Shown one piece after another: positions 1 to 63,878 of a stretch of DNA of 63,878 nt. Source of the stretch: Verrucomicrobiota bacterium (GTDB lineage: Bacteria; Verrucomicrobiota; Verrucomicrobiia; Opitutales; Opitutaceae). Below the pieces are notes generated by a model. It saw only the letters and a list, made by a program, of their open reading frames with translations, was not told where the DNA came from and ran no database searches. Position 1 is the first letter of the stretch, and every line of letters starts with the position of its first letter. The position numbers were made by a program, and so were the translations under genes. The stretch is taken from NCBI GenBank assembly GCA_018239675.1, contig JAFEGX010000067.1:1-63878 (forward strand). Reading direction: 5' to 3'.

Positions 1-126
1 CGCGACATCGCGTGGTACCGCGCCTCGCTCTCGCTCGAGGGAATTTTCACGCGCGGCTGTCGCATCGGACCGCACTCGGACCTTCCATGCGAGCCACGTC
101 AACGCCGCACACGTCTATTCATCTGA
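1..126 (+). CDS. possible C-terminal fragment of a gene cut by the window edge
   Basis: Frame 1 is open from the first base to a TGA at 124-126 and would encode 41 residues beginning RDIAWYRASLSLEGIFTRG. The composition is plausible for protein, but the piece is too short to assign to a family. Bases 127-342, between here and the NTPase gene on the other strand, hold nothing I recognise. Confidence 0.2.
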   Translation, partial: RDIAWYRASLSLEGIFTRGCRIGPHSDLPCEPRQRRTRLFI

Positions 127-342
127 GTCGCATTAACGCTCAGCCTGGCTGGTACCGCTGCATTTGCGGCTTTGTGATCCATGGCCAAAACAAGGTTCCC
201 GGATCCGAGCATTGGCGGGGACGTCTGATCCGAAACCTGAGATCGATGGCGAACCAGGACACGGACTCAACGCGGGATGGGACGTACTGCGTGAGTTATT
301 CTCAACGCTCTTCGTGCCATCCCATCAACCGTCCTAGGCAAT

Positions 343-1800
343 TTACGTTTTCGGATTTCGCGACGGTGAGTCGGCGGGTTGGCGCCGGCCGAACGCGTCC
401 GAGAGCGCGAGGGCGGGGCCCCACCAGCCCAGGCGGCGGAGCTGTCCGGCCCAGCGCGCCGGCCGCACGAGGGAAACAAGCGCCATGAAGACCAGACCGA
501 CGGCGATGAACCGCAGGGTGAGCCAGCCGACCTTCTCCCAGGAGCTGCCTCCTGCCAGCAGGATGGCGGCGACAACCACAAGCGGCAGCCAGAATTTCCA
601 CCGAGTGAATTCGGCCCAGCGCGCCCAGCGGGAACCGGGTACGGCCGCGGCCGAGGCGACCCCGCCGGCGGCCTCTTGCTCCAGAATCCGGCGCAGGGCA
701 GCCGGGGGCTGCTGCAGCTGCCACGCAGCCACGGCGGCAAGGGCGCAGATCAGGCCGTGGGTCACCGCCCAACCACCGACGAGCCAGGGAAGCCCCGGTG
801 GCTGCACATGCCACGCCTGGGCCAGCCACACCACCATCGTGTCGTACGCGCGGAAGAGATCCTCCCCGAGCATCAGGTACTCAAGCACGAAGCCCTGCAG
901 CGAGGCCCACAGTCCGATCAACAGGCCGCCGAGGCCGATGGCCGGCAGGTTGAAGCCCAGAACCTGGATCGTCGTGCCGAACAGGAAGCCCTGCGCGAAG
1001 ATTGCGAGCATGGGCCGGAGCCGGTTGCCGGCGGGCGAGAGCGCCTTGAGGCCCGAAGAAATGAACGAGACCCACATCACGCGCCCGGGCTGCGTGAGGC
1101 CGAACCCGGCGAACACCATCATGGCGCCCTGCAGGGCCGAGAGAAAAGTGCTGCGGAACGGGATCTTGGCCGCGTGCAGGGCCGAGCCGAGACCAGCCTC
1201 GATCACGCCGCTCGCGCCGCCAAAGAGGCCGAGGCGGGTCCATTCGCCGAACTCGTCGCAGAGACGCTCGAGCCGGACCAGCGCCTCCGGTGACTCGGCG
1301 TCGATCACCACGTCGAACTTCCGCCCGAGACGCTCCTCGATCGCCTCGACCAGACCGGCGCGGACGGCCATCACCACGATGCGCGGGCGCTGCGAGCAGA
1401 TCGCCGGCCAGAGCGGCAGCAGGCCCTCGCCCTGCGCCTCAAACTTCGCAAACTCGTCGAGCAGGACGAGCGGGGCCCGGGGCGGCAGGCTGTTCGCCCA
1501 ATCCTGCAGCCGGAAAAAAGTGATGTCGTCGAACCGGTAGGGCGGGTTCCGGGTCTCGTCGCGGATCGCCCAGCTCAGATCCTCGTTCGTCGCCAGCATC
1601 CGCACCTGGTACTCGGCCGCGCCCTCGTCCGGCGTGCGCCTCCCGCTGGCCACCGCGAGGAACCCTTCGGTCCGCCCGCCCCGGGCCCGCTGGCGCGCGG
1701 CGAGCTCAGCCAGCACACGCGTCTTGCCCGCGCCCGGCGCGCCGATGAGCGCCACGAGCAGGCCCGGGCTGAAAGGCGGCGTCGAGACCGTGACGGGCAT
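343..1800 (-). CDS. THEP1-like P-loop NTPase fused to a multi-spanning membrane domain
   Basis: 485 residues from the ATG at 1800. The N-terminal part is a nucleotide-binding domain: a Walker A loop GAPGAGKT at residues 20-27 and a Walker B region LLDEFAKFE at about 113-121, resembling the DExGKFE signature of THEP1-type NTPases. From about residue 215 the protein becomes hydrophobic, with roughly five or six candidate membrane segments, and it ends in a short basic tail. It is divergent from a G3E GTPase across 145 bases. NTPases fused to transporter-like membrane domains suggest energised uptake of a metal or vitamin, but the substrate cannot be read from the sequence. The frame stays open upstream of 1800; this start was chosen because it directly precedes the P-loop strand and the upstream stretch overlaps the divergent gene. 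Confidence 0.75.
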   Translation of the reverse strand: MPVTVSTPPFSPGLLVALIGAPGAGKTRVLAELAARQRARGGRTEGFLAVASGRRTPDEGAAEYQVRMLATNEDLSWAIRDETRNPPYRFDDITFFRLQDWANSLPPRAPLVLLDEFAKFEAQGEGLLPLWPAICSQRPRIVVMAVRAGLVEAIEERLGRKFDVVIDAESPEALVRLERLCDEFGEWTRLGLFGGASGVIEAGLGSALHAAKIPFRSTFLSALQGAMMVFAGFGLTQPGRVMWVSFISSGLKALSPAGNRLRPMLAIFAQGFLFGTTIQVLGFNLPAIGLGGLLIGLWASLQGFVLEYLMLGEDLFRAYDTMVVWLAQAWHVQPPGLPWLVGGWAVTHGLICALAAVAAWQLQQPPAALRRILEQEAAGGVASAAAVPGSRWARWAEFTRWKFWLPLVVVAAILLAGGSSWEKVGWLTLRFIAVGLVFMALVSLVRPARWAGQLRRLGWWGPALALSDAFGRRQPADSPSRNPKT

Positions 1801-1945
1801 GCGCCCATTGGGACGGTCCCGGTTTCCGTCGCAAGTCAGATTCCACGCGGCGGGGAGCGAAATTTTCACCCCGGAATAGTCCGAATCCCGGCCGAAAGGA
1901 ATGGCTTGGAACTTGCGGGCTTTCGTTGTCGGGTATCCACCGTCC
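1801..1945. promoter_or_regulatory. divergent intergenic region
   Basis: These 145 bases separate two divergent genes, the NTPase-membrane fusion and the G3E GTPase, so promoters for both should lie here. I see no clear -35/-10 pair and no complete riboswitch. Confidence 0.35.
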
Positions 1946-3136
1946 ATGTCCCCATCCGGCTCCACATCACGACCCGCTCCCCCGGTCACGGTGCTGTGCG
2001 GTTTCCTCGGGGCCGGCAAGACGACGCTCCTCCGGCATCTGCTAGCGCAGGCGGGCACGGCGGGCGCCGGGGCCCACCCAGGCCGGCGCTGGGCGGCGGT
2101 GGTGAATGACGTGGCGGCCGTGAACATCGACGCCCAGCTCGTGGATGCGCCGCCGGCCGGCAAGCTGGTCTCGATCGGCAACGGCTGCGTCTGCTGCACG
2201 GTGCGCGATTCGCTGGCCGAGACGCTGGCCGAATTGTGCGCCACCGGGACCTACGACCACGTGCTGGTCGAGACTACCGGCGTGGCCGATCCGCGCGCCA
2301 TTGCCGGCCTATTCACGCGGCGCAATGCGTTTGGGCGCAGCCTGGGCGACTTTGCGCGGCTGTCGTCGCTGGTGACGGTGATCGACAGCCGCCATTTTCT
2401 CGACGAATGGCAGCGCGGGCGGGAGCGTCCGCCGCCGGAGCCGGGAATGCCGAAGCCGGTGTTCGAGCTGATGGTTGACCAGGCGGAGTGCGCGGATGTG
2501 CTGCTGCTGAACAAGTGCGACCTCGTGGCGGCCGACGAGCTGGATCTCGTGGAGCGGGTCCTGCGGACCCTGAATCCGCGGGCCGAGCTGATCCGCACGG
2601 AGCGCGGCCAGGTGGCCTGCGAGCTGTTGCTGGATCGGGCAAGGTTCGACCCGGTGGCGACGCCGGGCGCCGCGAAGTGGATCCGGGTGCTGCAGCAGCC
2701 CGGCGCCCCCGGGGGCGTGGGACCCGGGACCGGCGTGCGGCCGGCGGGCGCGGCCGTCCCGCACGAGGAGGAGTATGGCATCACGAGCTTCGTCTACGCA
2801 GAGCGCCGGGCGTTCGACCGCGAGCGCTTTCTGCAGCTGGTCCGCCGGGGCCTGCCGGCCGGACTGCTGCGGGCGAAGGGATTCTACTGGCTGGCGCAAC
2901 AGCCGGCCGACATCGGCTTTTTATCCGTCGCGGGCGGCGTCGCCCGCACCGAGGCGGTCGGGACGTGGGTCGCGGAGCTCAGGGAACGGGGAGTGATCAC
3001 GGATGCCGAGATTCCGGCGTCGGCGCGTGCGCACTGGGTTGAGCCGGCGGGCGACCGCCGGCAGGAGCTGGTATTCATCGGGACGGGGATTGACGAATCG
3101 GCCTGGCGCGCGGCCCTTGATGCCTGTCTGACATAA
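1946..3136 (+). CDS. G3E-family GTPase (CobW/YjiA type)
   Basis: 396 residues. A P-loop GFLGAGKTTLL lies near residues 19-29, the metal-binding motif GNGCVCCTVR near 82-91 and a nucleotide-specificity motif NKCDL near 190. A CobW C-terminal domain fills the last third. G3E GTPases are metallochaperones or insertases for zinc, cobalt or nickel. The CxCC motif is intact, so metal binding is likely. The ATG at 1946 is preferred over an upstream in-frame ATG at 1901 because it lies close to the P-loop, as usual in the family. It is divergent from the NTPase-membrane fusion, and the DUF481 gene begins nine bases after it, so the two are probably co-transcribed. A second, histidine-rich paralogue lies at 17742-19178. 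Confidence 0.9.
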   Translation: MSPSGSTSRPAPPVTVLCGFLGAGKTTLLRHLLAQAGTAGAGAHPGRRWAAVVNDVAAVNIDAQLVDAPPAGKLVSIGNGCVCCTVRDSLAETLAELCATGTYDHVLVETTGVADPRAIAGLFTRRNAFGRSLGDFARLSSLVTVIDSRHFLDEWQRGRERPPPEPGMPKPVFELMVDQAECADVLLLNKCDLVAADELDLVERVLRTLNPRAELIRTERGQVACELLLDRARFDPVATPGAAKWIRVLQQPGAPGGVGPGTGVRPAGAAVPHEEEYGITSFVYAERRAFDRERFLQLVRRGLPAGLLRAKGFYWLAQQPADIGFLSVAGGVARTEAVGTWVAELRERGVITDAEIPASARAHWVEPAGDRRQELVFIGTGIDESAWRAALDACLT

Positions 3137-3145
3137 ACCGCGAAA

Positions 3146-4318
3146 ATGACTTGTCCGCCAAAGATTTTTGAAACCCTTTCCGCGTTCGTGCGTCGAACCA
3201 GCGTGTTTTTCCTCCTTTCCTTTCGCTCGGCCCGGGTGCGGGCGCTCGTGACTCTGGCCCTGCTCATCCTGGCGGCGCGGGTTCCGGCGCGCGCAGACCT
3301 CGACCTGACCACGACGCCGGATCTGCTGGCCACCGGCACCGACGTCCTTGGCAGCAAGACCGCGTCGATGGCGATCACAGCCGAGCCAGCCTCGACCTTC
3401 GACGTGCTGATCTACAAGGACGGCGACCGCGTGCGCGGTCACCTGAAGGAGCGGTCGGCCACCGAGATTGTGTTCATATCCGAACGTTTCGGCCGCCTGG
3501 TGGTGCCGGTGACCCAGGCCAAGGTCATCCTGGCCAACGGCGAGACCGACACGATGGCCGAGGAACGCGCGCGTTCGGAGGAGGCCGTGCGGCCGTTCAC
3601 CATGCGTTCGCTGCTCTCCGTGCGCTCGCTGACCACCGAGCTGCAGCATTTCTTCGGCCCCTGGCGCGGACGCTTCGCGGTGTCCACCCAGGTCCAGACC
3701 GGACCGACCGACAGCACCAGCGAGATGGCGGAAATCTACCTCAAGCGGCGCTGGAAGGAGGACACGGTGCAGTTCGCGGCGCGGTATGACTACGGGAAGA
3801 GCGGGCAGGTCGTGACCAGCGACATGCTCAAGGCCGAGGTGGCGTGGCGCCACGATTTCCGGACCCGGCTGTTCACGGTTTACAGCCCGACCTTGGAAAT
3901 GAACCGCGCCTACGTCGACGATGGCCTGCCGGCGGACTACGTGCTCGCGCAGCAGGAGATCGGCGTGGGCTACAACGTCCTCGTCTCGCCCGCGCGCAAC
4001 CTGCGCGTGGGCATCTCGGAAAATCTTTTCGACCAGTGGCGGATTGTCGCACCCGAGTCGCACACCTCCAAGACCTCCGAGTCCGCGTTCCTTGAGGCGG
4101 ACATGTCGTTGCCGTGGCAGATGTCCGTATCCGAGCGCGGCGTCTGGTATCCGCCCTTCAGCACCTCGCAGAACGGCTGGGAAAACCGGTTCGAGCTCGA
4201 CAAGAAACTCTCGGAGACCTTCACCGTCGGTCTCCGCCACGAGATGCGCTACAACAACCCCAGTGTCCGGGTCCAAGATTACACGCTCCTGAAAATCCTG
4301 ATGGGAATCGATTTTTAG
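3146..4318 (+). CDS. DUF481-type outer-membrane protein
   Basis: 390 residues. A hydrophobic segment (TLALLILAARVPARA) is followed by a plausible cleavage site near ADL. The mature part has a short SH3-like region (dGDRVRGHLKE style) and then alternating amphipathic strands with many aromatic residues, typical of DUF481 beta-barrels. These are often annotated as salt-induced outer-membrane proteins, and their function is poorly known. The ATG at 3146 gives a long basic leader; a GTG at 3236 would give a conventional signal peptide and may be the true start. It follows the G3E GTPase by nine bases, so a role in metal homeostasis at the outer membrane is possible, but that is inference. Confidence 0.8.
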   Translation: MTCPPKIFETLSAFVRRTSVFFLLSFRSARVRALVTLALLILAARVPARADLDLTTTPDLLATGTDVLGSKTASMAITAEPASTFDVLIYKDGDRVRGHLKERSATEIVFISERFGRLVVPVTQAKVILANGETDTMAEERARSEEAVRPFTMRSLLSVRSLTTELQHFFGPWRGRFAVSTQVQTGPTDSTSEMAEIYLKRRWKEDTVQFAARYDYGKSGQVVTSDMLKAEVAWRHDFRTRLFTVYSPTLEMNRAYVDDGLPADYVLAQQEIGVGYNVLVSPARNLRVGISENLFDQWRIVAPESHTSKTSESAFLEADMSLPWQMSVSERGVWYPPFSTSQNGWENRFELDKKLSETFTVGLRHEMRYNNPSVRVQDYTLLKILMGIDF

Positions 4319-4321
4319 GAG

Positions 4322-4484
4322 TTACGATTTCGGATTTGCGATTTACGATTGAAATCCACCGCGACCAAGGGCCGCCGGCGATACTCTGCAGGGGAATGGG
4401 ACCCTTGCGCACCCGACGCGGGGCGCATCGAGGGCCGCCGGCCAAGATCGTAAATCGTCAGTCGTAAATCAGAAATCGAAAACC
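4322..4484. repeat. long imperfect inverted repeat of ATTTACGATT words
   Basis: The left arm (4322-4355) reiterates words such as CGATTTACGATT. The right arm (4447-4484) carries the complementary words ATCGTAAATCGT and TCGTAAATCAGAAATCG. The roughly 90-base interior holds a direct repeat AGGGCCGCCGGC at 4368-4379 and 4431-4442. It fills the junction between convergent genes (DUF481 and WD40). It may serve as a bidirectional terminator, but it has no run of T residues. Confidence 0.7.
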
Positions 4485-4485
4485 C

Positions 4486-5523
4486 CTACGCTTCGCACTT
4501 GAGGACGTAGATCACGCCCTTCTCCGAGCCGATGGCGAGCTGGGCGTCGTCGGGCGACCAGACGAGTTTCGTCGCCGCGGCCGGCATCTTCACGGTGGCG
4601 CGCAGGGGCTGACGGCGCTCCGGGCTCCAAATCTGCAGCACGCCATCCTGGGAGCTGGTGGCGAGCAAGCCGTGCGAGCGCTGAAACGCCACGGCGCAGA
4701 TCTTTGCGTCGTGCGGCAGCATCGTGGGTTCGCGTCCCTCCGGGCCCGCCCCCGCGCAGTCCCAAATACAGCAGTCCTTGCCGCCACCCGTCGCGAGCCA
4801 GCGGCTGGTGTGGTCGAAGGAGAGCTCCCTCACTTTGCCCTCGTAGCCGCTCATCTGGAGCTCGAGGTCCTCCTCGGGCACCCAGAGGTGCACGGACGGG
4901 TCCTGGTTTCCGGAGACCAGCCAGCGGTTGTCCGGCGACCACAGCAGCGCGTGGATACCGTTGTTATAGCCGAATTCCTTCTGGGCGACAAAATCGTCGG
5001 CGTCCCACAGGCACACCCCGCCGAAATAGGAGACTGCCACGCAGCCGCCGGCCGGCTGCCAGGCCACGGCCGAGATCGTCTTGGGCGCCGCCTTGAAGGC
5101 ATGAGCGAGCGCGCCGTCCGGCTGCAACGCGAAGAGTCCCTTGCCCGCGGCGGCCATGAGCAGCGGCCGACGGGTCGCGCTGTCCGGCTGCGGGGCCGGG
5201 CGCCAGCCGAGATGCTCGACCCAGGCGTTGCCGAGTGGCGCGGTGGCGGTGTGCTGGCCGGCAAGGGCGTCCCAAAATTTCACGGCGCCGTCCTGCCCGC
5301 CCGTGGCGAGCAGCGGCGGCGCGCCGGTCGCTGGCGACCAGCCCAGGCAGTTCGTGCCGCCGTCATGTCCCGGCAAAGCATGGCGCTGCGCGCCGTCAGC
5401 ACCGGCCAGAATCGTGACCGGACCGCTGGCCGCCGCGGCTGCCAGCAGCGAGCCGTCGGGCGACCAGGCCAGGTCGATCACATAGTCTTCAAGGGTCGCG
5501 GCCCAGTGCTTGGTCAGATTCAC
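4486..5523 (-). CDS. WD40 repeat protein
   Basis: About 345 residues from a GTG at 5523. At least six WD-type blades can be followed by motifs such as DLAWSPDG, LGWSP, GAVKFWD, LLWSPDN, LSFDHTSRW, VLQIWSPE and LVWSPDD, consistent with one seven-bladed propeller. No signal peptide is visible, so it is probably cytoplasmic. There is no ATG in frame near the first blade; GTG 5523 was chosen because it begins just before the first strand (VNLTKHW), and upstream TTG codons are alternatives. It is convergent with the DUF481 gene and divergent from the sugar transporter. WD40 proteins are scaffolds, so no specific function can be given. Confidence 0.8.
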   Translation of the reverse strand: MNLTKHWAATLEDYVIDLAWSPDGSLLAAAAASGPVTILAGADGAQRHALPGHDGGTNCLGWSPATGAPPLLATGGQDGAVKFWDALAGQHTATAPLGNAWVEHLGWRPAPQPDSATRRPLLMAAAGKGLFALQPDGALAHAFKAAPKTISAVAWQPAGGCVAVSYFGGVCLWDADDFVAQKEFGYNNGIHALLWSPDNRWLVSGNQDPSVHLWVPEEDLELQMSGYEGKVRELSFDHTSRWLATGGGKDCCIWDCAGAGPEGREPTMLPHDAKICAVAFQRSHGLLATSSQDGVLQIWSPERRQPLRATVKMPAAATKLVWSPDDAQLAIGSEKGVIYVLKCEA

Positions 5524-5844
5524 GGTGTGGGGAGCCAACGCAATCCGCCATGCCCCCGATGGCAAGCCTGCCGCGACCGGACGGCCGCGGGCAAGAGCGG
5601 GATTAGAGATCCGACAGTCGTGGCAGTGGAGGAGCGCCGGCTCACGCGCCCGGCGGGCGGTCGCGCCGGGTGAACCTCCGAGGGCCGGCCGTTGGAATAC
5701 GGGAGAGCGCGAAACTTGAATCCCGAACTTCGCGACGGCGAGGCCGCCGCCTGATGAACGTTCGGGTGATTTTGTGTCGCGCCGCCCTTGGGCGCCCCCA
5801 AGCATCAGGCCGCTTTCCCGCCCTGGCTTCCCCGGCCTGTCGTC
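5524..5844. promoter_or_regulatory. divergent intergenic region upstream of the sugar ABC operon
   Basis: These 321 bases lie between the divergent WD40 gene and the solute-binding protein gene. They contain a small inverted pair CGCGAA (5708-5713) and TTCGCG (5729-5734) flanking an AT-richer core, which could be an operator or part of a worn word repeat. No clear promoter hexamers are visible. Confidence 0.35.
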
Positions 5845-7317
5845 ATGAGACGCACCCTTCTGTTCAGCCTGCTCGCCCTCACGCTTCTGAGCGCGGCGCT
5901 TTACTGGACGAAACCTGAAAACCGAAGCACGGGCACGGTACTTTACTGGATGACCCAGAACGACGCCGTGAAACGCGAGACCGTCGCGCTCTTCCGGCAG
6001 TGGCTCGTTGAGCAGGGCCTGCCACCCGTCGAGGTGCGCATCGACCACTCCAACCAGGACATCACCAAGAAGCTCGTCCAGGGCGTGTCGGGCGTCGGCG
6101 GCGACCTCATCGACCTCTATTTCTCGGAGCTCGAGACGATGCAGGCGACCGGGATGCTCACCGACCTGACTGACCTGGCGCGGCGCGAGGGCTATGGCAC
6201 CGCGATGACCTATCCGGCCGCCTACAGCGACATCACCGTGCGCGGACGACAGTACGGTTTCCCCCGCAACGTGGATGTCACGATGATCTGGGTAAATCGC
6301 GACACCTTCGCCCGCTACGGGCAGCCGGAGCCGCCGCAGCGCTGGTCGTGGGACGAGTTTGAGGAGTGCGGCAAGCGCTTTGTTGCGGCGGCCAACCCGC
6401 CCGGCACCCGGCACCGCGTTTATTACCTCAACCGGGTCTGGCCGTACGTGCTGCGGCGCGGGCTGGGCCTGTCGACCTTCAACGAGACCATGACCCGCTG
6501 CACGCTCGACGACCCGCGCAACGTCGAGGTGCTGCGCCGGATGTACCGCTGGACCGTGGAAGAGCGGCTGATGCCGACAGCGGCGGACCAGGCGGCGATG
6601 GCGGCGGACGGGACGGCCTTCGACAGCTCGTTCGGGCTGTTTGCGTCGGGCCGCTTCGCGATGATCTACGAGGGGCTGTGGGCGCTGATCCGGCTGCGGC
6701 CGCTGGGTGACTTCCGGCTGGGCGCGGTGGAGCCGTTCACGGGCGGGTTTGCGAACACCGAGATCGGCAGCGGCGCGGTCGCGGTGTATGCGGGCTCGAA
6801 ACATCCCGTGGAGGCGCGGCGCTTCCTGCAGTTCCTGGCCAGCGAGCCCTTCAACCTGCTGATCGCGCGCAGCGGCGACTCGCTGCCGCCGGTGCCAAAG
6901 TATGCTTCGCGCCGCGAGTTTCTCGAGCCGCCGGGTTATGAGCGGGACTGGGCGGCCAAGGCGGAGTTCGCGCGCGCCGGGACCACGATCGCGATTGCCC
7001 AGAGCAAGAGCCCGTTTGCCCTGCCCAGCGTCGTGTACAAGATCGATGGCTCGGCCGCGGAGGCGGTGATCGCGGGCCAGCGGACGCCGGAGGAGGCGGC
7101 GCGCGAGGAGACGCAGCGGATCAACGCCGAGATCGCGCTGACGATCAGCCAGGACGCCGGCCTGCGGCACCTCTACGACGAGCAGGTCGCGCGGCAGCGG
7201 CAGATCGACGCGCGCCGGGCCGCCGGGCGGAAGGTGCCCGCGGCGTGGATCAGCGATCCGTTCCATCTCGCCTATTACCGCGCGCAGGGCTGGCTGGAGG
7301 AGGAGCCCCCCCGATGA
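5845..7317 (+). CDS. sugar ABC transporter, solute-binding protein (family 1)
   Basis: 490 residues. The N-terminus (MRRTLLFSLLALTLLSAALYW) is a basic-hydrophobic export signal or membrane anchor without a lipobox cysteine. The rest has the layout of family 1 extracellular solute-binding proteins: VLYWMTQNDAVKRETV at the start of lobe one, a DLYFSELETMQATGML region, and a late segment AGSKHPVEARRFLQFLAS typical of maltose/multisugar binders. It begins a three-gene operon, and its stop overlaps the next start (ATGA at 7314-7317). The ligand is unknown; nearby polysaccharide genes suggest a glycan fragment. Confidence 0.88.
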   Translation: MRRTLLFSLLALTLLSAALYWTKPENRSTGTVLYWMTQNDAVKRETVALFRQWLVEQGLPPVEVRIDHSNQDITKKLVQGVSGVGGDLIDLYFSELETMQATGMLTDLTDLARREGYGTAMTYPAAYSDITVRGRQYGFPRNVDVTMIWVNRDTFARYGQPEPPQRWSWDEFEECGKRFVAAANPPGTRHRVYYLNRVWPYVLRRGLGLSTFNETMTRCTLDDPRNVEVLRRMYRWTVEERLMPTAADQAAMAADGTAFDSSFGLFASGRFAMIYEGLWALIRLRPLGDFRLGAVEPFTGGFANTEIGSGAVAVYAGSKHPVEARRFLQFLASEPFNLLIARSGDSLPPVPKYASRREFLEPPGYERDWAAKAEFARAGTTIAIAQSKSPFALPSVVYKIDGSAAEAVIAGQRTPEEAAREETQRINAEIALTISQDAGLRHLYDEQVARQRQIDARRAAGRKVPAAWISDPFHLAYYRAQGWLEEEPPR

Positions 7318-8795
7318 AACCCCGCCGCCGTCTCCAGCGCTGGCTCACCGGCGTGGCGTTCCTGCTGCCCAACATCGCGGGCTTCTGCGCGTTCACGCTG
7401 GTCCCGCTCGTGATGAGCTTCGCGATGGCGTTCACGAACTGGGATATCCTCCGCCACAATCTCTTCCGCCATGACCCGCTGCGGTTTGTCGGCCTGGCGA
7501 ACTTCGCCCGCCTGTTCGCCGATACGGAGTTCTGGCGGGACCTCGGCAACACGCTGTTTTTCCTGCTGGGCCTCCCGTTCGCGATCGCGGGCAGCCTGAT
7601 CGCGGCGCTGCTGCTCACCCGCGTGGCCAAGGGCCGGGCCGCGAGCGGCCCGCTGCTGGCGGTGGCGACCATCGTGCTGGTGGCGAGCGCCGCCGTGCTG
7701 GTGGTGGGCGGGTTTTCCCGCAACGGCGTGCTCGGCCTCTTTGGCCTGATGGCCGGGGCGGTCCTGGTGGCCGGCCTGCTCTCGGGCGGCACCGCGTACC
7801 GCACGCTGTTCTACCTGCCGCACTTCACGGCGGGCGTCGCGACGTTCGTCCTGTGGAAGAAGCTCTACAATCCCCACACGGGTCCGTTCAACACGGCGCT
7901 GGCTCCGGTGCTGGACGGGGTCTCGGCGATGGTGCGCGCCGCGCCGGCATTCTTCACCTACGGCCTGCCCGCGCTCTGCGGCTGCGCCGCCGTGGCGATT
8001 GTGCTCTGGCAGGAGAACCGCCTGCGCCGGCGCTGGGAAGATGGCGAGGCGGGCACGGCGGCGATCGCGGCGGGGGCCGTCACGCTCGCGCTGCCGCTGG
8101 CCTGTTTTCTCCGCTGGCAAGGCTGGTCGCTCGCCCTGGCCCTCGGCGCGGCGGCCGCGGCGGCGGGATTGCTGTTCGGCGTGACGGTCCGCCGGCCGCG
8201 TCCGTGGGGCCGGGCGCGCTCGATCGATGCCGGGTTGAGTTCCGAGCTGAGCCTCGCGCTGGTGGGGGTTCCGCTGCTGCTGGCCATCACCGGCGGAATG
8301 CTGGCGGGTCCGGCGCTGCCGGCGATGGCCGTGGCCGGCTTTGAGCCGCCGAACTGGCTCGGCGAGTACGCCTGGGCCAAGCCGGCCCTCATGATCATGG
8401 CGCTGTGGGCCGCGATCGGCTCCAACAGCATGATCCTGTACCTGGCGGGCCTGAGCAACATCCCGCCGGAGCTGTACGAGGCGGCCGACATGGACGGGGC
8501 GTCCGCGATGCAGCGGTTCTGGCACATCACGTGGCCGCAGCTGGCGCCCGTGACCTTCTTCATCGCCGTGATGGGCGTGATCAACGGCCTGCAGGGCGGC
8601 TTCGAGATGGCGCGCACCATGACGCTCGGCGGCCCGGCGGGGGCCACCACGACGCTGAGCTACTTCATCTTCTCCCAAGGCTTCGAGACCGGGCGGCTCG
8701 GCTACGCGTCGGCGATCGCGTGGGTGCTCTTCGGCCTGGTGTTCGTCTTCTCCCTCGTGAACTTCCGGTTCGGGAACCGTGACGTGAATGACTAA
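7314..8795 (+). CDS. sugar ABC transporter permease, MalF-like, enlarged
   Basis: 493 residues, against about 300 for most permeases of this family. The start (FLLPNIAGFCAFTLVPLVMSF) and the cytoplasmic EAA loop (EAADMDGASAMQRFWHITWP, near residue 393) are canonical. Two hydrophobic blocks look inserted: one after GLPFAIAGSLIAALLL (LLAVATIVLVASAAVLVVGG and following) and a longer one around residues 220-345, together adding several membrane segments. The gene overlaps the binding protein by four bases and the next permease by eight, so the three are translationally coupled. The EAA loop should dock an ATPase, but none is encoded nearby, so a shared MsmX/MalK-type ATPase elsewhere is likely. 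Confidence 0.85.
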   Translation: MKPRRRLQRWLTGVAFLLPNIAGFCAFTLVPLVMSFAMAFTNWDILRHNLFRHDPLRFVGLANFARLFADTEFWRDLGNTLFFLLGLPFAIAGSLIAALLLTRVAKGRAASGPLLAVATIVLVASAAVLVVGGFSRNGVLGLFGLMAGAVLVAGLLSGGTAYRTLFYLPHFTAGVATFVLWKKLYNPHTGPFNTALAPVLDGVSAMVRAAPAFFTYGLPALCGCAAVAIVLWQENRLRRRWEDGEAGTAAIAAGAVTLALPLACFLRWQGWSLALALGAAAAAAGLLFGVTVRRPRPWGRARSIDAGLSSELSLALVGVPLLLAITGGMLAGPALPAMAVAGFEPPNWLGEYAWAKPALMIMALWAAIGSNSMILYLAGLSNIPPELYEAADMDGASAMQRFWHITWPQLAPVTFFIAVMGVINGLQGGFEMARTMTLGGPAGATTTLSYFIFSQGFETGRLGYASAIAWVLFGLVFVFSLVNFRFGNRDVND

Positions 8796-9633
8796 GCCCG
8801 CTCCAGTCTCCGACCGCCGTCCCCCGCGCCTGGCGGGCGTCGGCCTGCACGTGCTCATGGCCGGGCTGAGCCTGACGATGGTGGCGCCGTTCCTCTGGAT
8901 GGTGCTGGCGAGCCTGAAGACGATGCCCGAATCGATGGACCCGGCGTGGCTCCCGAAGACGGCGCAATGGGGCAACTACCTCGAGGTGTTTGACGTGATC
9001 CCGTTCCTCCGGTTCATGGGCAACAGCCTGGTGGTGGCGGGGTGGGTGACGCTCCTGCAGGTGATCACCAGCGCGCTGGCGGCCTACAGCTTTGCCCGGC
9101 TCGAATGGCCCGGGCGCGACCGGATGTTCTTTCTCTATCTCGGCACCATGATGCTGCCGGGCATCGTGATGCTCATCCCGAACTACGAGATCATGGTGCG
9201 GGCGGGCCTGATGGACTCGTTCCTCGGCCTCGTGCTGCCGTCGGCCTTCAGCGCCTTTGGCACGTTCCTGCTGCGGCAGTTCATGCTCGGCATCCCGCGG
9301 GCGCTGGACGAGGCCGCGGAAATCGACGGGGCGAGCAAGTGGCGGATCTTCTGGGACGTGATCCTGCCCCTGAGCCGGCCCGGCATCGTGACCCTCGCGA
9401 TCTTCACGTTCATGGGAAACTACCACAGCTTCTTCTGGCCGTTCGTGATGATGAAGACCGTGGACAACTACACGCTGCCGGTGGGCCTGCTGTTTTTCGA
9501 CTCGGAGCACGGCCAGGTCACGAACCTGCTCATGGCCGCCGTCACGATGTCGGTCTTGCCGCTGATCGTGATCTTCGTCTTCCTGCAGCGCCAGCTGATC
9601 CGCGGCATCCAGATCGGAGCGGTCAAAGGCTAG
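8788..9633 (+). CDS. sugar ABC transporter permease, MalG-like
   Basis: 281 residues, normal length for the family. About six membrane segments are visible, starting with HVLMAGLSLTMVAPFLWMVL. The EAA loop reads EAAEIDGASKWRIFWDVILP near residues 173-192, followed by LSRPGIVTLAIFTF. It is the partner of the enlarged MalF-like permease and overlaps it by eight bases. It is the last gene of the operon; a large inverted repeat follows. Confidence 0.92.
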   Translation: MTKPAPVSDRRPPRLAGVGLHVLMAGLSLTMVAPFLWMVLASLKTMPESMDPAWLPKTAQWGNYLEVFDVIPFLRFMGNSLVVAGWVTLLQVITSALAAYSFARLEWPGRDRMFFLYLGTMMLPGIVMLIPNYEIMVRAGLMDSFLGLVLPSAFSAFGTFLLRQFMLGIPRALDEAAEIDGASKWRIFWDVILPLSRPGIVTLAIFTFMGNYHSFFWPFVMMKTVDNYTLPVGLLFFDSEHGQVTNLLMAAVTMSVLPLIVIFVFLQRQLIRGIQIGAVKG

Positions 9634-9639
9634 GTGCCG

Positions 9640-9853
9640 GAGGGATTCGGACGAACGCCGAACATCGGAAGCCCAACGCCGGACGCCCCTGTTCCCAGCG
9701 TTCAGCTTTCAACGCTCAGGTGGACTGTTCAAGCGCCGTGTCACGCAATGCGTGACACGACCCACCAGTTGCGACCGGAGAGCGCTGCGCTGCACTCTCC
9801 TTCGGTGTTGGGCGTTCGGCGTAGGATGTTCGACGTTCGTTCGACTCCGACCC
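9640..9853. repeat. complex inverted repeat with nested perfect palindromes
   Basis: The gap between convergent genes is almost wholly repeat. Left words (CGAACGCCGAACATCGG, AAGCCCAACGCC) are mirrored on the right by complements of CGAACGTCGAACAT and GCCGAACGCCCAACACC. Inside lies a perfect 11-base stem, CGTGTCACGCA at 9737-9747 and its complement at 9749-9759 with a one-base spacer. A smaller pair GGAGAG/CTCTCC follows at about 9778-9801. A TTCAGCTTTCAACGCTCAG stretch at about 9701-9719 belongs to the word family seen at 48005-48099. Confidence 0.75.
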
Positions 9854-10597
9854 CTACGCTTTCTTCACCCGGATCACTTCCTCCCAGTCATACACGCCTT
9901 CGGTGGCCTTCCCGGGCGGGATGGTGAGGTATTCCTTCGGGTCCCAGTGCCCGTGGATGAGGCCCTCGATGAGGCGGATGTTGCCCGGGAGTTCCACGGG
10001 TTGTTTGCCGGCGGCGGCGGCCTTCTCGCGGAAGCGGGCGGCGTAACCGAGGTGGGCGGTCTGCGGGAGCTCGATGAAGACGGCGCGGTCGTTGCCATGG
10101 TCCGGGTGCATCTCGGCCCAGATGTATTTGGCGTCCTCCTCGCCGTATTTCTCGATGAGGGCCTTGTAGGCGTCGCCGACCTGGACCTCCGGGGCGCCGT
10201 CGTCGCTGGTGCGGAGGAAATAGTTGCCGCGCTCGATGTAGCCGGCCGAGGAGAACGGCGTGCTGGGCGCGTCGCCGAAGTGCTCGGCGAACTTGGCGCG
10301 CGAGCCCAGCAGGATGGTGCAGCAGTCGTGGGCGCGAGGGATCACGAGCGGCGTCTTGCGCGCCTGCAGGCCCACCGTGGCATTGCCACACAGGCCGAAC
10401 AGGAGCAGGATCGCGTCGTAGGCCTTCCCGCCGGCCTCGGTGGCATCGATCCGCGACTGGATCAACTGCCGCAGTCCCGCGCTGCGCACATGCTCGCCGA
10501 GTTCGGTGTACTCGACATCGACGACTTGGGGCGAGCGCGCGATGCACCATGAGGCTTCACGCTGGAACACATTGCACGAGATCAATTTCAGGAGCAT
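9854..10597 (-). CDS. DUF1638 domain protein
   Basis: 247 residues, cytoplasmic, no signal peptide. The N-terminus MLLKLISCNVFQREASW, the YDAILLLFGLCGNATVGL segment and the RAHDCCTILLGS motif match DUF1638 proteins. That family is uncharacterised and tends to occur beside corrinoid-dependent methyltransferase genes. A URO-D-family methyltransferase lies 5.7 kb away in this window, but no corrinoid-binding protein is present. The conserved His-Asp-Cys could bind a metal, which is inference. Confidence 0.8.
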   Translation of the reverse strand: MLLKLISCNVFQREASWCIARSPQVVDVEYTELGEHVRSAGLRQLIQSRIDATEAGGKAYDAILLLFGLCGNATVGLQARKTPLVIPRAHDCCTILLGSRAKFAEHFGDAPSTPFSSAGYIERGNYFLRTSDDGAPEVQVGDAYKALIEKYGEEDAKYIWAEMHPDHGNDRAVFIELPQTAHLGYAARFREKAAAAGKQPVELPGNIRLIEGLIHGHWDPKEYLTIPPGKATEGVYDWEEVIRVKKA

Positions 10598-10641
10598 GGG
10601 CGGAGGACAGGGTGGAAGGGCCGCGCAGTATGCCGCAATTC

Positions 10642-10730
10642 ATGCGGGTTTGCCCCGCATTTCTTGCCCGAATCTCCGCGGGAATTAGGGCGGATTATTG
10701 TCCACCACGAAGAGCACGGAGGGCACGAAG
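10642..10730. repeat. intergenic hairpin and CACGAAG word repeat
   Basis: A perfect 7-base stem ATGCGGG (10642-10648) and CCCGCAT (10654-10660) with loop TTTGC lies about 45 bases upstream of the DUF1638 start. It is followed by a tract of CACGAAG-type words at 10705-10730. The same words form the inverted repeat at 50872-50933. The remaining bases of the 10598-10836 gap show nothing else. Confidence 0.55.
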
Positions 10731-10836
10731 CGAATCCGGTTCCCGCAGTGGAACGGGACGGGATGACCACCGCCGAGTAGGCTAGGGTGGCGAAGCCTGG
10801 CCCGATTCGTGATCCTCGGGTTCTTCGGGGCGAACC

Positions 10837-11751
10837 CTACCGGGCCAAGTGGGCCTGGGAGGCGCGGACCGGCTGGCGTGGGACATTCGGCCGAGTGAAT
10901 GGCGCGTAGGTGTCGGGCCGGCGGTCGTTGAGCATGTCGATGCGCCAGACCCAGTCGCCCGGCCGGGTGAACTGCGTGGCGACGCGCGGGGACGCGAGGT
11001 CGATGGTCGTGAGGGCAATGCCCGGATGCCGGCCCGCGTCGGCCAGGATCGTGGAGTCCGGGGCAATGATGCTGCTGCGGCCGAGCAGCATGCCCGGCAT
11101 CCACGCGCGGTCCGGCGGGCAGCCGAAGCAAACGGGCACGTGGTGCACGCCGTTGTGCACGGCCGGTGCCCGCAGCAGGATGTCCATGAACACGTCACCC
11201 CAGCCGCTCATCACGTGCGGCCAGAAGATGACCTCGGCGCCATTGAGCGCGAGGCAGCGGGCGCTCTCGGGGAACGAGTTGTCGTGGCAGATCTGGATGC
11301 CAATTCGCGCCCCGGCCACCTTGAAGACCGGCCAGGCGTCGCCCGGGACGGTGCCGTACGCCTCCTCGTTCTCGATCGTGTGCACCTTCGTGTAGCGCCC
11401 GAGCACGCGGCCGCGCCGGTCGAACACGACCGCGAGGTTGCGCACGACGCCGTCGACCAGCGCGAGGATCGGGACGACCAGGGCCATCCGGTGCCGGCGC
11501 GCGATCGGCGCAAACCGCCGCACCGCCTCGGCGAGGGCGCGGCGCACGAGCGGCGGCGTGGTGCGCCGCGTGAGCCTCGCGCCCAGCACGTTGAACGTTT
11601 CCCCGATGCAGGCGATATCGGCCCCGCGCCGGCCGGCCTCATTGAGCCAGGTCTCGGCCAGCGCGAAGTTGGCGCGCTGGCGCGCGGCATTGGTGCGGCC
11701 CGGCGCGACGGAAGGCAGCTGCACGGCGGCGATGGTGAGCGGTCGTTTCAT
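10837..11751 (-). CDS. carbon-nitrogen hydrolase (nitrilase superfamily)
   Basis: 304 residues. The Glu-Lys-Cys catalytic triad is visible: IGETFN (Glu near residue 48), RYTKVHT (Lys near 134) and QICHDNSFPES (Cys near 168). The surrounding segments, LALNGAEVIFWPHVMSGWGD and VPVCFGCP, fit an amidase or N-carbamoyl amidohydrolase branch. It is cytoplasmic, without a signal. It begins 13 bases after the stop of the large lyase-like gene on the same strand, so the two are probably one transcript. The substrate is not predictable. Confidence 0.9.
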   Translation of the reverse strand: MKRPLTIAAVQLPSVAPGRTNAARQRANFALAETWLNEAGRRGADIACIGETFNVLGARLTRRTTPPLVRRALAEAVRRFAPIARRHRMALVVPILALVDGVVRNLAVVFDRRGRVLGRYTKVHTIENEEAYGTVPGDAWPVFKVAGARIGIQICHDNSFPESARCLALNGAEVIFWPHVMSGWGDVFMDILLRAPAVHNGVHHVPVCFGCPPDRAWMPGMLLGRSSIIAPDSTILADAGRHPGIALTTIDLASPRVATQFTRPGDWVWRIDMLNDRRPDTYAPFTRPNVPRQPVRASQAHLAR

Positions 11752-11764
11752 GGAAGGGCGGAGG

Positions 11765-14700
11765 TCAGCTGGGGGCCAGCAGGTCGATCGTGTGGTCGTC
11801 GCGCACGACGGCCACCCGGCCCGACCCGAGGGCGAGCAGGTGGCGGAGGCCGAGCGCGGCATGACGGCTGGGCCGCCACGAGGCATCCAGCGCATGGAGG
11901 CCGGCGCGCGTGGCCACCGTGAGGCTGCCGTGGTCGTCGGCATCGAGACCGACGACGGGTGCGCCCGCGTGCCAGCTGCGGAGCACGCGACCGTCGGACA
12001 GGTCATGCGCGATGACAAAGCCGTCGGCGCCGCCGACCAGTGCCGCGCGACGGCCGTCGACCCGTCCGAGGCAGGCGGCGTTGAGGCTCATGCCGCCTGC
12101 GATCTTCCAGACCCACTCCTTGCGGACCGTGGACAGCACGCCGCAGCCCAGCTCGGCGGCGGCGAAGATCGCCCCGTCAGCCGCCTCGGGCACCTCGGCC
12201 CAGCGATAGGCGATGGAGCGGCCGTTCACGAACGGAATCACCCGGCGAAGCATGCGGAACATCGGCTGCCGGAACCCGCCGAAACTGTGGAGGACGCCGC
12301 TCGGGCCGTCGCCCGGGACGCCCTCGTAGTACTGGATGCCGTGGTTCCAGCCGCAGCGGACGAACAGGTCGCCGGCACCGGGCCGGCCCGGGGGCGTGAC
12401 GAGGATGTCCTGCATCCAGGGCCCGTCGCCAAAGCTGTGGCCGACGATCCGGCCGTCGGCATTGAGGTACACGACGATGCCGTACCCGCCCAGGACGAGG
12501 GAACCGCGGCCATCGGCGCCGCGGTGCCAGACGGCGATGCTGTGGATCGCGTTGTACCAGCCCATCAGGCAGTCGGTGCGCTGGCGGAATTCCTCGGCCA
12601 GCTTCAGGACCCGCCGCGGGGAACCGTCGGCGTTGAACTGGTGCAGTTCGCCGCCGAGCAGCCCGACGCACAGGACCGGCGGACCGGCTGGGTCGAGCGG
12701 CTGGCAGGAAACGTGGGTGACCGGGTTGGCGAGCGGCCGGCGCCAGAGCTCGCGACCGTCGTCGGTGATCGCGAGCAGCTCGTTGGTGGCGTTGACCGCC
12801 ACGATTTCGCTGCGTCCGTCGCCATTGAGGTCGGCGGCCAGCCAATGCTGGATCGCGGGTGCGACCGAGCGGTCGTTCAGGATCTCCAGGCGGTGCAGGA
12901 CGAAGGGCCGGCCGGCCGGGGCCGGGAACCGGAGGTGAATCGCCTTTGCGGCGGCGCCGACGGCGGCGGCCTTGGCCTCAAGGCGGTTTTCCGCGTCACG
13001 GTAGCGCTTGTAGCGGCGGTCGGGCGCGGGTGCGACCGGACAGGGACGGCGCGTGCCGTCCGCGGTTTCCACCTCGACCTGGATGCCCTCCGGCAGCGGG
13101 TTGAAGGTGCGCAGCGACGGGTCGTCGATGCAGTCGCCGAGAATGTTGAGCGCCGAGACCGCCTGCGCGGTCGGGAAGCGGAGCGAGACCGCGTATTCGT
13201 CCGCCGGCGGCCACTGAATCCAGATCTCGCGCGAGTAGCCGTCCGGCATCACGGGATCGAGCAGCTGGTCCGGCGCGCCGTCGACCGGCAGAGGGCAGGA
13301 GAGCACGTTCACGCGCCGCACGCGCTCCGGCACCCGCGTGCCGCTGTCGAACGACCAGCGCCGCGTCCAGCCGCCCTCGGCCGGGACCGGCACGACGGCG
13401 GGGACGGCGGCGGCCCCGGGCGGCAGGGAGTTGAGCCACGCGGCGACGGCGGTCCGGAGGATGGCGACTTCCGGTTCGGGGAGGGTGAGGAACTGTTCGC
13501 CGGACAGGGTGAGCCCGCGGGACTCGGGTCCGATGGTGACCGTCACGCGCGCCGCGTCGGCCGCCGGGTCATCGATCCGGAGGACGAGCGTGGCGGCGGC
13601 GAGGTCGAGGCAGAGGCTGAGCGGGGTGGTGCTCTCGATCCGTCCGCCGAGCGCGGGCAGGTCGAGCAGCGTGGCGCCGGCGAGGACGATCGCGTCGGGC
13701 TCGACCCAGGCGCTGGCCGCACCGGCGGTCGCGCCCGGGAGCCAGTTGGTGCCGGGGGCGAGTTCGATGCCGCACCAGGCGGCGGCGACGCCCTCGCGGC
13801 GCACCAGCGCGCCGCGGCCGTCGAGCTGCTGGAGGTCAAGCTGCTCGGCCGCTGCCTGCGGCCGCACGTAGAACAGGTTCTGGAACGACTGCTCTTCGCC
13901 GGCGCGGCGGGGGCCGGCCGTGCGCTGGCGCAGGACGTAGGGCGCGCAGGCGCCCTGGTCGAACTCCTCCTCGCAGGTCGAAGGCAGGCTGGCGCCCGCG
14001 ACCAGGGTGAAGCGGTGCGCGCCCTGCTCGCTGTGCCAGCGACGGCCGTTCAGCTCGGCGTGGGCGGGAGTGCGCCAGGAGCAGGTGACGGAGTAGGGGC
14101 CGTCGGCCTCAAACCGCACTCGGTCGATGACCACGAACCAGCCGTGACCGGCCTTCGACCAAAAGAGGTGCCGGGTCCACTCGGTGTGGTGGCAATCGGA
14201 AAGTCGCGTGACAATGAGGCCGGCGGGCGCGTAGTCCGCGATGGCGCGGCGCTCGCCGACGGGCGGCATCAGCGTGTCATTGCGGCCATCGCTGATGAAC
14301 AGGCCGTTCTTGTCGTGGAAGGAGTGCCGCGAGGTGTTCTGGACGAGCCAGACGTGTCCGTGCTGGAAGAAGCGGACGATCGCATTGGTTGCCTGCATGT
14401 GACCCTGCCAGCGGAACCCGCCCTGGTAGCCTTGGATCATCAGGTAGGCGTCGGATTGCGCGTAGCCGGCGCGCAGCACGATCTTGTCGAAGCCCCGCGC
14501 CTGCGGGAGCCGATTGAGCCCGATGCCCTCGGCGACCTCCCAGGTCTCGATGGCGTTCACCATGTGGCCGGCGGGCTCGATGTGGACGGGCGGGTGGGTG
14601 GTGATCGACTGGATGTGGTCGGAAATGGGCAGGCACCGGATGGTCTCGCCGGCCACGGGCGGCACCGGGACGAGTTCCGGACCGGTGTCGAACTTCTGGA

Positions 14701-16090
14701 GGAACACCGGGTAGAAGTGCAGGAACGAGCAGCGCTGCGGCACCGCCAGGTTGGGCAGCTGGTGGAGGATCCACTTCAGGCGGCCGTCGCCGTAGTAGAA
14801 GGCGCTCGCCGCGGTCTGGACCGTCGCCTCCTGCTGCAGGTACATGCCCTGGCTTTCGCCGTAGCCGCCCTGTCCGGCGCCCGCGCCGTTGTTGTCGTGG
14901 AGCGCCAGGCAGCGCTCGGCGACGAGACGGGCGTTGCTGCTCGTGAAAAACTCATGCCGTTCCTGGCCCAGCGCGTAGCGGAAGAGGGTCGCGAGGTTGT
15001 TGAGGCAGCTCTCGTCGTCCTGGTCGTCGAGTCGCGCCGCCGCGAGCGCGTCGAGGAACGACGCGCACTCGGTGATCCAGCGCTCGCACGTGGCGCGCAG
15101 CGCCGGCGTCGGGTGGGCCTGGTCGCGGAGGTAGCGCGCGACGAGGAGGAACTCGTAGGTGCCCTTGCCTTGGTGCCGGTGGCCCAGCGGGGGTCGCCCT
15201 GTGCGCATGCGCCACCACTCGTCCTGGTTGGCGAGCGCCGTGAGCATCAGCAGGTGGTCCGTGCGGAGGATCTCCTCGTCCGTGAGGAAACCGCCCGCGA
15301 CGAGCAGCGGGATCGCCCGCATGAAACGCTCGGCGAGGTAGTGCCAGTCGCCGTAGCCGTCGACCATGACCTCGTTCAGCCAGCGGAGCTGGTTGCACGC
15401 GACCTGGGCATAGCGCACGTCGCCGGTCCACGCCCACATTAGCGTGTAGGCGCCGATCAGGCGGATCGGCTCGGTGATGAACATGAGTCCACGGCCTCGC
15501 GAGGCCTGGAGCGCGGCGGAGTCGGCGAGCGAGGTGTACGGCCAGGCCGCGAGCTGCGCGGCCAGGGCGGGGGCGAGCTCGACCTCGAGCAGCCACGGCA
15601 CCGTGGCGGCCGGCCCGGACTGGCCGATGACGGCGACGAGGCGCTCGACCGCGCGCTCGACGCCGCGGAGCGTGCTCCCGCCGGCCAGCAGGAGATTGGA
15701 TCCGGTGCCGTAGGGGTTGACGATGGTCCGGAGGTCGTAGCCGTCGCCGCCCGGATAAGTCGCGTCGGTGGAGCAGAGGAAGTTGGCGTACAGCGGCTGC
15801 AGCACCCGGTTGGTGTTGAGGCTGCCGAGGACGATGAGCGGGCGCCGGCGGTGCTCGGGCGGGAGCGGCGAGCTGCGCTCGGGCATCAGCGCGATGTCGG
15901 TCACGCACTCGGGCCGGACCCCGCAGCGGGCTTGGACCGCGTCGGCGACCGCGGCGGCGAGGGCGGCGTAGCGGGCCTGGCCGGCCGGGTGGATGACGAG
16001 GGCGCCGTGGGCGCCGGTGAGGTTGAGGGCGGTGGTGCGCTGCGGCGTGCGGGGCAGCACGTCAATGGCGGGGTCGCGGGGAGCGTGCAT
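11765..16090 (-). CDS. very large protein with lyase-like toroid, beta domain and FG-GAP-like region
   Basis: About 1,441 residues from the ATG at 16090; an ATG at 16120 is an equal candidate. Neither has a clear ribosome site. The N-terminal 170 residues look like the non-catalytic alpha/beta domain found before glycoside-processing domains (VLGSLNTNRVLQPLYANF, TYPGGDGYDLRT). A mostly helical stretch (about residues 180-500) rich in Trp/Tyr and with GGYGESQGMYLQQEATV resembles an alpha/alpha toroid. A beta-rich stretch (HGHVWLVQNTSRHSFHDKNG, GHGWFVVIDRVRF) recalls heparinase II/III-type lyases. Near residue 1087, ADLNGDGRSEIV marks an FG-GAP/VCBS-like propeller. I see no signal peptide, which is odd for a polysaccharide lyase. 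Its enzyme activity is inferred. Confidence 0.7.
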   Translation of the reverse strand: MHAPRDPAIDVLPRTPQRTTALNLTGAHGALVIHPAGQARYAALAAAVADAVQARCGVRPECVTDIALMPERSSPLPPEHRRRPLIVLGSLNTNRVLQPLYANFLCSTDATYPGGDGYDLRTIVNPYGTGSNLLLAGGSTLRGVERAVERLVAVIGQSGPAATVPWLLEVELAPALAAQLAAWPYTSLADSAALQASRGRGLMFITEPIRLIGAYTLMWAWTGDVRYAQVACNQLRWLNEVMVDGYGDWHYLAERFMRAIPLLVAGGFLTDEEILRTDHLLMLTALANQDEWWRMRTGRPPLGHRHQGKGTYEFLLVARYLRDQAHPTPALRATCERWITECASFLDALAAARLDDQDDESCLNNLATLFRYALGQERHEFFTSSNARLVAERCLALHDNNGAGAGQGGYGESQGMYLQQEATVQTAASAFYYGDGRLKWILHQLPNLAVPQRCSFLHFYPVFLQKFDTGPELVPVPPVAGETIRCLPISDHIQSITTHPPVHIEPAGHMVNAIETWEVAEGIGLNRLPQARGFDKIVLRAGYAQSDAYLMIQGYQGGFRWQGHMQATNAIVRFFQHGHVWLVQNTSRHSFHDKNGLFISDGRNDTLMPPVGERRAIADYAPAGLIVTRLSDCHHTEWTRHLFWSKAGHGWFVVIDRVRFEADGPYSVTCSWRTPAHAELNGRRWHSEQGAHRFTLVAGASLPSTCEEEFDQGACAPYVLRQRTAGPRRAGEEQSFQNLFYVRPQAAAEQLDLQQLDGRGALVRREGVAAAWCGIELAPGTNWLPGATAGAASAWVEPDAIVLAGATLLDLPALGGRIESTTPLSLCLDLAAATLVLRIDDPAADAARVTVTIGPESRGLTLSGEQFLTLPEPEVAILRTAVAAWLNSLPPGAAAVPAVVPVPAEGGWTRRWSFDSGTRVPERVRRVNVLSCPLPVDGAPDQLLDPVMPDGYSREIWIQWPPADEYAVSLRFPTAQAVSALNILGDCIDDPSLRTFNPLPEGIQVEVETADGTRRPCPVAPAPDRRYKRYRDAENRLEAKAAAVGAAAKAIHLRFPAPAGRPFVLHRLEILNDRSVAPAIQHWLAADLNGDGRSEIVAVNATNELLAITDDGRELWRRPLANPVTHVSCQPLDPAGPPVLCVGLLGGELHQFNADGSPRRVLKLAEEFRQRTDCLMGWYNAIHSIAVWHRGADGRGSLVLGGYGIVVYLNADGRIVGHSFGDGPWMQDILVTPPGRPGAGDLFVRCGWNHGIQYYEGVPGDGPSGVLHSFGGFRQPMFRMLRRVIPFVNGRSIAYRWAEVPEAADGAIFAAAELGCGVLSTVRKEWVWKIAGGMSLNAACLGRVDGRRAALVGGADGFVIAHDLSDGRVLRSWHAGAPVVGLDADDHGSLTVATRAGLHALDASWRPSRHAALGLRHLLALGSGRVAVVRDDHTIDLLAPS

Positions 16091-16120
16091 GGGGAGGCGA
16101 AACCGGGGTTCCGTAAGCAT

Positions 16121-16254
16121 GGCGGCAATCGCCGGGGTCCGACAATGCCTATCTCAACCCCATCACGGCCCGGATGAATAATTAGGGGGCCGGCCCGGCG
16201 CCGCCGGCAGAATCGGATCGAGAATCCGCGCCGCACCCGCACACTGGACCGACC
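16121..16254. promoter_or_regulatory. divergent intergenic region
   Basis: This gap separates the lyase-like gene from the URO-D-family gene and should contain both promoters. It has an AT-rich patch GATGAATAATTAG at about 16172-16184 that could serve as a -10 region. No repeat or operator is obvious. Confidence 0.3.
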
Positions 16255-17406
16255 GTGACCCACACCTCGCGCACCCGCCTCGCGGCCGCCATGCGGCTGG
16301 AGCGGCCGGATCGCGTGCCGGTGATGTGCCAGCCGTCCGTCGGCTTTGTCCTCCGGCAGCTGCCCGACCTCGACCCCATCGATCTCTGGCACAATCACGA
16401 CGGGGCCCTGGCCCGCGGCTTCTGCACGATCAGCCAGCGGTTCGGCTTTGATGGCGTGCTGATTCCCGCCGTGGGGGCGGCCCCCCTCGACGAACGCGCC
16501 GTGGTGCGGATCGACCGGCAGAATCCCGAGGGGCCGGTCGTCTATTTCCGCAACGGCGACCGCTGCGTCTATTGCCGCAACGACCTGCCCCGCTACACCC
16601 ATGCGGTGGCGCCTGAACGCGACCTTGCCGATTTGGATCCCGCGGCCGTCGCGCTCCAGCTCAGCTACCACCCGCCGTCGACCCGCCTGCGAATGTGGCT
16701 GGCGGAGGGTCCGGCCGGCCGGGTGGCGGAGCTGCACCAGGCCCGGGCGCTGGTGGGGCCCGACCTCTCCATCCACGGGGCGCTTTATTCGCCGGAGGAC
16801 TACCTCATCGACCTCATGGGCGCCGACGGCGCGATGATCGCGCTGCTGACCGAACCGGAAAAATGCCGTGACCTGCTCGCCCGGTTTGCCGCCGCGGTGG
16901 CCGGCCATGCCCGGGAACAGATTATCGCCGGCGTGGACGCGCTGAATGTCTCGGCGCCGTGGGCCGGCCAGAGCTTTGTGTCACCCCGGCTGCACCGCGA
17001 GCTGCTCGCCCCGGCGCAGGCGATCCTGGTGGCCGCCGCGAAAGCGGGCAGAGTGCCGAGCTACTGCCATACGTGCGGCGCGATCGGCGACCGCCTTGAG
17101 GCGATCATCGACACGGGCTTCGACGGCATCGAGTGCCTCGATCCCCCGCCGCTCGGCAATGTCGAGCTGGCGGACGCCGTCCGCCGGATCGGCCACCGTG
17201 CGTTCATCAAGGGCAACATCGATCCGGTGCACACGCTGCTGCAAGGCACGACGGAAAAGGTCCGCACCGATGCCGCTGCCCGCCTCGAGGTCGGCATGCA
17301 GGCGCGCGGCTTCATCCTCAGCACCGCGTGCGCAATCGCGCCGGACACGCCGGCGGCCAACGTCGCGGTCCTGCGCGAAGTGGTCGAACGGTACGGGCGG
17401 TACTGA
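16255..17406 (+). CDS. uroporphyrinogen decarboxylase-family (MtaA-like) methyltransferase
   Basis: 383 residues from a GTG at 16255. The TIM-barrel family pattern is clear: RLERPDRVPVM near the start, YCHTCGAIGDRLEAI near residue 266 (a His-x-Cys zinc site as in MtaA/CmuA-type methyltransferases), GFDGIECLDPP and AFIKGNIDP. True heme-pathway HemE lacks this His-x-Cys site, so a methylcobamide-dependent methyl transfer is more likely. No corrinoid protein is adjacent; a DUF1638 gene, often associated with this chemistry, lies upstream. Transcription is divergent from the lyase-like gene. Confidence 0.82.
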   Translation: MTHTSRTRLAAAMRLERPDRVPVMCQPSVGFVLRQLPDLDPIDLWHNHDGALARGFCTISQRFGFDGVLIPAVGAAPLDERAVVRIDRQNPEGPVVYFRNGDRCVYCRNDLPRYTHAVAPERDLADLDPAAVALQLSYHPPSTRLRMWLAEGPAGRVAELHQARALVGPDLSIHGALYSPEDYLIDLMGADGAMIALLTEPEKCRDLLARFAAAVAGHAREQIIAGVDALNVSAPWAGQSFVSPRLHRELLAPAQAILVAAAKAGRVPSYCHTCGAIGDRLEAIIDTGFDGIECLDPPPLGNVELADAVRRIGHRAFIKGNIDPVHTLLQGTTEKVRTDAAARLEVGMQARGFILSTACAIAPDTPAANVAVLREVVERYGRY

Positions 17407-17428
17407 GCATCCCGCGGTGGCGGGATGC
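17407..17428 (+). terminator. hairpin directly after the URO-D-family stop codon
   Basis: GCATCCCGC (17407-17415) and its perfect complement GCGGGATGC (17420-17428) form a 9-base stem with a GGTG loop, starting on the base after the TGA. It lacks a T run, so it may stop or protect the transcript without being a classical intrinsic terminator. Confidence 0.55.
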
Positions 17429-17474
17429 GGAGTTCGGAGAGCGGAACTCGTAGGGCGAAAGGCGCTCGGTGGAA

Positions 17475-17697
17475 CGCATTGTCCCCATGCGTGGTTGGCC
17501 GGACTCGAACCCGAATTCCGAGTCCCGGGCCTAGAGCGAATTCAATAATGGCGAAGCCGCAAAGAGGCGCAAAAAACGCAGATCAATCTTGTTCCAGCTC
17601 CAGCGGCAGAGGGATCGTTTACCACGGATTATTACCCAGGTAGGGCGAAACGCTGGGGCGACGCGTTCTTGCGCTTTTTGCGCCTCTTTGCGGCTAC
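17475..17697. repeat. two word-repeat elements at a convergent junction
   Basis: The first element (17475-17535) has CGCAT...ATGCG and GGACTCG...CGAGTCC stems around GAATTC words. The second has the left arm at 17555-17580, beginning AGCCGCAAAGAGGCGC, and a right arm at about 17672-17697 whose complement matches it at 25 of 26 bases. The spacer is about 90 bases. The words recur at 43593-43621, 49716-49749 and 51759-51861. A short direct repeat TAGGGCGAAA is at 17451 and 17641. Confidence 0.8.
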
Positions 17698-17741
17698 AAG
17701 TTTTGTTAAAATGCTCTGGCCTCCGCCAAAGCCGGCGGCGG

Positions 17742-19178
17742 CTAGGCCAGGCAGGACTTGAACGCCTCGGTGAGGGCGTTGCGGTCGAGCTTCCGGCCGA
17801 TGAAGACGAGGGTGTTGGTGCGCGGGTCGGCGCCCCATTCGCGGTCGAACTTGGCGTCGAACAGCATGTGCACGCCCTGGAAGACGAGGCGCTTGTTGGT
17901 GCCCTTCACGCTCAGTACGCCCTTCATGCGGTAGAGGTCGCCGCCCTTCACGCGGAGCAGTTCGCTGATCCAGTCGTTCAGGCGCTTGCCGTCGAGGTCG
18001 CCCGGAATGCTGATGCCGACGGAGGTCACGGCGTCGTTGTGCGTGTGCGCCGCGTGGAAATCGCGCTGCCAGACCGGCTTCACCGTCTCGCCGCCGGCCC
18101 GGACGTGCAGGGGGTCGTGACCGCAAGACTCGAACACCAGGTGGAGCCCGGCCTCCTTGACCGTCAGCGGGAACTTGCCGTCGCCGTCGTTCAGCAGGAG
18201 TCGCTGAAGCGTCGCGCCCGGCACGACGGCGTCGCCGACCTTGAGCCGGGTCTCCCAGTCCGCGAACGCCCGGACCGCGGTCTCGAGCGCGGAGGCGATA
18301 GCCGGCGCGTCGGTCGACTTGATGGGCAGCACCACCACGTCGAGTTCGTTCTCGTTGCCGTGGTGATGATGGTGGTGGTGATCATGGCCGTGCTCGTGAT
18401 CATGCCCCTCGTGCCCGTGATCATGCTCGTGCTCATGATCCGGCCCGTGCAGCTCGGCGAGATGCCCGATGACCAGTTCCTGGGTGCCGGCGGCCAGCGG
18501 GTAGGCGCCGGCCCACTCGAAGGGGTATTCGGGCTCGAGGAACTTCGGGTCGAGCTCGGTGGCGCGGCCGAGATTGAAGCCGCCCACATTCAGCACGCGC
18601 TCGAGAGGGAGGTCGCAGTTCTGGGTGCGGTGGATTTTCGCGACCGCGTTGATACGCTTGATCCGCTCCTCGAGCCCGCCGAGCGCCGCGGGTGAGGCCA
18701 GGTCGGTCTTGTTAAGCAGGATGACGTCAGCGAACGCGATCTGCTTCATCGCCTCGTCGTCGCTGTCGAGATGCTGGAGCACGTGCTTCGCGTCGACCAC
18801 GGTGACGATGGCGTCGAGGCGGAAGTTCGAGCGCATCTCGTCGTCGGTGAAGAACGTCTGGGCCACCGGCGCCGGGTTCGCGAGGCCGGTGGTCTCGATG
18901 AGGATGGCATCGAGACGGTCCTTGCGCTTCATCAGCCGCCCGAGGATGCGGATGAGGTCGCCGCGCACGGTGCAGCAGATACAGCCGTTGTTCATCTCGA
19001 AGAGCTCCTCGTCGCTCTGGATCACCAGCTGGTTGTCGACGCCAACCTCGCCGAACTCGTTCTCGATGACCGCGATCTTCCGGCCATGCTGCTCGGTGAG
19101 GATGCGGTTGAGGAGGGTGGTCTTGCCGGCGCCGAGGAAGCCGGTGAGGACGGTGACAGGGATGGGTCCGGTGCTCAT
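17742..19178 (-). CDS. G3E-family GTPase with histidine-rich loop
   Basis: 478 residues. GFLGAGKTTLLNR is the P-loop near residue 13, NGCICCTVRGDL the CxCC metal motif near 67, and LLNKTDL the specificity motif. A histidine/aspartate-rich stretch at about residues 250-275 (HEHEHDHGHEGHDHEHGHDH and following) should bind several metal ions. The C-terminal CobW domain (KGVLSVKGTNKRLVFQGVH) is complete. Start ATG 19178 is chosen over 19244 because it directly precedes the P-loop strand. This class includes zinc and cobalt/nickel metallochaperones. It sits downstream of an MFS gene on the same strand. Confidence 0.92.
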   Translation of the reverse strand: MSTGPIPVTVLTGFLGAGKTTLLNRILTEQHGRKIAVIENEFGEVGVDNQLVIQSDEELFEMNNGCICCTVRGDLIRILGRLMKRKDRLDAILIETTGLANPAPVAQTFFTDDEMRSNFRLDAIVTVVDAKHVLQHLDSDDEAMKQIAFADVILLNKTDLASPAALGGLEERIKRINAVAKIHRTQNCDLPLERVLNVGGFNLGRATELDPKFLEPEYPFEWAGAYPLAAGTQELVIGHLAELHGPDHEHEHDHGHEGHDHEHGHDHHHHHHHGNENELDVVVLPIKSTDAPAIASALETAVRAFADWETRLKVGDAVVPGATLQRLLLNDGDGKFPLTVKEAGLHLVFESCGHDPLHVRAGGETVKPVWQRDFHAAHTHNDAVTSVGISIPGDLDGKRLNDWISELLRVKGGDLYRMKGVLSVKGTNKRLVFQGVHMLFDAKFDREWGADPRTNTLVFIGRKLDRNALTEAFKSCLA

Positions 19179-19253
19179 GAACGATCGAGTGTGGCGGTTC
19201 GGTTTTGGTTTATGCAAGCGTGCCGTGCCTTGCCCGGAAGGCAAACGGCCGGG

Positions 19254-20462
19254 TCAAGCCGCCGCCCGCCGCTGCGGACGGTAGACCGCCCACCAGAACC
19301 AGGCCGTGCCGAGCGCGCCGCAGAGAAACGCCGCGAGAAAATTCCAGCGCGGACCGACGCGCCAGAGTGCGGCGCCGAGCAGCGAGCCGAGGGTCACGAT
19401 CCCGTCCCGGATGAAATAGTACGCGCCATAGGTCCGCGCCCGGCGCTCCGGCGCGGCCTGCGCGATGATGAGGGCCTTGCGGGCCGGCTCGCCGAACTCC
19501 TTCAGGCCCCGCACGACGAAGGCCAGCGCCAGCCACGCGAAATTGTCCGCCCAGAGGAGGGTGACCGGGAAAAGCGTGAAGAAGACGAAGGTCGCGAGCA
19601 CAAACGGACGCTGGCCGTGCCGGTCCGCCAGGTGGGCCACGGGAATGTAGCAGAACATCGCCGTCACCATCTCGAAGGCGACCAGCACGCCGAACTGCTG
19701 CGCGGAAAGCCCGGCGTGGTTCATCGCCCAGAGGATGATGAACGCGTAGGGAATCCGCTCGCAGAACCGGATCAGGATGTCGCTCACGAGCAGCTCGCGG
19801 AGCGTGGGATTGAACGACCGCACCACCGCCAGGAAGCTGTCGGATTGGTCGGTCCGCGGCGGGACCGCCGGCGTGTCATCGGTCATGAGCCACTGGAACA
19901 GGGCGGTGACGACGCCGAGGGCGATGCAGCCCGCGAGCGCGAGGCGCATGCCGTGGTCCCAGCCGAAGCGGGTGATCAGCGCGCCGCCGACGAGCGGGCC
20001 CACCATCATTGGAATCCGCCGAACCATGGACTGAACGCCGACGCCCATGGTGTGCTGGCTGCGATCAAGCGAAACGGCGATCACGCTGAGCGTGGCTGGC
20101 AGGGAAAGGGCGCTCCACGCCAGGAACAGGAAGGCGCCGAGCATCAGCGCGAGCCAGTGCTGCCAGAGCAGCACCACCAGGTAGCCGGCCAGCGCCAGCG
20201 CGTTGAACAGCAGCAGGGAGCGCCGCTGCCCCAGCCGGTCGGTCAGCCAGCCGCCCGGGTAGGCGTAGACGGCGCCCAGCAGGGTCTGGAGCCCGTCAAA
20301 CAGGCCGATCACGAGGATGCCGGCGCCCAGGGTCTGGAGATACTTCGGCGCAAACCCGAGCCACAGCCGCTCGCCGGTCAGCGCCAGGACCAGCGCCGCC
20401 AGCAGCAACGCCGGGTTGCGTCGCAGCGCCAGGAATTCCGCGACATTCCGGCCGGATCTCAT
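19254..20462 (-). CDS. MFS transporter
   Basis: 402 residues with about 12 hydrophobic segments. Family signatures include GGWLTDRLGQRRSLLLFN in loop 2-3 and HLADRHGQRPFVLATF in the matching loop of the second half. The substrate is not predictable. The ATG at 20462 precedes a basic N-terminus and is preferred to the longer frame upstream. It lies between the His-rich GTPase and a lipoprotein gene on the same strand; the short gaps (75 and 56 bases) suggest one transcript, so metal or metal-chelate export is a possibility only. Confidence 0.88.
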   Translation of the reverse strand: MRSGRNVAEFLALRRNPALLLAALVLALTGERLWLGFAPKYLQTLGAGILVIGLFDGLQTLLGAVYAYPGGWLTDRLGQRRSLLLFNALALAGYLVVLLWQHWLALMLGAFLFLAWSALSLPATLSVIAVSLDRSQHTMGVGVQSMVRRIPMMVGPLVGGALITRFGWDHGMRLALAGCIALGVVTALFQWLMTDDTPAVPPRTDQSDSFLAVVRSFNPTLRELLVSDILIRFCERIPYAFIILWAMNHAGLSAQQFGVLVAFEMVTAMFCYIPVAHLADRHGQRPFVLATFVFFTLFPVTLLWADNFAWLALAFVVRGLKEFGEPARKALIIAQAAPERRARTYGAYYFIRDGIVTLGSLLGAALWRVGPRWNFLAAFLCGALGTAWFWWAVYRPQRRAAA

Positions 20463-20518
20463 GCGGGGAAGCTCGCCAAGTCCGGGAGTCGGCGCAAGGC
20501 CGGCCTGGCTGCCCTTGC

Positions 20519-20995
20519 CTAGTCGCGGTCGTTGCCTCGCGGGAAGTTGCTGCGGATCCCGGTGAAGGTCGTGCCGCGGATCTCGATCCGGGTCAGTACC
20601 ACTTCGAAAGCGGGGGTGGCGCGCAACCAGTCGGCCCGTCCCTCGAAACACGAGGTGTCACCGACCGTCTCGCCCGTGGCGGGGCTGGCGACGGCGGAGA
20701 GCACGAGCGGGCGGGACTGGCCGTCCACGGTGACGGTGAGCTCGATCGCAGGCGCGGCAATCCGGACGAAATTCTCCAGCTCGCCATCCAGCACGTACGC
20801 GCGCAGCCGGCCGCCCGTGGCGTCGCGGACCAGTTCGAGATGATAGAGCTCGGCGCCGAGCACGACGGGCGTGCCGCCGTGCGGGGCGCGGTGCTCATGC
20901 CGCGCGGACGGGGTCGCGGCCTCCGGGGGCGGCCGGGAGCAGGCGGCGCCCAAGAGCAGGCCGGCGAGGACAAGCAGTCGGAACGAACGCTGCAT
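20519..20995 (-). CDS. lipoprotein with His-rich motif
   Basis: 158 residues. MQRSFRLLVLAGLLLGAACS is a lipoprotein signal, with Cys near residue 19. A RHEHRAPHGGTPVVLG segment at about 32-47 resembles motifs in periplasmic proteins linked to heavy-metal efflux; the rest looks like a small beta-sandwich (ELYHLELV, RLRAYVLDGE). I do not know a named family. It sits between the DUF5916 gene and the MFS gene at the edge of the copper block, so metal binding outside the cytoplasm is plausible. Confidence 0.7.
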   Translation of the reverse strand: MQRSFRLLVLAGLLLGAACSRPPPEAATPSARHEHRAPHGGTPVVLGAELYHLELVRDATGGRLRAYVLDGELENFVRIAAPAIELTVTVDGQSRPLVLSAVASPATGETVGDTSCFEGRADWLRATPAFEVVLTRIEIRGTTFTGIRSNFPRGNDRD

Positions 20996-21062
20996 GGCTG
21001 GGTGGCAGCATGGTGGCGCGGCCGAGGTTGGCCAGCGCGGGATTCGGGCCGCGCCTGCCGCC

Positions 21063-23237
21063 TCAGAATCGGTAGGTCCACGCGCCCTTCAGGACGGTGT
21101 CGTTCTCGACGGGGCGGAGGCGGTCGGACGCGGCATCGTAACCCTGGTTGACGACGAGGAAGAACTCGTCGCCGGGCGCGACGATCCACCGGATGCGGGC
21201 GTTCACCCCGAGCGACTGCGAGAGGTTGTCGTACTGGCCAAGGAGGCTGAACTGGAGATCCGGGCTGTGGGTATAGACGAACCGCGTGGAGCTGACGCGG
21301 ACGGGAAAATGACCGCCGGGCAGGCGGATGTCGGAATACTGCCAACTCGCGCTGGTAGAGAAGCGGGCCGAGGCGCGCCACTCCAGCGAGCCGAAATAGT
21401 CGTAGCGATCGCCGTCGTAGAGTCCCAGCCGGCGCACCTTGAGGTCCGCGCTGACGGGACGCGAACGGGTGGTCTTGTACTGGATCACGAAACGGTTCCA
21501 CCGGTAGTCGCCGACCGGCACGGTGACGCCCGGGACGATTTCAAACGGGGTGTCAAACTGCTCCCGTTCGCGGGCATGCAGGAAGGCGATGATGTCGCCG
21601 GCGGCGTTCTCCAGCTCGATATACGGCAGGTCGGTTTCCTCTCCGACCACCCGGCCTTTCAGGTCGAGCGTGTAGAATGGCTGCACCGAGACCAGTGCGC
21701 GCCGGAACCAGGCCCCCACCGGGCGCCACGTGTAGCCGACATAGTTGTAGGTTTCGTAGATGCCGGGGCGGGGCACGAAACCCAGCGCGGGGTCGAAGCG
21801 TTCCCCGATGCGCCGCCAGTCCGTGACGAACTCCAGCGGCTCGTTGGAGTAGACGGTGGACAGGCCGATGTCGGTGTCTCGCCCGCCCGCCCGGACGCTG
21901 TCGGAGCCGATCGCGTAGGCGTGGACCTCGAGGCTCTTGTTCCCGGCAACGTGTGAATTACGGTAATTGAAGTCGAAGCCCAGGACCTGGTTCCGGGTCG
22001 GAGCCCGGGGGTCGCCGTTGGTGGCGATCAGGCCGACGCTCGACTCGTCCAGGACCTGGACCGCCGCCCGGCCCACGAACAGGTTGCGCGACGGCACGCC
22101 TGCATGGCTGGCGACCTGGGTGTCGAGCACGCCGATTGTCAGCGGACCGGCGCGCCCGGTGATCTTCCCGCCGCCCAGCACGTCGACCTTGGTGCCATCC
22201 TCCCCCAGGCCAATGCGGCGCGAGAAAAACGGCTTGGTCACCTCGTCGACGATGCCGCCAAAGGTGAAGAGCGAGGCGTCCTGGGTGAAGAACGAGCGCT
22301 TCTCCGGATAGAACAGATCGAAGCGCCCGAGGTTGACCAGGCGCTCGTCCACCTCGGCGTCGGCGAAGTCGGTGTTGATTGTGACGGTGGCGGCGAGCGA
22401 CGGAGTCCAGTGCCAGACCACGTCGAGGCCGGGCTTGAGCTCGTACTCGTGCTCGTCCTCGGCCGGCGCCGAATGGCGGGTGACGCTCGCGAACGGCCGC
22501 AGCTCGACGCCGTGGCCCTGTTCGAGGCCGCGCAGCCCGCGGATCACGCCGAGGTCGGGCAGCGAGGTCACCGGCTTGTTCCGGATGAAGCCCGCCCAGC
22601 GGTCGGTTTCCTGCTTGCGGCGGATGGTCCGGGCGACGTTGAAACCCCAGGCATCGTTGGCCGGGTTGAACGACAGGGTCTTGAGGGGAATCGCGAACTC
22701 GGCCGACCAGCCGCCGGCGTCCCGGCTCACTCTCCCGGTCCAGAGTCCGTCCCACGTATCGTTGGCCTCCGCCTTGTTCTGGATGAGGCCGTCGTGCTTG
22801 CCGCCGGCGGCGGTCAGGGCGAAATAGTAGCCGTCGTTCTCCCGGTGGAATGTGTCGAGCACGACGCGGACAAGGTCATCGGAGCCGTTGTCCTGGTCGT
22901 GCTGCATGGAATAGGCGCGCAGGCCGGCGGGCCCCGCCGCATCGTGGCAGCGCACTGCGACGTAAAGGTGGTTCGCGTCAAAGGTGACCCAGAACTCGGT
23001 GCGTTCGGTCGGCTCGGCGTTTTCCAGCGGTGCGATCTGGCGGAAGGCCAGGCTGTGGGCCGCGTCCCGCCACGCCGGATCGTCGAGGCGCCCGTCGATG
23101 ACCGGCGGCACGGCGGTCGGATGCACCGCGAGCGACGGAATTCCCGGCAGCGCCGCGCGCGCGCCGATGCCGCCGGTGCCGGCCAGCAGGGCCAGCGCAC
23201 ACGCCAGCCGGAGACGGTGGTGCAGGGAGGTCGGCAC
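21063..23237 (-). CDS. CBM9-like/DUF5916 outer-membrane protein
   Basis: 724 residues. A signal peptide (LACALALLAGTGGIGARA) is followed by a CBM9-like domain (PPVIDGRLDDPAWRDA, LYVAVRCHD, WSAEFAIPLKTLSF) over about residues 35-230. The remainder is a long beta-strand-rich DUF5916 region (about 240-724) that ends in AWTYRF; a terminal aromatic residue is typical of outer-membrane barrels. The family is uncharacterised. It ends 67 bases before the lipoprotein gene and follows copA after 133 bases. Confidence 0.85.
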   Translation of the reverse strand: MPTSLHHRLRLACALALLAGTGGIGARAALPGIPSLAVHPTAVPPVIDGRLDDPAWRDAAHSLAFRQIAPLENAEPTERTEFWVTFDANHLYVAVRCHDAAGPAGLRAYSMQHDQDNGSDDLVRVVLDTFHRENDGYYFALTAAGGKHDGLIQNKAEANDTWDGLWTGRVSRDAGGWSAEFAIPLKTLSFNPANDAWGFNVARTIRRKQETDRWAGFIRNKPVTSLPDLGVIRGLRGLEQGHGVELRPFASVTRHSAPAEDEHEYELKPGLDVVWHWTPSLAATVTINTDFADAEVDERLVNLGRFDLFYPEKRSFFTQDASLFTFGGIVDEVTKPFFSRRIGLGEDGTKVDVLGGGKITGRAGPLTIGVLDTQVASHAGVPSRNLFVGRAAVQVLDESSVGLIATNGDPRAPTRNQVLGFDFNYRNSHVAGNKSLEVHAYAIGSDSVRAGGRDTDIGLSTVYSNEPLEFVTDWRRIGERFDPALGFVPRPGIYETYNYVGYTWRPVGAWFRRALVSVQPFYTLDLKGRVVGEETDLPYIELENAAGDIIAFLHAREREQFDTPFEIVPGVTVPVGDYRWNRFVIQYKTTRSRPVSADLKVRRLGLYDGDRYDYFGSLEWRASARFSTSASWQYSDIRLPGGHFPVRVSSTRFVYTHSPDLQFSLLGQYDNLSQSLGVNARIRWIVAPGDEFFLVVNQGYDAASDRLRPVENDTVLKGAWTYRF

Positions 23238-23362
23238 GGGGGCGGGTGGGGTAGGCAGCCGGGGTGCCCAAATGGGAACCGGCGCGGCCTGGGGCGGGTT
23301 ACCAAGATTCGCCGCCGGGCCGGATTTTCCAGCCGGAAAGACTGCGCCGGGGGAATTTCCCG

Positions 23363-23382
23363 GCCCGCCCCTACAGGCGGGC
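23363..23382 (-). terminator. hairpin around the copA stop codon
   Basis: GCCCGCC (23363-23369) and GGCGGGC (23376-23382) form a 7-base GC stem, and the loop contains the copA stop codon. There is no following T run on the minus strand, so it is only a possible terminator or mRNA-stability element. Confidence 0.35.
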
Positions 23383-25395
23383 GCTGCGCAGCCGGAGGGC
23401 GTTGGTGACGACGGTGATCGAGCTGAGGCTCATCGCGATGCTGGCGAACATCGGGTTCAGCAGCCAGCCCGTGAGCGGGAACAGGGCCCCGGCCGCCAGC
23501 GGCAGACCCGCGGTGTTGAAGGCGAACGCCCAGAACAGGTTTTGCCGGATGTTGCGGAGCACGGCGCGGCTGAGATGGACCGCCCGCACAAGGGCGGTGA
23601 GGTCGCCCTTCACCAGCACGAGCCCAGCGCTGTGCATCGCGACATCAGTGCCGGTACCCATGGCGATGCCGACATCGGCCGCGGCCAGCGCCGGGGCGTC
23701 GTTCAATCCGTCGCCGGCGAACACGACGCGCTCGCCCTTGGCCTGGTGCGCGCGCACCAGCTCCTGTTTGCGGGCCGGTGAAGTCTCGGCCGCAAAGCCG
23801 TCCAGCCCGAGTGCCTCCGCGACGGCCCGGGCGTTCGCCGCGCGATCGCCGGTCACCATGTGTACCTGGAGACCCAGCCGCTGGAGTTCGGTGACCGCGG
23901 TCGCCGTGGTGGGCTTCAGGGGATCCGTGAGCGCGATCAGTCCCGCCGGCCGGCCGTCGACGAGGACCGCGACCAGCGTGCTGGTGGGATGGGCCGCGAT
24001 CTTCAGGTCGATCGGCGCGCGGCCGACCGTGATGGTCTGTCCGGAAATCCGCGCCCTCACGCCGGCCCCGGGCTCGGCGACGAAATCGGTGGCGTCGGCG
24101 AGCGGCAGGCCGCGCTGGGCCGCGGCCGCGACCAGGGCGCGGGCGATCGGGTGCTCGCTGTGCCGCTCGGCCGAGGCGGCGAGGCGCAGCAGGCTGTCGG
24201 CGTCTTGGCCGGCGGCCGGCTCGAGCGCGACGACCTGGGGCCGGCCCTCGGTGAGCGTGCCCGTCTTGTCAATCAGCACGGTGTTCGCGGCCGCCAGCCG
24301 CTCGAGGGCGGCGGCGTGCTTCACGAGCACCCCGGCGGCGGCGCCGCGGCCGATGCCGGTCACGAGCGAGACCGGCGTCGCCAGGCCGAGCGCGCACGGG
24401 CAGGCGATCATGAGCACCGAGACGGCGTTGATCAGGCCAAACAGCCAGCCGCGGTCCGCGCCGAGCCAGCCCCAGGCCAGGAGCGTCAGGACGGCCACGC
24501 CGAGGACGAACGGCACGAACCAGTTGGCGACGCGGTCGGCGAGCCGGGCGATGGGCGCCTCGCTTTCGGTCGCCTCCTCGACGAGCCGGATGATCTGGGC
24601 GAGCAGCGTGTCGGCGCCGACGCGCTCGGCGCGGAAAGTGAAGGAACCGGTGGTGTTGAGGGTGCCGGCGCTGAGGCGGTCGCCCGGCGCCTTGGAGACC
24701 GGGAGCGGCTCGCCGGTCAGCATCGACTCGTCAATGTCCGCACCGCCGTCAAGCAGCGCACCGTCGACGGGCAGGTTCTCGCCGGGGCGGATCCGCAGCC
24801 GGTCGCCAGGCTGGATGGCGGAGACCGGGACGTCCTCCTCCGCGCCGTCCGGCCGCACGCGATGGGCCGTTGAAGGAGCCAGGTGCATCAAGGCGCGAAT
24901 GGCGGCGTCAGTGCGGGCGTGGGCGCGCTGCTCCAGGATCTGGCCGAGCAGCACGACGGTGGTGATGAATGCCACCGCCTCGAAATAGAGGGGGACGCCG
25001 TGCTCGCCGCGGTAGGCGGCGGGAAAATGCGCGTCGAACACCAGCGCGGCGACGCTGTAAAGGTAGGCGGCCCCGGTGCCGGTCACGGTAAGCGTGAACA
25101 TGTTCGTGTCGCGCTCCCGGATCGACTTCCACCACCGCCGATTCAGCGGCGCGCCGCTCCAGAAGAAGATCGGCGTGACGAGGGCCCATTGGAGGAAACC
25201 CCCGGCGGCATGGGAAAGAGCGTGGAAGGCATGCGGCCACAGCATCGGGCCCATCGCGAGAACCAGGACCGGCACCGCGAGCGCGAGCGAAACATACAGC
25301 CGCGGCCGCAGGTAGCGCTCGTGGGGCAGCCCCATGTAGACCGGCTGATCCGGTGGGGGAAGGTCGACGGAGGACGGTGAATGGGAGTGATGCAT
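23371..25395 (-). CDS. copA: copper-type P1B ATPase without N-terminal metal-binding domain
   Basis: 674 residues. Key motifs are the TGEPLPVSK actuator loop, the CPC metal site in the membrane (MIACPCALGLATP), the phosphorylation site DKTGTLTEG and the SEHPIA His-Pro motif, then GDGLNDAPALAAADVG. The N-terminus is short and His/Met-containing (MHHSHSP, YMGLPHERYL) and lacks the usual CxxC heavy-metal domain; this fits the shorter copper/silver ATPases. It pumps Cu(I) or Ag(I) out of the cytoplasm. It lies downstream of an ICMT-like gene, the cysteine-tailed sigma factor and cusBA. The gene symbol rests on motif and context. Confidence 0.92.
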   Translation of the reverse strand: MHHSHSPSSVDLPPPDQPVYMGLPHERYLRPRLYVSLALAVPVLVLAMGPMLWPHAFHALSHAAGGFLQWALVTPIFFWSGAPLNRRWWKSIRERDTNMFTLTVTGTGAAYLYSVAALVFDAHFPAAYRGEHGVPLYFEAVAFITTVVLLGQILEQRAHARTDAAIRALMHLAPSTAHRVRPDGAEEDVPVSAIQPGDRLRIRPGENLPVDGALLDGGADIDESMLTGEPLPVSKAPGDRLSAGTLNTTGSFTFRAERVGADTLLAQIIRLVEEATESEAPIARLADRVANWFVPFVLGVAVLTLLAWGWLGADRGWLFGLINAVSVLMIACPCALGLATPVSLVTGIGRGAAAGVLVKHAAALERLAAANTVLIDKTGTLTEGRPQVVALEPAAGQDADSLLRLAASAERHSEHPIARALVAAAAQRGLPLADATDFVAEPGAGVRARISGQTITVGRAPIDLKIAAHPTSTLVAVLVDGRPAGLIALTDPLKPTTATAVTELQRLGLQVHMVTGDRAANARAVAEALGLDGFAAETSPARKQELVRAHQAKGERVVFAGDGLNDAPALAAADVGIAMGTGTDVAMHSAGLVLVKGDLTALVRAVHLSRAVLRNIRQNLFWAFAFNTAGLPLAAGALFPLTGWLLNPMFASIAMSLSSITVVTNALRLRSARL

Positions 25396-25413
25396 GAAAA
25401 AGTGGGACGGTAG

Positions 25414-25542
25414 TTAATGGCACATGGTCTCCGGGCGCAGGGACCGCGCCGGCAGGCGCCGCGCGAGATGGCCGATGACCGCGGCGTCGCAGGCGAAGGG
25501 CGAGACCACCGAGGCGGGAGCGGCGCCGAAGAGAGATACCAT
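25414..25542 (-). CDS. small ORF, 42 residues, in the copper cluster
   Basis: This reading frame begins at the ATG at 25542 and ends with TAA at 25414. The product starts MVSLFGAAPASVV and has cysteines near residues 18 and 41 (FACDAAV, TMCH). It starts 18 bases after the methyltransferase stop and ends 18 bases before the copA start, with an AAGG ribosome site a few bases upstream of its ATG. The tight fit and the site argue for a real gene. No family is recognised; copper binding is only suggested by the cysteines. Confidence 0.5.
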   Translation of the reverse strand: MVSLFGAAPASVVSPFACDAAVIGHLARRLPARSLRPETMCH

Positions 25543-25559
25543 GACGGACCTTCATTGGG

Positions 25560-26021
25560 CTAGAGCCAGCGCCGCACGCGGGACTGGTAGGCGGTGAAGG
25601 CCGCGCCGAAGCGCGCGGTCAACGCGCGCTCCTCGGGGCCGATCTGGAACCGGTTCATGTGGGCGACAAAGAGGACCGGAAAGAAAAGGGTCGCCGGATT
25701 GCCCAGCCACACGGACCAACCCAGCAGGACCAGGAGCAGGCCGAGGTACATGGGGTTGCGGGTCAGGCGATAGATGCCGGAAACGACAAGGGCCGAGGCG
25801 GCCGCCGGCTGCAGGGGATTCACGGTGGTGCGCGCCCGGCGGAACGCGATCACGCCCAGCGTCGCGATGGTGAGGCCGGCGAGCGCGAGAATGGCGGCGC
25901 CCTGGTGCGCGGCGGGAAGCGCGATCCGGGCGGTCGGCGTGAAGTGGTCGACCGCCGCCGCAAGCGCGGCCAGGACGAGCCCTAGGGCGACGGGCGGTAC
26001 CTTGAGTTCAAGCGAGCGCAT
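25560..26021 (-). CDS. ICMT/PEMT-like membrane methyltransferase
   Basis: 153 residues. The start MRSLELKVPPVALG is typical of the small isoprenylcysteine methyltransferase-like proteins. Four hydrophobic segments can be seen, and the family motif YRLTRNPMYLGLLL is present with FGAAFTAYQSRVRRWL at the end. Such proteins are often next to copper sigma factors and ATPases, but their substrate there is unknown. ATG 26021 is preferred over 26042 and 26162 because of the conserved N-terminus. It is followed by the 42-residue ORF and copA. Confidence 0.85.
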   Translation of the reverse strand: MRSLELKVPPVALGLVLAALAAAVDHFTPTARIALPAAHQGAAILALAGLTIATLGVIAFRRARTTVNPLQPAAASALVVSGIYRLTRNPMYLGLLLVLLGWSVWLGNPATLFFPVLFVAHMNRFQIGPEERALTARFGAAFTAYQSRVRRWL

Positions 26022-26066
26022 GGCGCGACCGGGGATTGCCATTCTGGGCGCGGTCGTGGGCGCGAG

Positions 26067-26097
26067 GCAATGCCGGGCGGCGGTCGCCCGGCATTGC
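26067..26097 (-). terminator. perfect 13-base hairpin after the sigma factor gene
   Basis: GCAATGCCGGGCG (26067-26079) and its exact complement (26085-26097) flank a five-base loop. It lies in the 184-base gap between the sigma factor stop and the methyltransferase start. There is no T run; it may attenuate read-through from cusBA-sigma into copA or be a repressor site. Confidence 0.5.
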
Positions 26098-26205
26098 GGC
26101 GCGAAGGCCGGCGGCAGGTCCGGAGGGTGCAGGCGGATGCTGGGAGCGGGGAGACGGAACATGGATTGATGGTTTCATCCCGGAGACGGACCCCGCGCCC
26201 GAATC

Positions 26206-26787
26206 TTACAGTTCACGTGGTTCTTCCTGCGTCGGGGCGCAGGTGCAGTCGAGGCAAGCGCCCTCGGCGCAGGCCCCGCAGAAGGCGCGGAGCTTGACCC
26301 GCAGTTCGGCGCGCGCCCGGTGGAGGGCGACACTCGCGCTATTCGCGGAGACGCCGAGTTCCCGGGCGGCGGACTGCACTGGCCGTCCCTCGAGTTCGAC
26401 GAGGCGGAGCAGTTTGGCGTGCCGGGGCTTGAGCGTGTCGATGACGCTGCCGAGACAGGCGCAGAGGTTGCGCTTCCAGGCCTCGGGCAGTTCGCCGTCG
26501 TCCTCCGACCGGACCGAGCGGTCGAGGCCCAGCGCGGCATGTTTGCGCCGGGACGCGACGCTCGCCCGGTAGTGGTCGATCAGGACGTGGCGCAGGAGCT
26601 GATAGAACCAGGGCACCAGTCTGGCCTCATCTCGCAGGTCGCCGGCACGCTCCAAGGCCTTGAGCAGGCCGTGCTGGAGCAGGTCCTCGGCCTCCGCCTC
26701 GCCGCCAACGCGGGCAACGAGGAAGGCCTTGAAGGCCTCCCGCCGCTCGTTGAGGGCGGCGGCGATCTGGTCGGCGCGGGGGTTCAC
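26206..26787 (-). CDS. ECF sigma factor with C-terminal cysteine-rich domain (CorE-like)
   Basis: 193 residues from a GTG at 26787 that overlaps the cusA stop (GTGA). Region 2 is seen at FLVARVGGEAEAEDLLQHG and LIDHYRASVASRRK; region 4 at LVELEGRPVQSAAREL and SANSASVALHRARAELR. After region 4 the chain ends with FCGACAEGACLDCTCAP, five cysteines in 14 residues, and the linker between regions carries a CAC pair (NLCACLGSV). This layout matches the CorE/ECF44 group, in which copper binding to the cysteine tail activates the sigma factor directly without an anti-sigma factor. Its position inside a Cus/Cop cluster supports copper-responsive control of the neighbouring genes. Confidence 0.9.
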   Translation of the reverse strand: MNPRADQIAAALNERREAFKAFLVARVGGEAEAEDLLQHGLLKALERAGDLRDEARLVPWFYQLLRHVLIDHYRASVASRRKHAALGLDRSVRSEDDGELPEAWKRNLCACLGSVIDTLKPRHAKLLRLVELEGRPVQSAARELGVSANSASVALHRARAELRVKLRAFCGACAEGACLDCTCAPTQEEPREL

Positions 26788-29700
26788 GGCTGGGGCGGCC
26801 GGGAGAGCTCGCGCTCCCGCAGCCAGGCGAAGATCACCGGCGTGACGACGAGGATGTGGACGAGGCTGGAGAGCATGCCGCCGACGACGGGAGCCGCGAG
26901 CGGCTGCATGATCTCCACCCCGGTGCGATGACTCCAGAAGATTGGCAGCAGGGAGGCAACCGTGGTCGCAACGGTCATGACCTTCGGCCGCAGACGGAGC
27001 CGGGCGCCTTCCTTGACCGCCGCCAAGAGCTCCGCGCGAGTCAGGGCGGGCGCGGCGGCGCCCGCGGGAGCCGGGAGCTGGGCGCCGGAGGGTGGAATGC
27101 CCCCCGCGCGGGCGGCCTTCGCGGCCTGCGCCTTTTTCACCGCTTCCTCGAGGTAGACGACCATGACGACGCCGGTCTGGATCGCCGTGCCGAAGAGCGC
27201 GATGTAGCCGACCCAGACCGCGACGCTGAAGTTGAAGCCCAGGAACGCCTGCAGGATCACGCCGCCGGTGAGGGCGAATGGCACGGCAAGGATGACATGC
27301 GCCGCCTCGGCCGCGGAGCGGAAGGTGACCACGAGCAGCACGAAGATGATGACGAGCACGGCCGGGAACACATACAGCAGCGTGCGCCGCGCCCGGAGCT
27401 GCTGCTCGTACTGCCCCGAGTACTCGATCGTCATGCCGGGATCGAGCTTCACGTCGCGGCTGACCCGGGCCTTCACCTCCTCGACAAAGCTGCCGAGGTC
27501 GCGGTCGCCCACGTTGGCCTGCACGAAGACCCGCAGCCGGCCGTTCTCGCTCTGAATTTCGTTGGGGCCGACCACCCGGCGGATGTCCGCGACCTGCCGG
27601 AGCTGGATGGAGGCGCCGGATGGCGTGGCCAGCGGGAGCTCGCCGAGCTTGTCGAGATCCTCGCGGTCGGCCTGGTCGAGGCGGACCTGGATGGGCCAGC
27701 GTTCGCGGCCGCGGAGGGTGGTGCTGACCGTGGTGCCGCCGAGCCCGGCCTCGACGTAGCGGAGGACGTCGTCGACGCGCAGGCCGTAGCGGCCCAGGTC
27801 CTCGCGGCGAACGGCAATCTCGAGGTACGGCTTGCCCTGCACGCGCGAGGGCGCGACGCCGGTGGCGCCCTCGACCTGCTCGACCACATGCTGGATCTCG
27901 AAAGCCTTGCGCTGGAGCGCGTCGAGGTTGTCCCCGAAGAGCTTCACGCCGACCTGTGCGCGGATGCCCGTACTGGTCATCAGGATGCGGTTCTCGATCG
28001 GCTGGAGGAAGCCGGGGACATAACCGGGCACGCTCATGAGCTTGGCGGACAGCTCGGCGATGAGCTGCGCCTTTGTCAGGCCCGGTCGCCACTGGTCGGT
28101 TGGCTTCAGCATGATGGTGGTCTCGATCATCTCGACCGGCGCGGGATCAGTGGCGGAGTCGGATCGGCCGAGCTTGCCGGCCACCGATTCAACCTCGGGC
28201 ACCTGGCTCATGACCTTGTCCTGCCACGCCATGATGCGCTGCACCTCGGTGAGGGAGGTGGCCGGCAGCAGGACGGGCATGAAGAGCAGGGAACCCTCCT
28301 CAAGCGTCGGCATGAACTCGCTGCCGAAACCGTGCGTCCAGCGCGCGGGCACGGGCGTGTGGCGGGACACGAGGTTGGCCACCGGGCGCGGCAGGCCGAA
28401 CGCCACGACGGCCGAGGTCGCCAGCAGGGCCGCGGCCAGCGCCAGCACCGTCTTCCGGTGTCCCAGCGCCCAGTCGAGGACCGGGTCGTACAGCCGGAGC
28501 AGCGACTTCATCAGCCAGTTCTCGCTCTCCGGCTTGAACGGTCCGCGCACCAGCAGCGTGCAGAACACCGGCACGGCGGTGATCGCCAGCAGGACCGCGC
28601 CGATGAGCGCGAAGGACTTGGTGTAGGCGAGGGGATGGAACAGCTTGCCCTCCTGCCCGGTGAGGAGGAACACCGGGACGAAGGCGAGGATGATGATCAT
28701 CATCGAGAAGAACATGGGCCGGCCCACCTGCGTGGCCGCCTCGAGCGTGTGGGTGAACACCTCCGGCCCGGTCAGGCGCCGCCCAAGCTGCTCCTCGGCG
28801 CGCTCGCAGTGCCGGATGACATTTTCGGTCATCACGATGCCGGCGTCGACCAGCACGCCGATCGAAATCGCGATACCGGTGAGCGACATGATGTGCGACG
28901 GGATCCCGAACCGGTCCATCAGGATGAACGAGATCAGCAGCGAGGCGGGCAGCGGCAGCGTGACGATCAGGATGCTGCGGAAGTGGAACAGGAACAGGAT
29001 GTGGGCCAGCGTCACCAGGATGATTTCCTCGGTCAGCGCGTGCGTGAGCGTGTCGATCGCCCGCCGGATGAGATCGCTGCGGTCGTAGAATGAGCGGATC
29101 TTGACCCCCGGGGGCAGGCCGGGCGCCAGCGCGGCGAGCCGCGCCTTCACGTCCTGGATCACCCGCCACGCGTTCTCGCCGTAGCGCATCACGACAATGC
29201 CGCCGACCACCTCGCGGCCGTTGACATCGAGCGCGCCGCGCCGGAAGTCGCCGCCGATGCGGACCGTCGCGAGGTCGCGCAGGTAGAGCGGCGTGCCTTG
29301 GCGCGGCCGGATCACGACCGACTCGAGGTCGGCGGCAGAATGCACCAGCCCGAGCCCGCGCACGATGTATTCGGCGCCGTTTTCCTCGACGGTCTTGCCG
29401 CCGATGTTGCGGTTGCTCTGGGCCACCGCGTCGAGCACCTCGCCGAGCATCACGTCGTACTGCTTCAGCTTTAGCGCGGAAACCTCGACCTGCCACTGGC
29501 GCACGAAGCCGCCAACGCTGGCCACCTCCGCGACGCCAGGCGTGCCGGCGAGCTGGTGGTGGATGAACGTGTCCTGCAGCGCCCGGAGCGAACCGAGATC
29601 CTGCGTGCCGGACTCGTCATCGAGGTAATACTGGTAAACCCAGCCGAGGCCGGTCGCGTCGGGGCCGAGCCGGGCGGCGACGTTCTCCGGGAGCAGCGTG

Positions 29701-30053
29701 CCGAGCGAGTTCAGCCGCTCCAGCACCCGGGTGCGCGCGAAGTACGGGTCGACGCTGTCCTCGAAGATGACGGTGAGGAACGAGAACCCGAACATGGAGG
29801 TCGCGCGCACGTCCTTGACGCCGGCGAGGCCCTGGAGGGCGGAACTGAGCGGGTACGTGATCTGGTCCTCGACCTCCTGCGGGCTGCGGCCGGGCCAGTC
29901 GGCGTAGACGATGACCTGGTTTTCGGAGAGGTCGGGAATGGCGTCGATGGGCACGCGCCGCAGGGCGACAACGCCCCACGCGCAGAGCGCGAAAAAGGCG
30001 CTCAGCACGAGGAAGCGGTGGTGCAGAGACCAGGTGATGATGCGGTTGATCAT
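26784..30053 (-). CDS. cusA: CusA-type heavy-metal RND efflux pump
   Basis: 1,089 residues, normal for the HME-RND family. The N-terminal membrane helix is followed by PIDAIPDLSENQVIVYADWPG, a hallmark of CusA/CzcA pumps, and by two sets of helices with large periplasmic loops. It drives proton-coupled efflux of Cu(I)/Ag(I) across the envelope with CusB and an outer-membrane channel. No TolC/CusC-like gene is in the window. The sigma factor gene overlaps its 3' end by four bases, and cusB is 156 bases upstream. Confidence 0.93.
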   Translation of the reverse strand: MINRIITWSLHHRFLVLSAFFALCAWGVVALRRVPIDAIPDLSENQVIVYADWPGRSPQEVEDQITYPLSSALQGLAGVKDVRATSMFGFSFLTVIFEDSVDPYFARTRVLERLNSLGTLLPENVAARLGPDATGLGWVYQYYLDDESGTQDLGSLRALQDTFIHHQLAGTPGVAEVASVGGFVRQWQVEVSALKLKQYDVMLGEVLDAVAQSNRNIGGKTVEENGAEYIVRGLGLVHSAADLESVVIRPRQGTPLYLRDLATVRIGGDFRRGALDVNGREVVGGIVVMRYGENAWRVIQDVKARLAALAPGLPPGVKIRSFYDRSDLIRRAIDTLTHALTEEIILVTLAHILFLFHFRSILIVTLPLPASLLISFILMDRFGIPSHIMSLTGIAISIGVLVDAGIVMTENVIRHCERAEEQLGRRLTGPEVFTHTLEAATQVGRPMFFSMMIIILAFVPVFLLTGQEGKLFHPLAYTKSFALIGAVLLAITAVPVFCTLLVRGPFKPESENWLMKSLLRLYDPVLDWALGHRKTVLALAAALLATSAVVAFGLPRPVANLVSRHTPVPARWTHGFGSEFMPTLEEGSLLFMPVLLPATSLTEVQRIMAWQDKVMSQVPEVESVAGKLGRSDSATDPAPVEMIETTIMLKPTDQWRPGLTKAQLIAELSAKLMSVPGYVPGFLQPIENRILMTSTGIRAQVGVKLFGDNLDALQRKAFEIQHVVEQVEGATGVAPSRVQGKPYLEIAVRREDLGRYGLRVDDVLRYVEAGLGGTTVSTTLRGRERWPIQVRLDQADREDLDKLGELPLATPSGASIQLRQVADIRRVVGPNEIQSENGRLRVFVQANVGDRDLGSFVEEVKARVSRDVKLDPGMTIEYSGQYEQQLRARRTLLYVFPAVLVIIFVLLVVTFRSAAEAAHVILAVPFALTGGVILQAFLGFNFSVAVWVGYIALFGTAIQTGVVMVVYLEEAVKKAQAAKAARAGGIPPSGAQLPAPAGAAAPALTRAELLAAVKEGARLRLRPKVMTVATTVASLLPIFWSHRTGVEIMQPLAAPVVGGMLSSLVHILVVTPVIFAWLRERELSRPPQP

Positions 30054-30080
30054 GGCGGGGCGCGGCGGAGCCGCGGGCTG

Positions 30081-30212
30081 AAGGGTGACGATTGAAAGTT
30101 AAAGGACTGGCTAGCGCCCGGCGGCGGGGCGGAAGGTTGCGGGTTTTCAGATTGGCAAAGCCGCCTGCGTGTGCGCGCGGTCCGGCTTTTGACCCTCAAC
30201 TCGCAACGTTCA
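30081..30212. repeat. degenerate inverted repeat between cusB and cusA
   Basis: A left tract GGGTGACGATTGAAAGTTAA (about 30083-30102) is partly mirrored by a right tract CTTTTGACCCTCAACTCGCA (30186-30205). It is related to the GTTGAAAG word family at 48005-48099. It sits inside the probable cus operon, so it may uncouple expression of the two genes. Confidence 0.5.
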
Positions 30213-31847
30213 TTTTCCCGGTACTTCGTCCCCGCACCCGGGCATGGCGGAGCCGAAGAACGGATTCTGGACCGTGGGGGAACGTGATAACCACCGGCCG
30301 GTGCCGAGCACGGGCGCCATCGGACATTGGTAGACGTGCAGGCCTTCCTTGGCTGGCAGCGCCCGGGCGCGGGCGGCGTCGGCGAGCGCCGTGCTGAACG
30401 GCTCGAAGTCGCGCCGCGCCGTCCGCAGGTCCGGTGGGTCGCGCAGGGACTCGCGGTAGCGGGCCAGGCTCGCGATGTCGTGCGGATCGGCCGCAAGGAA
30501 CGCGGCCAGCGCGTCGCGCAGCGCCGGCAGCTGGCGCTGGTAGGTCGCGAGATCGTCGGTCGCGAGCGCCGCGGCGCCGTCGGCGGCGGCAAAGGCGAGG
30601 GTCTTCAGCGGTCCGTAGCTGGCGGCCGCAAGGGCCGCGGGGTCGGGTCCACTGGGCACCGGGGCCGGCAGGGGGGCGGGCGGCTCCGGCGGGAGGGCGG
30701 CGCGGGCCAGCTGGGTCTGGCTGTCGAGCAGCAGGCCGCCTTCCGTCACGACCCGCTCGCCGGCGTGGAGTCCGGCGACGATCTCGACCGCGTCGTCACC
30801 CGTGCGCCCGAGGCGCACGCGGCGCTGCGCGTAGGTGCGGTCGGCCTGCTCGACGAAGACAATGGGAGCCTCGCCGTGCTGGAGCACGGCGGAACGCGGC
30901 GCGGCGAGCACTTCGGGCACCGTGAGGCGGATCGTGGCGTAGCCCGTCTGTTTGTGGAACAGCGCGTGGTCGTAGTTCGGCAGGTTCACGCGGACCTTCG
31001 CGGTGTGGGTCGCGGGATCGATGTTCGGATCGATGAAGGTGACGGCCGCGGTGTAGACGCGGCCGGGCTGGGACGGCACGGTCACCTCGGCCGGTTCGCC
31101 GACACGCAGCCAGGCGAGGTCGGGTTCATAGGCGTCGAACATGAACCACATGGTCGAGAAGTCCGCGATCTCGAAGAGCCGCGAGCCGGCCTCGGACTGG
31201 TCCTTGTTGATCTCCTGGCCCTCGTACACGTGGCGCGAGACGACCGTGCCGGACATCGGCGCGCGGACGTTCACCATCGCGGTGGGTTCGAGGGTATGTT
31301 CGAGGATGTCGATCTCCTGCGGCAGGAGCCCGAGGTTGAGCAGGCGTTCGCGGGCCGCGGCGCGGTCCGACTCGGTGAAGGCGGCGCCGGCACGGAGGCG
31401 CTCCACGTACTGGCGCTGGGCCGTGAGCATCTCAGGGCTGTAGACGATGGCGAGGGGATCGCCCTCGCGCACCTCGGCGCCGACGTAGTTCACGAAGAGC
31501 TTCTCAACGCGGCCGGGGATGCGGGCGCCGATGATCCGGTGGCGGGTGTCGTCGTCGTCGACCACGCCGGCGACGCGCAGCGTGCGGACGAGCGGTCCGC
31601 GCGTGACGGCGGCGGTCTGGACGCCCACCACGCTGGCGCCGGCGGGCGAGAGACTGACGACATTGGGATCAGCGGCCGCCTGGCCGGCGGCGGACGCCAC
31701 CACGAGGTCCATGCCGCAGATGGTGCACTTGGCGCCGGCGTGGTCGGACTTGATCCACGGGTGCATCGGGCACTGGTAGGTGACCGCCGCGGCGAGCAGC
31801 GGGACGGCGAGAAGGAAAGAGAGAAGAAAAGGACGGAGGGAGTTCAT
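30210..31847 (-). CDS. cusB: CusB-type periplasmic adaptor with heavy-metal-binding domains at both ends
   Basis: 545 residues. A signal peptide (FLLSFLLAVPLLAAAV) is followed by a heavy-metal-binding domain YQCPMHPWIKSDH with KCTICGMDL at about residues 23-50. The membrane-fusion core covers about 70-375 (RVAGVVDDDDTRHRI, RAPMSGTVVSRHVYEGQEI). A C-terminal helical DUF3347-like region follows and ends in a second cysteine/methionine motif, VYQCPMAPVLG. The adaptor links CusA to the outer membrane and can receive Cu(I)/Ag(I) from CusF. Confidence 0.92.
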   Translation of the reverse strand: MNSLRPFLLSFLLAVPLLAAAVTYQCPMHPWIKSDHAGAKCTICGMDLVVASAAGQAAADPNVVSLSPAGASVVGVQTAAVTRGPLVRTLRVAGVVDDDDTRHRIIGARIPGRVEKLFVNYVGAEVREGDPLAIVYSPEMLTAQRQYVERLRAGAAFTESDRAAARERLLNLGLLPQEIDILEHTLEPTAMVNVRAPMSGTVVSRHVYEGQEINKDQSEAGSRLFEIADFSTMWFMFDAYEPDLAWLRVGEPAEVTVPSQPGRVYTAAVTFIDPNIDPATHTAKVRVNLPNYDHALFHKQTGYATIRLTVPEVLAAPRSAVLQHGEAPIVFVEQADRTYAQRRVRLGRTGDDAVEIVAGLHAGERVVTEGGLLLDSQTQLARAALPPEPPAPLPAPVPSGPDPAALAAASYGPLKTLAFAAADGAAALATDDLATYQRQLPALRDALAAFLAADPHDIASLARYRESLRDPPDLRTARRDFEPFSTALADAARARALPAKEGLHVYQCPMAPVLGTGRWLSRSPTVQNPFFGSAMPGCGDEVPGK

Positions 31848-32046
31848 GGCGGAAGGGACGGGATCGGACGGGCAGACGGGCGGTCGCGGATCCGATGATC
31901 ACGACGGTGAAACCGGCGGAGAGCACCGGGCCGAAAGGCGACCGCGGATGGAAACGAACGCGCGCGCAATCACGCACGCGGACACCGGCGATCGACCGTG
32001 GCGGCCTCGACCAGGCGGGCCGGGCACACCACGGATGGGGAAGTCC

Positions 32047-32409
32047 CTAGATCAGGAAACTGCAGTGCACCTTGTACAGGGAGGCACTCGCAGTGGACGC
32101 GACCATCGCGGGTACGCGCACCAAGGCCGGCTGGGCCGGCTCCGCCGCCACGGCGGCGTAAAACTTCAGGTCACGGCGGACCGGCGCAGCCACACGGGTC
32201 GCCGTCGAGGCGGCGATCCGCGCGACCTGAATCGAGGCCGGGACCGGCTGGGCCGGGGCCGGCGGCGGCACACAGTCCGGCATCCCGCACGAACCATCGC
32301 CGTCGCAGCAGCAGCACTTCGTATTCGGCGCCTCGTGCGAAACCCACGCCGGGACCGGCGCAATCGCGCAGATCACAAAGGCGAGGAGGGTGGCAAGAAA
32401 ACGCCGCAT
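32047..32409 (-). CDS. exported cysteine-rich small protein
   Basis: 120 residues. The signal sequence MRRFLATLLAFVICAIAPVP is followed by TKCCCCDGDGSCGMPDC, seven cysteines within 17 residues, then an Ala/Pro/Val-rich tail. No named family is known to me. It lies 199 bases upstream of cusB on the same strand and 209 bases below the CusF-like gene, so it probably binds copper or silver outside the cytoplasm. The gap to cusB (31848-32046) has no feature I recognise. Confidence 0.7.
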   Translation of the reverse strand: MRRFLATLLAFVICAIAPVPAWVSHEAPNTKCCCCDGDGSCGMPDCVPPPAPAQPVPASIQVARIAASTATRVAAPVRRDLKFYAAVAAEPAQPALVRVPAMVASTASASLYKVHCSFLI

Positions 32410-32532
32410 GGCCCGGCAACCCTAGGCGGCAAGGCTCCGAGTTCAAATCCGATCTCGCCGCGGATCGTTAACTATTAGCTGAGCCGCCGGGTTGCTGTGG
32501 ATTTTCGGGGGCCGGTGGACCGTAGCCCGTTA

Positions 32533-32608
32533 GCGGTGGACGGTTGGCGGTTGAAAGATGACCAGCCCACGGGCCTCCGCGGACTGCTCACTGTCCACCG
32601 CCATCCGG
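32533..32608. repeat. inverted repeat of GCGGTGGAC words
   Basis: The left arm GCGGTGGACGGTTGGCGG (32533-32550) is mirrored by CTGTCCACCGCCATCCGG (32591-32608), whose complement is CCGGATGGCGGTGGACAG. It lies just after the 3' end of the CusF-like gene. Confidence 0.55.
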
Positions 32609-32618
32609 TCCCCATCCC

Positions 32619-32984
32619 TCAGGGCGCAACCGGCTTCACGCCCTCGAGCGCGAAGTCGCCGCCGTGCGCCACGAGCGTGCCGGTGATGGCCTGACCCTTC
32701 TGCGCGGACTTGAGCGTCGCCGCGTCCACCTTGAAGAGCATCGTCATGGCCGGCATGTAGCCCTCGATCGCCTCGTGCTTCACGAGGAGCGCACCCTTCT
32801 CGGTCAATATGTCGACGACCACTCCCTTGAGCGGGTAGCGCTTCGCGTCCGACTTAGCCTCGCCGCAGTGACAGCCACCCTCGCATTTGCACGGGTTGCA
32901 CGTGCAGGTGCCCTTCTCATTGGCGAGGAGGGCGACGGGAACCAAAGCGAGGACCAGGGCAATTACCCGGAGGTGGAGTTTCAT
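32619..32984 (-). CDS. CusF-like copper-binding protein with metallothionein-like segment
   Basis: 121 residues. A signal peptide (LRVIALVLALVPVALLA) is followed by GTCTCNPCKCEGGCHCGE, six cysteines and one histidine in 18 residues, resembling a small metallothionein. The C-terminal half (YPLKGVVVDILTEKGALLVK, EGYMPAMTMLFKV) is the CusF/copper-binding fold, with the Met-Met-containing MPAMTM loop. CusF delivers Cu(I)/Ag(I) to CusB in the periplasm; the extra cysteine segment would add storage capacity. Start ATG 32984 follows directly on the signal sequence; the longer frame upstream has no support. Confidence 0.82.
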   Translation of the reverse strand: MKLHLRVIALVLALVPVALLANEKGTCTCNPCKCEGGCHCGEAKSDAKRYPLKGVVVDILTEKGALLVKHEAIEGYMPAMTMLFKVDAATLKSAQKGQAITGTLVAHGGDFALEGVKPVAP

Positions 32985-33035
32985 GGTTTGGATAGTTAAG
33001 CAGACCGGCAAACCGGGGCAAGGAGGAGAGCGAAG

Positions 33036-33211
33036 GTAGTAGATTGTAGATGGAAGATGGGAAGTAGGCGCATAGAGATGAATTTCGGCATCTTTCGGCC
33101 GAACGCCGCGGCCTTGGGGAATGTCATCCTTCACTGCGCTCAGGATGACCGCCAAGCTGCCAGGCATGACGGCTGATCGCCTATGGCTTATAGCCTATAG
33201 CCAATAGCCAA
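33036..33211. repeat. three different word repeats in one gap
   Basis: Three motifs stand side by side. The first is AGTAGATTGTAGATGGAAGA (about 33038-33057). The second is a hairpin GTCATCCT (33123-33130) with AGGATGAC (33142-33149). The third is a tract of GCCTATAGCC-like words at 33181-33211. They fill most of the 248-base gap between the CusF-like gene and the pseudopilin-like gene. Confidence 0.6.
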
Positions 33212-33232
33212 GAGCTCACCGCTCTCCCGCGG

Positions 33233-33745
33233 CTATTCGCCTGGCGTCAGCACCGCGTCGTCCTCGGTCCACAGAGTTCCGTCGGGACCGGCGGAGCGGA
33301 CCTCCATGCGGGTGCCCGAGAGCTGATGGAAGAAGAAGGCGTGGCCCCAGCGGTCGCAGAGTTCGCCATGGAAATTCACGGCGGGATGATTCTGTGGGAT
33401 CAACGAGAGAAGCAGCCGGTTTCGGCCCATCAGCGCGGCTGTGATCTCGGCGTTCGTGCCGACGGGATTCTCGTGAAAGTTCGAGCGGTAGGCGTCGATC
33501 ACGTCCTCCACGATGCGCAGGTCCGCCTGGATCGTGCCGGCGGGGGCGTTGAGTCGTTGGGCCAGGGTGGAAACCTCGGCCGCGGGCGCCGGCTGCGTCT
33601 TCGGGGAGGCCACGGTGCGCTGGCGCAGATGCAGGGGCCTCGGCGGAGCGTCGTCGTCCCGCGCCGGCCACAGCAGCCACGCGAAGATCGCGGCCAGGGC
33701 GACCACGACGGCGAGGGCGGAAGCCAGCGCGGGGCGAAAGTTCAT
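33233..33745 (-). CDS. pseudopilin-like (GspG-type) protein
   Basis: 170 residues. One membrane segment near the N-terminus (ALASALAVVVALAAIFAWLLWP), a proline-rich linker, then a GspG-like C-terminal domain with DRWGHAFFFHQLSG and SAGPDGTLWTEDD. The type III signal peptide processing site of true pilins (GFTLxE) is not visible, so it is a divergent member. The start overlaps the DUF1501 stop (ATGA), so it is translated with the DUF1501/DUF1800 pair. Confidence 0.72.
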   Translation of the reverse strand: MNFRPALASALAVVVALAAIFAWLLWPARDDDAPPRPLHLRQRTVASPKTQPAPAAEVSTLAQRLNAPAGTIQADLRIVEDVIDAYRSNFHENPVGTNAEITAALMGRNRLLLSLIPQNHPAVNFHGELCDRWGHAFFFHQLSGTRMEVRSAGPDGTLWTEDDAVLTPGE

Positions 33746-35163
33746 CCGAGAAAACCGAGATTCGGGTGGGCGAAGCGCCCGATGTTGGGCAGCACCGTCG
33801 GCAGGTTCGTTGCGCTCACGCCGAACCAGGTCGCGAGGGTCGCGGCGTATTCGTCGACGCTCGTGCTGGGAATCCACCGGCCGCGTCCGGTGTCATTGGC
33901 GCTGTTGAGGGCGAGGTCGGGCATCTGGCCATAGAGGTCGGTCCCGCGCACCGCCCCGCCGACCACGAGGTGGTGGCTGCCCCAGCCGTGGTCGGAACCG
34001 TCGCCGTTCGAGCTGAGCGTGCGGCCGAAGTCGGAGGCGGTGAAGGTCGTGACCTGGTTCGCGACGCCGAGTTCGACGGTGGCGTTGTAGAACGCGGCGA
34101 CGGCCTGGCTCAGCTGGGCAAAGAGCGTGGCGTGCGCGCCGGTGGTGGTGTCACTGGCCGTGACCTGGGACGCGTGCAGGTCGTAGCCGCCCACCTGGCA
34201 GAAGAACACCTGGCGCTTGAGGCCGAACGCGGCGGAAGTGCTGATGAGCCGCGCCACCATCTTGAGCTGGTTCCCGAGCGAGGTGGCGGGGAAGACCGTA
34301 GCCAGCGTCGGCGCGCCGGCGAGCGCGGCGTTGACCAGGTCGCTGTTCGCGATCGAGGCGGACGAGAGCCCGCCGAAGGCGGTGTCGAGCAGCGCGGGGT
34401 TCGACTGGGCGAACAGGTCCTTCTGCGCGGCGTAGCGCAGCGGATTGTTGCCGCCGGTCGTGCCGCTGAAGGTGACGGCGCCGCTCGAACTGATGGCGTA
34501 CTGGCTGACGGTGCGCCCGACCTGGAAAAAGTTCGTGCCGGCAAGGCTGATCGACATCGAGAGCTGGCTGCTGGTGTTGACGGCGTTCACGAGATCCGCG
34601 AGGCGGCCGCCCCAGCCGGTCGTGGCGCGCTGGTCGGGCAGGGAGCTCTGCCACTGGACCTGCTGGTCGCTGTGCGAGTAGAGCTGCGTCGGCAGCGTGA
34701 TACTACCGGCCTTGTACTGCGCCAGCGTGGTGGGAAACGCGAGGGTGCCGACGTTGGCCAGGATCGCGGCCTGGCCGGTGCCAAACAGCTGGCGGATCTC
34801 GGCCAGGGCCGGATGCAGTCCCCACGTGCGGCCGTCCGAAGTGCGCGGGGTGATCGGCAGCACCCCGGCCTGGGGCAGCGCGAGATTCGACCGGGCGGTG
34901 GCGTAGGCGGCGTAGCTGGCGGAGTCGGTCGGGATGACCAGGTTGTTCGCGTCGTTCCCGCCCTGCAGGAACAGGCAGACGAGCGCCTTGTAGTCGGGTG
35001 CGGTCGCCTGGCCGCCCACGGAGGAGCCGCCGGGGCTCGCGGCGGCGGCCATCAGGCGCAGGCTGGCGAGCGACGAGAGGAAGCCGGTGGCGCCGACGGC
35101 GGCGCAGCACGCCTGGCCGATGAAGCGGCGGCGGGAGAGGTCGGGGAGGGCGGGGCGGGGCAT
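33742..35163 (-). CDS. DUF1501 protein with Tat signal
   Basis: 473 residues. The N-terminus DLSRRRFIGQACCAAVG is a twin-arginine signal. LFLQGGNDANNLVIP and the late HGWGSHHLVVGG match the DUF1501 family, probably related to alkaline phosphatase/sulfatase folds. DUF1501 and DUF1800 genes are usually paired in Verrucomicrobiota and Planctomycetota, with unknown function at the cell surface. It ends in a four-base overlap with the pseudopilin-like gene and follows the DUF1800 gene by three bases. Confidence 0.9.
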   Translation of the reverse strand: MPRPALPDLSRRRFIGQACCAAVGATGFLSSLASLRLMAAAASPGGSSVGGQATAPDYKALVCLFLQGGNDANNLVIPTDSASYAAYATARSNLALPQAGVLPITPRTSDGRTWGLHPALAEIRQLFGTGQAAILANVGTLAFPTTLAQYKAGSITLPTQLYSHSDQQVQWQSSLPDQRATTGWGGRLADLVNAVNTSSQLSMSISLAGTNFFQVGRTVSQYAISSSGAVTFSGTTGGNNPLRYAAQKDLFAQSNPALLDTAFGGLSSASIANSDLVNAALAGAPTLATVFPATSLGNQLKMVARLISTSAAFGLKRQVFFCQVGGYDLHASQVTASDTTTGAHATLFAQLSQAVAAFYNATVELGVANQVTTFTASDFGRTLSSNGDGSDHGWGSHHLVVGGAVRGTDLYGQMPDLALNSANDTGRGRWIPSTSVDEYAATLATWFGVSATNLPTVLPNIGRFAHPNLGFLG

Positions 35164-35166
35164 GGC

Positions 35167-38100
35167 TTACTTCTGCACCGCGCCGGCGGGCGAGGTGGCG
35201 ACGAGGAGGATGGCGGTCTGGGCCCGTTCAAGCGAGCTGGCACTGGCGGGCAGGGCGTTGAGCGCCGTGAGGATCCGGTCCCGCGCCGCGGCCGGCAGGT
35301 TGCCGCCGCACAGGACATAGTTGAGGTGGTCGAGCTGTGCGCCCGGCGTGGCGGCCAGCGTCTGCTCGTTCGCCAGGTTGAGCGTGATCGTCGTGGCGGT
35401 CGGCGAGGCGCTGAAGAAGACGAACCCGCGCAGGTAGTTCGGCACCGAGAGGGTAGTGGTGGCCGTGGTGATCTCGAACTCCGGCGCGACGAGCCCGTTC
35501 GCGGCGAGCGTGCCGGGGAGGACGTAGTCGGGATGGAAAAAATTGAACACCGTGGGCGAACGCAGCGCGGCCTGGCCGAGGGAGTTCTCGGGGTTCGTGA
35601 TGGTGTAGCGGCCGCCCGTGGACGAGGCGCCGAAGGAACGCAGGACATTGGTCAGCCGGATCAGCGGCTCCCGGAGCTTGCCGTACCCGGCGTTGCCCAG
35701 CACCGCGGTCGAGCGCGCCTCGTAGTCGGTCAGGATGGCGCGCACTACCGCCCCAAGGTTGCCGCGGGTGTGCGTGCCGTCGTCGGCGAACACCTGCGCG
35801 ACCCGGTACACGTAGGCGGGGCTCGGGTTGCTGGTGACGAGCCGCTGGATCAGCTGCCGAGCGATGAACGGCCCGCAGTTCGGATGGTTGAACAGCGCGT
35901 CGAGCGTCTGGGCGAGGTCGGTCGCGCCGCCCTGGTTCGCGGGGAGCACCACGCCATTCACGATGGACTTGGTCGTCGTGTCGTGGAACGCGGGGTACAG
36001 CTGCATCGGCGCGAGGTAGTTGGCCGGCGCGCTGCGGAACGCGTTGAGGTTGGTCGAGGGATAGGCCCACCCGGTGAAGACCTTGGCCATCTCGGTGATG
36101 GTGGCCTGGTCGTAGGTCGGGAGCGGCAGGCCGGTCACGTCGAGCTTGAGCGTGCCGTCGGGTTGGAGCTGGTTGAGGCCAATCGTGAAGAGCTGCATCA
36201 CCTCCCGGGCATAGTTCTCGTCCGGACTGGTCGTCGCCGTGGCCTTGGCGTTGCGCAGCGAGCTGAGGTAGTTGCCCATGATCGGGCTGAGCGTGACGTT
36301 CTCCAGCAGCGTCCGGAAGTTGCCGAACGCGCCGTTGCCGAGGAGATCGTAGTAGTTGGCGAGCCCCTCGGGCTGGGTGATGGAGACGTCGGACACGACG
36401 AAGATCTCGCTGAGCGCAAAGGCGACGCGCTGGCGCAGCTGGTCGGGGGCGGTCAGCACCGTCTTGAACCACGCGGCCTGCCGGTTGGCGGCGTTCATGG
36501 TTCCGTCGGTGTTGCCGCCGTAGGCCGCCAGGTCGGCGAGCGCGGCGGCGCGGTGGGAGGTGAAGGGCAACGCCTCCTGCGCGGCGATCCACGCGTCATA
36601 GCTGTTGGTCGCGAGCGCGTCGACCTCGGCCTGGGTCGGACCGAACGTCGCCTGCGCGAGGAAGCGCGCGGCACCCGCCTGGCCCGGCGCGCCGGCCGGC
36701 AGCGCGGGCGGCGCGTCCGGCGCCGTGAACGCCCGGCTGCCGCTGGCCTGGGCAAACGTCCCGCTGAGCTCGCCGGTCGGGTAGTTGGCGGTGTCGATGC
36801 CGACGTACAGATTGCCCGACTTGATCGCGTCGACGAGATCCGCGACCGAATACTGGCCGACCGGCGAGAGCGTCCAGTAGACGGAGGACACCTGCCCCGG
36901 CGGCAGATTGAAGACGTAGTCCCCGGTCGTGCCGATCTGGAGGTGGGCGACCACCTCGGCCGACGAGAGATTGGAGAAGGCCACGCTCACCTGCGCGACG
37001 GTGCCAACGGCGTTGAGCAGGATGGTCGCAGTGCCGAACGCGGTCGACGTCGTCGCACTGGCGCGCGGGCGCAGGTTGGCCACGTACAGCGTCGAGGCCG
37101 CGGGCGCGATCGTGACCGAGGCCGAATTCTGTGCGCCGGGCACGTAGCCGTTGCCGGACACGACCGTCAGGGTGACCGTCGACGTCGCGCCGCTCAGCAG
37201 GTCGGCGTTGGGTGTGATGGGAATCGTGGCCGAGGCGGCGCCGCTCGGGATCGTGACGGTGGCGGGATAGAGCGGGTAATAGTCGAGGCCGTTCACCGCC
37301 GTGCCGCCGACCGTGTAGGTGACGGTGAGCGGGGTGAGGAGATCCCCGACGCGGGTGACGGTGAACTCGCCCGGATTGGCGCCGGATTTGTCGGCGCTGG
37401 CGTCGGTGGCGGCGATCGTGACGGTGGCCGGGCCCGACGGCGTGACATCGTAGACCTCGACGAGGGCCACGCCGGTGGTGTTGCCGACGCCGCTGACCTG
37501 GATCGCGTAGCTGCCAGGCGGGAAGTCCGCCAGGATCGCGGCGTCCTTGCTGGCGGGATCGTTGAACGGCTGCGCGCCGGCCTGCGCGAACGACGCGGCC
37601 AGCGTGCCGCCGGACACCGCGTTCGGCCCGATGGGCGTGCCCCAGTCGTCATTCTCGGCGTAGGTGACGGTGTTGGCGGCGTCCGTGACCTTCAGCGTGG
37701 GGTTGGCGAGCGTGCCGTTGACGCCGTAGGCGGCGAGCGCCGGACCGGAGACGCGCACCAGGAGGCGGCGCGTGCCGGCGCCGGCGGAGATCACGAAGCC
37801 GGGCAAGGTCACGGCGGCGCCGGTGCCGACCAACGCGCGGGTCGAGAGATTGATGAGCTTCGCAGTGGTGGTGCCGACCTCGTAAATCTCGATGTTGGCG
37901 ATGCCCGTCGCCCCGCTGGCGCTGGCGACCTGGGCGGAGTAGACGCCGGGGGCGAGGGTGGTGGCGATGGCCGTGTCCTTCGAGCCGGGCGTGAGGGGAA
38001 ACGCGCCGACGGTGGTGAAGGTGGCCGCATCGCTCAGCCGCCAGGCGGAGTTGGTGGCCAGCGGGATGGAGTTGCTCGTCGGACCGTAAAGCCGCAGGAC

Positions 38101-38331
38101 GGGATCCGCTAGGGCCCCGGTGACACCGTATCCGGACAGCGCCGGGCCGATGCCGCGGATGAGGACGGTCTTGGAAGAGCCCGGACCGATCACGAAGCCG
38201 GAGATCAGGATGTTCTCCCCGGTGCCGACCAGCGCCCGCGTCGAGAGATTCACGAGGCCCGGTTCTCCCGCGGCGGAGGCGACGTGGCACGCGAGGCCAA
38301 GGAGGAGGAGGCTCCGGATGAGGGCTTTCAT
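35167..38331 (-). CDS. DUF1800 protein with Calx-beta-like and CHRD-like N-terminal domains
   Basis: 1,054 residues. Signal peptide (LLLLGLACHVASA), then two repeats starting LVNLSTRALVGTG and LINLSTRALVGTG at about residues 26 and 165. A Calx-beta-like region (GEFTVTRVGD, GTAVNGLDYYPLYPATVTIP) covers about 320-410 and a CHRD-like region (YVANLRPRASATTSTAFGTA, EVVAHLQIG) about 415-530. The DUF1800 domain begins near ARFLAQATFGPTQAEVD (about 555) and runs to the end. DUF1800 has no known reaction. The domain set suggests a large envelope or secreted protein made together with DUF1501. Confidence 0.9.
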   Translation of the reverse strand: MKALIRSLLLLGLACHVASAAGEPGLVNLSTRALVGTGENILISGFVIGPGSSKTVLIRGIGPALSGYGVTGALADPVLRLYGPTSNSIPLATNSAWRLSDAATFTTVGAFPLTPGSKDTAIATTLAPGVYSAQVASASGATGIANIEIYEVGTTTAKLINLSTRALVGTGAAVTLPGFVISAGAGTRRLLVRVSGPALAAYGVNGTLANPTLKVTDAANTVTYAENDDWGTPIGPNAVSGGTLAASFAQAGAQPFNDPASKDAAILADFPPGSYAIQVSGVGNTTGVALVEVYDVTPSGPATVTIAATDASADKSGANPGEFTVTRVGDLLTPLTVTYTVGGTAVNGLDYYPLYPATVTIPSGAASATIPITPNADLLSGATSTVTLTVVSGNGYVPGAQNSASVTIAPAASTLYVANLRPRASATTSTAFGTATILLNAVGTVAQVSVAFSNLSSAEVVAHLQIGTTGDYVFNLPPGQVSSVYWTLSPVGQYSVADLVDAIKSGNLYVGIDTANYPTGELSGTFAQASGSRAFTAPDAPPALPAGAPGQAGAARFLAQATFGPTQAEVDALATNSYDAWIAAQEALPFTSHRAAALADLAAYGGNTDGTMNAANRQAAWFKTVLTAPDQLRQRVAFALSEIFVVSDVSITQPEGLANYYDLLGNGAFGNFRTLLENVTLSPIMGNYLSSLRNAKATATTSPDENYAREVMQLFTIGLNQLQPDGTLKLDVTGLPLPTYDQATITEMAKVFTGWAYPSTNLNAFRSAPANYLAPMQLYPAFHDTTTKSIVNGVVLPANQGGATDLAQTLDALFNHPNCGPFIARQLIQRLVTSNPSPAYVYRVAQVFADDGTHTRGNLGAVVRAILTDYEARSTAVLGNAGYGKLREPLIRLTNVLRSFGASSTGGRYTITNPENSLGQAALRSPTVFNFFHPDYVLPGTLAANGLVAPEFEITTATTTLSVPNYLRGFVFFSASPTATTITLNLANEQTLAATPGAQLDHLNYVLCGGNLPAAARDRILTALNALPASASSLERAQTAILLVATSPAGAVQK

Positions 38332-38618
38332 GCCAAGGGGTGGGGGCGGCGGGGCTTGTCTCCCGAAAAGACGCCGCCGGGGCAACCATGTAACGGTAAG
38401 AATTCAGTAAACGCACGCCACGCGGTTGCCGATGGGCGCGACGGGCAAAATGAATATGGGAAATCTGCGGACGGGAGTTGCGAGATCGGAACGGAAGCTG
38501 GAATCCCGGGGAGGGCTGATGGCGAACCAGAAGCCGGTATTCCGCACCTAACCCGGCGCGGCTGTTTCGATCTCCCAGCGCCTATCTCCCATCGCCGAAC
38601 TGAACCGGGCAATCCGAA
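38332..38618. repeat. intergenic gap with GGGAGAT-type word pairs
   Basis: The 287 bases between the DUF1800 and pyruvate kinase genes, both on the minus strand, hold a tract TCTCCCAGCGCCTATCTCCC at about 38571-38590. Related complementary GGGAAAT and GGGAG words occur at about 38458-38476. The pair is too degenerate to call a firm stem. Confidence 0.35.
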
Positions 38619-40049
38619 TCAGGTTACCGTGCGGAGCTGGACGCTGTCCACCAGCCGGTCCTGGGAAAGGATGTCGGAGGCAATGATCAGCTTGTCGCCC
38701 GGGGCGATCCGCTTGGCGCGACGCAGGAGACCGATGGCGTTTTCGATGGTGGCGTCGGGTTCGGCCGCGAACGGCATGAGGTAGGGTTCGACCGCGCGGA
38801 GCAGGCGCAGCTGGCGCAGCAGCTCGACGCTCGGCGTGACCGCCAGGATGGGGGCGCTGACGGGCCGCAGCGCCGCCAGCCCGTGGGCCATGAAACCGTG
38901 CCGCGTGAACGTGAGGATTTTCGAAAACGGAATCTCATTCGCGAGGACCACCGCCGAGTGGAGCACCTTCATGCGGTCACCGGTGAACACCGACGGCTCG
39001 CGGGTGGCGCTGTCGGTCTCGGACTCGATGCGTCGCGAAATCTTGTCGAGCATCTGGACGCACTCGACCGGGTATTTCCCGACCGTGGTCTCGCCCGAGA
39101 GCATCACGCAGTCGGCCAATTCATAGACGGCGTTGGCGACGTCGGTGATCTCGGCGCGGGTCGGCACGGGCTGCGTGATCATCGACTCGAGCATGTGCGT
39201 CGCGACGATCACCGGCCGACCCTGCGCGAGGCAGGTGCGGACGGCCCGGCGCTGGATGACGGGGAGATCCTCGAACGGACACTCGATGCCGAGGTCGCCG
39301 CGCGCGACCATGAGGCCGTCGCAGGCGCGGACAATCTCGTCGAGATGCACGATGGCGGACTGGTCCTCGATCTTGGCGATGATCCGGACCTTGGACTTCC
39401 GCTCGCGCAGGAATGCGCGCAGCAGCTCGATGTCGGCGGCCTCGCGGACGAACGACAGGGCGACGAAGTCGATGCCCTCCTCGAGCCCGACCGTCGTGTC
39501 GGCGCGGTCCTTGTCGGTGAACGACGGAAGGTTCACCTTCACGCCCGGAAGGTTGATGTGGCGCCGAGAGGCGAGGGAACCGGGAATGAGCACCCGGCAG
39601 CGGATGCGGGCGTCGTTCTTCTCCAGGACCTCGAGCCGCAGGAGCCCGTTGTCGACGAGCACGGTGTCGCCGACCTGGATGTCATTGACGAGGTTCTGGT
39701 AATTGACGTCGACCGAGCGGATCTCCTCGCCACCGGAGCCGTTGCCGGCGCCGGGCTTGACCGTGAAGTCAAAAATCTCGCCGGCCTTGAGCTCGATCGG
39801 GGCGGCGACATCGCCCGTCCGGATCTCCGGGCCCTTGATATCCATGAGAATGGCCACCTCGCGGCCGACCCGCTCGCTGACGGCACGGATGCGGCGGATG
39901 ACGGTGCGGGTCCAGTCGTGCTTGGCGTGCGCCATGTTGAGCCGGACGATGTCGGTGCCGGCCCGGATCATCTTCTCGAGCATCGCCTCGCTCTCGGTGG
40001 CGGGTCCGAGGGTAAAAATGATCCGGGTGCGGCGGAAGGAAGCGCTCAT
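38619..40049 (-). CDS. pyk: pyruvate kinase
   Basis: 476 residues, normal for the family. It makes pyruvate and ATP from phosphoenolpyruvate and ADP in the last step of glycolysis. Seen: GPATESEAMLEKMI, DIKGPEIRTG, the active-site lysine motif IIAKIEDQSA, MVARGDLGIE and LSGETTVGKYP. The usual RLNFSHG segment reads RLNMAHA here, a local variation. The ATG at 40049 gives the canonical MSASFRRTRIIFTLGP start; the longer open frame upstream runs into repeats. It is divergent from an OPA-type carrier, with 371 bases between. Confidence 0.93.
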   Translation of the reverse strand: MSASFRRTRIIFTLGPATESEAMLEKMIRAGTDIVRLNMAHAKHDWTRTVIRRIRAVSERVGREVAILMDIKGPEIRTGDVAAPIELKAGEIFDFTVKPGAGNGSGGEEIRSVDVNYQNLVNDIQVGDTVLVDNGLLRLEVLEKNDARIRCRVLIPGSLASRRHINLPGVKVNLPSFTDKDRADTTVGLEEGIDFVALSFVREAADIELLRAFLRERKSKVRIIAKIEDQSAIVHLDEIVRACDGLMVARGDLGIECPFEDLPVIQRRAVRTCLAQGRPVIVATHMLESMITQPVPTRAEITDVANAVYELADCVMLSGETTVGKYPVECVQMLDKISRRIESETDSATREPSVFTGDRMKVLHSAVVLANEIPFSKILTFTRHGFMAHGLAALRPVSAPILAVTPSVELLRQLRLLRAVEPYLMPFAAEPDATIENAIGLLRRAKRIAPGDKLIIASDILSQDRLVDSVQLRTVT

Positions 40050-40127
40050 GCGGAGCCCTGTGATGCTAGAATTGGGCCAACCCCGCAAGCGGGTTAAAAG
40101 CTGCGGCGCGCGGCTGGAGCCTAGATC

Positions 40128-40273
40128 GGAATTCGGGATTCGGCGATCGAGTTCGACCGCCCCGATGACCGCATTGTCCTCAATGCGCTGCGGCCCGGAT
40201 CGAGCCGGCGCGTTGGGGCCAACGCGCGACCCCGGACCGAATTCCGAATTTCGGGCCCCAAATCCCGAATCCG
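40128..40273. repeat. inverted repeat of GAATTCGGGATTCGG words with two nested hairpins
   Basis: The left tract GGAATTCGGGATTCGGCGAT (40130-40149) is mirrored by CCGAATTCCGAATTTCGGGC and AAATCCCGAATCCG on the right (to 40273). Nested inside are a perfect 7-base stem CGCATTG/CAATGCG at 40170-40187 and a perfect 9-base stem GCGCGTTGG/CCAACGCGC at 40208-40227. It lies between divergent genes, so it shares space with their promoters. The rest of the 40050-40420 gap has no other feature. Confidence 0.7.
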
Positions 40274-40420
40274 TCCTGCTCCCAAGCAACAATCCGGTTA
40301 AATCTTGCGGCGGTCCGGAGGATTTTCCGTGCACCGGGGCGAGGTTCTGACCAATCCTGAAGGCTCCGGCGCGCCTGCGCGGTGCCGGCACCGCCGCCCT
40401 CCCGACTCCCGACCCTGCCC

Positions 40421-41944
40421 ATGTCCCTCAGCATCGTCGCCCTCTGCCTCCTCGTCGTCATCGGTGTCTACTTCTACAACAACCCGCTCAAGCACGGCCC
40501 GTGGTTCCTGAGCCGGCGGTTCATCAACTGGTTCCCGCTGGGGATGACTTATTCGTTCCTCTACATGGGGCGCTACAACCTGGCGGTCGCGAAGAATGCT
40601 TTCGGCTCGCTGATGAGCAACGAGGACTTCGGCCTGATCTTCGCCGCGGGCACGGGCGTGTATGCGTTCTCGTTCCTCGTGAACGGCCCGCTGGTCGACA
40701 GGATCGGCGGGAAGAAGGGCATCATCGTCGCGGCCCTGGGCGCCGCGCTCGCCAACCTTGCGATGGGCGTGGTGACCTGGCTGGTGGTCACGGGCCGCTG
40801 GCACGTGAAGCTGGTCGGAATCTTCTCGGCGCTCTACGCGCTGAATATGTATTTCCAGAGCTACGGCGCCGTCTCCATCATCAAGGTCAAGGCGAACTGG
40901 TTCCACGTCCGCGAGCGCGGCGTGTTCGGCGCGATCTTCGGCACGCTGATCTCGTTCGGCGTGTACTTCGCGTTCGAGTGGGGCGCGGCGATCGTGAATA
41001 TGACCAAGGCCGCCGAGTTGCCGGGCGGCAGCTGGCTGCAGTCGGCGCTGCGCGCGCTGTTCGTGCCGGAGGGCACGACGGTGGACGCGACGTGGGCGGT
41101 GTTCTTCGTGCCGGCCGCGGTGCTGATCACGTGGCTCATCCTCGACGCCTGGCTGATCAAGGAGACGCCGGAGGATGCGGGCTTCCCGCACCTGGACACG
41201 CACGACGCCTCGTCGGGCCACATGCACGAGGAGTATACCACGCTCGATCTCCTCAAGAAGGTCTTCTGCAATCCCCTCATGCTGATGTTCGCGGGCGTGG
41301 AACTGACGGCCGGCGTGCTGCGCAACGGCATCATGCAGTGGTACACGATCTTCGCCCACGACGTGAAGCAGCCCGCGGCGGCGTCGATCGTGGAGAACTG
41401 GGGCCTGCTCCTCTGCCTCTTCGGCATCGTCGGCGGCTTTGCGGGCGGGTTGATCTCCGACAAGTTTTTCCAGTCCCGGCGCGGGCCGCCGGCGGCGCTC
41501 TTCAGCGCCTTCATGCTGATGATGGCGGCGGTGATGGCGATGAACCTGTTCTCGTATCCCTTCCTCGTCGGCGTCGCCGCGCTGCTGATCGTCGCGGCGG
41601 TGACCGGTGTGCACTCGCTGATGTCTGGCACGGCGGCGGCCGATTTTGGCGGCCGCAAGGCCACGGCCACGTGCTCCGGCATCGTGGACGGCTGCGTGTA
41701 CCTGGGCAGCAGCGTGCAGTCGGTGTGCGTGGGCTTCCTGACCCCGCAGTCGGGCGCCGCCAGCGCTGAGCCGCTCGCGAGTGGGCTGGCCGCGCTGTCG
41801 CAGCGCAGCTGGCAGTGGTGGCCAATCTTCCTCATGCCCTTCGCCTTGGTCGGAGGCCTGATCGCCTGGCGCATCTGGCACGAGTTGCCCGCCGCCACGC
41901 GGAAATACATCGCGGAGCACGAAAAGAATTCGGTGCAGGCCTGA
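40421..41944 (+). CDS. MFS carrier of the organophosphate:phosphate antiporter (GlpT/UhpT) type
   Basis: 507 residues with about 12 membrane segments. YMGRYNLAVAKNAFG and VNGPLVDRIGGKKGI resemble the loop signatures of GlpT/UhpT carriers; FQSYGAVSIIKVKANWFHVRE matches the fourth to fifth helix region. The first 30 residues hold an additional N-terminal helix (VALCLLVVIGVYFYNN) not usual in GlpT. The substrate is probably an organic phosphate, such as glycerol phosphate or a hexose phosphate. It is followed by a second carrier of the family 189 bases downstream. Confidence 0.85.
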   Translation: MSLSIVALCLLVVIGVYFYNNPLKHGPWFLSRRFINWFPLGMTYSFLYMGRYNLAVAKNAFGSLMSNEDFGLIFAAGTGVYAFSFLVNGPLVDRIGGKKGIIVAALGAALANLAMGVVTWLVVTGRWHVKLVGIFSALYALNMYFQSYGAVSIIKVKANWFHVRERGVFGAIFGTLISFGVYFAFEWGAAIVNMTKAAELPGGSWLQSALRALFVPEGTTVDATWAVFFVPAAVLITWLILDAWLIKETPEDAGFPHLDTHDASSGHMHEEYTTLDLLKKVFCNPLMLMFAGVELTAGVLRNGIMQWYTIFAHDVKQPAAASIVENWGLLLCLFGIVGGFAGGLISDKFFQSRRGPPAALFSAFMLMMAAVMAMNLFSYPFLVGVAALLIVAAVTGVHSLMSGTAAADFGGRKATATCSGIVDGCVYLGSSVQSVCVGFLTPQSGAASAEPLASGLAALSQRSWQWWPIFLMPFALVGGLIAWRIWHELPAATRKYIAEHEKNSVQA

Positions 41945-42133
41945 GCGGCATTTTGGGCCCCCGGGACTCACGGAAGAAACGGAAGCGGGCGACGGGCAGG
42001 CCGAACGATTGCTCGAGACACGACTCCAGGTGGTCCGCGGGCCCAGCCGCCACGGACGCTGAAGCGCGCCGCAGGTTACATTTGGGTGAATTATTAGTGC
42101 ATCGGCGACCGATTCGGATAAACCCGTGCGCTC

Positions 42134-43477
42134 ATGGGAAATGTCGATGCAACGCCGGCGGCCGAGGAGGCAGCAAAACTTCCGCCGGGTTTTCGTCAGC
42201 GCCGCGGCCTGAACTGGGCCGTCGTCGGCCTGATGTACACGAGCTATTACCTGTGCCGGTACAATTTCTCCTACGCGAACAAGCCCATCGCGGACGAGTT
42301 TCACTTCTCGTACGAGCAGATGAGCACGATCCTGTCGTGGAACTTCTTCGCGTACGGCTGCGGCCAGATCATCAACGGCCTGCTCACCGACCGGATTGGC
42401 GGCAAGAACGCCATGCTCATCGGCGCGTTCGGCACGATCGTGGCCAATGTGTTGTTTGGCGCTGCGTCGTTCTGGGGCCTGCTCAGCTGGTTCTCGCTGC
42501 TCTGGGCGCTCAACGGCTACGTCCAGTCGTTCGGCGCGCCGGGCTTCATCAAGATCAACAGCGCGTGGTTCAGCGAAAAGGCCCGCGGCACGTTCGCCGG
42601 CATCTTCGGGTTCATGATCAACCTTGGGCGCTTCGTCGCGAACAAGGTCCTGCCCGCGCTCCTCGCGGGCTTTGTGTTCCTCGGCATGTGGCACGTTCCG
42701 CCGCAGCACTGGCGCGTGCTGTTCTGGCTGCCGGCCGCGGTCGCGAGCGTGGTGGCGGTGTTGCTGGTGGTCTTCGTCCGCGACACCCCGGAGCAGTGCG
42801 GCTACCAGAATGTCTTCCGAGGCGAGGCGGACCACGCCGACACCAATGCGCGGGGCGAACTCGGCCTGGTCTTCCGCCAGATCGTCAGCAATTACGTCGT
42901 GTGGATCATGGCGCTGGCCTATGCCTGCACCGGCGCCGTGCGGCAGGCGATCGACCAGTGGTTCCCGCGGTATTTTCAGGAGGTGCACCACCTCAACATG
43001 ACCGACGCGAAATTCCAGTGGCTGGGCTTCCTGATCCCGTTTGTCGCGTCGGCCGGTTCGCTCACCACCGGCTGGATCTCGGACCGCTTCTTCCACTCCC
43101 GCCGCGCCCCGGTGGCCGCCGGCGTGTACATCACGGAGGTGCTAGTGCTGCTGATCGCCACGCAGGTCACCACGGTCAACTGGGCGCTGGTGTTCTTCGT
43201 GCTGGTGGCATTCACGGTGAACTCGACCCACTCGCTGCTGGGACCCGCCGCCGCCATGGACATCGGCGGGCGCAAGGCCGCGGCCTTCGCGTCGGGCTGC
43301 ATCGATGCCTTCCAGTATTTCGGTGCCGCGGTCGCGACCCAGGGCCTCGGTTGGGTGCTGGAGAACAAGGGGTGGGGCTACTACTTCTACTATCTCGTCC
43401 CGTTTGGCGTCCTCGGCGGCATCCTGATGTGGTCGATCGCCCACCGGAAGAGCCTGAAAAAGCCGGCGGCGGCGTAG
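42134..43477 (+). CDS. MFS carrier of the organophosphate:phosphate antiporter (GlpT/UhpT) type, second copy
   Basis: 447 residues and the normal 12 helices. LCRYNFSYANKPIADEF and INGLLTDRIGGKNAMLIGAF are GlpT-like signatures, with FGAPGFIKINSAWFSEKARG in the helix 4-5 region. It differs in sequence from the carrier at 40421 and lacks that gene's extra N-terminal helix, so the two probably have different substrates. The upstream gap (41945-42133) shows no repeat. Confidence 0.87.
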   Translation: MGNVDATPAAEEAAKLPPGFRQRRGLNWAVVGLMYTSYYLCRYNFSYANKPIADEFHFSYEQMSTILSWNFFAYGCGQIINGLLTDRIGGKNAMLIGAFGTIVANVLFGAASFWGLLSWFSLLWALNGYVQSFGAPGFIKINSAWFSEKARGTFAGIFGFMINLGRFVANKVLPALLAGFVFLGMWHVPPQHWRVLFWLPAAVASVVAVLLVVFVRDTPEQCGYQNVFRGEADHADTNARGELGLVFRQIVSNYVVWIMALAYACTGAVRQAIDQWFPRYFQEVHHLNMTDAKFQWLGFLIPFVASAGSLTTGWISDRFFHSRRAPVAAGVYITEVLVLLIATQVTTVNWALVFFVLVAFTVNSTHSLLGPAAAMDIGGRKAAAFASGCIDAFQYFGAAVATQGLGWVLENKGWGYYFYYLVPFGVLGGILMWSIAHRKSLKKPAAA

Positions 43478-43492
43478 CCGCGGGCTTTTAGG

Positions 43493-43676
43493 TGTCAGGG
43501 AGCAGGAGTCAGGAATCAGGGTAGGGTGCTCCAATCCGATTGATCGTGGTCCGACCGCGTCGCTGAACCGTCCAGCCCCAAGCCTCCGCTTCTTTTTGCG
43601 CCTGCGGTGCCTCCTTGCGGCCAACCGCATCGGACCTAGCCGAAGCCTCCCGCCTATCGCCTAAAGCCTATCGCCT
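43493..43676. repeat. three word repeats at a convergent junction
   Basis: AGGAGTCAGGAATCAGGG-type words lie at 43493-43521. A TTTTTGCGCCTGCGGTGCC tract at 43593-43621 is the complement of the GCCGCAAAGAGGCGC family seen at 17555-17697. CCTATCGCC words lie at 43648-43676 and resemble those at 33181-33211. The gap separates the second carrier from the MBL hydrolase. Confidence 0.6.
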
Positions 43677-43683
43677 CCAGCCT

Positions 43684-44487
43684 TCACGCCAGATCGTAAA
43701 ACGGCGTTCCTTCGCCGGCTCCGACGATGGCGAACTCGCACGCGGCCAGGCTCGCGCGAATTTCGGCCAGGGCCTGTTCCACCGCGGCCGGCGTGTTGCA
43801 GTCGCGCGAGAGGTGCGTCAGGTAGATCCGGCGCCAGCGGGGACTCGAGACCGCACCCAGCAGCGCGCGCACGCCCTCGTTCGACAGGTGACCATGACGT
43901 CCGCTGATGCGCTGCTTGGTTGACCACGGGCGCTTCGGGTCGGCCTTGAGCAGTTCGGGGCAGTGATTTGCCTCGACGACGATCACCTCGCAGTCGCGGA
44001 TGTGCTCGTGCAGGTGCGCCGGCGCATGGCCAAGATCGGTGAGGTACGCCAGTGACCGCCGCGGCGCGAACAGGTCGCCCTCGCGTCCCGACGAAAACCG
44101 GAACCCCACCGGCTCCTGCGCGTCGTGCGGCACCGTGAAGCTCTGGATTTCCAGGTCGCGGAACAGGAACCGCGTGCCGGTCTCGAAGATCTGCCAGTCG
44201 GGACGGTGAGACAGCCCCGCTTGCACCGCCCGCGCTGTCGCGGCGTTGGCGAAGACGCGGATATGCGGGAATTTCCTCAGGCCCTCGACGGCCGCCGCGT
44301 GGTCCCCGTGCTCATGGGTCAGGAACACCGCGTCAATCTGCCCGAGGGACGTGCCCGCGGCCTCCAGCAGCCCGGCGAGCTTGCGGGCGGAAAACCCGGC
44401 GTCGACCAGCACCCGCGCCCCCTCGGTCTGCAGGAGGGCGCTGTTGCCCGAGCTGCCGCTGCCGAGGATGCAGAAACGCATGGTCAT
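43684..44487 (-). CDS. MBL-fold metallo-hydrolase (YycJ/WalJ type)
   Basis: 267 residues. The start MRFCILGSGSSGNSALL is a signature of the YycJ/WalJ group, thought to be 5'-exonuclease-like enzymes involved in DNA repair or cell-wall regulation. The metal site FLTHEHGDHAAAV is intact, with further histidines in DLGHAPAHLHEH, EANHCPE and YLTHLSRDCN. A GGAGG ribosome site lies about seven bases before the ATG at 44487, which supports that start over the in-frame ATG at 44481. Confidence 0.88.
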   Translation of the reverse strand: MTMRFCILGSGSSGNSALLQTEGARVLVDAGFSARKLAGLLEAAGTSLGQIDAVFLTHEHGDHAAAVEGLRKFPHIRVFANAATARAVQAGLSHRPDWQIFETGTRFLFRDLEIQSFTVPHDAQEPVGFRFSSGREGDLFAPRRSLAYLTDLGHAPAHLHEHIRDCEVIVVEANHCPELLKADPKRPWSTKQRISGRHGHLSNEGVRALLGAVSSPRWRRIYLTHLSRDCNTPAAVEQALAEIRASLAACEFAIVGAGEGTPFYDLA

Positions 44488-44558
44488 TCCAGCCCTCCAT
44501 GCCCCCGCTGACGGGACGGTGCAATGGAAAATCAAAGGTCCAAGCGCGAAGGGATTTG

Positions 44559-44691
44559 CACAGGAGGCAACGGAGTTGGGGAGCCGCCAATCTCCGCTAA
44601 TCCCCACTAATCTTGTTTCGAAAACCCATGAGTGAGATTTAGCGCGAATTAGTGGTTCCCATCCCCTCCGTTCCCTCCGTTGCCTCCTGTG
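44559..44691. repeat. long perfect inverted repeat with nested second stem
   Basis: CACAGGAGGCAACGGAG (44559-44575) and its exact complement (44675-44691) form a 17-base stem. Inside, CCACTAAT (44604-44611) and ATTAGTGG (44648-44655) form a second stem. Words of the type CTAATCCCCACTAATCTT fill the interior. It lies directly after the 3' end of the kinase/pyrophosphorylase fusion gene on the minus strand. Confidence 0.82.
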
Positions 44692-44695
44692 AAGA

Positions 44696-48046
<3,351 letters not shown>

Positions 48047-48094
48047 TGGCGGGCGGTCAGGGTGAATCGGCTTTCACCTTTCAACGCTCAACTA

Positions 48095-48958
48095 TCAACG
48101 ACGCGCTTCCCGCGCTTCTTTCGGCCGCTGCGCCAGCAGCTCGACGAGCTGGGTCAGCAGGGCGTCGCGGTCCTTGCCGGCGAGGGCGAGGGCGAGCTGG
48201 GCGAACAGCAGGCCGTAGGTCGCCCCGATGTCGTAGCGCTGGCCGGCGACGGAGAATGCGAGGTAGCGCCGCTGGGCCGCGAGGGCGTGCAGGGCGGGGG
48301 AGAGGCTGATCCGGCCGTCGGGCTGGGCGGCCATCTGGCGGATGAGGAGCTCGAAGATGTCGCCGTCGAGCACGTGCATGCCGAAGAAACAGAGGAAGAA
48401 TCCGGCGCGGAGTCCCGGCACCAACAGCTCCTGCTCCGCGACCGTCGGAGTCGGCTTTTCGAGCACGGCCTCGATCTGGTACAGCGGGAGGTCGCGGCCG
48501 ACGAGCTTGCCGCCGACGGCGCCGAAGGATGTGAGCAGGTTCTCGCGGGTGGGCTGGACGGCCGAGACCGGCGAGTTCTCCGCGGCCGCGATGTCGATCA
48601 GCTGCCGCGCGCAGGTCTTCGCGCCGGTCGAGACCGCAAGATGGTCGCCGACGAGGTGGAGAAACGGCTCGGTGCTGCAGAACTCGCGGCCGCAGAGCAC
48701 GGCATGACCGTAGCCGCGGGGCTCGGCCTGGAGGGCGAACCGCACGCGCGGCCGCAGCGGCCCGCAGGCCTCGGCGTAGGCGGCCTCGTCGCCCGGGCAG
48801 ACGACCACGCAGAACTCCTCGACCCCGCCGCTGGCGGCCTCCTCGAGCAGGAGCCGGAGTGCCGACTTGGCCTCGCCGTCGGGACCGATCAGCACTTGCA
48901 GGGGCAACTGGCGCTGGCGGGCATTCGCCGCGGTGATCAAGGCCTTGCGGATATTCAT
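48095..48958 (-). CDS. GalU-like nucleotidyltransferase with altered nucleotide-binding loop
   Basis: 287 residues. The fold is that of bacterial UTP-glucose-1-phosphate uridylyltransferase: VVVCPGDEAAYAEAC, RGYGHAVLCGREF, HLVGDHLAVS (the metal-binding GD region) and VLEKPTPT. The usual AAGxGTRxLPxT loop reads AANARQRQLPLQ, so the key glycines are missing. It may still bind UTP in a different way, or it may be a partner of the fusion protein that follows on the same strand 48 bases downstream. Function as a UDP-sugar enzyme is inferred from fold and context. Confidence 0.75.
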   Translation of the reverse strand: MNIRKALITAANARQRQLPLQVLIGPDGEAKSALRLLLEEAASGGVEEFCVVVCPGDEAAYAEACGPLRPRVRFALQAEPRGYGHAVLCGREFCSTEPFLHLVGDHLAVSTGAKTCARQLIDIAAAENSPVSAVQPTRENLLTSFGAVGGKLVGRDLPLYQIEAVLEKPTPTVAEQELLVPGLRAGFFLCFFGMHVLDGDIFELLIRQMAAQPDGRISLSPALHALAAQRRYLAFSVAGQRYDIGATYGLLFAQLALALAGKDRDALLTQLVELLAQRPKEAREARR

Positions 48959-49050
48959 GGGGCAGCGTTTCAGTCAGGCGAAGCGGGAAAGATGACACAA
49001 ATTGTTTCGGCGGAGGACGGGCCCAGAGGGAGGCTTTTGGGAAAAACATT

Positions 49051-49151
49051 ACGCTCGACGTTCAACGCTGAACACCGAAGTGGATTCCAGGTCCATCATA
49101 AGAGGGAAGCTGTCCCATTCAGCGGCCGGCATCCTTGAGCGTTGAGCGTTC
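49051..49151. repeat. degenerate GTTGAACG word repeat upstream of PTPS
   Basis: The left tract ACGCTCGACGTTCAACGCTG (49051-49070) is mirrored by TTGAGCGTTGAGCGTT (49135-49150). It lies between the divergent GalU-like and PTPS-like genes. The flanking bases 48959-49050 and 49152-49233 have no feature I can name. Confidence 0.55.
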
Positions 49152-49233
49152 TCCCCAACGAACAGGTCGCGAGTCCCAATTATCCTCCGCCCGAGTTGAC
49201 GCCGCCGCTCCCTTGGCTTCCCTTGGTTCCTCC

Positions 49234-49698
49234 ATGCCAACCCGCCGCACCTCCGCCCGCCGCGCGCCGCGCGTGCTCACCGGCACTGTGTACATCACGC
49301 GGCAGGTGCATTTTAACGCGGCCCACCGGCTCCACAATCCGGCGAAGAGCCAGAAATGGAACGAAGAGAAATACGGGCTGTGCACCAATCCGCATTGGCA
49401 CGGGCACAATTACGTCCTCGAGGTCACGCTCCGCGGCCAGCCGGATCCCGAGACCGGCTACGTCATGGACCTCGGCGAGCTGAAGCGGATCCTGCAGCGC
49501 GCCATCATCGACCACTGCGACCACCGCAACCTCAACGAGGAGGTGCCGTTCCTGCGCGGGATCAATCCGTCGACCGAGAACCTCGTGATTGCCTTCTGGA
49601 ATGAAATCGCGCCCCGCATCACGTCGGGCACGCTCCACTGCGTGCGGCTCTTCGAGACGCCGCGCAACTACGCCGAGTATTTCGGTCCGGAGGCCTGA
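49234..49698 (+). CDS. 6-pyruvoyl-tetrahydropterin synthase-like protein (PTPS/QueD family)
   Basis: 154 residues. Zinc ligands are seen in FNAAHRLHN and HWHGHNY, the catalytic cysteine in GLCTNPHWHGHNY, and further conserved blocks in DPETGYVMDLGELKR and DHRNLNEEVPF. The spacing Cys-x5-HGH matches the animal-type PTPS rather than bacterial QueD (Cys-x3-HGH), so it probably makes 6-pyruvoyl-tetrahydropterin. The next genes are FolE2 and a short-chain dehydrogenase. A QueD function (queuosine pathway) cannot be excluded. Confidence 0.82.
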   Translation: MPTRRTSARRAPRVLTGTVYITRQVHFNAAHRLHNPAKSQKWNEEKYGLCTNPHWHGHNYVLEVTLRGQPDPETGYVMDLGELKRILQRAIIDHCDHRNLNEEVPFLRGINPSTENLVIAFWNEIAPRITSGTLHCVRLFETPRNYAEYFGPEA

Positions 49699-49715
49699 AC
49701 CGGCCCATGGGTTTG

Positions 49716-49833
49716 GCCGCACGAAGGCACAACAGGCGCAGAGGAAGCCACTATCCTCGGCAAACCCGGTTTCCTATTTTCCCACTTTCGCATTATCCCA
49801 ATCTTGACTGAGCGAGTCCCGCGGCCGCGGGAC
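49716..49833. repeat. CGCAAAG-type word tract and an 18-base palindrome
   Basis: GCCGCACGAAGGCACAACAG (49716-49735) and the bases up to 49749 resemble the word family at 17555-17697. A perfect palindrome GTCCCGCGGCCGCGGGAC lies at 49816-49833, 50 bases before the FolE2 ATG; it could be an operator or a hairpin. Confidence 0.5.
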
Positions 49834-49883
49834 AACGGTTATCGTCCCAACCGCCCGGCCCTGTGCCACGCACCAAAAACGAC

Positions 49884-50861
49884 ATGAAGAAAAAGCCGAT
49901 GTATCTCCACCGCGCCGCGGATGGCACGCCCCCGCGCATCAAGCGCGGCTACGACGCGAAGTTCCGCGCCCCGCCGGCCTACCGCGCGACGCTGCCCGAC
50001 ATGATGGAGGCCGCGCACGACGCCATCCAGGGCGCCAACGTGCCGATCCAGCAGGTCGGCATCCACAATTTCCGGCTCCCGCTCAAGTTCCGCACGAAGA
50101 CGGGCCGCACGCTCACGCTCGAGGGCAGCGTCACCGGCACCGTTTCGCTCGAGGCCGAGCTCAAGGGCATCAACATGAGCCGCATCATGCGCTCGTTCTA
50201 CGAGCACAAGCACGGCACCATGACGGCTGAGTGGATGGGGCGCATTCTAAAAACCTACCTGCGCCGCGTGGACAGCAAGGCGGCCCGGCTGAAGGTCGCG
50301 TTTTCGTACCCGATGCTCCGGCCCAGCCTGCGCAGCGGGCTCGAGGGCTGGCAGTACTACGAAGTGGCGTTCGAGGGCGTGATGACCCGCGACGGCAACT
50401 ACCGCCGGTTCATCCATTTCGACTTCGTGTATTCGTCGGCCTGCCCGTGCTCGGCGGAGCTGACGGAGCACGCCCGCGACCGTCGCGGCACCTACGGGGT
50501 CCCGCATTCGCAGCGCAGCAAGGCGCGGATCACGATCGAGGAGGCCGAGGGCCGGAAGATCTGGATCGAGGACGTGCAAGCGCACTGCCTGCGCGCGCTT
50601 CAGACCGAGACGCAGGTGATGGTGAAGCGCGAGGACGAGCAGGCGTTCGCCGAGCTCAACGGCGCGCACCTGAAGTTCGTCGAGGACGCGGCGCGGCTGC
50701 TGTACCGCGAGTTTGACGCCGACAAGCGCATCAAGGACTTCCAGATCGCTTGCTCGCACCTCGAGTCGCTGCACTCGCACGACGCCGTGAGCGTGATCTG
50801 CAAGGGCGTCTCCGGCGGCTTCACCGCCGACTTCATGAACTTCGGCTCGCTGCTGTGCTGA
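49884..50861 (+). CDS. folE2: GTP cyclohydrolase FolE2 (type IB)
   Basis: 325 residues from the ATG at 49884 (a GTG at 49863 is an alternative). It converts GTP to 7,8-dihydroneopterin triphosphate, the first step toward pterins, folate or queuosine. Seen: [29 protein letters not shown], the catalytic [15 protein letters not shown] with the conserved Cys, and the end [16 protein letters not shown]. The first 40 residues are a lineage-specific extension. FolE2 is the metal-flexible alternative to FolE. It follows the PTPS-like gene after 185 bases. Confidence 0.93.
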
Positions 50862-50871
50862 GGCTGGTTCG

Positions 50872-50933
50872 CCACGAAGCGCACGAAGGATCCGATCCAG
50901 TCTGCCTCTTGGTGAACTTCGCGTCCTTCGTGG
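50872..50933. repeat. inverted repeat of CACGAAG words
   Basis: CCACGAAGCGCACGAAGGAT (50872-50891) and the tract ending CCTTCGTGG (50925-50933) form an imperfect hairpin directly after the folE2 stop. The same words occur at 10705-10730. Confidence 0.65.
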
Positions 50934-51011
50934 TAAGGATTCGGTCGGGAACAGGACAGGCTCGCGCTTGGCCCGCAGCCAGGGCAAAAAGTGTCCCAAT
51001 CACCACCTAAC

Positions 51012-51719
51012 ATGAAAACAGTCGTGCTCATCACGGGTGCCTCGCAAGGGATTGGAGCAGCGATCGCGAGGGAGTTCGCCGCGGAGATTCGCGGCGTGAA
51101 GCTCGCGCTCGTGGCGCGCAGCGAGCCGCGGCTGGCCGCGGTGGCCAAGGCCTGTGGAAAATGGGGGGCGAAGGTGGCGGTGTTTCCGTGCGACGTCACG
51201 GACGAGGTGGCGGTGGCCGCGCTCGCGAAGGCGGTAACGAAGCGCTTCGGTACGGTCGACGTGCTCGTCAACAACGCCGGCAAGTTCGCCGGGGCGCCGT
51301 TCCTGAAATTCCGCCTGGAGGACTTCGACCGCATGATCGCCACGAATCTCCGCAGTGCGTTCCTGGTGTCGCAGGCAATCGTCCCGGCCATGGCCAAGCG
51401 CGGACGCGGTGATGTATTCAACATCAGCTCGATCGCGGGGCAGATCGCCTACCCGGGCGGGGCGGGCTACAGCGCGGCCAAATTCGGCCTGACGGGCCTG
51501 TCGAAGGTCATGCGCGCCGAGCTCAAGACTCGCGGCGTCCGCGTCTGCTGCGTCCATCCGGGTGCGACGGCCACGCCGTCGTGGAACGGCAGCGGGGTCC
51601 CAGAGTCTCGCATGATGCCCGCCAAGGACATCGCGAGGAGCATCGTCGACATCTACCGGCTCTCCCGCCGCACCGTGGTCGAGGAAATCGTCCTGCGGCC
51701 GCAGCTCGGGGATATTTAA
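51012..51719 (+). CDS. short-chain dehydrogenase/reductase
   Basis: 235 residues. The Rossmann motif TGASQGIG lies near residues 8-15, NNAG near 89, and the catalytic triad is seen as NISSIAG and YSAAKFGLTG. Position after the PTPS-like and FolE2 genes suggests a sepiapterin-reductase-like role, converting 6-pyruvoyl-tetrahydropterin to a tetrahydropterin; SDR enzymes cannot be assigned a substrate by motif, so this is inference. The ATG at 51012 is preferred to a GTG at 50991. Confidence 0.85.
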   Translation: MKTVVLITGASQGIGAAIAREFAAEIRGVKLALVARSEPRLAAVAKACGKWGAKVAVFPCDVTDEVAVAALAKAVTKRFGTVDVLVNNAGKFAGAPFLKFRLEDFDRMIATNLRSAFLVSQAIVPAMAKRGRGDVFNISSIAGQIAYPGGAGYSAAKFGLTGLSKVMRAELKTRGVRVCCVHPGATATPSWNGSGVPESRMMPAKDIARSIVDIYRLSRRTVVEEIVLRPQLGDI

Positions 51720-51758
51720 TGGCCAGCTGTCAGCGGTCAGCCTGATTCCCGCGGAGTC

Positions 51759-51861
51759 GCCGCAAAAAAGCACTGGAGGCAGAGAGGGGCTTCCAATCTT
51801 GAGTGACCGGGTTCTCTGGCGATGGAGCCTTCGTCGATGCGCCTTTGCGCTTTCTTGCGGC
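51759..51861. repeat. inverted repeat of GCCGCAAAAAAGC words at a convergent junction
   Basis: GCCGCAAAAAAGC (51759-51771) is mirrored by GCTTTCTTGCGGC (51849-51861). The flanking bases carry GGAGGCAGAG and GCGCCTTTGCG words of the same family as 17555-17697. It lies between the SDR and esterase genes. Confidence 0.65.
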
Positions 51862-51884
51862 AAAAAGGCCACTTGTCCGATGGC

Positions 51885-52838
51885 TCAGTTTTTCAGGTAC
51901 CAATCCAGCCAGGCCCAGCTTTGGATGTAGAACGCGGCGCACGAAGTGTGGGTCAGGTCGGGGTAATAGGCGTAGCCCTTGACGGCGGGGATGTGGTCGA
52001 ACACGGCGCGGATCGTGACAACTGGGCAGGTCTCGTCCTTGCCGCCGGCACTGACCAGCGCGGGAGCCTGGATGCTGTGCGCCAGATTCAGGGGATCAAA
52101 ATAGTCCAACGTTTGGAGCGCCGACTCGGTCTCGACCCCGGGCTGGGTGAGCAGATGATTTACCAGCGAGCGTGGGATGCACGCGGCCTGACGCATGTCG
52201 CACAGAAAAGGAACGTGGGCGACGACGACCTTGATCCGCGGGTCGAGGCCCGCCACGGCGAGGGCGATGCCGCCGCCCTGGCTCGTGCCCGCCAGGCCGA
52301 TTCGCTGGGCATCGACGTCCGCCCGCGTGGCCAAATAGTCGATGCCACGCATCACGTCGGCGTAGGCCCCTTGGTAATAGGCGCCTTCCGGTTGACCGAC
52401 ATGCCAGATGAGCTTGTCCGGGCCATCTGGCTTCCACAGGGCCGCGGACTCGCCTTGGCCGCGGGGATAGACCTGCAGGATGACATAGCCGCGCAGGCAT
52501 TCGCTCAGCATGACGCCCTGCTGGGTGCCGCCGTAACCCGGCACGGTCACGATGGCCGGCCAGCGCCGCGGCGGCGCTTCGCCCTGCACGGGCACGGCCA
52601 GGAGGGCCCGGAAATGCACTCCGCCGAGGCTGCGCAGCGTCACTTGATAAGTGCGGTACGGCAGCGGCTCTTTCAGCGGGACCACTTCCGCGTCGAGCGG
52701 CTCCCGGGTCAGGCGTTCGCGGGTCTGGGTCCAAAAGTGGTCCAGCGCTTCAGGCGTCGCGACGGCTGGCTCCGCCGCCCAGATGGGCGCTACCAGCATC
52801 AGCCCGGCCAGGAACGAAAGCGTGCGTGGGAGGGGCAT
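51885..52838 (-). CDS. CE7-type acetyl-xylan esterase/alpha-beta hydrolase
   Basis: 317 residues. Signal peptide (FLAGLMLVAPIWA) then an alpha/beta hydrolase of the CE7 type: YPRGQGES (RGQ motif), GTSQGGG (nucleophile Ser near residue 192) and a late DLTHTSC with the catalytic His. It removes acetyl groups from xylan or sugar side chains in the periplasm. It ends the minus-strand run that includes a BNR protein and a xylose-type ABC transporter, which fits a xylan role. Confidence 0.85.
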   Translation of the reverse strand: MPLPRTLSFLAGLMLVAPIWAAEPAVATPEALDHFWTQTRERLTREPLDAEVVPLKEPLPYRTYQVTLRSLGGVHFRALLAVPVQGEAPPRRWPAIVTVPGYGGTQQGVMLSECLRGYVILQVYPRGQGESAALWKPDGPDKLIWHVGQPEGAYYQGAYADVMRGIDYLATRADVDAQRIGLAGTSQGGGIALAVAGLDPRIKVVVAHVPFLCDMRQAACIPRSLVNHLLTQPGVETESALQTLDYFDPLNLAHSIQAPALVSAGGKDETCPVVTIRAVFDHIPAVKGYAYYPDLTHTSCAAFYIQSWAWLDWYLKN

Positions 52839-52848
52839 GATTCAGTCT

Positions 52849-54171
52849 TTACTGGCGGAGTGGGCCGCCGGCGTAGACCAAGCTGACGGTGCGGCCATAG
52901 ATGTCGCGGCCCTGGCCGCTCGTCCAGTCTCCAAGGTCGTACGCGACGAAGAGCTGGTTGTCCTGGTTGGTCTCGGTCACGGCGGTGTAGTGGGTGGTGA
53001 GAATGCCCGAGGTCAGCCGGACGACATGGCTCCAGGTTTCGCCGTGGTCGACGCTGACGGCCAGATAGTCCCCGTTCCCCGGGTAGCCCGCGCGCGGCCA
53101 GCACGAGCGGGCCGGAATCCGGACTCCGACCGTGCAGACCAGCAGTCCGTTGCGCAGTTCGACCACGTCCGGGTCGACGACGGATCCGATCAGGTTGACG
53201 GGCCGGCCGTCCCGTTCGACGACACCCTGGAACATGGCAGCCCACTTATCGGTGTGCCGGATGTCGATGACTCCGAAGTCGAGAATCCGCGGTCGCGCCC
53301 AGGTTACGCCCTCGTCGTCGGACCAGGTCTCATAGAGCTCCCGTCCGGTCCGCAGATAGCAGCGCAGCCGGTCCGCGTTTGGTCCCGCCGAGATGCGAAC
53401 CAGGGCCGGCTCGTCGAAGCCCTCGGTGCCGATCGACGAGTCGGCCGCGATCGTGCCGACGAGGCGCCAGTTGTGGCCCGCGTCGCTGGAGCGGACCAGG
53501 AAGGCCCGGGTTTTCTTCATCGTCGGCAGGTAGTCGGCCGGCGTGTTGTCGCCTTGGAACCAGCCGTAGACCGTTGCGAGCAAATCCCCGTCGGGTAATT
53601 CCAGCAGCCGGCGATGAAGCCGCACCGCCACATGGGCGCGCCCATAGTCGTCGGAGGAGCCGTGGTAATTGACCCCGGGCAGGTGGAACAAGACCTCCTC
53701 CGGCCCCCGCAAGGTGCGCCAATCATCATCGGAGACGTAGAGCTCACCCTGTCCATATTGCTCGTCGCCGGTGGGCGGGATATAGGTGTCGAGCGCCACG
53801 ATCCGGCCGCTGCGCAGCTGCACGGCACCGCCCTCGAAGTTCAGGCCGTTCTCGCCCTTGGGTCGCGGGAATTCCGTCCAGATGCGACCGCCGTCGCGTG
53901 ATACGACTGTCATGATCGCGCTCGGGTAGGAAATTCGCTTGGACGGAAGCGGGGCGTCGACGGTCTGGGCCTGCACGATCAGCGTGCCGGCGGAGGTGCC
54001 GAGCAGTGAAGGCTGGAGCCCACCCTTCATCACGAGATGAGGTTCGCCGAACTCCAGCCGCACCCGCGGGTCGTCTCTCACGACGGTGACTTCGCGGGGC
54101 GCGGGGATGCCGGCCGCGGTGGTGGCGAGTGCGCCTGCGAGGAGCAGGCCAAGCGTGGGGTGGGGATTCAT
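52849..54171 (-). CDS. sialidase-like (BNR/Asp-box) secreted protein
   Basis: 440 residues. A signal peptide (LGLLLAGALATTAAG) is followed by a six-bladed-propeller pattern with at least four Asp boxes: SRDGGRIWTEF, SSDAGHNWRL, SDDEGVTWAR and SVDHGETWSHV. An RxTGRELYETW segment and a conserved arginine set are compatible with the sialidase fold, but the full catalytic Arg triad cannot be confirmed by eye. It may be an exo-sialidase or another propeller glycosidase. It is 10 bases from the esterase gene. Confidence 0.8.
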   Translation of the reverse strand: MNPHPTLGLLLAGALATTAAGIPAPREVTVVRDDPRVRLEFGEPHLVMKGGLQPSLLGTSAGTLIVQAQTVDAPLPSKRISYPSAIMTVVSRDGGRIWTEFPRPKGENGLNFEGGAVQLRSGRIVALDTYIPPTGDEQYGQGELYVSDDDWRTLRGPEEVLFHLPGVNYHGSSDDYGRAHVAVRLHRRLLELPDGDLLATVYGWFQGDNTPADYLPTMKKTRAFLVRSSDAGHNWRLVGTIAADSSIGTEGFDEPALVRISAGPNADRLRCYLRTGRELYETWSDDEGVTWARPRILDFGVIDIRHTDKWAAMFQGVVERDGRPVNLIGSVVDPDVVELRNGLLVCTVGVRIPARSCWPRAGYPGNGDYLAVSVDHGETWSHVVRLTSGILTTHYTAVTETNQDNQLFVAYDLGDWTSGQGRDIYGRTVSLVYAGGPLRQ

Positions 54172-54283
54172 GGGCGCAAGGGCCGGGCGGCGGCGAAGAA
54201 ACCAATGCGGAACCGGGAAAATTGCGAATGCCCGCCGCCGCTGGGTTGAAGGGTGAAGGTTCGGCCGGGGAACACGGGACCAG

Positions 54284-55411
54284 TCAGCGCTTGGCAAGTT
54301 TCACGTCCATCCACACCGCCAGCGTGAGCACCGCGCCCCGGGCGATGAACTTCAGCTCCGGCGAGACCGCCAGCAGGGTCATGCCGTTCAGCAGGCTGGC
54401 CATGATCAGGGCGCCGAAGATCACGCCCAGCACCGTGCCGCGGCCGCCGCGCAGGCTCGTGCCGCCGATCACGCATGCGGCGATTGCGTCGAGTTCCATC
54501 GAATCGCCGACCGTCGTCGTCGCGGCCCCGGCGTACGCGGTCTGCAGCAGGCCGGTGATTGCCACGATCCCGCCGAGCAGGGTGTACGCGCCAATGACCA
54601 CCCTCTGCACCGGCACGCCGGACACGAACGCGGCCTCCTCGTTGCCGCCAATGGCGTAAAGGTGGCGGCCAAACGGCGTGTGCCGGGTGATGATCTGGAT
54701 CACGAGCGCCACGAGCCCCAGCGCGAGCACCGGCAACGGGATGCCGCGAAACTGGTTCACCGAGAGCACAAAGAGCAGCAGGCCCTGGCCCGTCACGAAG
54801 AGCTTCAGGAACGCGAGCTCAGCGTCGTCGGTCTCGAAGCCCATCGACGCCCGGCGCTTCCGGGCGCGCAGCGTGACCACGACCAGCGCCAGCAGGACGA
54901 GCGCGATCAGCACGCAGCTGGCGAGCGGCGGAACGTAGTAGGTCGTGAGCAGCGAAAAGAGATTGGGCCGCCCGCCCGGCGCGACCGGCACCGTATGCGT
55001 GTCGATCACGAGCCAGAACACGCCCTTTAGGATCAGCAGGCCGCCGAGCGTGATGATGAAGGCGGGAATCCGCTGGCGGACGATCAGGGTGCCTTGGGCG
55101 AGCCAGACCAGCAGGGCGACGGCGATGGCCGGGAGGAACGCGAGGATGGCCGGCCAGCCGCGGTTGAAGACGAGCACGGCGGCGATGCCGCCGACAAGTC
55201 CGACGCCGCTGCCGACGGACAGGTCGATGTGGCCCGGGAGGATCACCAGCAGCATGCCGAGCGCCAGCGTGGCGGTGATGGCGAGCTCGACGGAGAGCGC
55301 GGAGAGATTGCGGGCGGACAGGTACTGCGGCGACGTGATGGCGAAGAACGCCCAGATGGCCACAAGGCTGAGGACGAGCGAGAAGTCGCGGACGGAGAAC
55401 TTCGGATTCAT
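54284..55411 (-). CDS. xylH: ABC transporter permease, XylH/RbsC type
   Basis: 375 residues, about ten membrane segments. GHIDLSVGSGVGLVGG and GGTSLRGGRGTVLG are the family motifs. It forms the membrane part of a pentose ABC transporter, probably for D-xylose. A charged loop near RARKRRASMGFETDDAELAF is typical of XylH rather than RbsC. The gene follows xylG after 10 bases. The symbol is based on similarity. Confidence 0.88.
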   Translation of the reverse strand: MNPKFSVRDFSLVLSLVAIWAFFAITSPQYLSARNLSALSVELAITATLALGMLLVILPGHIDLSVGSGVGLVGGIAAVLVFNRGWPAILAFLPAIAVALLVWLAQGTLIVRQRIPAFIITLGGLLILKGVFWLVIDTHTVPVAPGGRPNLFSLLTTYYVPPLASCVLIALVLLALVVVTLRARKRRASMGFETDDAELAFLKLFVTGQGLLLFVLSVNQFRGIPLPVLALGLVALVIQIITRHTPFGRHLYAIGGNEEAAFVSGVPVQRVVIGAYTLLGGIVAITGLLQTAYAGAATTTVGDSMELDAIAACVIGGTSLRGGRGTVLGVIFGALIMASLLNGMTLLAVSPELKFIARGAVLTLAVWMDVKLAKR

Positions 55412-55421
55412 CGCGGAAGAG

Positions 55422-56945
<1,524 letters not shown>

Positions 56946-56947
56946 GC

Positions 56948-57988
56948 TCACTTCTTGTAGATCGACTCGCGGGTGTGGAAGCCGTCGGCGATGACGGTGG
57001 ATTCCAGGCTGTCCTTGTCCACGACGTGGACCGGCAGAAAAATCGAGGGCACGTTGATCTTGCCGTTGGGTAGCTCCTGCCGCGCGACGATCACCTCGCG
57101 GCGGGCCATCTTGACGGCCAGGTCGGCGGCCACCGTGGCGAGGTTCTTGATCGGCTTGTAGATCGTCATGCTCTGCGTGCCCTCGACGATGCGCTGGCAT
57201 GACGCGAGATCGGCATCCTGGCCGGTGACGAGCACCTTGCCGGCGAGCCCTTCCTCGAGCAGGACCTGCACCGCGCCGGCGGAGAGAATGTCGGCCGAGC
57301 AAAGGACGGCGTCGATGTCGCGGCCGGCCTTGGTGATGGCGGCGTTGAGGATCTTCTTGGCGTTCTCGGGCCGCCAGCCATCGCACCAGTCCTCGTGGAC
57401 AATCTCGATGTCGCCGCGGGCGATGGCGGGGTTGAGAATGTTGTCCTGGCCCTGCTTGAACAGGAACGCGTTGTTGTCGGTCTTGGAGCCAAGGAGCCGC
57501 ACGATCCGGGCCTTCCGGCCCTTGAGATGGTCAACGAGATATTGGGCCTGGAGCTCGCCGACGCGGACGTTGTCGAAGGTGAGGTAGAGATCGAGGTCGC
57601 AATTGAGAATGAGCCGGTCGTACGCGAGCACGGGCACGTGGGCCTCGTGGGCGAGATTGACGGCCTTGGCCATGGCGGCGCCGTCGTGCGGAATGATGAC
57701 GAGCGCGCTGACCTTGTTCGCGATCAGCGCTTCGCAGTCGCGGACCTGCCGGGTGTCGCTGCCGTTCGCGGACACCACCATCACGTCGGCGCCCAGCTGA
57801 TTGGCGCGGGCCTCGAACAGGTCGCGGTCGTGCTGCCAGCGCTCGACCTCCAGCGTGTCCATGGAAAGCCCGATGAGCGGGCGCTTGGGAGCACCCGAGG
57901 CATCGCCGCCGGCGCCGCGCCGCAGCGTGAGACCGATGAGCAGGGACAGGACGAGGGAGACGACGACGAGGGCAATCCGAGATTTCAT
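56948..57988 (-). CDS. xylF: D-xylose-type periplasmic binding protein
   Basis: 346 residues. A short signal or anchor (IALVVVSLVLSLLIGLTL) leads into a periplasmic binding protein of the XylF/RbsB fold: LIGLSMDTLEVERWQHDRDL, VSALVIIPHDGAAMAKAV and LVTGQDADLASCQRIVEGTQ, which are characteristic of XylF. It is the first gene of the transporter operon on the minus strand, two bases upstream of xylG. Confidence 0.9.
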   Translation of the reverse strand: MKSRIALVVVSLVLSLLIGLTLRRGAGGDASGAPKRPLIGLSMDTLEVERWQHDRDLFEARANQLGADVMVVSANGSDTRQVRDCEALIANKVSALVIIPHDGAAMAKAVNLAHEAHVPVLAYDRLILNCDLDLYLTFDNVRVGELQAQYLVDHLKGRKARIVRLLGSKTDNNAFLFKQGQDNILNPAIARGDIEIVHEDWCDGWRPENAKKILNAAITKAGRDIDAVLCSADILSAGAVQVLLEEGLAGKVLVTGQDADLASCQRIVEGTQSMTIYKPIKNLATVAADLAVKMARREVIVARQELPNGKINVPSIFLPVHVVDKDSLESTVIADGFHTRESIYKK

Positions 57989-58064
57989 CGGGGCTGGGGT
58001 GGAGGCATCAAAACAGGGGAAAGATAATTTACAACGGCGGAGCCACCTGTGAGCCTGTGGCCGC
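57989..58064. promoter_or_regulatory. divergent promoter region between xylF and the heptose gene
   Basis: Only 76 bases separate the two divergent starts. An AT-rich patch AAAGATAATTTACAA lies at about 58020-58034 and can hold a -10 element for either direction. No operator is obvious. Confidence 0.35.
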
Positions 58065-58562
58065 GTGAACCTCCCGAATCCGAAACTGCTCAGCCTCAGC
58101 GAGGCGGCGGCCCGCCGCCAGGAGTGGCGGGCTACCGGACGCAAGGTGGTCCTCACGAACGGCGTCTTCGACCTGCTGCACACCGGCCACCTCCACTCGC
58201 TGCAATCGGCGCGGGCGCAGGGCGACGTGCTGGTCGTGGCGATCAACTCCGACGCGAGCGTCCGGGCGATCAAGGGACCGACGAGGCCGGTGCAGGGCGA
58301 GCGCGAGCGGGCCTTTGCCTTGGGCGCCTTGTGGTGCGTGGACGCGGTGGTGGTTTTTGGGGAGCCGCGCCTGACGGCTGAAATCCGGACGCTGCGGCCG
58401 GATGTGTACTGCAAGGCGGGAGACTACACGATCGCCACGCTGAATCCCGAGGAGCGCGCCGCCCTTGAGGACGTCGGGGCGAAGATCGTGTTTGTGCCCT
58501 TCCTGCCGGGATTCAGCACGACCGGTCTAATCGCGAAGATCAAGGCGGCCGGGCAGATTTGA
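58065..58562 (+). CDS. rfaE2: D-glycero-beta-D-manno-heptose 1-phosphate adenylyltransferase
   Basis: 165 residues from a GTG. It has the adenylyltransferase motif TNGVFDLLHTGHLHSLQSA (HTGH near residue 39), then VVAINSDASVRAIKG and VYCKAGDYT. It forms ADP-heptose for the lipopolysaccharide core; in many species the gene is the C-terminal half of hldE, here a separate gene. It begins the plus-strand run with purN, an AraC-type regulator and prmA. Confidence 0.9.
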   Translation: MNLPNPKLLSLSEAAARRQEWRATGRKVVLTNGVFDLLHTGHLHSLQSARAQGDVLVVAINSDASVRAIKGPTRPVQGERERAFALGALWCVDAVVVFGEPRLTAEIRTLRPDVYCKAGDYTIATLNPEERAALEDVGAKIVFVPFLPGFSTTGLIAKIKAAGQI

Positions 58563-58567
58563 ACACG

Positions 58568-59140
58568 ATGCGCGTTGTCATCCTTGGTTCCGGCCGCGGC
58601 TCGAACGCCGAGGCCATCCTTGAGGCCCAGCGGGCCGGACGACTGGGCCGGGCGCAGGTCGGGCAGATCCTCTCGGACCGGGCGGACGCAGGGATTTTGG
58701 CGCTCGGCCCGCGATTTGGCGTGCCGGCCGCCTTTCTGGACCCGGCGCCGTTCAAGACCAAGCTCGAGGGCGAGGGCGAGGCCCGTTACATCGCCGCGAT
58801 CAGGGCCCTTGCGCCTGACTTGATTGTGCTCGCGGGCTTCATGCGCGTTCTAAAGCCGGGATTCCTGCAGGCCTTTGCGGGCAAGGTGATCAACCTCCAC
58901 CCGAGCCTGCTCCCGAGTTTCCCGGGCCTGGACGCCATCGGCCAGGCCTTTCGGCGCGGCGTGAAGATCACCGGCTGCACGGTGCACGAGGTCACTCCGG
59001 AGGTGGACGGCGGCCCGATCCTTGACCAGATGGCCGTGCGCATCGAGTCGGACGACACACTCGAGACGCTGACGGCCAAGGTGCACGCGGCCGAGCATGC
59101 GCTGCTGCCGGCGGTAATTGCGCGATTGAGCGGTGGCTGA
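58568..59140 (+). CDS. purN: phosphoribosylglycinamide formyltransferase
   Basis: 190 residues. It transfers the formyl group from 10-formyl-tetrahydrofolate to GAR in purine synthesis. Seen: ILGSGRGSNAEAI at the start, the catalytic INLHPSLLPSFPG (Asn and His) and CTVHEVTPEVDGGPILDQ with the catalytic Asp. It starts six bases after the heptose gene (a TTG at 58559 would overlap it). Confidence 0.93.
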   Translation: MRVVILGSGRGSNAEAILEAQRAGRLGRAQVGQILSDRADAGILALGPRFGVPAAFLDPAPFKTKLEGEGEARYIAAIRALAPDLIVLAGFMRVLKPGFLQAFAGKVINLHPSLLPSFPGLDAIGQAFRRGVKITGCTVHEVTPEVDGGPILDQMAVRIESDDTLETLTAKVHAAEHALLPAVIARLSGG

Positions 59141-59150
59141 GCGGTGGCCT

Positions 59151-59939
59151 ATGGATCCGGCAGTTTGGAAGATGCCGCTGAAAAACCCGCCGGAACTGGT
59201 CCAGGCCGGCCAGGCGGTGCATGGTCGCGAGACCCGCCGGGAGGAGTACCAGCTGCCGGAGCTGTGGGCGCTGCACCTGTACAATTACGATGGGGCGTTC
59301 GAGCTCGACGGGCGCGAGTTTGTGATCCGGCCCAGGTATGCGAGTGTGACGCCGCCGAATTCGCGGATCGTTTATCGGTTTCAGGGAGAATCGCGGCACA
59401 TCTTCGCGCATTTCCGCCTGCCGAACGGCGGCGACCTGGTCCAGATGGCGGTGATTCAGGACACTGGGGAGGCGTTTGGGGCCCTGACCCGGGCGATGGA
59501 AGAGGCGGCGGGCTGGCTGCCGTCGCAACCACGCCGGGCGTCGGTGCGCCTGTGGGATGTGCTGTGGCAGTTGGCGGGGCAACCCATGGCGGAGCGGGAA
59601 CCAAACAAGCGCCTGCATCCGGCGCTGAGCCGGGCGGTGCGGGACATCGAACTCCATCTCGGGCAAGCGCTGGTGATCCCGGCGATCGCGAGAAGGGCTG
59701 AGATCTCGCACAATCACCTGACGCGACTCTTTCGGGCGCAGTTTGGCGTGACGATCGAGGGCTATATTCGTCGCCGGCGCGTTGACCGGGCGCTCCATTT
59801 GCTCGGGCACACGACGCTTCCGGTGAAGACGATCGCGGGCGAGGTTGGTCTACCGGACCTCCATTTCTTCAATAAAACCATCCGGGGGACGGTTGGCCTG
59901 AGCCCGCGGGAGTACCGGGAGCGAAAGAGCGAGCGCTGA
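59151..59939 (+). CDS. AraC-family transcriptional regulator
   Basis: 262 residues from the ATG at 59151; a GTG at 59133, overlapping purN, is an alternative. The N-terminal half is cupin-like (LWALHLYNYDGAFELDGREF, VIRPRYASVTPPNSR). The C-terminal half holds the two helix-turn-helix motifs, ARRAEISHNHLTRLFRAQFG and IAGEVGLPDLHFFNKTIRG, with SPREYRERK. It probably senses a small molecule, perhaps a sugar; targets cannot be named. Confidence 0.88.
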   Translation: MDPAVWKMPLKNPPELVQAGQAVHGRETRREEYQLPELWALHLYNYDGAFELDGREFVIRPRYASVTPPNSRIVYRFQGESRHIFAHFRLPNGGDLVQMAVIQDTGEAFGALTRAMEEAAGWLPSQPRRASVRLWDVLWQLAGQPMAEREPNKRLHPALSRAVRDIELHLGQALVIPAIARRAEISHNHLTRLFRAQFGVTIEGYIRRRRVDRALHLLGHTTLPVKTIAGEVGLPDLHFFNKTIRGTVGLSPREYRERKSER

Positions 59940-59996
59940 GGCGAGTCGCGGAGGATTCGCGTTGCCGGCGGCAGAATGGCAGGGGACGGTGAAACG

Positions 59997-60890
59997 ATGG
60001 ACCTGACCGAAATCCGCGTGGAAATCTCGCCCAAGACGGTGGAGGCCATCGACGAACTCCTGCTCGAACTGGGTGTCGCCGGCTGGAGCCTGACTGAGGA
60101 CGTGATCGTCCGGCGGGCGTGGATCGTTGGAGTGTTTACGGACTTGGCGGAGGCGCGGGCGCGTTGGGCCGAGTTGGAGCCGCAACTGCCGGCGAAACCG
60201 GTGGGCGGAGCCGAGATGAGAGTGCTCGCGGAAACAGATTGGAGGGACAGCTACAAGGCCCACTTCAAGCCTTGGAAATTTGGGCGCCTGCATTGGGTGC
60301 CGGTTTGGGAGCGATCAACTTATGCCGTGCCCAAAGGCGACGAAGTCCTCTGGCTTGATCCGGGCTTGGCCTTTGGCACCGGCAATCACGAGACGACCCG
60401 GCTTTGCGTGGAACGTCTGGTCGAACTTGACGCCAAGTTGGGTGAAAGGGTCCGCAAGAGCCAACTCCGGGTAATCGATGCGGGATGTGGTTCGGGAATT
60501 CTTGCGCTATCGGCGGCCAAATTGGGGTTCCGTCAGGTAATGGGATTCGACAACGATCCCGAAGCGGTCCGGGTCAGCGAGGAGAATGCGGTCCTGAATG
60601 GAATGAAGGGGAGGGTAGAGTTTGTCGTGGGGGACCTAATTTCGGGGCTGGCGGGGCGTTTGGCGGACATCGTGATGGCCAACATCCTGGCCAACGTGCT
60701 GATCGAGTTTGCTCCGCAACTGGTTGGGTCCGTGGCGCCGGGTGGGGCCTTGGTCTTGAGCGGCATTCTCGCCAAGGAGAATGCAGAGGTCCGTGAGGCC
60801 TATCGACTGGCGGCACCCGACTGGCAGATCAACCACCGTAAGATGGGGGAGTGGAGCGACGTGCTCCTTTGCCGGCCGGGCAGTCCATAG
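59997..60890 (+). CDS. prmA: ribosomal protein L11 methyltransferase
   Basis: 297 residues. It methylates ribosomal protein L11. The N-terminal domain recognises L11 ([19 protein letters not shown]). The methyltransferase core has [20 protein letters not shown], the SAM-binding [19 protein letters not shown] and [13 protein letters not shown]. It is the last gene of the plus-strand run and is convergent with accC. Confidence 0.93.
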
Positions 60891-60892
60891 AA

Positions 60893-60920
60893 ACCAAAAA
60901 GGCCCGCGAGCGGGCGGGCT
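60893..60920 (-). terminator. intrinsic terminator of the accBC operon
   Basis: Read on the minus strand, GCCCGC and GCGGGC (plus coordinates 60914-60919 and 60902-60907) form a 6-base stem with a 6-base loop, followed by TTTTTGGTTT. It lies 28 bases after the accC stop. It may also work for prmA on the other strand, but only the minus-strand side has the T run. Confidence 0.75.
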
Positions 60921-60947
60921 TGGAGGATGGTACAGCGGGAGCGGACC

Positions 60948-62312
<1,365 letters not shown>

Positions 62313-62383
62313 TGGGAAAACGATGATCTACCAACCCACGGCTGGGCCGGCCGCTAAGGCTGGCACTGGGGCAGGTGGTTAGC

Positions 62384-62872
62384 TCAGCCCTGCTTGATCT
62401 TGAAGAGCCGCTGGCCGTATTCGACCGGCTGACCGTTTTCGACGAGAACCTCCACCACGGTGCCTTTCGCCTCGGCCTGGATCTCGTTCATGATCTTCAT
62501 GGCCTCGATAATGCAGACGACCGTCGTTTCAACCACTTTGGCTCCAACCTCCGCGAAAGGCTTACTTTCAGGTGAGGCGGCGCGGTAGAAGGTTCCAACC
62601 ATGGGGGATTTGATATAAACGACACCTTCCTCTTCCTTCGCGGCCACCTGACTGGGTGCCGCCGCGGGGGCGGCGGCGGGCTGAGCCGGGGCGGCGACCT
62701 CGGCAAGCTGGGCAAAAGGAGGATTGGAAACCACCACGCCTTGGGTTACGACCGGGAGCCCAGAGCCTCCCCGGCGGATCTTGAGCTTAAAACCTTCCTC
62801 CTCGACGGCGAACTCACTCAGCTCGGAGCGCTTCATGAGCTCGATGATCTGTTTGATTTGTTTTAGGTCCAA
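62384..62872 (-). CDS. accB: acetyl-CoA carboxylase, biotin carboxyl carrier protein
   Basis: 162 residues. Start MDLKQIKQIIELMKRSEL is typical of AccB; an Ala/Pro-rich linker (about residues 56-80) leads to the biotinyl domain with VVCIIEAMKIMNEIQAEA, where the Lys in EAMK carries biotin. Together with accC it forms the accBC operon, a constant pair. The long upstream region (62873-63878) is the probable promoter region. Confidence 0.96.
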   Translation of the reverse strand: MDLKQIKQIIELMKRSELSEFAVEEEGFKLKIRRGGSGLPVVTQGVVVSNPPFAQLAEVAAPAQPAAAPAAAPSQVAAKEEEGVVYIKSPMVGTFYRAASPESKPFAEVGAKVVETTVVCIIEAMKIMNEIQAEAKGTVVEVLVENGQPVEYGQRLFKIKQG

Positions 62873-62978
62873 AAACGCGCCTTGGTTGAGTTGAAACTGG
62901 AGTGTTAGTTGAAAAACTGAGCGGGTCGTTCAAAAGAAAACAGCCTTGCGAAGCAATAAAAATGGGGCTTCACGGGTT

Positions 62979-63175
62979 TTCGGCCCCAAAACCGATCAAA
63001 TTTCGGGCAAAAATGACAAGAAATGCGCCATTTCTTGAAGTGGTACGACTTAGAATCAATGACCTTGGAGTGAATATCGAAGATGATTGTCGGCTTATGA
63101 TGGATGAATTTCGGGCAAAATTGAGCCAATTTGGGCCAAAATCGTCTGATTTTGGGGCATTTTCTTCGAAATAGC
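62979..63175. repeat. AT-richer repeat region upstream of accB
   Basis: ATTTCGGGCAAAA is present twice (about 63000-63013 and 63108-63120) and is flanked by GGCCCCAAAACC, GGGCCAAAATC and GATTTTGGGGC. A perfect 9-base stem CAAGAAATG (63017-63025)/CATTTCTTG (63029-63037) with loop CGC lies between them. The words resemble the other intergenic families in style but are richer in A and T. Short ORFs here only read the repeat (for example FCPKF and FRAKL peptides) and are not genes. Confidence 0.65.
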
Positions 63176-63239
63176 CGGAAATACCGCACTTTTCGAGTGA
63201 GCGCGAATTGCAAGAAATGGCTGGTAGCGCGCCCGCCAA

Positions 63240-63878
63240 TGCCCTGACCGACCCCGGTAGGGGCACGAGATAGGATGATTTGAAACGATCTCGAGGGCCG
63301 ACGATCCAAACTAGCCAGAGGACGGAGTGAAACTTTACGTGATTGGGGCTAGGAACCTGGGCGCCGAATTTGGCATTGATTGGCCTCTAGCGTATTTGGA
63401 TCCGGGTTGGGCCTGAAAGGTTAGGCGGGCTTGGTGAATCTTGGTGACGTGGCTGGAGTGGATCGAATCAGGTGCCATAGTCTCTTTAGCCCAAGCAAGG
63501 AGAGCAAACCTAGGTGATCGGCAGGCGATCGGTTTCCCACCAAGGCGGCTGGGCCTTGGCCATGCCCTGAGATCGCGTTTATTTCGACCGTAGCGCTGCC
63601 GTCCTATGGGGGAATTATCCAGGGTTAGCCGGTCTTGGGAGTGGGACAAGTGTGCGAATTCGCGGATCGCTTCTGCCGGTCGCGGGCTTGTCGGAGGGGC
63701 GTTGAAAATGCGGGCTGGAAAGGCCCGGGCTGAGGAAGGAAAGTGCTTTCGCCGGAGGTTTCTCTTCGCGTCAGAGGAGAATGGTGAATCCACTGAACTG
63801 ATACAACATCGGTGGCGACGCCGCTGGCGGAATTTCCGATCAGGAGGCCCGATCGTTTTCGCGATTTCGGGAGAAAAC
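63240..63878. other. unannotated end of the window
   Basis: No open frame here has a recognisable product. A minus-strand frame at 63335-63793 (152 codons) has no family signature and an odd composition rich in Pro, Arg and Ser. Part of the region could be the accB promoter or the leader of a gene beyond the window. Confidence 0.35.

What the first reader, a model, noticed from the sequence alone, without database searches (positions are those of the whole stretch)
4322..51861. Many different intergenic inverted repeats made of reiterated short words
At least twelve gaps hold long imperfect inverted repeats whose arms are made of short degenerate words, mostly 7-11 bases. The word differs between gaps: ATTTACGATT at 4322, CGAACGCC at 9640, GCCGCAAAGAGGCGC at 17555, GCGGTGGAC at 32533, CCTATAGCC at 33181, GAATTCGG at 40128, AGGAGTCAGG at 43493, a 17-base perfect stem at 44559, GTTGAAAG at 48005 and CACGAAG at 50872. 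Copies of one word family lie kilobases apart. The sequences look like products of one copying or expansion process acting on unrelated seeds. I cannot name a known repeat class of this design.
Basis: partly seen in the sequence, partly recalled or inferred. Interest (0 to 1): 0.8.

Follow-up and report, generated by a model that had tools for sequence, protein, structure and literature searches.

The report
Word-built repeats flanking two orphan genes
The odd palindromic repeats between genes in this bacterium look like the arms of two kinds of tiny jumping elements, one carrying a gene for a Cas4-like DNA-cutting enzyme and one a gene for a helix-bundle protein, and the same pairing of repeat and gene turns up in many distant bacteria.

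Summary
In 461 kb of this genome, 74 of 265 intergenic gaps hold a strong inverted repeat; shuffles of 207 of these gaps gave 0.67.

The words fall into two kinds: arms that repeat at exactly 7 bases, and arms that repeat at 8-10. Each kind also occurs with a small gene between the arms. [quoted passage not shown] Arms of 8-10-base words flank a GxxExxY gene (PF13366), a PD-(D/E)XK nuclease whose predicted fold is closest to SSO0001. At least seven of the ten named words have a like partner in this genome or genus.

The pairing recurs in cyanobacterial plasmids (10 of 10 read) and around GxxExxY genes in about a dozen phyla (61 of 80). Protein and word similarity correlate. Sister species have empty gaps or other words at the same sites. 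One 185-bp element has about 30 copies here and none full-length in 11 relatives.

I read these as mostly gene-less copies of two families of small mobile elements. That the encoded proteins move them is inferred, not shown. Terminator, reverse-transcriptase and RAYT readings are disfavoured.

The parts
4316..4488 (.). Kind B (heptamer) inverted repeat, word ATTTACG/ATTTCGG; arms 4316-4350 and 4453-4488; fills the gap between two convergent stop codons
   Evidence: score 19.3, lag 7; gap is 32 nt in G010 and holds another word family in G008 and G009; gene-bearing partner with the same word L155 in G010
9643..9848 (.). Kind B inverted repeat, word CGAACGC; arms 9643-9687 and 9804-9848
   Evidence: score 23.0, lag 7; gap 16 nt in G002; like word around a broken PF05635 gene in L148 (score 13.8)
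17534..17718 (.). Kind A gene-less element of about 185 bp, arms 17555-17580 and 17670-17695 (AGCCGCAAAGAGGCGCAAAAAACGCA), ends at CTAG
   Evidence: 38 own-genome matches, one 31-base match in 11 relatives; 31 copies aligned; like word around GxxExxY in L153
32538..32611 (.). Kind B inverted repeat, word GGTGGAC/GGTTGGC
   Evidence: score 15.8, lag 7; no gene-bearing partner found for this word
33181..33215 (.). Unpaired heptamer array, word CTATAGC
   Evidence: 20 of 23 matches at lag 7 at 33186, no inverted partner; only a similar word, L125, around a PF05635 gene with a stop
40127..40273 (.). Kind B inverted repeat, word GATTCGG, in a divergent gap
   Evidence: score 13.0, lag 7 at 0.43; absent from sister gaps read; like words around PF05635 genes in L147 and L160
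43483..43680 (.). Mosaic of unpaired arms: GAGTCAG heptamers, a GCGCCT..TTGCGGCC arm, a CCTATCG heptamer array
   Evidence: no matched inverted repeat (7.3), tandem lag 7; gap 14 and 18 nt in G010 and G011
44554..44696 (.). Kind A inverted repeat, word ACAGGAGGCAACGGAG, around a degenerate inner CTAAT repeat
   Evidence: score 17.6, lag 9; same word around the own-genome GxxExxY gene in L084
48004..48100 (.). Kind B inverted repeat, word GTTGAAA
   Evidence: score 16.8, lag 7; same word around the own-genome PF05635 gene in L126
50872..50933 (.). Kind A inverted repeat, word CACGAAG, behind folE2
   Evidence: score 10.4, lag 9 at 0.81; same word around GxxExxY in L082 of G008; other words or nothing in five sisters
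51759..51861 (.). Weak kind A arms GCCGCAAAAAAGC / GCTTTCTTGCGGC
   Evidence: score 10.8

Best explanation
The inverted repeats are the arms of two families of small mobile elements, most of them copies without a gene. Kind B has arms of exact 7-base words; its gene-bearing form encloses a gene of about 120 codons for a four-helix-bundle protein (PF05635, known from 23S rRNA intervening sequences). Kind A has arms of 8-10-base words (CRCRGAG plus 2-3 spacer bases in one widespread subfamily); its gene-bearing form encloses a gene of about 120 codons for a GxxExxY protein, a minimal PD-(D/E)XK nuclease with a QxxxY motif. Shown: the gene-arm pairing, the two word lengths, the correlation of protein and word, presence or absence between species, and a species-specific burst of one gene-less element. 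Inferred: each protein recognises its own word, probably when the arms fold as hairpin or cruciform, and cuts or holds the DNA so that host replication or repair copies the element into another gap, often beside a stop codon and possibly at TA or CTAG; gene-less copies are moved in trans, as MITEs are; slippage lengthens the word runs, and copying between the two arms keeps them matched while the words drift.
For: Arms at score 16 or more flank GxxExxY in 25 of 30 loci and PF05635 genes in 16 of 30, against 4 of 86 ordinary genes (at 14 or more: 27, 18 and 12 of 86); a second batch gave 3 of 4 and 13 of 16. Lag 7 only for PF05635 arms, lags 8-10 for GxxExxY arms. 10 of 10 cyanobacterial plasmid loci read. 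61 of 80 named GxxExxY loci over about a dozen phyla with words CRCRGAG. Mantel r 0.54 and 0.52; arms match best within their own element in 26 of 31 and 26 of 30. Sister gaps empty or with other words. Filled and empty sites in Nostoc plasmids. 31 aligned copies of one element with sharp ends, one 31-base match in 11 relatives. PD-(D/E)XK and QxxxY residues conserved in 41 sequences, fold model pLDDT 96, best PDB match SSO0001.
Against: No binding, cutting or movement was tested. G015 has both genes but no word repeat in 59 gaps, G012 and G014 only 5 of 96 and 2 of 64. Plasmid GxxExxY genes have arms in only 2 of 5. In the 185-bp family one-sided arm changes (83 cells) far outnumber compensatory ones (7), so arm copying is at most occasional there. 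Some gene-less copies share arms but not interiors. Long target duplications were not seen. PMC4692102 reports most Xanthomonas heptamer sites between the same genes in two species and few inverted pairs in Anabaena (passages), which fits slow or past movement better than active movement.
Confidence: 0.72

Rival explanations
1. They are bidirectional transcription terminators or 3' mRNA-stabilising hairpins kept by selection at gene ends.
For: Preference for gaps with a gene end: inverted repeats in 23 of 49 convergent, 46 of 168 co-directional, 5 of 48 divergent gaps; heptamer elements lie a median 6.5 nt behind a stop codon. G.U exceeds A.C among mismatches of gene-less heptamer elements on the gene strand (29 against 12, p 0.012).
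Against: Almost no T tract behind the stems: sides with 5 or more T of 8 are 1 of 56, 0 of 46 and 1 of 46 in this genome, though 19 of 122 in the cross-phylum set, where many genomes are AT-rich. The same places are empty in sisters. G.U shows no excess in the other sets. It does not explain the enclosed genes. A role after insertion is not excluded.
Confidence: 0.1
2. Ordinary MITEs of a TA-target transposon (IS630/Tc1 type) or of another transposase elsewhere in the genome; GxxExxY and PF05635 genes are passengers.
For: Most ends of the 185-bp element read CTA|GAGC and GCTC|TAG (at least 21 of 31 left, at least 18 of 31 right). Gene-less copies are far more numerous than gene-bearing ones.
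Against: The gene-bearing forms carry these two proteins and nothing else; protein and word correlate, in about a dozen phyla for one subfamily. No Y1 transposase in the own genome. IS630-type transposases were not searched for, so this rival stays open, above all for the 185-bp element.
Confidence: 0.1
3. mRNA intervening sequences: kind B, and perhaps A, act at RNA level like 23S IVS, with RNase III cutting the stem, and spread through RNA copies.
For: PF05635 is the 23S intervening-sequence protein; IVS have complementary borders and are cut by RNase III (PMC4990558, part 1 of 6 read).
Against: No reverse transcriptase (PF00078) in any of the 13 genus and family genomes. Mismatches of gene-bearing arms show no G.U excess on the gene strand (52 against 57, 20 against 41, 21 against 36). 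RNase III cutting itself was not testable.
Confidence: 0.08
4. Slippage plus template switching at any small palindrome makes such arrays without a dedicated protein.
For: Arms are degenerate tandem runs and match better within than between elements.
Against: The same words recur at many places and, for GxxExxY, across phyla; exact period 7 against 8-10 by protein class; homologous interiors in about 30 copies.
Confidence: 0.03

Closest known systems
23S rRNA intervening sequences (IVS) with S23p / PF05635
   Same: Same protein family inside complementary borders; PMC4990558 calls the Coxiella element selfish (abstract and introduction); PMC11270868 finds the gene in 16S and 23S insertions of CPR bacteria (passages).
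   Different: Here the elements lie between protein genes, the arms are heptamer arrays, and gene-less copies abound.
Heptamer repeats: cyanobacterial STRR (recalled), GGGAATC in Xanthomonas (PMC4692102, passages), TAACTGA (PMC4679880, abstract and passages)
   Same: Seven-base period, intergenic, degenerate; 70 inverted pairs of GGGAATC in one Xanthomonas.
   Different: TAACTGA is mostly direct and just upstream of start codons; Anabaena has few inverted pairs and Xanthomonas sites are mostly at shared positions. The passages I saw name no encoded protein.
MITEs and REPINs
   Same: Short, dispersed, intergenic inverted repeats with many copies lacking a gene.
   Different: Arms are reiterated words of many families; enclosed genes are a nuclease or helix bundle, not a transposase; no Y1 transposase in this genome.
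Cas4/RecB-like PD-(D/E)XK nucleases
   Same: GxxExxY keeps D, E, K and QxxxY and its model is closest to SSO0001 (TM 0.58 by query length), which I recall as a Cas4 exonuclease.
   Different: Only about 118 residues modelled, and encoded inside a repeat element.

Membership tests
23S rRNA intervening sequence (IVS) | PF05635 ORF between complementary borders | tested here: met
   kind B only: 29 of 46 genus and order loci at score 16 or more, 10 of 10 plasmid loci
23S rRNA intervening sequence (IVS) | located in an rRNA gene | tested here: not met
   plasmid copies lie between protein genes such as nrdB/nrdA and cas6/cas4; window elements between protein genes
23S rRNA intervening sequence (IVS) | RNase III excision | not testable with these tools
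   needs RNA
Cyanobacterial STRR / heptamer repeats | tandem period of 7 | tested here: met
   lag 7 for PF05635 arms and for 28 of 74 own-genome inverted repeats
REPIN / RAYT system | cognate Y1 transposase (PF01797) in the genome | tested here: not met
   no match in G000, a draft 95.5% complete
Intrinsic terminator | T tract behind a GC-rich stem | tested here: not met
   2 of 148 sides in this genome
Diversity-generating retroelement (Avd partner) | reverse transcriptase in the genome | tested here: not met
   0 of 13 genus and family genomes
MITE of a TA-target transposon (IS630/Tc1 type) | TA target duplication and a related transposase-bearing element | tested here: inconclusive
   TA or CTAG at most ends of 31 copies, duplication against terminal repeat not separable; transposase not searched for
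PD-(D/E)XK nuclease (GxxExxY) | conserved active-site D, E, K and core fold | tested here: met
   PF13366; D63 and K75 invariant, E73 at least 90% in 41 sequences; model and PDB match

The most novel reading that the evidence does not exclude
A new kind of mobile DNA without transposase, recombinase or reverse transcriptase, spread over about a dozen bacterial phyla. One small protein (a stripped-down Cas4-like nuclease, or an Avd-like helix bundle) recognises short words reiterated in two inverted arms and lets host replication or repair copy the element. Word and protein evolve together. The unexplained heptamer repeats of cyanobacteria and Xanthomonas would be its gene-less copies.
Probability: 0.42. 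Interest if true: 0.93.

Novelty: new variant of a known kind. Interest (0 to 1): 0.82.

Why it matters
Two widespread protein families of unknown purpose (GxxExxY and the 23S intervening-sequence protein) would get a role, and intergenic heptamer repeats described in print would get an origin. It makes a sharp, cheap prediction in any sequenced genome: such a gene should sit between inverted copies of a word that also occurs without the gene elsewhere. If the proteins do move the elements, this is mobility by a small nuclease or helix bundle acting on word arrays, unlike known transposition.

Tried and rejected
Rejected or not pursued. Intrinsic terminators: almost no T tract in this genome. 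RAYT/REP for the word elements: no Y1 transposase in the own genome, although most sister genomes have 1-3; a GTAG-headed hairpin family in the sample may still be REP-like. Spread by reverse transcriptase: none in the 13 genus and family genomes. Selection on RNA pairing: the G.U against A.C counts pull in different directions (GxxExxY genus 20 against 41, PF05635 21 against 36, cross-phylum 52 against 57, gene-less heptamer 29 against 12), so I build nothing on them. Rfam: no hit at gathering score in the window. tRNAs: none. Phages: no relative of either protein found.

Papers. Five word strings: no paper. Six others: 106 papers, 20 listed, those listed unrelated by title. The term GxxExxY: two papers; of one I read the passage, which is about reverse-transcriptase neighbours, of the other only the listing. 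PDDEXK_3, PF13366, 23S_rRNA_IVP, PF05635: four papers, of which I read passages in two. Four-helix-bundle protein with repeats, S23 protein and mobile element: none with three of the four terms. The Genome Research 2008 paper on small cyanobacterial repeats is not held; it and the STRR papers are recalled only. So my statement that the gene-repeat link is not in print rests on these searches of one open-licence library.

Limits. Gene calls are home-made. The 461 kb are 26 stretches picked by contig number or because a search had hit the contig, not a random sample. Word-partner matches for the window words and the reading of sister gaps were made by eye; two long sister gaps (915 and 2112 nt) were not read. 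10-mer sharing summed over all 74 elements is not denser in gaps than in coding DNA (22 against 23 per kb), because GC-rich composite arms also hit coding sequence; the excess shows only against shuffled arms. Of 38 own-genome matches of the 185-bp element I aligned 31 (the window copy and 30 fetched), leaving out short and self-inverted matches; the tool scored 40 of 69 candidates, so the copy number may be higher. In the first flank test the motif was found in 24 of 30 loci, and 15 of 24 scored 16 or more; the repeat by match coordinates used all 30. The heptamer excess over sisters compares all own stretches with sister stretches syntenic to the window; the window alone has 3 in 64 kb.
Full report
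What is in the window. The window is contig 112 of a 3.85-Mb draft genome in 148 contigs, about 68% GC. I called genes with a hexamer model and looked for the best inverted repeat in each gap. In the first 207 gaps (window plus 20 stretches, 366 kb), 57 scored 14 or more, against a mean of 0.67 in dinucleotide shuffles and 9 in length-matched coding stretches; at 16 or more it was 43 against 0 and 2. With five more stretches (461 kb) it was 74 of 265 gaps.

Two kinds of word. Classified by the lag at which the arms match themselves, 28 of the 74 are heptamer arrays (1.5 expected from shuffled arms) and 23 have a lag of 8-10 (7.1 expected). The other 23 include nested and composite arms and plain hairpins. 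Heptamer elements lie a median of 6.5 nt behind a stop codon and, in co-directional gaps, 55 nt before the next start. Inverted repeats of all three classes together occur in 23 of 49 convergent, 46 of 168 co-directional and 5 of 48 divergent gaps. Since some sister species have gaps of 10-32 nt at these places, closeness to stop codons need not mean a function there.

The same gap in sister species. Eleven genomes of the same genus are held; six were compared with the window by synteny. Five word-repeat gaps (4319, 9634, 17407, 40050, 50862) have orthologous gaps in sisters, and none of those I read holds the window's word (by eye). They are short (10, 13 and 32 nt against 335 at 17407) or hold something else. 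Behind folE2 (50862) the window has CACGAAG arms, G010 CGCGGAAG-like arms, G009 CGCAAAG arms, G008 ACAGAG arms, G011 13 nt. G002 has CGCGGAT arms around a gene recognisable as GxxExxY; that copy has an in-frame stop.

A gene inside the arms. That gave the test. GxxExxY (TIGR04256) has 1-6 matches in every genus genome. Of the 30 loci fetched, 25 have an inverted repeat of score 16 or more around the gene, against 4 of 86 ordinary genes; at 14 or more, 27 against 12 of 86. From memory I expected the heptamer kind to go with the four-helix-bundle family TIGR02436/PF05635 and made this a second test. It has 2-11 matches per genus genome, 11 in this one; 16 of 30 loci reach score 16. A further batch gave 13 of 16 PF05635 and 3 of 4 GxxExxY loci. 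The period is exact: PF05635 arms match themselves at lag 7 (0.65 against 0.29) and show no excess at any other lag from 3 to 13; GxxExxY arms show it at lags 8, 9 and 10. Near-identical window words occur around such a gene in this genome (ACAGGAGGCAACGGAG in L084, GTTGAAA in L126) or a sister (ATTTACG in L155, CACGAAG in L082); like words were found for 9640, 17555 and 40128 (L148, L153, L147/L160), more loosely for 43493; only a similar word for CTATAGC (L125) and none for GCGGTGGAC (by eye).

Far relatives. In the plasmid collection PF05635 relatives occur in 25 records, mostly cyanobacterial. I fetched 10, and all 10 have inverted heptamer arms (scores 20-35; shuffled maxima 10-14). They lie between nrdB and nrdA, cas6 and cas4, or other neighbours. 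GxxExxY occurs in 7 plasmid records; of 5 fetched, 2 have arms. Of these, 61 score 16 or more; the best of ten shuffles per locus reaches 16 in 2 of 80. By record title those with arms cover about a dozen bacterial phyla (among them Bacteroidota, Verrucomicrobiota, Planctomycetota, Chloroflexota, Acidobacteriota, Pseudomonadota, Cyanobacteriota, Spirochaetota, Chlamydiota) and one bin labelled Methanosarcinales. The commonest words are CACAGAG, CGCAGAG, CACGGAG and CGCGGAG, that is CRCRGAG, at lags 9 and 10.

Protein and word go together. Protein similarity and word similarity correlate (Mantel r 0.54 for 31 PF05635 and 0.52 for 30 GxxExxY elements with arms, of 46 and 34; maxima of 2000 permutations 0.24 and 0.21). 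Within an element the two arms match each other better than any other element's arm in 26 of 31 and 26 of 30 cases. Genomes of the order without either gene (G013, G016) have no heptamer and one 8-10-mer repeat in 169 gaps; three with the genes have 5 of 96, 2 of 64 and 0 of 59, so presence of the genes alone does not set abundance. The window's species has the most PF05635 matches of its genus (11 against 2-6) and more heptamer repeats (28 in 461 kb against 1 in 213 kb of sister stretches; 3 in 64 kb for the window alone).

Insertion sites. In Nostoc plasmids about 90-99% alike, the same junction is filled in some and empty in others. L131 and L136 are each other's empty site at two junctions. 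L132 and L165 are filled while L162 and L163 are empty, and L164 has a gene-less array at the same place; L133 is filled while L166-L168 are empty. Insertion lies at or close behind the upstream stop codon. By eye TA can be read on both sides, but two bases are weak evidence and one junction needs a small deletion. The window element at 17534-17718 has 38 matches in its own genome (some short) and, in 11 relatives, one 31-base match. Aligning 31 copies gives sharp ends: conservation drops outside, and at least 21 of 31 left ends read CTA|GAGC-like and at least 18 of 31 right ends CTAG. Arms differ less from consensus (0.09, 0.06) than the interior (0.15) or outer parts (0.20). Arms pair slightly better within copies than when reshuffled among copies (0.852 against 0.839, sd 0.004); compensatory cells are 7 against 3.5 expected (18 of 500 permutations reach 7), while 83 cells are one-sided changes. 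Other copies with the same arm word have unrelated interiors.

The proteins. GxxExxY matches PF13366, the other family PF05635 and in one of two cases weakly bAvd. No solved relative of GxxExxY was found by sequence; the PF05635 protein matches 2gsc (Xcc0516) and 2rld. In 41 GxxExxY sequences G20, D63, K75 and N104 are invariant, and G18, E23, Y26, E73, Q87 and Y91 are at least 90% conserved: the PD-(D/E)XK site with QxxxY. The AlphaFold2 model has mean pLDDT 96; the one PDB chain under E 0.001 is SSO0001, which I recall as a Cas4 exonuclease. So the enzyme is probably active on DNA; this was not tested.

How it may work. Shown are the element structure, the gene-arm pairing, the protein-word correlation, and presence or absence between species. 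Inferred is that the protein reads its word in the folded arms and cuts (kind A) or holds (kind B) it so that host synthesis copies the element elsewhere, that gene-less copies move in trans, and that slippage and copying between arms make and maintain the arrays. No reverse transcriptase was found in the 13 genus and family genomes and no Y1 transposase in this genome, so those two routes are not needed. A TA-target transposase was not searched for and stays open, above all for the 185-bp element.

What is known. PMC4990558 (part 1 of 6 read) calls the Coxiella 23S intervening sequence a selfish element with complementary borders, an S23p ORF and RNase III excision. PMC11270868 (passages) finds PF05635 in rRNA insertions of CPR bacteria. 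PMC10053308 (passages) notes its likeness to Avd. PMC4692102 (12 of 28 passages) describes GGGAATC heptamers in Xanthomonas with 70 inverted pairs in one species, close to genes; it also finds most sites shared between two species and few inverted pairs in Anabaena, which speaks against recent movement there. PMC4679880 (abstract and passages) describes TAACTGA arrays, mostly direct and upstream of start codons, and says no transfer mechanism is evident. None of the text I saw joins heptamer repeats to PF05635, or any repeat to GxxExxY; the searches behind this are listed under Tried and rejected. Cyanobacterial STRR are recalled, not read.

Noticed in passing
L013 7746-7824, L022 14269-14328, L026 7774-7832: A repeated hairpin GTAGCAGCCGACGTGAGGAGGCTG with a GTAG head, in inverted pairs, looks like a REP element, although no Y1 transposase was found in this genome.
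   Followed up: partly
window 33125-33152 and the G008 gap matching window 43478-43683: Hairpins of the type GTCATCCTTCACTGCGCTCAGGATGAC / GTCATTCTGAGCGTAGCGAAGAATC; a further short palindrome family.
   Followed up: no
gap matching window 5524-5844 in G009 (L051) and G010 (L049): Inverted GGTCAGA arrays apparently inside the extended reading frame of the gene at the left of the gap, in both sisters at one place; a possible coding-region insertion.
   Followed up: no
gap matching window 4319-4485 in G008 and G009: The two sisters seem to share one element (both with GCGCCTATAGGCGC-like centre) whose arms differ between species but match within each.
   Followed up: no
window 40166-40230; L017 15722-15949; window 9745-9765; L015 4312-4554: Recurring inner hairpins such as GCGCATTGTCCCCAATGCGC and GTGTCACTTATTGCGTGTCAC between word arms.
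   Followed up: no
L071 (G006:C277): Arms around a GxxExxY gene run in the opposite sense to those of near-identical genes in L067-L069, so gene or arms may have been turned round.
   Followed up: no
L022 11505-11695; L025 10854-10993; L023 14482-14627: Nested elements: one word pair enclosed in another, such as GGCGGTA arms around CCGCAAAAAGG arms.
   Followed up: no
window 10598-10836 and 49699-49883: Further decayed kind A arms (CCACGAAGAGCACGGAGGGCACGAAG; GGCCGCACGAAGGCACAACAGGCGCAGAG) in gaps not named in the finding; the six sister gaps read for 49699 are 66-84 nt and show no such arm.
   Followed up: partly
sister gaps of window 17407-17741 (G010) and 40050-40420 (G011): Other hairpins sit at the same sites: GTGGGAGCGAGCTTGCTCGCGA, like a Pseudomonas REP (recalled), and GTGGCACGGGTCTCCTGACCCGTG.
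   Followed up: no
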